Below, in pieces: positions 1-28,911 of a DNA stretch of 28,911 bases. Position numbers and translations under genes: made by a program. The stretch comes from a virus, in IMG/VR virus record IMGVR_UViG_3300048555_000331, positions 1 through 28,911 of that record. One strand, written 5' to 3'. Position 1 is the stretch's first letter. Every line of letters starts with the position of its first letter. Under the pieces are notes generated by a model that did no database searches, was not told the DNA's origin, and was given only the letters and a program-made list of their open reading frames with translations.

Positions 1-34
1 CGCCCGCGGGGGCGCCCGGGGGGGGGCGGGGCGG
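1..34. other. Extremely GC-rich low-complexity contig end
   Basis: The first 34 bases are almost entirely G and C, including a run of nine G. The next 145 bases and the rest of the window are AT-leaning. No coding or RNA feature fits it. The most likely explanation is an assembly or sequencing artefact at the contig end. A genuine terminal structure is possible but unsupported. Confidence 0.6.
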
Positions 35-141
35 CTCATGATTCTGTATTATATGTACCTTTTCTCAACTTTCTGGCATCCAAAACACTTCTAGAACGCC
101 TATTCCAGCCCCATACACCCCCCTAAAAAGGCTTTGGGGAG

Positions 142-170
142 TTGACGCAGGGGTAAACACCTAGTAAACT
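142..170 (+). promoter_or_regulatory. Possible sigma70-like promoter before the 1076-residue gene
   Basis: A TTGACG hexamer at 142-147 is followed, after exactly 17 bases, by TAAACT at 165-170, which matches four of six positions of TATAAT. A start site 7 bases further on would leave almost no leader before the ATG at 181. The -10 overlaps the CCTA-N6-TAGG dyad, so a protein bound there would be expected to affect this promoter. The same -35 is not found at the other copies of the dyad, so the promoter reading is tentative. Confidence 0.35.
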
Positions 171-177
171 AGGTAAC
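160..177 (+). promoter_or_regulatory. CCTA-N6-TAGG dyad, copy A
   Basis: CCTA at 160-163, six bases (GTAAAC), then TAGG at 170-173 and TAAC. The ATG of the 1076-residue gene follows seven bases after TAGG. This is one of four similarly spaced copies at gene starts, the others being near 5444, 16274 and 20542. The AGG at 171-173 is also at ribosome-binding distance, so it may serve as a weak Shine-Dalgarno sequence. Confidence 0.55.
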
Positions 178-180
178 ATT

Positions 181-3100
181 ATGTCACGAGATCGATTTTA
201 TATTCCCGTAGTTAGCGATGTAATCCGTCTTTTTACTGGCGGTGGTGGTAGCAGCACACCTAGCACCCCAGACATACCAACAACTACTGTTAACAGGGCA
301 GATTATTTAAATACTTTAGACCCAATTGTCATTACTGACACAAATAGCAGTCCACTTACTACTAATTTAGTAAATGTTCCGATAGTAACGGGTGGTAACT
401 TGGCTCCACTGGACACGAATCAGCAGATTATGCTGATTACTGACCCGATGAGGAATGCTCAGATAAATGCATCGATTATAGGTGAAATTAATCGAGCCAA
501 TAGTCTTGAGGATTCAGTTGCTGGAATAGATAGTCACCCACTTATTCAGCAATTGAGGGATGGCGAGATTACAGCAGAGGACATTACTGGGGAAAGTGCA
601 GAAGCGGGGAATCAAATTGAGGCTACTCCGCTAAGTGCTAGTTTTCAGTATGAAATTAATGGCAATCCTGTCTCTAAGGAGACCTATGATGCTTATATTA
701 ATCCTGATGGGTCATCTAAGGTTCCTGAGGGCTTTCTTGATGGAATGTTTCCGACCAATGAGGGTACTGGTATTGAATTTGGCACTGAGAATAATACTAC
801 TCAACCGACTGTACCAGTAGTCACTGACACAAATCAGACAGTTTTTTATGATATTAATCAGACTAACCCTGATTTTGACAACAATACAACATCTCCGTTT
901 ACTTCAAATTTAAATCCAGCCGATTACGACTTGGATATGAGTAGGGACTCAGTGTTAGATGATTACACTGGTAGTGATTACAACTTTACGATGCCTATGC
1001 CTGATTTTACTGACATCAGTGTTAGGGATCAGATGATTGAGGCAATTAGGAGTTTTGAAGATGATAATTCATCGAAACCAAAGGAGCCTATTATTTCTAA
1101 TAAGGTAAAGAATGCAGTCAAGGGATTGGTTCCTATAATAAGAGAAGCAGCTAGTGGTGATATTATAGGAGCGCTCAAGGAGGGGAAGAAGTTAATTAAG
1201 GGGGAGCAAGACAAGGAGAAGAAAGCCAAAGACTCGGATACTCCGACTAAGACACCAGAGGAGATACAGGCGGAAAAGGATGAGGCTGATTATCAGAAGG
1301 CATTAGATATACTTGGCAGACCTGATCGTGCGGAAGCGCTGGCACAATCGCTGGCCAATGCAGGAATTATGGTTGATCCTCGAACAGTCCTTGAGGGTGA
1401 TGTGCTTTTTTCTGAGGATGAATTTTTTACTCTTCATAAAATAATACAGGAGGAGAAGAGGAAAAACGGGGAGTTCATGCAGAGCTGGGAAGACTTTTAT
1501 AAGTCAATGAGTGAGGTTGGCAAGATTGAGGAGTATGTACATACGGATGTTAGTTTTGATACCACAGGAAATCTGGAAGAGATAATTGATCCGATTAGGC
1601 AAAAGGTAATGATGGCAAAAATGATGGGCAAGAATTTGCTCGTTGTTTCGGATGAGGAGTATGCTCGAATGTTGTCTGAGAATCCTGATTATGCGGAGAC
1701 TGCATATTTGTCGGAAACTGAATTCATGAAGTATGCTGGTACGGATCAGTATTTTGGGGAAGGAGCCACTTCAGAAGGTACGGAGCCTGAGAAAGAGGGC
1801 TACATGAGAAGTTATGATGTCCTTAAGGCTATACGGGATGGTACATATGTTCATCCTGATCTTGAGTACGGGCCAGAATCAAAGGAAGACCCATTTTATA
1901 GTATTTCTATTCCAAATGCCGACACTAGTGGGCCAAGTGATGTAAGTAACATTTTGTTACCAGCTACTGCTGTAAATACGGCTCAAGATATAAAGCCCAG
2001 TGACCGAATTGATCAGTACTGGGAAAGTAGGGGGATGACTGAGGATGACTTTGGGAATCCTTTGTATGTAGAGGTAGACGGTCAAAAGGTAAGAAACCCT
2101 AACTTTGCTGCACCAATAAATGCCAATGATCTGGCACACCTGTATGATTTTAATGTCAATGATCCTGAGCATATCCAGACATTGTTCGATCCGCAGTCTA
2201 TGAACTTTGCGGATGAAAGTATATTTCCTCAGGGAACAAATCCTACCCCGCTAAATGTATATAAGCCTAATGAGGATGCATCTAGTGGGATGGTGGATCG
2301 CTATGGTGCAGATATGAGGTTTAAGGACACAAATAGAGAGCGTTTTGATAGATATTATCGCTCACTACCTGTGTCATCTTACTCTTCTTACGGAGAGCCT
2401 GCGGGGGCACGGAAAGCAGGAAACTTCATGTCTCCATTAATGGATAGGCTGGGTGATCCTTTTTCAATCGTAGGGGATAGTGTGGGTTATGCTCTTGATA
2501 CTGCAGCTAAGCCCTTTAATGCTTTGGGTGAGAAGCTTGGTGGGGCAGGGTTTATTCCGAATCTTATGGGAGCAGGTTTATCGGGAGCAGGTAACTTTGT
2601 TTCCAGTCTTGGGCAAAGAACAGATGATTTTATCGGAAACACAATCCCCGACTTTTTCTTTCAGGATGTACCGCAAACATTCAGAGGTGCATATCAGACG
2701 TATCAGGGTGATCCTGCAGGTAGAGTAAACCTTAGGCAAGGTGCTACGGGTATGCTTGATGGATTAGGGCAAACAGTAATGGTTCCAATAGGTGCAGGAA
2801 TGGATGGAGTACGATCAGTAGTACAGCCTTTTAGCAGACCTGAATCAGATAATCCATTGGATAATATGCGGTTCCCAACAGTGCCTCAACAAGGAGTTTC
2901 GCCACTCACTGAAATCATGAGAGACAAGTATTTCCCGCAAGATGGAGGTTCTTCTTCTAGTAGTTCGTATATACCTACAGGTGATTGGGTAGTAGAGGAC
3001 GGCATGATGCGTAACCCTAGTGCATACAATAGTCAAGATGGTGCAAATAGTAGCTCTGGTAGAAGAGGTGCTAAATTTGGAGGAGTATCAGATCGTCTTT

Positions 3101-3411
3101 CAGATAAATATTCTAAGAACGGAATTAATCTTAATTCTCCAGACGGCAGGGCAGCCTTTGAGTCTGCTTACGGGAAGGAAGCCTTGGATGATGCTCTTAG
3201 GGAAGTTGGATTAGGGCATCTTGCAGGAACAGGAGTAGCATTAGAAGGAGAAGAGCCTGACTTATTTAAAGTTGTAGATAAAGAAAGCAACCTAAGGACA
3301 CCTTATGGAGGTAAGACAATGCCATCTCCTGTAGATAAGCTTGGAGAAACCATTGCCGCAGCAGTAAAGGACGATGATGAAGAAGATGGAGCCTTTGATA
3401 AGGCACTTTAA
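181..3411 (+). CDS. Large probable virion protein (internal or tail-associated), 1076 aa
   Basis: I do not recognise a family. The protein starts with a Gly/Ser/Thr/Pro-rich stretch at about residues 19-37. A long Asn/Thr/Asp-rich, probably disordered region runs to about 290. A charged helical stretch follows at about 300-420, and there is a Gly/Ala-rich segment near 760-870 with short hydrophobic patches. There is no signal peptide, Walker motif or lysozyme-like motif. It is the second largest kind of product here and lies on the late strand. If the molecule is circular it lies downstream of the tail nozzle gene, where short-tailed phages often place internal or ejection proteins. That role is inferred from position and size only. 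The start is set by the first ATG, right after the dyad element. Confidence 0.7.
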   Translation: MSRDRFYIPVVSDVIRLFTGGGGSSTPSTPDIPTTTVNRADYLNTLDPIVITDTNSSPLTTNLVNVPIVTGGNLAPLDTNQQIMLITDPMRNAQINASIIGEINRANSLEDSVAGIDSHPLIQQLRDGEITAEDITGESAEAGNQIEATPLSASFQYEINGNPVSKETYDAYINPDGSSKVPEGFLDGMFPTNEGTGIEFGTENNTTQPTVPVVTDTNQTVFYDINQTNPDFDNNTTSPFTSNLNPADYDLDMSRDSVLDDYTGSDYNFTMPMPDFTDISVRDQMIEAIRSFEDDNSSKPKEPIISNKVKNAVKGLVPIIREAASGDIIGALKEGKKLIKGEQDKEKKAKDSDTPTKTPEEIQAEKDEADYQKALDILGRPDRAEALAQSLANAGIMVDPRTVLEGDVLFSEDEFFTLHKIIQEEKRKNGEFMQSWEDFYKSMSEVGKIEEYVHTDVSFDTTGNLEEIIDPIRQKVMMAKMMGKNLLVVSDEEYARMLSENPDYAETAYLSETEFMKYAGTDQYFGEGATSEGTEPEKEGYMRSYDVLKAIRDGTYVHPDLEYGPESKEDPFYSISIPNADTSGPSDVSNILLPATAVNTAQDIKPSDRIDQYWESRGMTEDDFGNPLYVEVDGQKVRNPNFAAPINANDLAHLYDFNVNDPEHIQTLFDPQSMNFADESIFPQGTNPTPLNVYKPNEDASSGMVDRYGADMRFKDTNRERFDRYYRSLPVSSYSSYGEPAGARKAGNFMSPLMDRLGDPFSIVGDSVGYALDTAAKPFNALGEKLGGAGFIPNLMGAGLSGAGNFVSSLGQRTDDFIGNTIPDFFFQDVPQTFRGAYQTYQGDPAGRVNLRQGATGMLDGLGQTVMVPIGAGMDGVRSVVQPFSRPESDNPLDNMRFPTVPQQGVSPLTEIMRDKYFPQDGGSSSSSSYIPTGDWVVEDGMMRNPSAYNSQDGANSSSGRRGAKFGGVSDRLSDKYSKNGINLNSPDGRAAFESAYGKEALDDALREVGLGHLAGTGVALEGEEPDLFKVVDKESNLRTPYGGKTMPSPVDKLGETIAAAVKDDDEEDGAFDKAL

Positions 3412-3718
3412 AAGGTTCAGGAAAGTTCTAAAGCTAGAAGAAGTATCCCTGCTGGCTTTAGTTCGTGCTTTTTTTGTTACCGCACCGTTTTGGTTGTTGG
3501 CAAATAAGCCTGAGATAAGAGAATGGAAAAGAAGATACAAGGTCTGCCTTAAGTGTCCGATTTTTGACAAGGAGTTAAGAAGGTGTCGCCCCTTTAACGG
3601 ATCGAGCCGTGGGTGCGGATGCTATGTTCCTTTTAGTAATATATTCTACGATGAGTGCTGGAGTAGAAAAGAATACGGTGGCGATTACGGTTGGTCATCA
3701 AGTGATCAAGAATGGTGA
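3374..3718 (+). CDS. Small Cys-rich, probably zinc-binding phage protein
   Basis: 114 residues. The N-terminus is basic. A hydrophobic helix (about residues 24-43) could lie on or in a membrane. It is followed by six cysteines at 58, 61, 71, 81, 83 and 95, arranged CxxCP, then C, then GCGC, then CW. This CxxC plus CxC arrangement occurs in many short phage proteins and suggests a metal-binding knuckle. The function is unknown. It overlaps the end of the 1076-residue gene by 38 bases in another frame, and AAGGA precedes the ATG at 3374, so the start is reasonable. An in-frame ATG 12 bases later is an alternative. Confidence 0.65.
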   Translation: MMKKMEPLIRHFKRFRKVLKLEEVSLLALVRAFFVTAPFWLLANKPEIREWKRRYKVCLKCPIFDKELRRCRPFNGSSRGCGCYVPFSNIFYDECWSRKEYGGDYGWSSSDQEW

Positions 3719-4011
3719 AGGGAATTGCTCCACCAGATTATAAAAAAGAGTTTATTTCCGTAAATATAGGCATAGGTTACGAAATTCGCTTTTATCATGA
3801 AGCGTTAGGAACTAGCCCAATCGGAAATCGATTAAGTAAGGGAAACTTGCCGCAGTTAGACCGCCACGCTGGCACTCAGGAAGAAGCTGATTTACTGTGT
3901 AGTAAATGGAACGATTGGCTAAAAAACGACCCACAGTCCATATACACATCTATGACTCGCCCAAAACGCAAATCATTGCGAAAACGAGATGCGAGAGCAT
4001 GGATTGGTTAA
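3712..4011 (+). CDS. Hypothetical protein, 99 aa
   Basis: Not recognised. The start overlaps the stop of the Cys-rich gene by seven bases, which suggests translational coupling. The body has no membrane segment. The C-terminal third is strongly basic (RPKRKSLRKRDAR, about residues 83-95), which could bind nucleic acid. It sits in a tightly packed run leading to the HNH gene. No function is proposed. Confidence 0.6.
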   Translation: MVKGIAPPDYKKEFISVNIGIGYEIRFYHEALGTSPIGNRLSKGNLPQLDRHAGTQEEADLLCSKWNDWLKNDPQSIYTSMTRPKRKSLRKRDARAWIG

Positions 4012-4109
4012 AGTTTTTTGAATACTACGAAATAGGTGATGAATATGTCATCCAAGCAATGCCAGAAATAATCGTATTCTGGGACTTTCAATTTATTGAA
4101 GAATTATGA
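3999..4109 (+). CDS. Possible very small protein, 36 aa
   Basis: Rich in aromatic and acidic residues (starts MDWLKFFEYYE). It fills the only gap between the 99-residue gene and the HNH gene. The ATG at 3999 overlaps the end of the previous gene by 13 bases. The stop overlaps the HNH start as ATGA at 4106-4109, a typical coupling arrangement. The same frame is open back to an ATG at 3906, giving 67 residues, but that start would overlap the upstream gene by more than 100 bases. The support is positional only. Confidence 0.4.
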   Translation: MDWLKFFEYYEIGDEYVIQAMPEIIVFWDFQFIEEL

Positions 4110-4420
4110 AAAGAAACACCCCTCTTCGAAGGAAGACCCCCTTAAAGCGAGTCTCGAAAACTCGACAAAAAGCCTTGAATACATACTCAAAACTGCGCCA
4201 GAGCTTCCTACAGGAATTGCCATTATGCGAGGTTTGTCCAACCGTAAAAATGGATCAAAGAAACCAAAGCACAGATGTACATCACAAAAAAGGAAGAGGA
4301 AAGCATTATCTAGATGTAGATAGTTGGCTATCTGTTTGCCGACAATGCCATGATCGGATTCATGTGAATCCGTCTTGGGCGAGAGAAAAGGGTTATTTAC
4401 TAGAACCAGATCGTAAATAA
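4106..4420 (+). CDS. HNH endonuclease
   Basis: 104 residues. After a basic N-terminus, the protein has a C41-x2-C44 pair, the HH doublet of the ββα-metal core at H59-H60, and a second pair C78-x2-C81 followed by H82 and H86. This order (CxxC, DVHH, CxxCH, H) is the usual small phage HNH nuclease with a structural zinc. Such genes often lie beside terminase genes and aid packaging or cohesive-end cleavage. Here it is the last gene of the plus-strand run and lies far from the terminase in this window, so it could also be a free-standing homing-type nuclease. Family certain, role uncertain. Confidence 0.85.
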   Translation: MKRNTPLRRKTPLKRVSKTRQKALNTYSKLRQSFLQELPLCEVCPTVKMDQRNQSTDVHHKKGRGKHYLDVDSWLSVCRQCHDRIHVNPSWAREKGYLLEPDRK

Positions 4421-4463
4421 GGAAAGCCCCGCAATGATAACTATGAATACAAATATGAATTCA

Positions 4464-4652
4464 TTAGAGCTCATTGTCATTGCTTTCCTTTAGAACGCAT
4501 TCTTCCTCGATATCCTTTTTCAGTCTTTCTTCGCGCTCTTTTACATTTACTGCGATTTCTTGTAATAAACCTTTGAATTTTAGTAATCTCGCAATACGAT
4601 CCTGAGGAGTTTCAGGCTCCACTGTATCGTGCCACATGGTTGCTATATTCAT
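4464..4652 (-). CDS. Hypothetical protein, coiled-coil-prone, 62 aa
   Basis: Not recognised. It is rich in Glu, Lys, Arg and Leu, with heptad-like spacing over about residues 20-55, so a single long helix or coiled coil is likely. It is the last gene of the minus-strand early operon and converges on the HNH gene. A 60-base AT-rich spacer with an A/T hairpin separates it from the preceding gene. It starts at the first ATG and has no clear Shine-Dalgarno. Confidence 0.5.
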   Translation of the reverse strand: MNIATMWHDTVEPETPQDRIARLLKFKGLLQEIAVNVKEREERLKKDIEEECVLKESNDNEL

Positions 4653-4680
4653 TGTCTAAGCTTTGATAACCAAAGTATAC

Positions 4681-4703
4681 CTCGAAAAAAAAAATTTTTC
4701 AAG
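4681..4703 (-). terminator. A/T hairpin after the 159-aa gene
   Basis: CTCGAAAAA at 4681-4689 pairs with TTTTTCAAG at 4695-4703 (nine pairs including one G-T) around a loop of five A on the plus strand, or T on the minus strand. It follows the stop of the 159-residue gene on the minus strand. It is AT-rich and weak, so attenuation or partial termination is only a possibility. Confidence 0.3.
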
Positions 4704-4712
4704 TTATTTAGG

Positions 4713-5192
4713 TTACAACATGAACATTGATTTATTTAGGTTATCATTAGGTACGAAATAAGCAGGCGCTCCATAGTTCCCGTAATCTTTTTCCCACTCT
4801 TCTTTCTTGGCATCCTCTGAACTTATCCATCCGTTGTAAATAAAGCCATCAAGGTTACCACTCATGCTTACACAGATCATGTCATTATCATCAGGACGAA
4901 CTTTGAGCTTTCCAGTATTGCTGAATCTTACCTCAATATTGTCTCCCACATCTGCCACATGAAAGGTATTCTTTGTGTGGCTGAAATATACACCCATCAA
5001 TTTACAGAACGCCATTTCTGCACATGATGACATTTGATGATTTAATAATAATTGCCCTGCGTATTTCTCTGGAAACCTTGATTTACGCTTGTTTACAACG
5101 GAATCTGCATGACGCATAAGTCCCGTTGTGCAACCCACAATTATCTCTTGCTCAGTTAAGCAGATTGTTCTTTCTTCCGTGCTAATTCCCAT
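4713..5192 (-). CDS. Conserved phage protein, possible PD-(D/E)XK-like nuclease
   Basis: 159 residues. The layout has AEMAF near residue 58, then ADVGDNIEVR at about 80-89, then KLKVRPDD and a GWI segment, ending in PAYFVP. The order of Glu, then Asp with an E-V-R strand, then a basic residue resembles restriction-endonuclease-fold proteins. Proteins of this shape are common in aquatic phages without a proven role. The nuclease reading is an inference from motif order. It overlaps the stop of the 95-residue gene by 37 bases. The last codons and stop (TTG TAA) lie inside a TTGTAACCTAA sequence that resembles the leader dyad. Confidence 0.6.
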   Translation of the reverse strand: MGISTEERTICLTEQEIIVGCTTGLMRHADSVVNKRKSRFPEKYAGQLLLNHQMSSCAEMAFCKLMGVYFSHTKNTFHVADVGDNIEVRFSNTGKLKVRPDDNDMICVSMSGNLDGFIYNGWISSEDAKKEEWEKDYGNYGAPAYFVPNDNLNKSMFML

Positions 5193-5443
5193 GCCGACCC
5201 TTGGTATCCGTCACCTTGCCAGACAAACACAGGAGTATATTCTCCTGTATAAGCTGATCCTATATTGTGATCGAAGTTTTCTATAGACTCCTCTAGAGAC
5301 CAATTACTTTTAATCATCTGCTTCTCGATTATTTTTTCGATTGAATATACCGCTCGTCCCTTTCGGAAATCCTTTCCAATTATGCAATCGTCAAAACCAT
5401 CAACAATAATTACACCCTCATCAAAATCAAAGTCTTCCAACAT
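5156..5443 (-). CDS. Conserved hypothetical phage protein, 95 aa
   Basis: No fold is assigned. The protein has a hydrophobic strand with an acidic pair (VIIVDGFDD, about residues 10-18), a central helix (SIEKIIEKQM) and a conserved-looking GEYTPVFV segment near residues 67-74. I recognise this pattern (VDGF, later Y/W-x-GE-x-TPVF) from small uncharacterised phage proteins. The start is the ATG at 5443, which directly follows the TAG of a CCTA-N6-TAG dyad, so it may have its own transcript within the early operon. Confidence 0.6.
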   Translation of the reverse strand: MLEDFDFDEGVIIVDGFDDCIIGKDFRKGRAVYSIEKIIEKQMIKSNWSLEESIENFDHNIGSAYTGEYTPVFVWQGDGYQGSAWELARKKEQSA

Positions 5444-5462
5444 CTAATAAATTAGGTTACAA
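5444..5462 (-). promoter_or_regulatory. CCTA-N6-TAG dyad, copy D
   Basis: On the minus strand this reads TTGTAACCTA, six bases, then TAG immediately before the ATG at 5443. It has the same spacing as copies A, B and C but lies on the opposite strand and in the early operon. The left half (TTGTAACCTAA) matches copy C exactly. Confidence 0.5.
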
Positions 5463-5476
5463 ATTAATAAAAAAAA

Positions 5477-5698
5477 TTATCCTCTTATCCATAATGGTAA
5501 AAACTTCCAGTCATTATCGTCGCACCCAAAAGGGCATGGCCCATGTGAGCCATCCTCTGGAGGGCATGACACTCCCTTGATATGCTCTTTCTGTAAATCA
5601 CAAGTGGCACAACCGCTTATTACCCAGCTCATAAACATAACTAAGATAAGCATCAAAATTAGAAATCCCCAATCTAGAATACTACTGTAGTCTCTCAT
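5477..5698 (-). CDS. Small membrane-anchored or lipoprotein-like Cys-rich protein
   Basis: 73 residues. One hydrophobic segment (residues 11-29) ends in I27-S28-G29-C30, which fits a lipobox. Five further cysteines or Cys-Pro pairs follow at 33, 45, 55 and 59. It could be an outer-membrane lipoprotein, or an inner-membrane protein with a metal-binding or disulfide-bonded periplasmic domain. The start overlaps the dNMP kinase stop as ATGA (5695-5698), so it is translationally coupled. The role is unknown. Lysis or superinfection functions are conceivable but not shown. Confidence 0.6.
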   Translation of the reverse strand: MRDYSSILDWGFLILMLILVMFMSWVISGCATCDLQKEHIKGVSCPPEDGSHGPCPFGCDDNDWKFLPLWIRG

Positions 5699-6222
5699 AT
5701 TACTATTTGTTTACTTATCAATTCATCAGGAAGACCTGCCTCGCTAATATGTTGATCATTATTCCCCACACCATTTCTTATTACACGCCAGACTTCTCCT
5801 TTTAATCTTCTGATCATTCTGCATTCATTTTCAAACCTAACATCATCTATAATGATGCGTCCCGACAATTGCTGCCGTTTCGCCTCGTCTTGATGTTCGA
5901 CTATTTCAATTTCAGCAAAATTAATCCAAATATCAGAATACATGGCTCTGCCCCATTCAGTCCCCAAAGACTGCAAACATTTCCTGCCTGTCACACCTTC
6001 AGGAAATCCGATAATCTGATCTTCCTTATCTTCATAGATGTAACGCTTCGGTATAATAACCTCTAGCATTTTCTTTATCGGGGTCGCAAAGCTGATAATC
6101 TCTCCACCAAGAGCATTGGCGAGAGTAGACTTACCTACTCCTTTGTGACCTGTTAGTCCGATGATCGGAGGGAATTTAAATTCTTCTCCTGAAATCGCTT
6201 GGCTAATTTTATATGTCTGCAT
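5695..6222 (-). CDS. Deoxynucleoside monophosphate kinase (phage type)
   Basis: 175 residues. A Walker A motif GHKGVGKS at residues 25-32 is followed by the segments FATPIKKML and SLGTEWGR and by a D-D-V-R-F-x-N-E motif, all typical of phage dNMP kinases of the P-loop kinase class. It would phosphorylate dNMPs to dNDPs and so feed phage DNA synthesis in the cytoplasm. The first 17 residues are an unusual extension, and the start region overlaps the SWIM protein gene by 70 bases. No Shine-Dalgarno is visible and no other ATG is available before the P-loop. It sits in the early replication operon, which suits the assignment. Confidence 0.88.
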   Translation of the reverse strand: MQTYKISQAISGEEFKFPPIIGLTGHKGVGKSTLANALGGEIISFATPIKKMLEVIIPKRYIYEDKEDQIIGFPEGVTGRKCLQSLGTEWGRAMYSDIWINFAEIEIVEHQDEAKRQQLSGRIIIDDVRFENECRMIRRLKGEVWRVIRNGVGNNDQHISEAGLPDELISKQIVI

Positions 6223-6434
6223 TTTTTAAAAGGTTTTTTTCCTGCCTTAAGCTTTGGCAGAACCATGTATTCATAATACTCGCACGAACATTCTCCGTAG
6301 CCATCATACTCCTCTAGGTCTACCATGTGAACGTTCATGGGGTTTCTTAGACTTTGAACCAAATAACGCTTCGCCTCCAGCCATCTTATCCCCATTCCGT
6401 TCTCTTGGTAATCCTGTTCCGATTCGTTTGCCAT
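6153..6434 (-). CDS. SWIM-type zinc-finger phage protein
   Basis: The reading frame is open from 6485, but that start is a TTG. The ATG at 6434, giving 93 residues, or at 6395 is more likely. With the 6434 start the zinc ligands are C49-x-C51 and C72-x-H74, the CxC-n-CxH signature of the SWIM domain, which binds DNA or protein. The segment WLEAKRYLV just before it looks like the conserved core of such phage proteins. It overlaps the preceding 77-residue ORF by about 130 bases in another frame and the dNMP kinase by 70 bases. One of these overlaps may reflect a wrong start or a frameshift. Confidence 0.65.
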   Translation of the reverse strand: MANESEQDYQENGMGIRWLEAKRYLVQSLRNPMNVHMVDLEEYDGYGECSCEYYEYMVLPKLKAGKKPFKKCRHIKLAKRFQEKNLNSLRSSD

Positions 6435-6537
6435 ATTTATCAAACCCCCGAATCTGGTCTTGGCTCCAAAAGTAATCGTTCGCAATTTGCATTTCTTCTG
6501 GTGTTGGAAATCTTGATAACAAGAGTTTCCATTCCAT
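6304..6537 (-). CDS. Hypothetical protein, 77 aa, overlapping the SWIM gene
   Basis: Not recognised. The start is well supported because the upstream gene stops as TAATG, its TAA sharing one base with this ATG at 6537. The first 40 residues (MEWKLLLSRFPTPEE to KYGKRIG) look like a normal folded protein with helix-forming and aromatic residues. The last 35 are Lys/Arg/Gly-rich and lie over the SWIM frame, where they may be only the price of the overlap. The gene may end in this unstructured tail, or a frameshift near 6430 may join its N-terminus to the SWIM frame. Confidence 0.5.
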   Translation of the reverse strand: MEWKLLLSRFPTPEEMQIANDYFWSQDQIRGFDKYGKRIGTGLPRERNGDKMAGGEALFGSKSKKPHERSHGRPRGV

Positions 6538-6830
6538 TATTTGGTGTTCTTGTCGTATTCCACCATTTTCTCAACAACTCGGTCAGCAAGCTTTTCAGTA
6601 AAGTCACCGCTTTGTTGTTCCAGAAGCTTGGTGCGTAAATCAAGTTTTTCGACTACACTCCCAATATTGTTAAGTACCTGACCCATTCCGTTCACAGCTT
6701 GAATTGATGCAGCTTGTTTCTCAATGTTAGCCACACGCTCTTCAATTGTAAGCTCTTGCTCAGGTTCTGCGTTCTCGTTGATGGATTCGATATTATCTTC
6801 TCCGTTAGTTTCTTCTTTTTCTTTTGCCAT
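6537..6830 (-). CDS. Acidic coiled-coil protein, 97 aa
   Basis: An ATG at 6830 overlaps the SSB stop as TAATG and has AAAGGAGGA about ten bases upstream, so I prefer it to the alternative start at 6869. The N-terminal 30 residues are Glu/Asn-rich and disordered. Residues 30-90 form a likely coiled coil with hydrophobics at heptad spacing. I do not recognise a family. Its position between SSB and the downstream genes of the replication operon suggests an accessory role, but nothing in the sequence shows it. Confidence 0.65.
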   Translation of the reverse strand: MAKEKEETNGEDNIESINENAEPEQELTIEERVANIEKQAASIQAVNGMGQVLNNIGSVVEKLDLRTKLLEQQSGDFTEKLADRVVEKMVEYDKNTK

Positions 6831-7168
6831 TATAAAGATTCCTCCTTTTTTCTGCCCCCTGCTGGCCAAGTAGCAGTGAATGGTATCAATCGATACTTTT
6901 CTTTTCTTCTTTTATTACCTTGTTCATCTTCCCATGCGTACTGGCTAACTTCCGCTTCAAGGTAAATTCCGTCACCTTTCTTGAAGTTATTAAGCACGAA
7001 GTCTCCTGCTTTTTCCCACGCATCAATATCAAAGAATACAGCGGTATCTTTACCCTCTTTGTCCCTAATATTGTGAGCTACTGAGAACTGTGTTAAGTTC
7101 TCGACTTTTTCATGTTTAGCAGGGTCTCTAGTGAGATGACCCATTAGTGTTAGTTTTGCTATTGTCAT
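6830..7168 (-). CDS. ssb: Single-stranded DNA-binding protein
   Basis: 112 residues with the OB-fold pattern of bacterial and phage SSB: an N-terminal strand with GHLTRDP (residues 10-16), a middle segment FSVAHN, then FFDIDAWEKAG, and a late strand LEAEVSQYAW. It would coat single-stranded DNA during replication and recombination. It lacks the long linker and the DDDIPF-like acidic tip of host SSB and ends KKEESL, so recruitment of host partners through that tip is unlikely. It lies directly downstream of the DnaB gene with 16 bases between them and is coupled to the next gene by TAATG. Confidence 0.88.
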   Translation of the reverse strand: MTIAKLTLMGHLTRDPAKHEKVENLTQFSVAHNIRDKEGKDTAVFFDIDAWEKAGDFVLNNFKKGDGIYLEAEVSQYAWEDEQGNKRRKEKYRLIPFTATWPAGGRKKEESL

Positions 7169-7184
7169 ATCTTTTAGTGTTAGT

Positions 7185-8492
7185 TTAGTGAAGTGTTGCT
7201 TCGGGTTTAAATCTTGATGTTGCCCCGAAGAAAGTGAGTGGAATATTTTTGCCTACTTTGCCGTTTCTTTGCTTTGCTACCTTCAGCTTCCTTTCGTCAA
7301 TTTCCTCACTTTTCTTCCAGACGAATAAAACGATATCAGTATCCTGCTCGATTGCTCCTGACTCTTTAAGGTCAGAAAGCTTTGGTTCTCTGCCGATCTC
7401 ATCTGCATCTCTTTTGAGTTGTGCTAAAATGACCACTGGAATCTTCAGCTCTTTAGCAAGGATTTTAAACATACGAGAAGCATAAGAAACCCGCTCATAG
7501 TTTGATTGGCGCTCCTGTCCTTTTTCCGAACTTATGATTTGAACATAATCTATAATGATCATATCCAAGCCTTTCTTTGCCAACTTTCTTGCCCTTGCTC
7601 TTATTTGAGAGACAGTCAATCCTGCCTCGTCATCAAGCCATAAAAACTCATCACGCTGTGTGCGGTTCAGCCACTCATTTGCTTCATTCCATCTGTCTCT
7701 CTCTGAAGCTGAAGCTGTTCCGTCTTCAATAGGAAAAATGGGACAGTCTGCTTTATGGCTCTGCATACGATGCATTACCTCTTCCGCTTCCATCTCCATA
7801 TTGACAAAGTAGACCTTCTTTTCTTCCTCCATCGCAGCAATTGCCATTTGCACAGCGAAAGCGGTTTTTCCTAATCCTGTTCTTGCAGCGACGCAGATAA
7901 GCTGGCTCGGTTTCCAACCGCCTTTTGTATACATATCTAAAGCACGAAGTCCTGTTCTTATTCCAAAGTCTTTTCCATCTGACTCTTGGCGTAATAAAAT
8001 TCTAGCTTGTGCCGACTTTAGAACTTCTGTCCCTGCTCTTAGGGTCTTCAAGTCTTGTTGCTGAAGTCTAGTTATATCACGATCCATTTCGGATAAAATT
8101 TCATCTGAAAAAACACCTTCAGTTGTTTTATCAATACAAGTCAGTAGCGAAGTGCGAATCTGTCTTATCCTGTAATTTTCAGTAAGAGTCTTATAATAAC
8201 TTAAATATCCTGCACTTGTATCAACGGACTCAAACACCTCCATTAGCTTGTCATACGGTGCATCGATATGATTATCGGTTGTCACAGCAACATCAATTAG
8301 GTCATCTGTCTGATTCCTAACACATGATTCCCAAATCTGTTGATGTAGCTCTATTGCAAACCATTCTGCCGTTACACCTTCTGATATGGCATGAATTAGT
8401 CTTTCTGAATCCTTGGCGCAGCAAGCCAAGAAGCCCCTCTCCACATCAGAGGATTTGGTTGTTTTGTCTATACTCATCCAAGTAGTATTCAT
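7185..8492 (-). CDS. dnaB: Replicative DNA helicase, DnaB family
   Basis: 435 residues. An N-terminal helical DnaB domain (about 15-105) is followed by a RecA-like ATPase with Walker A ARTGLGKT (203-210), an ME-E motif near 231-238, Walker B MIIIDY (311-316), a sensor region VVILAQLKR (353-361), SGAIEQD (378-384) and KQRNG with a probable arginine finger (407-411). It would unwind DNA at the phage fork as a hexamer. The start at 8492 is supported by GGAGG seven bases upstream, and it overlaps the upstream gene by 47 bases. The neighbouring replisome-organizer-like gene may load it. No phage primase or polymerase is visible, so host enzymes are probably used. Confidence 0.95.
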   Translation of the reverse strand: MNTTWMSIDKTTKSSDVERGFLACCAKDSERLIHAISEGVTAEWFAIELHQQIWESCVRNQTDDLIDVAVTTDNHIDAPYDKLMEVFESVDTSAGYLSYYKTLTENYRIRQIRTSLLTCIDKTTEGVFSDEILSEMDRDITRLQQQDLKTLRAGTEVLKSAQARILLRQESDGKDFGIRTGLRALDMYTKGGWKPSQLICVAARTGLGKTAFAVQMAIAAMEEEKKVYFVNMEMEAEEVMHRMQSHKADCPIFPIEDGTASASERDRWNEANEWLNRTQRDEFLWLDDEAGLTVSQIRARARKLAKKGLDMIIIDYVQIISSEKGQERQSNYERVSYASRMFKILAKELKIPVVILAQLKRDADEIGREPKLSDLKESGAIEQDTDIVLFVWKKSEEIDERKLKVAKQRNGKVGKNIPLTFFGATSRFKPEATLH

Positions 8493-8994
8493 CTATTTCC
8501 TCCACACTTTTAGCATTTTTATATTTCTCAAAAGCCTGCTCCCGTGCCACATGGAACCAATCCAATACATCATTCAGAACTAACTCAGGGGCATCTAGCT
8601 CCTTCGGCACAGGTCTCCATGATGGATCGTTTTTTAACCATGTTGTTAAAGCGAAACCCCACTCCTTGATCGCATTACCATTCGACTGTCTCCAATGAGA
8701 CTGAGAATAGTAATCAAAGAACTCCTTCGCTTTTGGCTCAACGGGTTCAGCAACTTTTCCTTTAAAATATTCGATAACCTCTTTGAGGTTCTTTGGGCGA
8801 CTGCCCCTTCCTAATGTATTTAACTTCTTCTTAGTAGCCTTTACTGCTTTTTTAACCTGAGGTTGTATCTCAGGCTTATAATCTGAGAGTGCTGCCAAGA
8901 GAACATTCTGAATGCTCGTTAGTCCAGTTCTCTCCCTAAGCATCTCAAGACGCTCCATTATGAAGTCGTTAGGTTTTAAAACAATCTGACTCAT
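8446..8994 (-). CDS. Putative replisome organizer / helicase-loader protein
   Basis: 182 residues. The first 40 residues look like a short helical domain (possibly ribbon-helix-helix). A basic linker (48-75) follows, then a segment FFDYYSQSHWRQSNGNAIKE (92-111) leading into W-G-F-A-L-T-T-W. The F-x-D-Y-Y ... W ... I-x-x-W ... W pattern is found at the C-terminal ends of phage replication-initiation proteins that act with DnaB. The gene lies directly upstream of the DnaB gene, with overlapping ends. The assignment rests on that motif and position. The origin site is not visible to me. Confidence 0.55.
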   Translation of the reverse strand: MSQIVLKPNDFIMERLEMLRERTGLTSIQNVLLAALSDYKPEIQPQVKKAVKATKKKLNTLGRGSRPKNLKEVIEYFKGKVAEPVEPKAKEFFDYYSQSHWRQSNGNAIKEWGFALTTWLKNDPSWRPVPKELDAPELVLNDVLDWFHVAREQAFEKYKNAKSVEEIDEYYLDEYRQNNQIL

Positions 8995-9440
8995 AAATCC
9001 ATAAGAGTTCTTGGTTCTAGTTCCTTGGGCTTATCAAGGGTTACCCTTATTCCAGAAACTTCGCATCTGAGCTTTTGAAAGAACAATTCAACAATCTGCC
9101 CGTCATCATTATAAAAGCCTAGCTTGCCAAGGCAGTCCTGAAACATTTTGACAAGGTTATCACAGTCAGGCTTGCGGTCATGATAAGTTCTGCCCCACGC
9201 TCTGATGGCTTTCTTCTCTGTCTTCAAAAAGGGTAGCATATAAATAACCTTTAAAGACAAAGCACCCTCTAGAGGTTTTACTGGTTGGAAGGGTAGGAGT
9301 AGTGACATGAAATCCTGCTCCTGCTGTTTACCTTTGGCAGTTTTATATGAAAAGGGCGTTCCATCCTTTTTTATCCCCACCCGTCTTGCAGACTGAGCAG
9401 TACTTCGTGGGGGATTACATTTTACAAAAAAATCAAGCAT
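8991..9440 (-). CDS. rusA: RusA-like Holliday junction resolvase
   Basis: 149 residues. The RusA fold signature is present: HDRKPDCDNLVK with acidic residues D92 and D94, then a further Asp at 102 in QDCLGKLGF, then NDDGQI with D112 and D113. The Asp cluster would bind the catalytic magnesium. The enzyme would cut branched recombination or replication intermediates before packaging. It overlaps the next gene by four bases and the upstream nuclease gene by eight, so it is translated within the recombination block. Confidence 0.9.
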   Translation of the reverse strand: MLDFFVKCNPPRSTAQSARRVGIKKDGTPFSYKTAKGKQQEQDFMSLLLPFQPVKPLEGALSLKVIYMLPFLKTEKKAIRAWGRTYHDRKPDCDNLVKMFQDCLGKLGFYNDDGQIVELFFQKLRCEVSGIRVTLDKPKELEPRTLMDL

Positions 9441-10509
9441 CTCTAATTAGCGACATTGCTTTTGGTTTTATCCGAGTATGTGCCTCGATTCTTTGACGCA
9501 AATCCTGCTTCGCTTTTGCTACAGATTCACCCGTCGTTTTCGCCCATACCTTAACGAGTTCCGATTCCTTGAGCGAACAACAGCTAAGAAACTCATTAAC
9601 CGAAAGATTAGCCCCGAACATTTTTTCAGCAACTTTCGGGACATCAAAAGAAGTAATATGACCGCTCGCACGAAGCTTAAAATTAGGTACATCAATGTTC
9701 TTTTGCAGACGCTCCTTGCAGAGCTTCTTAACTTCCTTGACGAATTGCTCCAGAGTAGAAGCCATAGACATTTTTTCACTAAGTTCCTCATTACTTACAT
9801 TTTCCATATTTTCTATTATTGCGTTTTTTGCCCATGCATGAGCTTCAGGGCAGTGAGCCAAAGCCCTACACCATTTGCAGTGAGTCCCTGCTTTTCTCTC
9901 AGCACCCTTCTCTTGAACCTCCCGTGAAAGCTGAATTAGCCGTGACCGCAATGACTGTATATTTTCCACATCAATTACTGCGGTTGTAAGCTTATCTAGC
10001 ATCGGCTGTACAAGACCTAAATTTATTGTTTTTAACTTGGGATATTCCTGTGCAAGAAGCACTGCATACACCTGTAGTTGCCTATTTTTGTCTGCGGAGG
10101 CATAGAACCCTTGGAAGAATTTATAATCTATAATTGATGCATTTTCTTCAGTTGCATCGATTTCATAAAAGTCGATCTCACCACTAAAGAATGCATTGTC
10201 GCCATCCTTACACCAAATTCTTTGCTCATGAAAAGTTTTTGTTGGCCCCGCCAACCCGAAATCTTTCCTGCAAATTTCCTGAAGCTCTCTAGCTCTAAAT
10301 ACGAGATAGTTTAATTCATCAGGAACTTCATCTATCGGAGTGTTTTCGCTCATATGAAGATGAGCCTGAGTTCCAAGGTCAGCCTCTTCGGACTCCCGAT
10401 CTGCAAAGCTTTGTTCTGCAAGGAACCTGCCCTTGCACTCAAAGAGTTCACCCATCGAGGAGCCCGAAGGAAGCCTTACTCCTTTATATGACCTTTTATC
10501 AGCCGTCAC
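9433..10509 (-). CDS. RecB/Cas4-like PD-(D/E)XK exonuclease with putative Fe-S cluster
   Basis: 358 residues, resembling the DUF2800 group of phage nucleases. Visible motifs are the G46-TQA-H50 helix, GEID at 110-113, D128-Y-K130 (the PD-x-K core) and QLQVYA (144-149, motif QxxxY). C25 near the N-terminus and C211-x2-C214-x5-C220 after the core match the four-cysteine iron-sulfur arrangement of Cas4 and AddB nucleases. A C-terminal domain of about 120 residues follows and may bind DNA. Beside a single-strand annealing protein it would form an exonuclease-annealase recombination pair. It overlaps the annealase gene by 11 bases. Confidence 0.85.
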   Translation of the reverse strand: MTADKRSYKGVRLPSGSSMGELFECKGRFLAEQSFADRESEEADLGTQAHLHMSENTPIDEVPDELNYLVFRARELQEICRKDFGLAGPTKTFHEQRIWCKDGDNAFFSGEIDFYEIDATEENASIIDYKFFQGFYASADKNRQLQVYAVLLAQEYPKLKTINLGLVQPMLDKLTTAVIDVENIQSLRSRLIQLSREVQEKGAERKAGTHCKWCRALAHCPEAHAWAKNAIIENMENVSNEELSEKMSMASTLEQFVKEVKKLCKERLQKNIDVPNFKLRASGHITSFDVPKVAEKMFGANLSVNEFLSCCSLKESELVKVWAKTTGESVAKAKQDLRQRIEAHTRIKPKAMSLIRDA

Positions 10510-11089
10510 TTTCCCAGTCCAAATCCGCCTGTTTTATACCATCACCCTTTTTAATACTGATTTCTGCCGCCACAGCGTTCTTCCAGTATTCTGTCGTGCA
10601 AAACTTCTGCACAACTTTTAGCTCATCCAAATTTAATTCTTCTAAATGCCTTCCAGATAACTCACCAATCTTTGAGCTATTAGGTAACGGGTCATATTTA
10701 GATTTTTTTGGTAAGTTGTTAGGTTTTTTTTCTAATTCTTCTTGTCGTTCGATTGCTTGTTCAACTTCCTCATAGGTGGCAATCGAATCATCAACTCCAA
10801 TTCCTAGAAAACCCAAGCATCGTCCGACAGCACTTGTCTCGCAATTTTCTATAAAGCTTGTGGCGTTCACTCCGCTTTTACCCTTAATTTCTTCAGCGTG
10901 ACCAGTTGCTCTTACCAGACCTTCTGAGTCTAAAACTTTTGCAACCATGACCACCCTGTCCCCACTCATGTCGATAATACTTGTTTCTATCGACATATCC
11001 TTAAAGTTAGGATGACTCCTGAATGCCCTGACTCGCTCGTTCACGGCAACATAATCTTTAGACTTAATTTTCTGTGTCTTGAGCTTCAT
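10499..11089 (-). CDS. Single-strand DNA annealing protein (Sak3/ERF-like)
   Basis: 196 residues. The core has YVAVNERVRAFR (13-24), paired strands, a TGHAEE segment (62-67) and the conserved helix SFIENCETSAVGRCLGFLGI (78-97). The pattern E-x-x-E-T-S-A-x-G-R is the mark of a group of phage annealing recombinases. A variable linker and a short C-terminal domain with an acidic end (DWESDG) follow; such ends contact SSB in other annealases. It would pair complementary single strands made by the neighbouring nuclease. Family assignment is good, subfamily uncertain. Confidence 0.78.
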   Translation of the reverse strand: MKLKTQKIKSKDYVAVNERVRAFRSHPNFKDMSIETSIIDMSGDRVVMVAKVLDSEGLVRATGHAEEIKGKSGVNATSFIENCETSAVGRCLGFLGIGVDDSIATYEEVEQAIERQEELEKKPNNLPKKSKYDPLPNSSKIGELSGRHLEELNLDELKVVQKFCTTEYWKNAVAAEISIKKGDGIKQADLDWESDG

Positions 11090-11342
11090 CGTTTACCTCC
11101 GAATTCATTTGATGTCTCCACCCGACTGGTCTTTTGGGAGAAACTAAAATTGGCTCTTGCAAAGAATTAACTTCTTTGAGGGAAACCAAATGGCGTTTTC
11201 TGTGAGGGTACTTCCAAGACCTTAGTCGGTCTCTTGCAATCAGGTCATGAACGCTTTTGTTCGACGCATAACCTAGTAGCTTCCTCGCCTCTGTAATTGT
11301 AATTAAATCATCATCCACACTCATGCAAACGATGTTTATCAT
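11064..11342 (-). CDS. Small HTH/excisionase-like DNA-binding protein
   Basis: 92 residues. Residues 11-60 fit a MerR/excisionase-type winged helix: ITITEARKLLGYASNKSVHD, then a basic wing RSWKYPHRKRHLVSLKEV. The C-terminal 30 residues look disordered. It is the first gene of the minus-strand early operon, directly across an AT-rich divergent intergenic region from the RHH gene, so it may control early transcription or excision. No Shine-Dalgarno precedes the ATG at 11342. A second in-frame ATG at 11324 is equally possible. It overlaps the annealase gene by 26 bases. Confidence 0.65.
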   Translation of the reverse strand: MINIVCMSVDDDLITITEARKLLGYASNKSVHDLIARDRLRSWKYPHRKRHLVSLKEVNSLQEPILVSPKRPVGWRHQMNSEVNDEAQDTEN

Positions 11343-11477
11343 AAAATAATTTAAAGAAAAGAAAAAAATTAAAAAAAATTAAAATGTTTTATTTATTTTA
11401 CTATTTTACGTAAATTTATATATTTTGTTGACTTTGTATATAAAACTGTAGTTCATATATTTTCTTGTCCATTAAAT
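11343..11477. promoter_or_regulatory. Divergent early/lysogeny control region
   Basis: A 135-base, very AT-rich spacer between oppositely transcribed genes. It holds a perfect ten-base palindrome TTTACGTAAA at 11405-11414 and a plus-strand TTGACT hexamer at 11428-11433. A clean -10 at normal spacing is not evident. The region must hold the promoter of the early operon on the minus strand and that of the RHH pair on the plus strand. The palindrome is a natural operator candidate for the adjacent DNA-binding proteins. Confidence 0.6.
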
Positions 11478-11705
11478 ATGAGTGTAAAAAAGTACCAAAT
11501 AGTAGGAGTTAAGCTAGATACAGCTTTGCTCCAGCAGTTTCAGAAAGTCGCAGCTTTACTAGAAATGAATCAATCAGACTTAGCGTCAAAAATGATTCGC
11601 GACTGGATGGAAATGCTTGAAGAGAAATCAACCCCGCAAATACCGAGTTTCCTTGCAATGGCTCGTTTTGCAAAAGAATACAAAGGAGAAAAACTGAAAA
11701 AATGA
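11478..11705 (+). CDS. Ribbon-helix-helix (CopG-like) regulator
   Basis: 75 residues. The pattern YQIVGVKLDTALLQQFQKVA is a beta strand followed by a helix, and LEMNQSDLASKMIRDWMEML gives the second helix with the conserved N-x-S turn, as in CopG/Arc/MetJ-type dimers. It is transcribed away from the early operon and sits in the lysogeny region next to the integrase. It is therefore the only visible candidate for an early repressor, or it may regulate itself. The stop overlaps the next ATG (ATGA). No Shine-Dalgarno is visible. Confidence 0.65.
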   Translation: MSVKKYQIVGVKLDTALLQQFQKVAALLEMNQSDLASKMIRDWMEMLEEKSTPQIPSFLAMARFAKEYKGEKLKK

Positions 11706-12175
11706 CTAACAATATTGTTGTCGAATTTAACGAGGAAAAACAACAGCTAGATTTTCCTTATCCAATCAAATCAATTGAGTTAGACGGGGAAAAGTTATCT
11801 GATGTCCACGACTTGACTTCAAAGGTTATCAGCATGACTAAGACGATAAGAGTCTTAGCATACACAGCTACAGTATTAGCAATAATGGCAGTTGGAACTG
11901 TATTCTTTATTGCACAATGGCTAGTCAGCCACGAAGCAAGTATTGAGCAGTTACTCCTGACAGGCAATGAAGAGTATAATCAAATGCGGGTAGATTCACT
12001 TGCATGGAATGCCCACAAAAGAGAGCGAGCATATGTTCACCTCAAAGAGTTCCACGGACTGCATTGGGATGAGAAAGTGCAGGATTGGGTTAAGCCCCCT
12101 CCGCCACCACCACCATTGAAACCCAATCCGATAGGAGGTGCCAATCACTTTGATCTGAAGTGGGCTGGTCGCTGA
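11702..12175 (+). CDS. Membrane protein with proline-rich tail, lysogeny region
   Basis: 157 residues. The soluble N-terminus (1-48) is followed by one clear transmembrane helix at about 51-73, a charged helical region, and a run of seven prolines near residues 132-138. I do not recognise a family. It is translationally coupled to the RHH gene through ATGA, so both are probably expressed from the same promoter in the lysogen. Superinfection exclusion is a reasonable guess for a membrane protein in this place, but no sequence evidence supports it directly. Confidence 0.6.
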   Translation: MTNNIVVEFNEEKQQLDFPYPIKSIELDGEKLSDVHDLTSKVISMTKTIRVLAYTATVLAIMAVGTVFFIAQWLVSHEASIEQLLLTGNEEYNQMRVDSLAWNAHKRERAYVHLKEFHGLHWDEKVQDWVKPPPPPPPLKPNPIGGANHFDLKWAGR

Positions 12176-12228
12176 GGGTTAACCATGCGACAAAGAATCG
12201 TAATCGATAATAACATATATATTATTAT

Positions 12229-12248
12229 ATTATTCCGTAAGGAATAAT
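12229..12248. terminator. Hairpin between convergent genes
   Basis: ATTATTCC at 12229-12236 pairs with GGAATAAT at 12241-12248 around GTAA. It lies between the convergent membrane-protein and integrase genes, where a two-way terminator is expected. There is no strong T-run on either side, and it is followed by an alternating CG stretch at 12252-12260. Termination is therefore a moderate guess. Confidence 0.4.
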
Positions 12249-12279
12249 GTTGCGCGCGCGTAAGGGAGTAAACCCACAG

Positions 12280-13236
12280 TTATACTGGAGTTATACTAAA
12301 GTATTCCTTAGCTTCTGACTCACTAACATTGGATTCACAGTAATTATGATGAAAAGTTCTATGGTTAGTGTGACCTGTAAATCGCATACATTTTTCCTGC
12401 CCCAAAACCCAAAAGCCGTAGGAACAAAAACTGTGCCTCATGGCATCATGCCCCAAGGCTCCACAATGTCTGTCTCTAGCAAGTCTAAATGAATTGTAGG
12501 TGCATGGTTTTACCTTGAAATTCTGAAGCCAGACTTTGAGATTGCAAGGTAATCCACTCAAGGTTCTTGTTCTTCTTCCTTTAGCAGAAGAGCCTGAAAT
12601 AATTATTTTATCATCGCTAAAGGTTAATTCACGACACGCCTCGTAAGGGCGAAGTCCCGCAAAAAGCTGTAGGCAGACTCGTAATTTGTGTTGGGATGGG
12701 ATGCGGTTTAAAATTTCTTGAGTTTTTTCAACGGAAAGAATTGGTATTTCTTTTTCATCCACAAATATTTTTCCAAGCTTAATTCCGTGAAATTTATCCT
12801 GTGGACACCATCCTTTTTCCCCGCACCAGTTGAGAAAGCTGGCAACATCATTTCGATACCCCGATCTCGTGTGAGTATTGTTTTCTTTTTCAGCAAACGA
12901 TTTAACATCATGGCGCTCAATTTTCTCAACAAGCGTGTTTCCAATAAATTGATTGAACTGATTTAGACGCTGTCCATATGTTTTAATCGTCGCACGACGC
13001 ATATTTCTTTTTTCGCAGTCTTGTAAATATTCTTCTATAGCTGGGGTTATACCGCAGTGATTACCTGAATATTTTGGGGTGAGCAATCCATTGGAAAAAG
13101 TATTTAGCTCTTCATCAATATGCTCCTGAGCTTTTTTCTTTGTTGTAAAGAATTTGCGATAAATTCTGGTGTTTTGTGAGCGCAAAGTGACGCAAAATCT
13201 TCTTTTTGTCTTATCGTGGGTAATTTTATGTTTCAT
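12280..13236 (-). CDS. int: Tyrosine-recombinase integrase
   Basis: 318 residues. The N-terminal part (1-60) is a basic arm-binding-like domain. Residues 62-150 form a SAM-like core-binding domain. The catalytic domain carries R196 (GLRPYEA), K219 (SAKGRR), H263-x3-R267 (HDAMRH), H289 (TGHTNH) and the nucleophile Y299 (HHNY). All six catalytic positions are present, so the enzyme should be active. It would recombine attP with a host tRNA-Val gene. The attP core lies 150 bases upstream of its start, the common phage arrangement. It is transcribed on its own, opposite to the flanking operons. Confidence 0.93.
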   Translation of the reverse strand: MKHKITHDKTKRRFCVTLRSQNTRIYRKFFTTKKKAQEHIDEELNTFSNGLLTPKYSGNHCGITPAIEEYLQDCEKRNMRRATIKTYGQRLNQFNQFIGNTLVEKIERHDVKSFAEKENNTHTRSGYRNDVASFLNWCGEKGWCPQDKFHGIKLGKIFVDEKEIPILSVEKTQEILNRIPSQHKLRVCLQLFAGLRPYEACRELTFSDDKIIISGSSAKGRRTRTLSGLPCNLKVWLQNFKVKPCTYNSFRLARDRHCGALGHDAMRHSFCSYGFWVLGQEKCMRFTGHTNHRTFHHNYCESNVSESEAKEYFSITPV

Positions 13237-13240
13237 CAGC

Positions 13241-13292
13241 GGTGGCGTTTATGGTGGCGTTTTTGGGGCGTTTTTATGATTATGAACGCCAC
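13241..13292. repeat. Putative integrase arm-type sites, left cluster
   Basis: GGTGGCGTTT occurs at 13241-13250 and again at 13253-13262. A degenerate copy GGGGCGTTT begins at about 13265, and the inverted half AACGCCAC lies at 13285-13292. The same word recurs on the other side of the tRNA core. Direct and inverted short repeats flanking the crossover core are the hallmark of tyrosine-integrase arm sites. The cluster overlaps the start of the integrase gene region, so it may also affect integrase expression. Confidence 0.6.
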
Positions 13293-13348
13293 TTTTGATG
13301 TAAAGCCATTTATTAAAAAGTATAATATTTACTTTATTTATAATGACT

Positions 13349-13370
13349 AAGCCCCTGATTGGTAGGGCTT
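13349..13370. terminator. Small hairpin between int and attP core
   Basis: AAGCCC at 13349-13354 pairs with GGGCTT at 13365-13370 around a ten-base loop. It lies just past the 3' end of the tRNA-derived core when read on the minus strand, where seven T follow the CCA. It could be a relic of the tRNA's own terminator or a phage terminator. It is weak evidence by itself. Confidence 0.3.
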
Positions 13371-13386
13371 TATGTTGCTAAAAAAA

Positions 13387-13436
13387 TGGTGGGAGATACT
13401 GGATTCGAACCAGTGGCCTCATGCGTGTCATGCATG
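13387..13436 (-). other. attP: attP core: 3' half of a tRNA-Val(GAC) gene
   Basis: On the minus strand this is a complete anticodon arm (CATGC, loop ATGACAC with anticodon GAC, GCATG), a five-base variable loop, a T arm (ACTGG, loop TTCGAAT, CCAGT), the 3' acceptor strand ATCTCCC, discriminator A and CCA. The 5' half is absent: no GGGAGAT or D arm lies upstream. A half tRNA beside an integrase is the classic phage attachment core, which restores the host tRNA after integration. The crossover probably lies within the anticodon arm to T arm part. The 50-base length marks the recognisable part only. Confidence 0.85.
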
Positions 13437-13472
13437 TAATTAATAGCTTAAACATTGGGATTTAGTGATACT

Positions 13473-13494
13473 GGTGGCGTTTGGTGGCTTTTTT
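13473..13494. repeat. Putative integrase arm-type sites, right cluster
   Basis: GGTGGCGTTT at 13473-13482 is followed at once by GGTGGCTTT at 13483-13491. Both match the words at 13241 and 13253 on the far side of the tRNA core. A TTG-started extension of the next gene runs through this repeat and is therefore unlikely to be coding. Confidence 0.55.
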
Positions 13495-13537
13495 CTTGCA
13501 TAACCAAAGTGTTGGTTTCATAGTCAAAGAGGTGGAA

Positions 13538-13768
13538 ATGACAGGGGAACAAATACAAAAATACATTAAGCCATACTTGGAGGAAATGTTTGAGGGATAC
13601 ATTGTTGTTGGATTTAAGGCAGGTAAATCTACGCCAGTTATGATTGGACACGCTCCGCATAAACTGAAGAAACCAATTGAGTGTGCCAAGATCAAGTCAA
13701 TAGCCAAGATGGCTATGAAAATATTAGAGACTAATGAGGAAGATACGCAAAGGTTGGGAGATATTTGA
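13538..13768 (+). CDS. Hypothetical protein, 76 aa
   Basis: Not recognised. I place the start at the ATG at 13538 because GAGGTGG lies just upstream. The longer frame from 13481 begins with TTG inside the attP repeats. The protein has a central beta-like stretch GYIVVGFKAG and basic helices after it, with no membrane segment. It is the first gene of the late operon and precedes the terminase block. It overlaps the next gene by 35 bases. Confidence 0.55.
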   Translation: MTGEQIQKYIKPYLEEMFEGYIVVGFKAGKSTPVMIGHAPHKLKKPIECAKIKSIAKMAMKILETNEEDTQRLGDI

Positions 13769-14117
13769 TTTCTTTCCTCCAATATTTGTAAGGATTCTTG
13801 CAAGGGAGAAAGTTGGTAAATCAGCAGTGCGGGTTCTTACTGATGAGGAAATCTCAATTAGGGGCGAGCTAGGTCTGGATTTAGTTAAAGAGGTGTCTGT
13901 CTTGCACAACTGGGATAATGTAACACTTGGTGTTGCAAGAAAGTTTTGTAAGGGATGTAACTTGGATGTTTTTGATTGGCGTGTCAGAAATTCGGCATAT
14001 GCGTTAGCGAGCGGTGGAAGTTTTGCTTATTTAAAATGTAGTCCAGATTGGAAGACAAAGTATCTTCCTCTACTTAGAGAATATATCGATGCCGAGAAGA
14101 AGAAAATACACAACTGA
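13734..14117 (+). CDS. Hypothetical protein upstream of terminase, 127 aa
   Basis: No family assigned. Residues 36-60 (LTDEEISIRGELGLDLVKEV) are helical. A cysteine pair at FCKGCNLD (about 91-98) and a C-terminal stretch CSPDWKTKYLPLLREY follow. Proteins with this kind of helical core plus a CxxC near the C-terminus occur just upstream of terminase genes in several phages, but I cannot name one. It overlaps both neighbours (35 and 29 bases), so it is part of the same transcript. Confidence 0.6.
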   Translation: MRKIRKGWEIFDFFPPIFVRILAREKVGKSAVRVLTDEEISIRGELGLDLVKEVSVLHNWDNVTLGVARKFCKGCNLDVFDWRVRNSAYALASGGSFAYLKCSPDWKTKYLPLLREYIDAEKKKIHN

Positions 14118-14751
14118 TGAAGTATCTGCTTTGCTCACGGAGCACGATGGTAACTACGCAAAGGTAGCCAAGGTTCTTGGCGAGACAGTCGATAAAATAC
14201 GCAGGCGTGTTTATAGAGACCCAAAGTTAAAATCTATTTGGGTGGCAGCAGGTGAGCAGGGGCATCAGCCAAACGAGGCTGAGCTGTTAACTCGAAGCAG
14301 TCCTATTGAAGCTACAGACGGAGAAATGCTTTCTGCCTTACAAAAGAACGGTAAGGAAGCATTCATGAATGATATTGCGGAAATGCTCAATGACCCAAAA
14401 AATATTGGCAAACTCGATATATTTCGGGACTTTGATGATTCTGTTGGTCAGTTGATGGGTGAAGCTTTGAAGCTGACGCAAAAAATAGCTATTAGGCAAA
14501 ATATGTCTTTATTTGAAGTTGCAGAAAAACTTCGGGATGACATTCAGGGAGGTAGTTTAGATGCAGAGGAGGAGATTTTACGCACAAGATTATTCATGCA
14601 GGCTACTGAGCAGCAGGGTAAGTTCTTTGACAGAATACTGCATGGCTTGGATTTGATGCTGAAAATGACTGAGCGTGAAAAGGGGGAGAAAAAGAAAAAA
14701 GCAGGCTTTCGCCCATTAAAAGAAAAAGATGCCGAAGATACGAAAGATTGA
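14089..14751 (+). CDS. terS: Putative terminase small subunit
   Basis: 220 residues. The N-terminal region (about 6-45: TTDEVSALLTEHDGNYAKVAKVLGETVDKI) fits a helix-turn-helix that would recognise the packaging site. A long helical middle (80-200) suits oligomerization, and the C-terminus is basic and would contact the large subunit. It lies directly upstream of the large-subunit gene with a 23-base overlap, which is the strongest argument. No ATPase motif is present, as expected. Confidence 0.7.
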   Translation: MPRRRKYTTDEVSALLTEHDGNYAKVAKVLGETVDKIRRRVYRDPKLKSIWVAAGEQGHQPNEAELLTRSSPIEATDGEMLSALQKNGKEAFMNDIAEMLNDPKNIGKLDIFRDFDDSVGQLMGEALKLTQKIAIRQNMSLFEVAEKLRDDIQGGSLDAEEEILRTRLFMQATEQQGKFFDRILHGLDLMLKMTEREKGEKKKKAGFRPLKEKDAEDTKD

Positions 14752-16264
14752 TGCAGATTCTATTCTCGAAAAGCTGGACGATACAAAACAGCAAAATGAG
14801 AAGGAATTAGAAACATGGCATCCTAGCTTATCAGGCAGTCAGCTAGAAATTTTTGACTCTACTGCAAAATACATACTTGCTTACGGGGAGAGAGCGTCTG
14901 GAAAAACATTTGTGCTTGGTGGGCATAAGTTAGTTCGTCATGCGTATGAGAATTTTAATGCTCTATGTTTAATTGTAGTAGGTGTTAAAGCTCAAGCTAC
15001 ACAAGGGGGAGTTTGGCATAAGTTGCAGACCGAAATACTTCCTGAGTGGGAAGATGGCATCGGAATTAAGTACACAGACGAAAAGCTTGATCTACAAAAA
15101 CAACCTTACTTGGATATAGAGAATAGATTTGGTGGTTGGTCTCGTGTTTCTCTTTTGTCAGCTCCATATGGAAATATTTTAGTAGATCGAATAAAAGGCT
15201 ATGAGCCTAGTTATGTCTTCGTAGACGAATTGACAAATCTTGACACATCAAGTTACTTCGATGCCCTTGTTCAACAATTAGGCAGAAGGCAAGGGATTGA
15301 TGGAATTCAGCAGTACGCTGCTGCCTGTAATCCCGCAGGCCCAAGTCACTGGGTGTACAAGAGATTTTTTCAAATGCCACTAAAAAATGGTGATTGGAAT
15401 CCTGATTATCATGTGGTTCATGTGAAAATACAGGAAAACGAAAAGAATCTTCCTAAAGGATATTATGATCGTGTAATGGAAGGTGTAGCTGGCGATCCCA
15501 TCGAAGCTAAGCGGATGTTAGAAGGAGAATGGATTGACCGCCCTGCAGGAGACGCAATATTCGCACCGTACTACAATAAAAGTTTACATGAGATACCCAT
15601 AGATACGCGGATTGTTCCAACAAACGAATTCCCAGTAGTGATTGGATACGATTTAGGTTCGGTAAATAATGCCTGTATTTTCATGCAATGTTTAGTAGGA
15701 GCTGAGAAAAGTGTGTGGACTGTTTTCGATGAGCTAGTTTTTATCGATAAAAAAATACCGTATACAAGTATTATTCCCATGCTATATCAAAAAATGAAAA
15801 AGTGGGAAGATAAAGTTGGTGGATTAAAATGGTATCACATTTCAGATAATTCAGCATTTAACCAATATAGAGCCAAAACTGGTTCTTACGATGTACGAGA
15901 TTTTGAGGAGATATCGAAAGCGAAGTGTGAAATGTTTGATTTGGAGCCGATCCGACTAAAAGCAGCTCCAAAGTTTTCTGGAAGTGTGCAGAGTAGGGTA
16001 AGGTTATTGATGGCAAAGCTTATGCAGGAGGAAATTGTATTTAGTGCAAGAAATGCGACAGATTCACTTAAAGCAGTTAGAAATCTAGTTTCTCAGAAAG
16101 GAAAAGATGGAAAATACGATCCCTCATTAGAGCTTAAACCTCAGCGATCTGTTTATCTTCATGCCTTTGATGCAATGACTTATGCTTTGATTTATTTTGA
16201 TTCCAGATTAGGTACGCCAACCCCAACAACACAAAAGGCTACTATTTTGGAAATTAATGCTTGA
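14729..16264 (+). CDS. terL: Terminase large subunit
   Basis: 511 residues. The ATPase domain has Walker A GERASGKT at 53-60 and Walker B YVFVDE at 162-167, with the catalytic Glu. A coupling-motif region lies near CNPAGPSHW (200-208). The C-terminal RNase H-like nuclease shows the three expected acidic sites: D308 in GYDLGS, D373 in ISDNSAF and D481 in HAFDAMTYAL. It would translocate DNA into proheads and cut it at the ends. The protein is full length and no residue is missing. Confidence 0.95.
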   Translation: MPKIRKIDADSILEKLDDTKQQNEKELETWHPSLSGSQLEIFDSTAKYILAYGERASGKTFVLGGHKLVRHAYENFNALCLIVVGVKAQATQGGVWHKLQTEILPEWEDGIGIKYTDEKLDLQKQPYLDIENRFGGWSRVSLLSAPYGNILVDRIKGYEPSYVFVDELTNLDTSSYFDALVQQLGRRQGIDGIQQYAAACNPAGPSHWVYKRFFQMPLKNGDWNPDYHVVHVKIQENEKNLPKGYYDRVMEGVAGDPIEAKRMLEGEWIDRPAGDAIFAPYYNKSLHEIPIDTRIVPTNEFPVVIGYDLGSVNNACIFMQCLVGAEKSVWTVFDELVFIDKKIPYTSIIPMLYQKMKKWEDKVGGLKWYHISDNSAFNQYRAKTGSYDVRDFEEISKAKCEMFDLEPIRLKAAPKFSGSVQSRVRLLMAKLMQEEIVFSARNATDSLKAVRNLVSQKGKDGKYDPSLELKPQRSVYLHAFDAMTYALIYFDSRLGTPTPTTQKATILEINA

Positions 16265-16273
16265 TTTTTGATT

Positions 16274-16293
16274 CCCAAAAAACTAGGTTACAA
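16274..16293 (+). promoter_or_regulatory. CCCA-N6-TAGG dyad, copy B
   Basis: CCCA at 16274-16277, six bases (AAAAAC), then TAGG at 16284-16287 and TTACAA. It has seven of eight dyad bases with the same spacing as the other copies. The ATG of the acidic gene follows eight bases after TAGG, so the AGG may also act as a weak ribosome-binding site. Confidence 0.5.
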
Positions 16294-16295
16294 TC

Positions 16296-16556
16296 ATGCA
16301 AGATTTACTACAGCTTGGTATGGATGAAGACTTAAGGGATGTATTGGATGGTCTTTCAGCAGGTTCTAAAGTGAAAATGATGATTGAGGTCACAGTTTCA
16401 GAAATAGATGAAGATCGTTTCGCGGGAACAGTAGATCGAATCCACGAAGATGTTGAAGTCATGGCGGAAGGGGAGGAGTACGAACCTGAAGAAGAAGTCG
16501 AAGAAGATTCAGAAGAAGAGCCCGAAGAAGAGTACGAAGAGGAAGACGAGGAGTAG
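16296..16556 (+). CDS. Acidic protein with poly-Glu tail, 86 aa
   Basis: Residues 1-55 form a small domain (KVKMMIEVTVSEIDEDRFAG) that looks beta-rich. Residues 56-86 are almost all Glu/Asp. I recognise no function. Small acidic proteins between terminase and portal occur in other phages. The dyad element eight bases upstream suggests its own regulation. The GAA/GAG-rich 3' end doubles as coding sequence for the next gene in the +1 frame, which makes both proteins extreme in charge. Confidence 0.7.
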   Translation: MQDLLQLGMDEDLRDVLDGLSAGSKVKMMIEVTVSEIDEDRFAGTVDRIHEDVEVMAEGEEYEPEEEVEEDSEEEPEEEYEEEDEE

Positions 16557-16884
16557 TGCGACTTCAGCAAGTACATTAATTGATCTTCATTACGGGAGAA
16601 TCAATCTTGTTAAGAGGTGGAACAGGGAAAGAATAGAGCGATTACTGGGTTTTTTAAGACTTTCTCAGGCGGAGTTGGCAAGCTTAGTTGCGGTTCCTCA
16701 CAATACCTTTGGGACGCAAGTTACTCGTGGCAAATTCTCCCCCCCTGTATGCCTTCTCCTTACAATTCTGGAGGGAAGGTTTTTAAGGGGAATAGCCCCA
16801 GATGTAATAACAAACGTTTTTGATTTTTATGGTCGATCTGAAAGTACTGGAAGAAAAAGGCACGACGCAAAAGAGGCTTCGTGA
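16450..16884 (+). CDS. XRE-like helix-turn-helix protein with basic overlap tail
   Basis: 144 residues from the only in-frame ATG. Residues 56-110 (NRERIERLLGFLRLSQAELA, then LVAVPHNTFGTQVTRGKF) resemble an XRE-type HTH. The first 36 residues are Lys/Arg/Ser-rich only because this frame reads the neighbour's Glu codons shifted by one. Translation might start at 16450, at a rare codon after 16560, or by a +1 shift near the acidic gene's stop (16554-16556). The HTH part is real in appearance and overlaps the portal gene by 56 bases. A role in late regulation is inferred. Confidence 0.55.
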   Translation: MLKSWRKGRSTNLKKKSKKIQKKSPKKSTKRKTRSSATSASTLIDLHYGRINLVKRWNRERIERLLGFLRLSQAELASLVAVPHNTFGTQVTRGKFSPPVCLLLTILEGRFLRGIAPDVITNVFDFYGRSESTGRKRHDAKEAS

Positions 16885-19111
16885 AGTCTTTACTGCAAAG
16901 TCTGGAGATGACTTAGTGATTAGAGAAAGACTGCAGGATTTAATACAATCAAGGATTCATGAGGGTATTTATCATTCTTGCAGCAATCATTCACTTTATC
17001 TTGCTGTTGATTTAGCTTGGGATTCACTGCCCATAAATAAATTTACTATACCGTTATTACAGTACGCACAGGGTAAAATCGATATTAAGTCCTGTGCTTC
17101 TAAAATGGAAAACATAGACCCACAACTTAAAGAGAAGTTTGTGGAGTATGATGACGAAGATAATGTTAAGGACATTTCGCTAACTCGTCTCTATGAAGTG
17201 AGTGTTAGTTTAATCCGCTCCTACATAACTCGTCGGGTTGCAGCACAGGTAAGTAGGTTCTCGAACTTATTTCCATATTTTAAATATAGTCCAAGAGGGA
17301 CTGATATGTCTTCTAAGATTCGCTCGGAGGTTTTAAGCCAACGAGTAGAAATAATGACTGAGCAATTTAATTACAGGCATATTTTCTCTCAGTCGATTCG
17401 TAGTATGTTTATGTACGGATTCACTGTTCTTTTCCCTAAGGAAGCATGGACTAGAGAAGTACATTGGCGAAAGGGTGAGGATGGCGAGATGGAGTCATTT
17501 GTAGAAAAAGAAGGTGTTTCTTTTGTGGAGCCACATCCTACACGAGTTATTTATGATAACTCTAAGCCTTTGTCTGGAATAAATTCAAATCTTGGGCCTT
17601 CATGGGTCGGATATTGGGATATTGTCAGATATTCATCCGTTAAGAACAATCCAGAGTTTTGGAATGTAAACGAAGTCACTTACACCAATTCTCTACAGGG
17701 AATAGTAAATGCATATCGTGATTTCTTTGACTTCTACTATGATCCAAAGATTTTAGCGTTCCCGTCTAAAAAGGATGATTGGCCTTTTCAAAATGAAAGA
17801 GTAGCTCATACAGGGATTTATGCAGGCGAAGATGAAGATAAGGGAATGTTTCTCTCTAACATCTTTTTAAAGCTTAATCCGAAAGCAGAAGGGCTTGGGG
17901 ATTATCCATTCGATTGCTGGCTTAAAGTGGTGGTGGCTTCTGACGAAACTGTTTTGTATGCAGAGTGGCTCCCTTCTTTACCTGCTATTTACGGTGGAAT
18001 TAACCAAAATGATGACCGTATGGCTAATTGCTCTATGGCACATGATTTAATGCCATATCAGGATCAAATGAATAATATTATTTATGCGATGCTTCATCAC
18101 ATGAAGATCAGTATGTTTAAGATTATTTCTGTAGATCAAGATGCATTAGATGATGATGTAAAGGAGTATTTAATGGACGCCTTGGCAGAAGATACTTTTT
18201 ACGAAAAGCCTAAAGCTTTATTTTACTCAGGTGCAAAAATAGCAGACTTAGGAATAGATGCTAAAAATATCCTGACTGTAGTAGATGTTAGCAAGGAATT
18301 ATCGCAGGGAATAAATCAATCTCTACAAAGTTTATTTCAGTTACTTAATTTGGTTGAGCGGCTCATGATTCTTTCTCCGCAGGAATTAGGTCAAGCAGCC
18401 CAGAGAGAGATTTCAGCTACTGAGGTTACAGAAATAGCTAACTCTACGAATACAATTTACTCATTTATTTCTGAGGGTATTGATGAGATGAGGGCAGCGG
18501 TTAAAAAAGTACTTTATGAGCATCTAATTTCTTGCTCCACAACTGAGTTTAATGTGCCTGTGAAGCAAAGATTTACTGCTAAATCCATTCGTGGGGCAGG
18601 CTTAGATATAGACGATACTGGAGATCAGGATGAGATGCCTTCAGGCAGAAACATTATTGGTAACCCAGAAAACCTTGTGCATGAGTTTATATTCTCAAGC
18701 AGAGATGGAGCTGAGAGGCAGAGAGATACACAGGCTGCTCAGACGCTGGGGCAATTATTTCAGCAAGTAATGTCTATTCCTGATATGGCAGGAGCTTTAG
18801 GCAAAGAGAGAATATTCAATATTCTTAATGAGCTATTTAGATTATCAGGAGTGGGTCACGATCTTGGCTTAGAGGTAGACGAGGCAGACACACAGACAGA
18901 AATGGAAATGGGCCAGCAGGCATTTATTGATGACATGAGGAAGAAATTTCCGCAGATCGAAAAAGTGCTACAGCAGCTTATGATGCAATCACAAGCACAA
19001 ATGCAACAACCCCCGCAAGGCGGAGGTGCTCGCCCACCAATGGCCCCTACACCTCGTATGCCTCAGCCACCCCCTTCAATGCAAACTCCGCCCCCAGCAC
19101 CCCCAGCATAG
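16829..19111 (+). CDS. Portal protein
   Basis: About 760 residues from the ATG at 16829. A TTG nine bases earlier is the other option. Length, position right after terminase and before scaffold, a long helical C-terminal part (about 480-570) and the Pro/Met/Gln-rich end (from about 725) fit portals of short-tailed phages. The segment MPYQDQMNNIIYAMLHHM (412-429) looks like a wing/stem helix. Twelve copies would form the ring through which DNA enters. No canonical motif exists for the family, so this is by position and composition. Confidence 0.8.
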   Translation: MVDLKVLEEKGTTQKRLREVFTAKSGDDLVIRERLQDLIQSRIHEGIYHSCSNHSLYLAVDLAWDSLPINKFTIPLLQYAQGKIDIKSCASKMENIDPQLKEKFVEYDDEDNVKDISLTRLYEVSVSLIRSYITRRVAAQVSRFSNLFPYFKYSPRGTDMSSKIRSEVLSQRVEIMTEQFNYRHIFSQSIRSMFMYGFTVLFPKEAWTREVHWRKGEDGEMESFVEKEGVSFVEPHPTRVIYDNSKPLSGINSNLGPSWVGYWDIVRYSSVKNNPEFWNVNEVTYTNSLQGIVNAYRDFFDFYYDPKILAFPSKKDDWPFQNERVAHTGIYAGEDEDKGMFLSNIFLKLNPKAEGLGDYPFDCWLKVVVASDETVLYAEWLPSLPAIYGGINQNDDRMANCSMAHDLMPYQDQMNNIIYAMLHHMKISMFKIISVDQDALDDDVKEYLMDALAEDTFYEKPKALFYSGAKIADLGIDAKNILTVVDVSKELSQGINQSLQSLFQLLNLVERLMILSPQELGQAAQREISATEVTEIANSTNTIYSFISEGIDEMRAAVKKVLYEHLISCSTTEFNVPVKQRFTAKSIRGAGLDIDDTGDQDEMPSGRNIIGNPENLVHEFIFSSRDGAERQRDTQAAQTLGQLFQQVMSIPDMAGALGKERIFNILNELFRLSGVGHDLGLEVDEADTQTEMEMGQQAFIDDMRKKFPQIEKVLQQLMMQSQAQMQQPPQGGGARPPMAPTPRMPQPPPSMQTPPPAPPA

Positions 19112-19114
19112 ATT

Positions 19115-20425
19115 ATGGAAGAAGAAAAAACTGAAAACACTGAAGTTACTAACGAGCAGGAGCAACAACCTCAAGAGGGAGAATCCAATAAAATATTTGA
19201 TGCTCTTTACAGTGCTGTAGAGGGAGAGCCTGAGGAGGAGGAGGAGGAGCGTCAGGAGTATAAGCCACCTGCCTCAATCCAGAGTGCTTTACACGAAATC
19301 GAGCAAGAGTCAGAGGAGCCTGTTGCAACTGAAGAGACTGAGGAAACAGAGCAAGCAGAAGCCCCAAAAGAAAAACCCAAACCTAAGCAGAAAGTAAAGC
19401 GAAAGGTAGTCGATCCAAAGTTTGATGTTGCACCTCGGCCCACAGTACGGCCTCGTCCTACTCAGGTTAAATCAGAAGACCCATTTGTCTCAGATTTGCT
19501 TCCAGAGGAAAAAGAGAGATATGAACTAGCTAAATGGGCATCTCAGAATATGCCTGATCAAAAAGGCTTGGATAAGCAGTATTTAGACTACTTTAAAAAG
19601 CAAAAAGCGTTCATTGATAAAAATCAGGATTACGGTGATGATTTTGCGCAATCATCAGAGTGGAAGCAATTTCAGGAAAAGAATCGCCCCAAGGTCAATG
19701 TGCGTGAAATAGAACGAAAAAAGATCGTCAACGAAGCCACTGAAGAAGCAAAGAAGGCATATCAACCTAAGATTGCGGAGCAAGAGCGTGAACTTTTTAA
19801 GATTCGTCAAGAGCCTGTAGTTCAGCAAAAAATACAAGAGGCAAAAAAAGTCTTTAACCAAGTCGTACCTGAAGAAGTAAAAAATAACTTTGATGAGTAC
19901 GCCAAAAATAACCCTATGGAGTCTGGTATAATAGGGGGGACAGTTAAAAATGCTTTCACGATGGTGGAGGAGTTTTTGAATGTTATGAATGGCTTAAAGC
20001 AGGTTGATAATAATGATCCTGTGCAAAAAGCCGTAAATGATTTCATTAAAGCTGAGCAAGATAGGTTTATAAATAGTGGTAAGACTAGACGGAACGGAAA
20101 GACATTTGTAAGAATGGAGCGTTTTCGTAATGTCCCTGCTGCACAAAAAGAAAAATACTACACTTTTACAGAAGAGGATGTTGTCAATTTGCTTAGTCTT
20201 AGAGCGAAGGAACAGATTGATAAAAAGATCAAGCAATCGCACGATAATCTGCGTAAAGCGGGATATGTGCGGCAAGGAGAGCAACCTGTACAGGAGCCTG
20301 TACAACCTATTCCATCTGCGCCACCTTCTGTTCCTACACCTGCACCACGAGCTGGAACTAGCGTCCCTGCGGGTCAATCACAGTCTGATCAAAAAAATAC
20401 AATACTTTCACTGCTTGACCTTTGA
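19115..20425 (+). CDS. Capsid scaffolding protein
   Basis: 436 residues. The N-terminal 130 residues are Glu/Pro-rich and disordered. A long charged helical region (about 140-370) with coiled-coil character follows, then a Pro/Gln-rich tail. This composition and the place between portal and capsid genes are typical of scaffold proteins that direct prohead assembly and then leave. No protease motif is visible here or nearby, so removal by exit rather than cleavage is inferred. It starts three bases after the portal stop. Confidence 0.72.
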   Translation: MEEEKTENTEVTNEQEQQPQEGESNKIFDALYSAVEGEPEEEEEERQEYKPPASIQSALHEIEQESEEPVATEETEETEQAEAPKEKPKPKQKVKRKVVDPKFDVAPRPTVRPRPTQVKSEDPFVSDLLPEEKERYELAKWASQNMPDQKGLDKQYLDYFKKQKAFIDKNQDYGDDFAQSSEWKQFQEKNRPKVNVREIERKKIVNEATEEAKKAYQPKIAEQERELFKIRQEPVVQQKIQEAKKVFNQVVPEEVKNNFDEYAKNNPMESGIIGGTVKNAFTMVEEFLNVMNGLKQVDNNDPVQKAVNDFIKAEQDRFINSGKTRRNGKTFVRMERFRNVPAAQKEKYYTFTEEDVVNLLSLRAKEQIDKKIKQSHDNLRKAGYVRQGEQPVQEPVQPIPSAPPSVPTPAPRAGTSVPAGQSQSDQKNTILSLLDL

Positions 20426-20449
20426 TAGTCAAAAGTAGCTTTTGGCTAT
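20425..20449 (+). terminator. Hairpin before the capsid gene
   Basis: An 11-base-pair stem with a three-base loop (TAG) spans 20425-20449 and begins on the last base of the scaffold stop. Its core is AGTCAAAAG paired with CTTTTGGCT, with one G-T pair. There is no T-run, so it may be an mRNA-stabilising or processing hairpin between scaffold and capsid rather than a terminator. Confidence 0.45.
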
Positions 20450-20495
20450 ACATTAAGAAGGCATAAATTCCGATACTTGCCCTATATTAATTTTT

Positions 20496-20523
20496 TTTGA
20501 GGTTGTTTTGAATATTTGAGGTT
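20496..20523 (+). repeat. Direct repeat TTTGAGGTT upstream of the capsid gene
   Basis: The nine-base word TTTGAGGTT occurs at 20496-20504 and 20515-20523, 19 bases apart, in the 154-base leader of the capsid gene. It may bind a regulator or be chance in AT-rich DNA. Together with the downstream dyad it suggests a controlled promoter here. Confidence 0.3.
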
Positions 20524-20541
20524 TAAAACGGTATTATGGTT

Positions 20542-20563
20542 GTAACCTAATAAACTAGGAAAC
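20542..20563 (+). promoter_or_regulatory. CCTA-N6-TAGG dyad, copy C
   Basis: GTAACCTA at 20542-20549, ATAAAC, then TAGG at 20556-20559 and AAAC. This is the most complete copy, with the extended left arm TTGTAACCTAA also seen in copy D and the TAAACTAGG right arm seen in copy A. It lies 20 bases before the capsid ATG. The leader after it has no Shine-Dalgarno. Confidence 0.6.
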
Positions 20564-20579
20564 CTTAATTCAAATAATC

Positions 20580-22475
20580 ATGGCAAACGAAATATCAAAT
20601 TCAGGACAATTTAATACAACTGGGTATCAGAACACCGCAATGGCTCAGCCAACTGCATCTTCTGCCAGTTCATTAGTAACGGGATCAGGCGGTAGCGGAT
20701 ACGAAGCATTACCTCGCTTGGTAAAAGTAGACAGTTCAAATGGCTGTACTCTTACAAAAGCTCACATCAAGGGAATGACCCCTGCTGAGTTTGAAGCGCT
20801 TGGAAATAAAGAAACTGATTTAGCAAGAGTTATTGCATCTGCTGCAGAAGCAAAAGCTTTAGGGGTTGAAGAGCGTGGACTTACCACACTCCTTACAAGC
20901 TCGGTGCAAAACATTAAGCCATTGATTAATAAGCAAAACATTGCCGAACAATCAATTATCCTGCCTTACATTCAGCGTAGACAGCGTTCTGTTATCAACG
21001 CTAATTACTTTGCGATTGAAGCAGGGGTTGCAGCAGATTCGACTAATCTGAATACTTATCCATATGATCCTTCCTATTTGCCACCTGTAAATTCTGCTAC
21101 ATCGGGCGATTGGATGATTACAATTAACCTTGGTGGTTCTGATTGGGCATCCCCAGTCGAGAATATCGAGCGTTACTTCCTCCCCGGTGGTTATGTAATT
21201 ATCAATCACTGGAATGCTACTGGAACAGCTACTCGTGAAGTACAGTACATTATTTGTGGAGCAGGAAATGCCGACGCAGGTTCAGTATCTAAGGCTAAAG
21301 TTGTTCTTCGTCCTGTAGGATCAATCGTTCCTGCTGACGGAAACTTCAACAGCTTACCAAGTGCTGAAAAAGAAAAGTATCAAGTAACAACTGGTATTCT
21401 TCAAACCATTGCCAATAACATCAATGACTATGAGCACTGGTGCAGAAATCAGCCAACTGACCTTAGCGTTCGTTTGCTTGTTAACTGGTTGCAAACAACT
21501 CGTGAGTCTCGTGAGGTTAATGATAACTACAAGAAAACCCTTGAGTCGATCATGTCTGGTAAAGTTAATCCTTACCTCTCCTCAATGGTTTATCAGCCAC
21601 TTGCAGAGCAGAATAAGCTCGCAGCAAAAGTGTCTCAAGACCAATGGAATCGTGCGGTATGGTACAACCAGCCTCTTAGCGCTGCTCAGAAGCCTGAGAC
21701 TTATATGCAACTTCCTGCAGTTACTGACCCAGAGGACACCAACTGCACATTGGAGTACAAATGTAACGCTCTTGGTATTAAAGCTCTTCTTCGTGAGGGT
21801 AATCGTGTTAAGGATAATTCTGGAGGAGCATTGAATCTTGATGACTTGTTCTCCGACTTGTATTTCCTTAAGAGAAACCGTGAGCAAGATGGCGACACAA
21901 TTTCTGTTATTGATGTCATGACTGACCGTTTAACTTCCGTAAAGATTTTTGAAGCTTTCAATAGCTACTACAAACTTCGCTACGGTTGGGAAACTCAGCG
22001 TAACGCTAACATTAACCAAACCATCGAGCACAACGGAATCGTTCTCTTCAACTACAATGTCTATGACATTCCTGATGTAGGCGTTCAGTTGGCAGTATTC
22101 CATGACCCAATGTTTGACGATTTGTTGAATGTTGGTAGCGGAAATAAATACCTTCTTGATGGAAGTCGTTCTGGAGATGCAGTGTTCGATGGCAATGATG
22201 CCACTTACTATGCTAACTCACAGCGTATGCTCTGGCTCGTTGACTGGTCTGATGTGAAGATCGGTGTTGCTGGAACAAACAGCGTGACAAGAACGCAACC
22301 ACATCCAGAGGTTGACAGACTTTACTCATGCAGAATGGATTCTGTAAAGAGAACTTTCAATCTTCGTTCCACCAAGTGGACAACGATGATGGATCGTCCT
22401 CACAGGCATCTAATTATTGAGAATATCAGTGATGCAGTTGAGTTCACCTTAGGGGGAACTAAGCACACATTCTGA
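20580..22475 (+). CDS. Major capsid protein
   Basis: 631 residues. The assignment rests on its place after the scaffold gene, a strong terminator right behind it, its own leader with the dyad element, and a composition rich in Asn, Ala and Thr without charged extremes. No family motif is recognised. It is long for a capsid protein (many are 300-450), so an inserted or fused domain is possible. Residues 170-260 look beta-rich and could be the insertion. It would form the head shell. The start is the only ATG after the leader. Confidence 0.72.
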   Translation: MANEISNSGQFNTTGYQNTAMAQPTASSASSLVTGSGGSGYEALPRLVKVDSSNGCTLTKAHIKGMTPAEFEALGNKETDLARVIASAAEAKALGVEERGLTTLLTSSVQNIKPLINKQNIAEQSIILPYIQRRQRSVINANYFAIEAGVAADSTNLNTYPYDPSYLPPVNSATSGDWMITINLGGSDWASPVENIERYFLPGGYVIINHWNATGTATREVQYIICGAGNADAGSVSKAKVVLRPVGSIVPADGNFNSLPSAEKEKYQVTTGILQTIANNINDYEHWCRNQPTDLSVRLLVNWLQTTRESREVNDNYKKTLESIMSGKVNPYLSSMVYQPLAEQNKLAAKVSQDQWNRAVWYNQPLSAAQKPETYMQLPAVTDPEDTNCTLEYKCNALGIKALLREGNRVKDNSGGALNLDDLFSDLYFLKRNREQDGDTISVIDVMTDRLTSVKIFEAFNSYYKLRYGWETQRNANINQTIEHNGIVLFNYNVYDIPDVGVQLAVFHDPMFDDLLNVGSGNKYLLDGSRSGDAVFDGNDATYYANSQRMLWLVDWSDVKIGVAGTNSVTRTQPHPEVDRLYSCRMDSVKRTFNLRSTKWTTMMDRPHRHLIIENISDAVEFTLGGTKHTF

Positions 22476-22511
22476 TTTAAGTAACAAGCCTTCCACATCC
22501 ACTCATATGCT

Positions 22512-22551
22512 AACGGGAGGCACTGCGTATGCGGAGCCTCCCGTTTCTTTT
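22512..22551 (+). terminator. Strong Rho-independent terminator after the capsid gene
   Basis: ACGGGAGGC at 22513-22521 pairs perfectly with GCCTCCCGT at 22536-22544 over nine or ten base pairs around a 14-base loop. TTCTTTT follows. It is the clearest terminator in the window and would set a high capsid mRNA level while reducing read-through to the next gene. The next gene's apparent longer frame begins inside this hairpin and is not coding there. Confidence 0.88.
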
Positions 22552-22555
22552 AATC

Positions 22556-22942
22556 ATGAAATTATTATTTGATAACATAAATGTTCCCTACAATGGTTTT
22601 GACTCTTATCAGCCTGTTTTAGTTGGCTCATCTTGGGTTGGTATTGCAAGTGTAGAGGATAAATTTGCTAAAACTCTTCTTAAGGAAAATGGAGTAACAG
22701 AACTAAGCGAAGAGGATTTTGACTGGTACAAAAAAAAAGTACTGGAGGAGGCGGTGACATTTCGCAAGTTCAGTACTCTAAAACAACAAGCGGATCGAAG
22801 TCCTCTTGCGGATTATGTGGAGGAGGAAAAAAGCGGTTCTTCAAAGTCTCCTTCGCCTAAAGGTAAGGCCAAGGCAAAGGCAAATCCAAAAGACATGATT
22901 AGAACTGAAGCTGTTGATGCAGAAACAGTGGAGGAAAAATGA
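22556..22942 (+). CDS. Hypothetical late protein, 128 aa
   Basis: The ATG at 22556, five bases past the terminator tract, is preferred over 22529, which lies in the hairpin. Residues 1-75 start with a strand (KLLFDNINVPYN) and continue into helices with LSEEDFDWYKKKV. The C-terminal 50 residues are Lys/Ser/Ala-rich, with a KGKAKAKA stretch, and disordered. The N-terminal strand and VLVGSSWVGIAS pattern could be a small virion or head-completion component. No family is recognised. Confidence 0.6.
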   Translation: MKLLFDNINVPYNGFDSYQPVLVGSSWVGIASVEDKFAKTLLKENGVTELSEEDFDWYKKKVLEEAVTFRKFSTLKQQADRSPLADYVEEEKSGSSKSPSPKGKAKAKANPKDMIRTEAVDAETVEEK

Positions 22943-23082
22943 TGGATACAAACGGTTCAATTGGACTACTTGGTATTTTATCAGCTTGGGGTCTTGCAGA
23001 TTATCACTTAGCAGCAGCTAGTGTTGCTGCAACTCTAACAGCGATATACATGGCAATTGCCATCGTTAAGAGAGTAAAATGA
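22939..23082 (+). CDS. Small two-helix membrane protein, holin candidate, 47 aa
   Basis: A short gene easily missed. It starts with ATGATG at 22939, overlapping the previous stop as ATGA, and has GGAGG six bases upstream. The 47-residue product has a hydrophobic stretch at about 7-20 and a clear transmembrane helix at about 24-43, and ends in basic VKRVK. The next gene again starts by ATGA overlap (23079-23082), so it is tightly coupled on both sides. Size, two hydrophobic segments and basic tail fit small phage holins. The call is by shape only. Confidence 0.6.
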   Translation: MMDTNGSIGLLGILSAWGLADYHLAAASVAATLTAIYMAIAIVKRVK

Positions 23083-24041
23083 AGACAATATTGCAGACTG
23101 GATTAACTCAGAAAAGCATCAGCTCTACTGAGCTAAACCCACTTGTGGCAGTAGCTGATAATCACTTATTGGTAAATACTCGTCCATCTCGATTTGGTGT
23201 CTTTCGGCAAACAAATTCAGGCGAATTGCCTTCTATAACAGCAAAGCAGTTTCGTATTACAAATGCAGGTGCTACACCTGTAGTGGTAACTCAGAAGACC
23301 CCTTTGTTGATAAGAACATTCGACCACAGCATAGATGTTAATGTTGATTCTAATACCATAAGGTTACAGGCGGTAGATTCTTACACACCGAATGGTCAAA
23401 GCTCAGTTTTAAGAATCACCCATGCTGGAGATTCTGCGGCTTACGATTCTGTTGAAACTACTGAGTCTTTTTTTGGGGTGCAATCTTACTTCAGGATTAA
23501 CTCAATAGGATGGACAAATGCAGAAGAGCCTGATTTCGCTGTAAAACCTTTTGGTATTTACACGAGCAAGCAAGCAATTGACACTAATCTTCCTGCATTA
23601 GCTCTAGGTGTAGGATTGGATTCATCAAATGTGCCAGAGTTTCGGTTGTTCAAAGGTAATGTAGCTGACGAAACTTTGCCTGACGCTATATTAGATAGAT
23701 GGTACAGAGTTAACCTTGAGGCTACAGCCAGCAACTCGGAGTTTACCATTAACTTATTTAAGGAAGAGCCTGCCTTTTCTGGAGAATGGACTCAAGTTTA
23801 CACTAACACAATTACATCTACTGGAGTTGGTATGCTCGATGAAATATTTGCACAAAATTCATTTGTTGTGGGTATGGGTTCTGACGGTGTTAGTTCTCAG
23901 GATATAGAGAGCTTATTTGTATATCGTGATGTAAGTGGGGAGGAAGAATTGCTACCTTCTTCAACCAAAGAATATTACTGCATACATAACCTCGACGAGT
24001 ACAGAGTTTCAGGTGCAGTGACTGGCTACTATACCTCATGA
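23079..24041 (+). CDS. Beta-rich structural protein, 320 aa
   Basis: Not assigned to a family. The N-terminal 90 residues look like a small beta domain. Residues 95-290 carry alternating strands with a segment WYRVNLEATASNSEFTINLF (208-227) that resembles laminin-G/concanavalin-like jelly rolls found in phage decoration or adhesion proteins. No signal peptide or enzyme motif is seen. It lies between a holin-like gene and a spanin-like gene, so a host-surface or virion role is possible. Confidence 0.6.
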   Translation: MKTILQTGLTQKSISSTELNPLVAVADNHLLVNTRPSRFGVFRQTNSGELPSITAKQFRITNAGATPVVVTQKTPLLIRTFDHSIDVNVDSNTIRLQAVDSYTPNGQSSVLRITHAGDSAAYDSVETTESFFGVQSYFRINSIGWTNAEEPDFAVKPFGIYTSKQAIDTNLPALALGVGLDSSNVPEFRLFKGNVADETLPDAILDRWYRVNLEATASNSEFTINLFKEEPAFSGEWTQVYTNTITSTGVGMLDEIFAQNSFVVGMGSDGVSSQDIESLFVYRDVSGEEELLPSSTKEYYCIHNLDEYRVSGAVTGYYTS

Positions 24042-24469
24042 GATGGATACTGGTGGCTTTATTTATTCTTTTATCGGGTTGCAATAAGGCGACCCTTTAT
24101 CCCTCCATTGGTGCGGGATTGGGAGCAGGGGCAGGCAGTGTAGGCGGTGTAGGTGGTAGTATTGCTGGCGGAATGGTGGGCAGTGCTGCTGGTGAGTTGT
24201 TTAAGAATGATGAGATAAAACGATCCAACTTTGATGAGGAAGAGCTTACCGAGATTGTTAGCCTAATAAAACAGAGCGAGGGTAATCAGAAAACATGGAT
24301 AGATACATTAGTTTCAGGAATCTACGACATAATGATCATGATTGCAGTAGGTGGACTTGTGTTTCTCTTAGCTCCATTTTTATACACCAAATTTAAGGTA
24401 AAAAAACTAATAGACGATATATTTGATAAAGATGAAAACTTGGCAAGCATTCAACGACGCAGTAAATGA
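24038..24469 (+). CDS. Lipoprotein with glycine zipper and C-terminal TM helix, u-spanin candidate
   Basis: 143 residues. A classic lipoprotein signal (MRWILVALFILLSGC, lipobox L12-S13-G14-C15) is followed by a glycine-zipper stretch (25-52), a charged helical region (56-92), a second transmembrane segment (98-117) and a basic 26-residue tail. A single protein with an outer-membrane lipid anchor at one end and an inner-membrane helix at the other matches the layout of unimolecular spanins such as T1 gp11. The gene overlaps the previous one as ATGA. A glycine-zipper lipoprotein with another job remains possible, since spanins usually have a longer beta- or coil-rich middle. Confidence 0.6.
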   Translation: MRWILVALFILLSGCNKATLYPSIGAGLGAGAGSVGGVGGSIAGGMVGSAAGELFKNDEIKRSNFDEEELTEIVSLIKQSEGNQKTWIDTLVSGIYDIMIMIAVGGLVFLLAPFLYTKFKVKKLIDDIFDKDENLASIQRRSK

Positions 24470-25178
24470 CCTTTTGCTTGTCGATGGTGTCCGAAAGGGC
24501 AGGGGGATCGAGAGATTTAGAGACAGGCAAATTGTCAATGGGGTAAGAGATTTACAAAGATATATTCCACTTCTAAGAGAAAATACAGGTTCTGTTTCTT
24601 ATACCAGCAGCGATCTCGAAGAGCATAGCGAAGGTCAGGCGGAGGTCGGTGACTTTAATTTCCCAGACGCACGAATTAAAGACATCGTAATACGAAGGCT
24701 ACCAGACGCTGAAAAAAACGAAGAGACATCCTCTTACTATCGCCCCAAAGTTTATAATGAACTAGCTAAGTTCAGCTTACTCGACGGAGGCAACTCTCCT
24801 CGATCTTCTCAGAATCAAGGCAAGATGGTCTTTGAGGATGGAAAATTTTATAATGCTCCATTACTAGAGGAAGACGAGACTCTGACTATATATTTTACTC
24901 AGGAAAAAACTTATAAACCTTTATTTGAGTGTACAGGTTCTGAACGAGAAGAGCAGACTAAGCTTGGAGATGATGAAGCACTAGCTGTTTATCATTATGT
25001 AAAGTATCATTTCCAAAGAGATGTAAATGACGATGCAAGTTCGGCTCAAAATAATTTTCAAATTTATCAGCAGTTAAGAAGGTCAATCTTCGCTAACATT
25101 CGTGAGCAGGTTGGGTTTGATACTACTGCATCAACAAAAACACTTGGCGAGGAGGGATTCTTATTAGGCGATGGATAG
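24432..25178 (+). CDS. Head-tail adaptor / tail tubular-like protein
   Basis: 248 residues from the ATG at 24432; a TTG nine bases earlier is possible. The N-terminus MKTWQAFNDAVNDLL and the RQIVNGVRDLQRYIP segment (about 34-48) match the helical start of short-tailed-phage adaptor proteins that bind under the portal ring. The rest mixes helices and strands with no enzyme motif. It lies in tail order: adaptor, fibre, nozzle. The start overlaps the previous gene by 38 bases. Position and N-terminal pattern support the call moderately. Confidence 0.6.
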   Translation: MKTWQAFNDAVNDLLLVDGVRKGRGIERFRDRQIVNGVRDLQRYIPLLRENTGSVSYTSSDLEEHSEGQAEVGDFNFPDARIKDIVIRRLPDAEKNEETSSYYRPKVYNELAKFSLLDGGNSPRSSQNQGKMVFEDGKFYNAPLLEEDETLTIYFTQEKTYKPLFECTGSEREEQTKLGDDEALAVYHYVKYHFQRDVNDDASSAQNNFQIYQQLRRSIFANIREQVGFDTTASTKTLGEEGFLLGDG

Positions 25179-26502
25179 TAGAACTCAGTTAAAAACAAGA
25201 TTTAGTAAAGGCCAAAGAGTTGGCGAAGCTGATTTTCATAGTCTAATTGAAAGTCTTGCGCATATTAATGAGGATGTTGCGAGCGGAGAATTAGCTACTG
25301 GCTCAAGCGTAACTAATCTTTCATCACAGATTGATGATTTAAAAGCATTCGCTGAATCCCATAAAAGCGATTACGATGCGTACAAGAGTCAGCATCCTAC
25401 GTTGGGCGAAGTTAAGGACTTAGATACGCAACTATCTCAGGCATTTGCTAGTGATATTCAATCTGTTAGCGATCAAATAGAAACACTTAAGAATAAAGAT
25501 ACTGCTATCGAATCTGATGTATCTGATGTAGTTAGTGACTTAGCCTCACAGATCACAGCGAACTCTCAAGAGCATGATATAATAAATGCCTCCATAGCAG
25601 ATCGAGCTACTGTGTCTGCACTGCAGTCAGCAGTAACTGCACTAGAAGCTTTAATAGCAGCAAAAGCAGATGCAAGTCATGTGCACTCAGATTACATTAC
25701 AAGAGCGGAATCTAGTAATTTCGCAACCCAAGGAGACTTGGCAAATAAGGCTGACGCATCGCATCAGCATCAGGCATCCGAGATAAGCGGTTTAGACGAA
25801 ATATTTACAACACCCAATGAAGTTATTGGTTTAATAAATGACAATAAGATCAAGTTAGACGAGCGAGCATTGCTAGATGATTTTTATGATAAGCCAGATG
25901 TTGATGAACTGCTTAGAATTGGAATAGCATTAGCAAAAGACCAAATCCTTGAGGTGGTAGATGCAAAGATTGATCAGTTGCAGGAGTCCATTAATAACCT
26001 GACTCCACCAAATCCATATACATTGTATGATGTTGATCCAGTAGAAGCAGAGGCTTTGAGTGGAGTAGAGGCATCTACAGTTTCTATATTTGCAACTTCA
26101 CCAATTGCGGGTCTTACATTAACGGGAATATTTGAAGGTGGTGTGTTGCCAGAGGTGAGCATTGCTAATTCTACTAATTATAACAAGGAGCTATTTATTG
26201 GTACTACAAGCGAGGATCAGGTAATTGCTTTCAATGAAGTAGAAAACCAATGGGAGTGGATACAAACAGGATCAGGAGGACAAAAGCTAATAGCAGTATA
26301 TGAAACTACTGACTATTCAATTGTTCCTGAATATTGGTTACTTAACCCAGATGGTGACTTTACAGGTTCACCCCAGAGTAATTTTAATATACAAGTTTCA
26401 CAAACTTCAGATTCAGACCTCGTACAAATCTTCAATCAAGCTAGATTTTTCTCAACAGGTTATGTTTCGCAAGGCATGGGTTATGTTAGAAGGGTTCCCT
26501 GA
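25171..26502 (+). CDS. Tail fibre-like protein, coiled coil
   Basis: 443 residues. Residues 40-160 form a long coiled coil. The nine-residue word KADASHxHx appears at 165-173 and 193-201, 28 residues apart. His-x-His repeats of this kind bind metal in trimeric fibres. The C-terminal domain (275-443) is beta-rich and would be the receptor-binding end. The gene overlaps the adaptor stop by eight bases and the next start by one (TGATG). A trimeric fibre anchored to the tail is the best reading. Confidence 0.72.
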   Translation: MDSRTQLKTRFSKGQRVGEADFHSLIESLAHINEDVASGELATGSSVTNLSSQIDDLKAFAESHKSDYDAYKSQHPTLGEVKDLDTQLSQAFASDIQSVSDQIETLKNKDTAIESDVSDVVSDLASQITANSQEHDIINASIADRATVSALQSAVTALEALIAAKADASHVHSDYITRAESSNFATQGDLANKADASHQHQASEISGLDEIFTTPNEVIGLINDNKIKLDERALLDDFYDKPDVDELLRIGIALAKDQILEVVDAKIDQLQESINNLTPPNPYTLYDVDPVEAEALSGVEASTVSIFATSPIAGLTLTGIFEGGVLPEVSIANSTNYNKELFIGTTSEDQVIAFNEVENQWEWIQTGSGGQKLIAVYETTDYSIVPEYWLLNPDGDFTGSPQSNFNIQVSQTSDSDLVQIFNQARFFSTGYVSQGMGYVRRVP

Positions 26503-28772
26503 TGGCAAAGAAGTCATCTCAATACCGACACTTTTCTGTAATGGCCTCACAGGGAGGTCAGTTAATAGCTGGCAGTAACTCTGGGGACACAGCAGGAGCA
26601 TCCAACTATGTAGAAAAAGTAAATTTTCGAAGAGAGACTGACGGAGAAGTTCGTCGGGAAGGATGGGAGAAACTTAAGTTAGATAGCTACATTGACAATC
26701 TTGGGACAAATGATCCTGTCAGGCTTGTGTATCAGTTTCTTTCAGATGAGGAGCAGGTATTAATTGCTGCTTCTGGTAGTAAAATCTACAGGCTAAATGA
26801 ATCTACAGAGAACTGGGAGATTATTGCCCAAGGGTTGCAATATTTAGATAGCCAAAATCATGTGGTTCAGCCACGAAGATGGGAGGCGCTTAGTATCGAC
26901 GGATTCTGCATTCTTAACAACGGTGCTGATCTTCCGCTAATCTACAGAAACGGATGGTCATGTGCTTATCCTATTTATGGCATAAGGGAAAGGGGTATTA
27001 TTCGATGCGGTACTATTGCTGAGTTCGATGGCAGATTATGGTTAGGTGATGTTACTTATATAGATGAGGACAATGTTGCGGGTGCTTTTAATAACTGGAT
27101 GCAAAATGCGACCCAACCGTATGGTTTGCCTGAAGCTGAAAGCTTTTCTACGCCCACATACAACTCACCTCACACAATAGAGTACTCAGCATGGAGGCTG
27201 GCTACTGATATATCTATTGCTAAAGCGAGCCCTTACTTATTTGGTCAGGTATATGATGCAGAGGTTTCTGTGATGAGCGATGATACTTTGACGGAAATAA
27301 AACTGCCTTATGAGCTGGGTGGAGTTAGTGCTACTAGGGATTTGAATCCTTATCATTCAACGAACTCCACACAGGCTGGTACGATTCAGGTAGGTGATTC
27401 TATTAGGATGACAATTAATACATCAGGCGGTAGTGTTCCAAATTATGCTGTTTATGATGGTGTAATATCCTCAATTACCCTTACGAATGGAGAGACAAGA
27501 TTTGCTCTTTTAGCATCTCCTAATACCGAATCCTTAACATCTACTGGAGACACCCAAACCTCATCATCTGTTCCTGATGTCGGTGAATCAGCTCAGTTTA
27601 TATTACTAAAGGAACCAGATACTTTTTCTAGTGATGCAGGGATGCAGCGGGATTCATCAGATGCTTTGAGTTTTCCAGAAGACGGCTCCCAAATACTTAA
27701 AATGGTAAAGCTGGCAGATAAGCTTCTTGTTTACAGACAGACTGGTTATTTGGCTATTTCTCGTGGTAATACACAAAGTGCATATTTCTTTGAGGAAAAG
27801 TATAAAGGGGAAAGAGTTGCTGATTTTAGAAATACCATAATTACAATAGACGATCAGAGGCAAATGTTTGTTGGCTTTAGTGGAGTCTTTATTGTTACAC
27901 CAGCTAATGTAGAACCTACACCTTTTCAGCCTTTTATGATGGGGCCAGAGTTTTGGCGAAATATTACTAGAGACGAAATAGAATATTGCTGGTCATGTGA
28001 AAATAACCTGACTCAGGAAATATTTGTTATAGCACCAGTTGGAATCAAGCTAGATGACTCTACAGGAATAAAATTAGACTGGGGTGTTATTGCTTACGAT
28101 ATGATTTACAATACTCTATCGCAGATTGATGCAGCAATGACCTCTGCTTGTAATTTATTTCCTACTCCTAAGATAAGTTCTCGTTGGTTTATTTTGTCTA
28201 CTCATGTTGTAGAAAATGAGTCGGATATGTTTACAGACAGTGAACTTCTTCGAGAAGAGGATAAGGAATTTACATCTGCGGGTGCTAAAATATTAAGATA
28301 TTCATATGGCCCGTCCGTTGAAAATATTTTTGGAAACACTCAGCCTTATAGATCATTTCGCAGGGATGGTGCGGATTATATATCTAGAATTAAATACGGA
28401 AAAACTGACTTTAATGATAAGTTTTCTGAAAAAATGCTAAGAAGCTATGTGCTACATTTATCAGATCGATATGATTACACTACTTACACGAGAGAGGGTT
28501 ATGTGGATGAAGAATTCACAAAAGACCTCAGTGCAACCGTAAGCCTTATATCTTACAGTACGGGTGTGGATGATGGTGATGAGGAGGTAAAAGAAGTCTT
28601 GGACTCTTTAGATACTGAAACAATGGTTCCACTTTTTGCACAGGGTAATTATTATCAGGATACTATTGAGCTAAGAGGGCGGGATAATGGTTTTAAAATT
28701 CTTGGTAGAACCTTTGAGGTGTCAGGTGTAAGAACAAGGCACACTCATCAAGCTCACGAAGTAAGTGCCTAG
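26502..28772 (+). CDS. Tail nozzle / tail tubular B-like protein
   Basis: 756 residues, beta-rich throughout, with repeated motifs such as WRLxxDIS and WEALSIDGFCILNNGADLPL (about 126-145) that suggest a propeller-like fold. Such large beta-rich proteins follow the adaptor gene in short-tailed phages and form the nozzle below it (compare T7 gp12). No enzyme motif is visible. The start overlaps the fibre stop as TGATG. Homology to gp12 is an inference from size, order and strand content. Confidence 0.65.
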   Translation: MAKKSSQYRHFSVMASQGGQLIAGSNSGDTAGASNYVEKVNFRRETDGEVRREGWEKLKLDSYIDNLGTNDPVRLVYQFLSDEEQVLIAASGSKIYRLNESTENWEIIAQGLQYLDSQNHVVQPRRWEALSIDGFCILNNGADLPLIYRNGWSCAYPIYGIRERGIIRCGTIAEFDGRLWLGDVTYIDEDNVAGAFNNWMQNATQPYGLPEAESFSTPTYNSPHTIEYSAWRLATDISIAKASPYLFGQVYDAEVSVMSDDTLTEIKLPYELGGVSATRDLNPYHSTNSTQAGTIQVGDSIRMTINTSGGSVPNYAVYDGVISSITLTNGETRFALLASPNTESLTSTGDTQTSSSVPDVGESAQFILLKEPDTFSSDAGMQRDSSDALSFPEDGSQILKMVKLADKLLVYRQTGYLAISRGNTQSAYFFEEKYKGERVADFRNTIITIDDQRQMFVGFSGVFIVTPANVEPTPFQPFMMGPEFWRNITRDEIEYCWSCENNLTQEIFVIAPVGIKLDDSTGIKLDWGVIAYDMIYNTLSQIDAAMTSACNLFPTPKISSRWFILSTHVVENESDMFTDSELLREEDKEFTSAGAKILRYSYGPSVENIFGNTQPYRSFRRDGADYISRIKYGKTDFNDKFSEKMLRSYVLHLSDRYDYTTYTREGYVDEEFTKDLSATVSLISYSTGVDDGDEEVKEVLDSLDTETMVPLFAQGNYYQDTIELRGRDNGFKILGRTFEVSGVRTRHTHQAHEVSA

Positions 28773-28911
28773 GAGAAGAAAAGCTAAACACGCTCCATAC
28801 AGCGTGGATGCTGGCTTTAATACTGATAATCCAGTAAGCCTTCAAATGTCGCTTGCTCGTTTGCGTGAACGAGTCATGAGAACAGCTCAAATTACGCTGG
28901 AGGCGGATGAA
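28765..28911 (+). CDS. Partial CDS at the window end
   Basis: An open frame runs from a GTG at 28765 to the last base, 49 codons with no stop. It overlaps the nozzle stop by eight bases, like other joins in this operon. The visible part is basic at first (PRRRKAKHAP), then reads NPVSLQMSLARLRERVM. The product is unknown. It is cut by the window end. Confidence 0.55.
   Translation, partial: MPRRRKAKHAPYSVDAGFNTDNPVSLQMSLARLRERVMRTAQITLEADE

Follow-up and report, generated by a model that had tools for sequence, protein, structure and literature searches.

Palindromic elements at gene starts of an uncultivated marine phage family: probable operators of one phage-wide regulator

Introduction

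What is the role of a short spaced dyad, CCTA-N6-TAGG, that recurs next to start codons on both strands of a phage genome fragment? The fragment (IMG/VR record IMGVR_UViG_3300048555_000331; 28,911 nt, in the following denoted as the window) belongs to an uncultivated, marine phage family. A first-pass annotation of the window described four copies of the dyad and suggested a common regulator, a phage promoter or a leader RNA, with an involvement in translation as a further option. The comparison with related phages confirms the dyad as real, and indicates an element that is larger and more widespread than described. The element thereby exposes the regulatory layout of a marine phage group whose hosts are probably Verrucomicrobia. 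This host assignment is suggested by a relative of the integrase and a capsid-gene fragment in two verrucomicrobial single-cell genomes; the capsid protein has no match among 50,697 deposited phage records.

Sequences and matrices

The window is contained in a 61-kb contig (G001, 99.95% identity). Approximately 100 related contigs, many of them partial, were gathered by capsid and terminase searches, and genes were called with a simple home-made caller. Palindromic matrices were trained on intergenic DNA, resulting in three classes. When expectation maximization (EM) was seeded with the genome that contains the window, it drifted towards AT-rich sequence, and matrices from relatives were therefore used. 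In particular, the class A matrix, tGTAACCTA-N6-TAGGTTACa, was learned from five other phages with the genome of the window left out.

A dyad at gene starts

The location at gene starts is borne out. Exact copies of CCTA-N6-TAGG are found at 160-173 and 20546-20559 (both +), the CCCA variant at 16274-16287 (+), and a one-sided copy at 5443-5456, adjoining the minus-strand ATG at 5443. The shared word AAAC-TAGG and the arm extensions GTAACC/GGTTAC are likewise present. Taken alone, the bare dyad barely exceeds chance: the window contains two exact copies compared to 0.25 expected (2 of 100 shuffles reach two), and eight copies with one mismatch compared to 8.7 expected. The extended 22-mer GTAACCTA-N6-TAGGTTAC gives a stronger signal, with four places at up to 4 mismatches (0.83 expected; matched by 3 of 200 shuffles), yet is indecisive inside 28.9 kb alone.

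The relatives settle the matter. A matrix scan of the full genome and its relatives, as proposed in the first-pass annotation, results in sites that are far above shuffles and kept in relatives. The class A matrix recovers the four sites already described as well as an overlooked fifth at 4692-4717, all at gene starts (Table 1), and several others outside the window. G001 harbors five sites with a score of at least 12 (none in 30 shuffles) and eight with a score of at least 9, with further weaker ones over the 61 kb. The four sites therefore stand, but their number was an undercount. Genomes of relatives contain up to 22 copies, and across the phage family the element is found at the start of about 10-20 genes. 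Independently of the matrices, the pattern GTWAC-N12-GTWAC occurs 15 times in G014 (0.27 in shuffles; 13 of the 15 intergenic) and 10 times in G011 (0.30 in shuffles). A generic palindrome counter had too little power on new phages.

Table 1. Elements, promoters and genes of the window. Scores refer to the matrix learned from relatives.
Feature	Position	Strand	Remarks
Sigma-70-like promoter TTGACG-17-TAAACT	142..170	+	-10 in the centre of element 1
Element 1, putative class A operator, TAAACACCTAGTAAACTAGGTAACAT	153..178	+	ATG of gene 181-3411 follows after 2 nt; score 12.2
Gene of 1076-aa late protein, cluster c18	181..3411	+	
Small early gene, c35	4464..4652	-	
Element 2	4692..4717	-	Upstream of c35 gene 4464-4652; score 11.4
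Early hypothetical gene, PHROG 13182	5156..5443	-	
Element 3	5436..5461	-	Upstream half-site GTAACCTA complete; downstream half shares bases with the ATG of gene 5156-5443; score 9.0
Ribbon-helix-helix-like (RHH) protein	11478..11705	+	Weak as regulator; no Pfam match
Tyrosine integrase, attP-adjacent, Family II	12280..13236	-	Subtypes independent of operator class
Element 4, TTGATTCCCAAAAAACTAGGTTACAA	16267..16292	+	Upstream of acidic gene; score 14.9
Acidic protein gene, c2	16296..16556	+	Between TerL and portal
XRE/CI-like HTH ORF	16450..16884	+	In the operon of the acidic gene, overlapping that gene in a different frame; conserved in 17 of 17 genomes; Pfam Phage_CI_repr at E 8.8e-4, below cut-off
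Sigma-70-like promoter TTGAAT-18-TATTAT	20508..20537	+	Ends 4 nt before the palindrome of element 5
Element 5, TTGTAACCTAATAAACTAGGAAACCT	20539..20564	+	In the capsid-gene leader; score 14.8
Capsid-protein gene, c4	20580..22475	+	

The element is conserved at orthologous genes. Of 17 genomes, 16 have it before the acidic gene and 15 before the capsid gene; it is present before the 1076-aa gene in 10 of 12 genomes and before the c35 gene in 7 of 8, whereby the genomes are related to each other and these counts are phylogenetically non-independent. The element exists in three classes with the half-sites GTAACCTA, GTAACACG, and TGACCTAA; the full consensus of class B reads tGTaACAC.aaattt.GTGTtACa, that of class C TGACCTAATATATTAGGTCA. 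Each genome uses essentially one class, yet the same genes are marked across classes. Chance matches in AT-rich intergenic DNA, as could be suspected from the one-mismatch counts of the bare dyad in the window, are refuted by the relatives and have a negligible probability, given the matches to independently learned matrices, the orthologous conservation, and the consistency of class within genomes.

Promoters, start codons and RNA structure

The distance between element and ATG peaks at -2 to +2. In gene orientation, the upstream half-site is strongly conserved; the downstream half is less so and commonly ends in ..TAACATG. The 20 bases before the element (-20..0) contain TTGAC 26 times, compared to 2.9 expected. 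At c18 genes, in classes A and B alike, TTGAC is located exactly 17 bp before a TAAACT, TAATAT or TAAATT hexamer in the centre of the palindrome, and this geometry is found before the c18 orthologue in G003, G006, G007, G008, G011 and G015. An overlap with -35/-10 promoters of 17-18 bp spacing is seen at the c18, c2 and capsid genes, and not at every site. The suggestion of a phage promoter thus holds to the extent that the element overlaps sigma-70-like promoters; the element is not a promoter in its own right.

At the capsid gene, the -10 box TATTAT (20532-20537) sits just upstream of the palindrome, which would therefore cover the transcription start. In nearly all relatives, the capsid gene is preceded by a TATTAT or TATTCT box followed by a palindrome of about 22 bp, the sequence of which differs. 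The GC-rich and more distant phages G024 and G027 keep a version of the element at the promoters of the acidic and the capsid gene; at the acidic gene it adjoins TTGACT or TTGACA. Phages of the L003-L008 type carry GTGAA..TTCAC at the capsid gene in place of the element.

The position at the start codon, where the element replaces the Shine-Dalgarno sequence, and the short stem that it could form might also indicate an RNA hairpin in the 5' leader or a translation-initiation element whose AGG is part of the ribosome-binding site. We consider this reading very unlikely. The pairing of the arms of individual sites is not raised above shuffles in any of the three classes (0.646 vs 0.663, 0.672 vs 0.672, and 0.573 vs 0.585). 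Since the arms pair no better than randomly dealt arms, selection for an RNA stem is not indicated; an absence of arm covariation is what consensus half-sites of a dimer would show. The element has no match in Rfam, and the -10 hexamer of the promoter can fall inside the palindrome, such that the element would often not be fully transcribed. The AGG, moreover, is part of the less conserved half, and genes with the element mostly lack Shine-Dalgarno-like words (present in 5 of 83 genes, or 6%, compared to 43% of other genes), a scarcity to which the element itself contributes by taking up the Shine-Dalgarno position. Neither the leader RNA nor the ribosome-binding site is therefore upheld. The scarcity of Shine-Dalgarno words predicts many leaderless phage mRNAs.

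Probable operators of one regulator

The element is probably the operator of one phage-wide dimeric regulator, most likely a repressor, acting on near-leaderless promoters. The common regulator that had been proposed is backed by the presence of the element at orthologous promoters of 15-16 of the 17 genomes and by the single sequence class per genome. The palindrome of 22-24 bp, formed by two inverted half-sites of about 9 bp around an AT-rich spacer of 6 bp, would be bound in trans by one dimeric protein. It overlaps promoters of the host sigma-70 type, either centred on the -10 box or at +1 to +22, and transcription would start at the ATG or only a few nucleotides upstream of it. A bound protein would most likely obstruct RNA polymerase, such that one regulator would silence about 10-20 scattered units (late operons, capsid, tail, several early genes, and recombinases) in the prophage and/or until the right moment of infection. 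Repression is read from the promoter geometry: operators that overlie host-type promoters at variable register make a repressor the simplest interpretation.

Alternatively, a phage-specific activator or a factor modifying RNA polymerase might recognise the element and switch the promoters on. Such a factor would explain why almost all promoter-like regions of the marked genes include the element, and why many copies lack an obvious -35 box. However, the element is palindromic and found at variable register over the -10 box or +1, host-type TTGAC and TATTAT boxes persist beside it, and activators seldom centre on the -10 box. We therefore regard activation as unlikely. There is also a slight chance that the phage exploits binding sites of a host regulator, in which case the element classes could track different hosts. 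The two verrucomicrobial genomes with a related integrase argue against this possibility, as they contain no class A site at 3 mismatches (control 1-2) and no excess of class B.

For the preferred reading, operators of a phage repressor, a link to lysogeny is compatible with two element-less phages (G016 and L065): in the 9 kb to the left of TerL, neither of them has the attP integrase or the RHH gene. Counting against this link, the GC-rich phage G024 carries elements with no integrase detected. The head of the early operon (the intergenic region between HTH_17 and RHH genes), the expected place of a lysogeny operator, has no element.

The inverted arms of about 9-11 bp with a 6-bp spacer also resemble the core site of a tyrosine recombinase, and each genome harbors two recombinases. 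It is nevertheless highly improbable that the copies are dif- or lox-like recombination sites instead of operators: the central 6 bp vary between sites, which would block exchange, and across phages the copies occupy constant positions ahead of the same genes.

Candidate regulators

The operator class shifts between genomes while the marked genes stay the same, so that candidate regulators can be tested by genome comparison. We note that several DNA-binding proteins fall short as candidates. The RHH protein (11478-11705), proposed early on, is a poor fit: it is syntenic in classes A and B, but the class C phages G018, L089, L090 and L096 carry the element and have no RHH gene in the 9 kb to the left of TerL (none was detected anywhere in G018; these class C contigs are partial). 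In addition, its own promoter has no element. The HTH_17/excisionase-like gene (11064-11342) occurs in two types, X44 and X110, that swap within operator class C. The XRE-like HTH protein of the late operon is also found in element-less phages, and its recognition helix varies among class A phages. The attP integrase (Family II) has the same subtype in G005 (class A) and G018 (class C). A phyletic profile of gene families against the element-less G016 and G017 points to no clear regulator.

The best candidate found is a second recombinase, denoted Family I, whose binding to the element is putative. Its gene lies outside the window (16523-17560 of the reversed G001). The predicted fold consists of a beta-beta-beta-alpha N-terminal (arm-binding) domain and a lambda-Int-like recombinase core. 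In the first set of contigs, 12 carry both the element and Family I, and the protein is full-length in all 12; it lacks the N-terminal domain in the element-less G016, G028, G030 and G031. In most of 11 cases examined, the element or a variant precedes the gene or its operon (clear in classes B and C, with weak scores in class A, and as a half-site only in G010). As a special case of the operator reading, Family I might act like MrpR, the recombinase-fold repressor of phage SPbeta. This assignment is tentative and rather doubtful. The catalytic residues R-K-H-R-H-Y look intact, unlike in MrpR; G025 has the N-terminal domain and no clear element, whereas G027 has elements and only a partial match to the domain; and the association is confounded by phylogeny. 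The low probability assigned to Family I reflects these exceptions, the intact catalytic residues, and shared ancestry. The more specific proposal, namely that a catalytically intact Family I protein doubles as genome-wide regulator via dif-like palindromes on near-leaderless promoters and controls its own gene, is slightly more doubtful still. If Family I is the regulator, the recombination machinery and the late-gene programme would form one circuit.

Comparison with known systems

The first-pass annotation knew of no described element of this form, but inverted repeats that abut start codons and are associated with promoters are known from mycobacteriophages (PMC3203893, PMC11373665). These Extended Start-Associated Sequences (ESAS) of cluster K phages (see also PMC12699233) and the SPbeta system are the best parallels, and neither fits fully. 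ESAS are imperfect inverted repeats that closely precede the starts of many genes and, like the element, are conserved with gene families. They overlap SigA-like promoters with 17-18 bp spacing, similar to the element at the c18, c2 and capsid genes; their left repeat is nearer to the consensus than the right one, corresponding to the better conserved upstream half found here; and their consensus differs between subclusters, as the element classes differ between genomes. In contrast, ESAS repeats comprise 15-17 bp with a variable spacer, whereas the arms of the element comprise about 9 bp with a spacer fixed at 6 bp. ESAS are located upstream of a separate SAS motif, GGGATAGGAGCCC, at the ribosome site, whereas the palindrome of the element itself abuts or overlaps the ATG, and no GGGATAGGAGCCC motif is seen downstream of the element in the alignments. 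The phages and the probable host phylum also differ. After cluster K mycobacteriophages, the element would be the second case, and an independent one, of inverted repeats that adjoin start codons and overlie promoters.

In the SPbeta system, the master repressor MrpR, a recombinase-fold protein that lost its recombinase function, binds the SPbeta repeated element (SPBRE), a motif of 15 bp (PMC10516654). Copies of SPBRE are spread over many promoter regions within a single temperate phage, and the element is similarly dispersed and promoter-located. With Family I as candidate, the regulator may also share the recombinase fold; the differences are the 15-bp length of SPBRE and the retention of R-K-H-R-H-Y in Family I, compared to the lost function of MrpR.

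A looser parallel is provided by the stoperators of cluster A mycobacteriophages, with up to about 30 dispersed sites per genome at which bound repressor blocks transcription elongation (PMC6550527, PMC9283540). From one subcluster to the next, the stoperator consensus and the immunity repressor change together, resembling the change of element class between genomes. Stoperators are, however, asymmetric 13-bp sites in one orientation and mostly off promoters, whereas the element is palindromic and found at promoters and start codons. Finally, the intS recombinase gene of prophage KplE1 is reported to be under its own tight control (PMC2951348). In the present phages, recombinase genes carry the element, which recurs genome-wide and is not confined to the integrase gene.

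Variation at the putative operators and neighboring features

In the closest relatives (phage contigs L003-L006, L007, L008 and L045), a GTGAA..TTCAC-like palindrome substitutes for the putative operator 5' of the capsid gene, and the class A element is retained at the acidic gene wherever that site is readable. The intergenic region between the RHH and HTH_17 genes has equivalents in the related contigs G003, G005, G006, G007, G011, G014 and G015. Several relatives harbor direct repeats 5' of a TTGAC promoter, of the type GTGAA.., TAGCAAA.. or AACGATAA.., and the region apparently constitutes a distinct control region of its own, devoid of the palindrome.

The acidic-protein gene overlaps, in a different frame, the Lys-rich N-terminal tail of the conserved XRE/CI-like HTH ORF; one GAA/AAG-rich stretch encodes an acidic tail in one frame and a basic tail in the other. 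The HTH part is kept in all 17 genomes.

Two verrucomicrobial single-cell genomes (L161, L162) carry the c7 gene, a related integrase 84% identical to that of G011, and a capsid fragment (47 aa, 96% identical to G011); the region is a satellite or prophage remnant. A sequence resembling a tRNA 3' end adjoins the integrase gene of the window and likely represents attP. The GC-rich left end lies outside the match to G001 (99.95% identity) and is probably an assembly artefact.

Coordinates of the features discussed
Feature	Positions	Source
GC-rich left end	1-18	window
RHH/HTH_17 intergenic region	11343-11477	window
tRNA 3'-end-like sequence	13385-13440	window
Acidic gene/HTH ORF	16296-16884	window
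Related integrase, c7 gene, capsid fragment	5484-10141	L161
Related integrase, c7 gene, capsid fragment	4371-10141	L162
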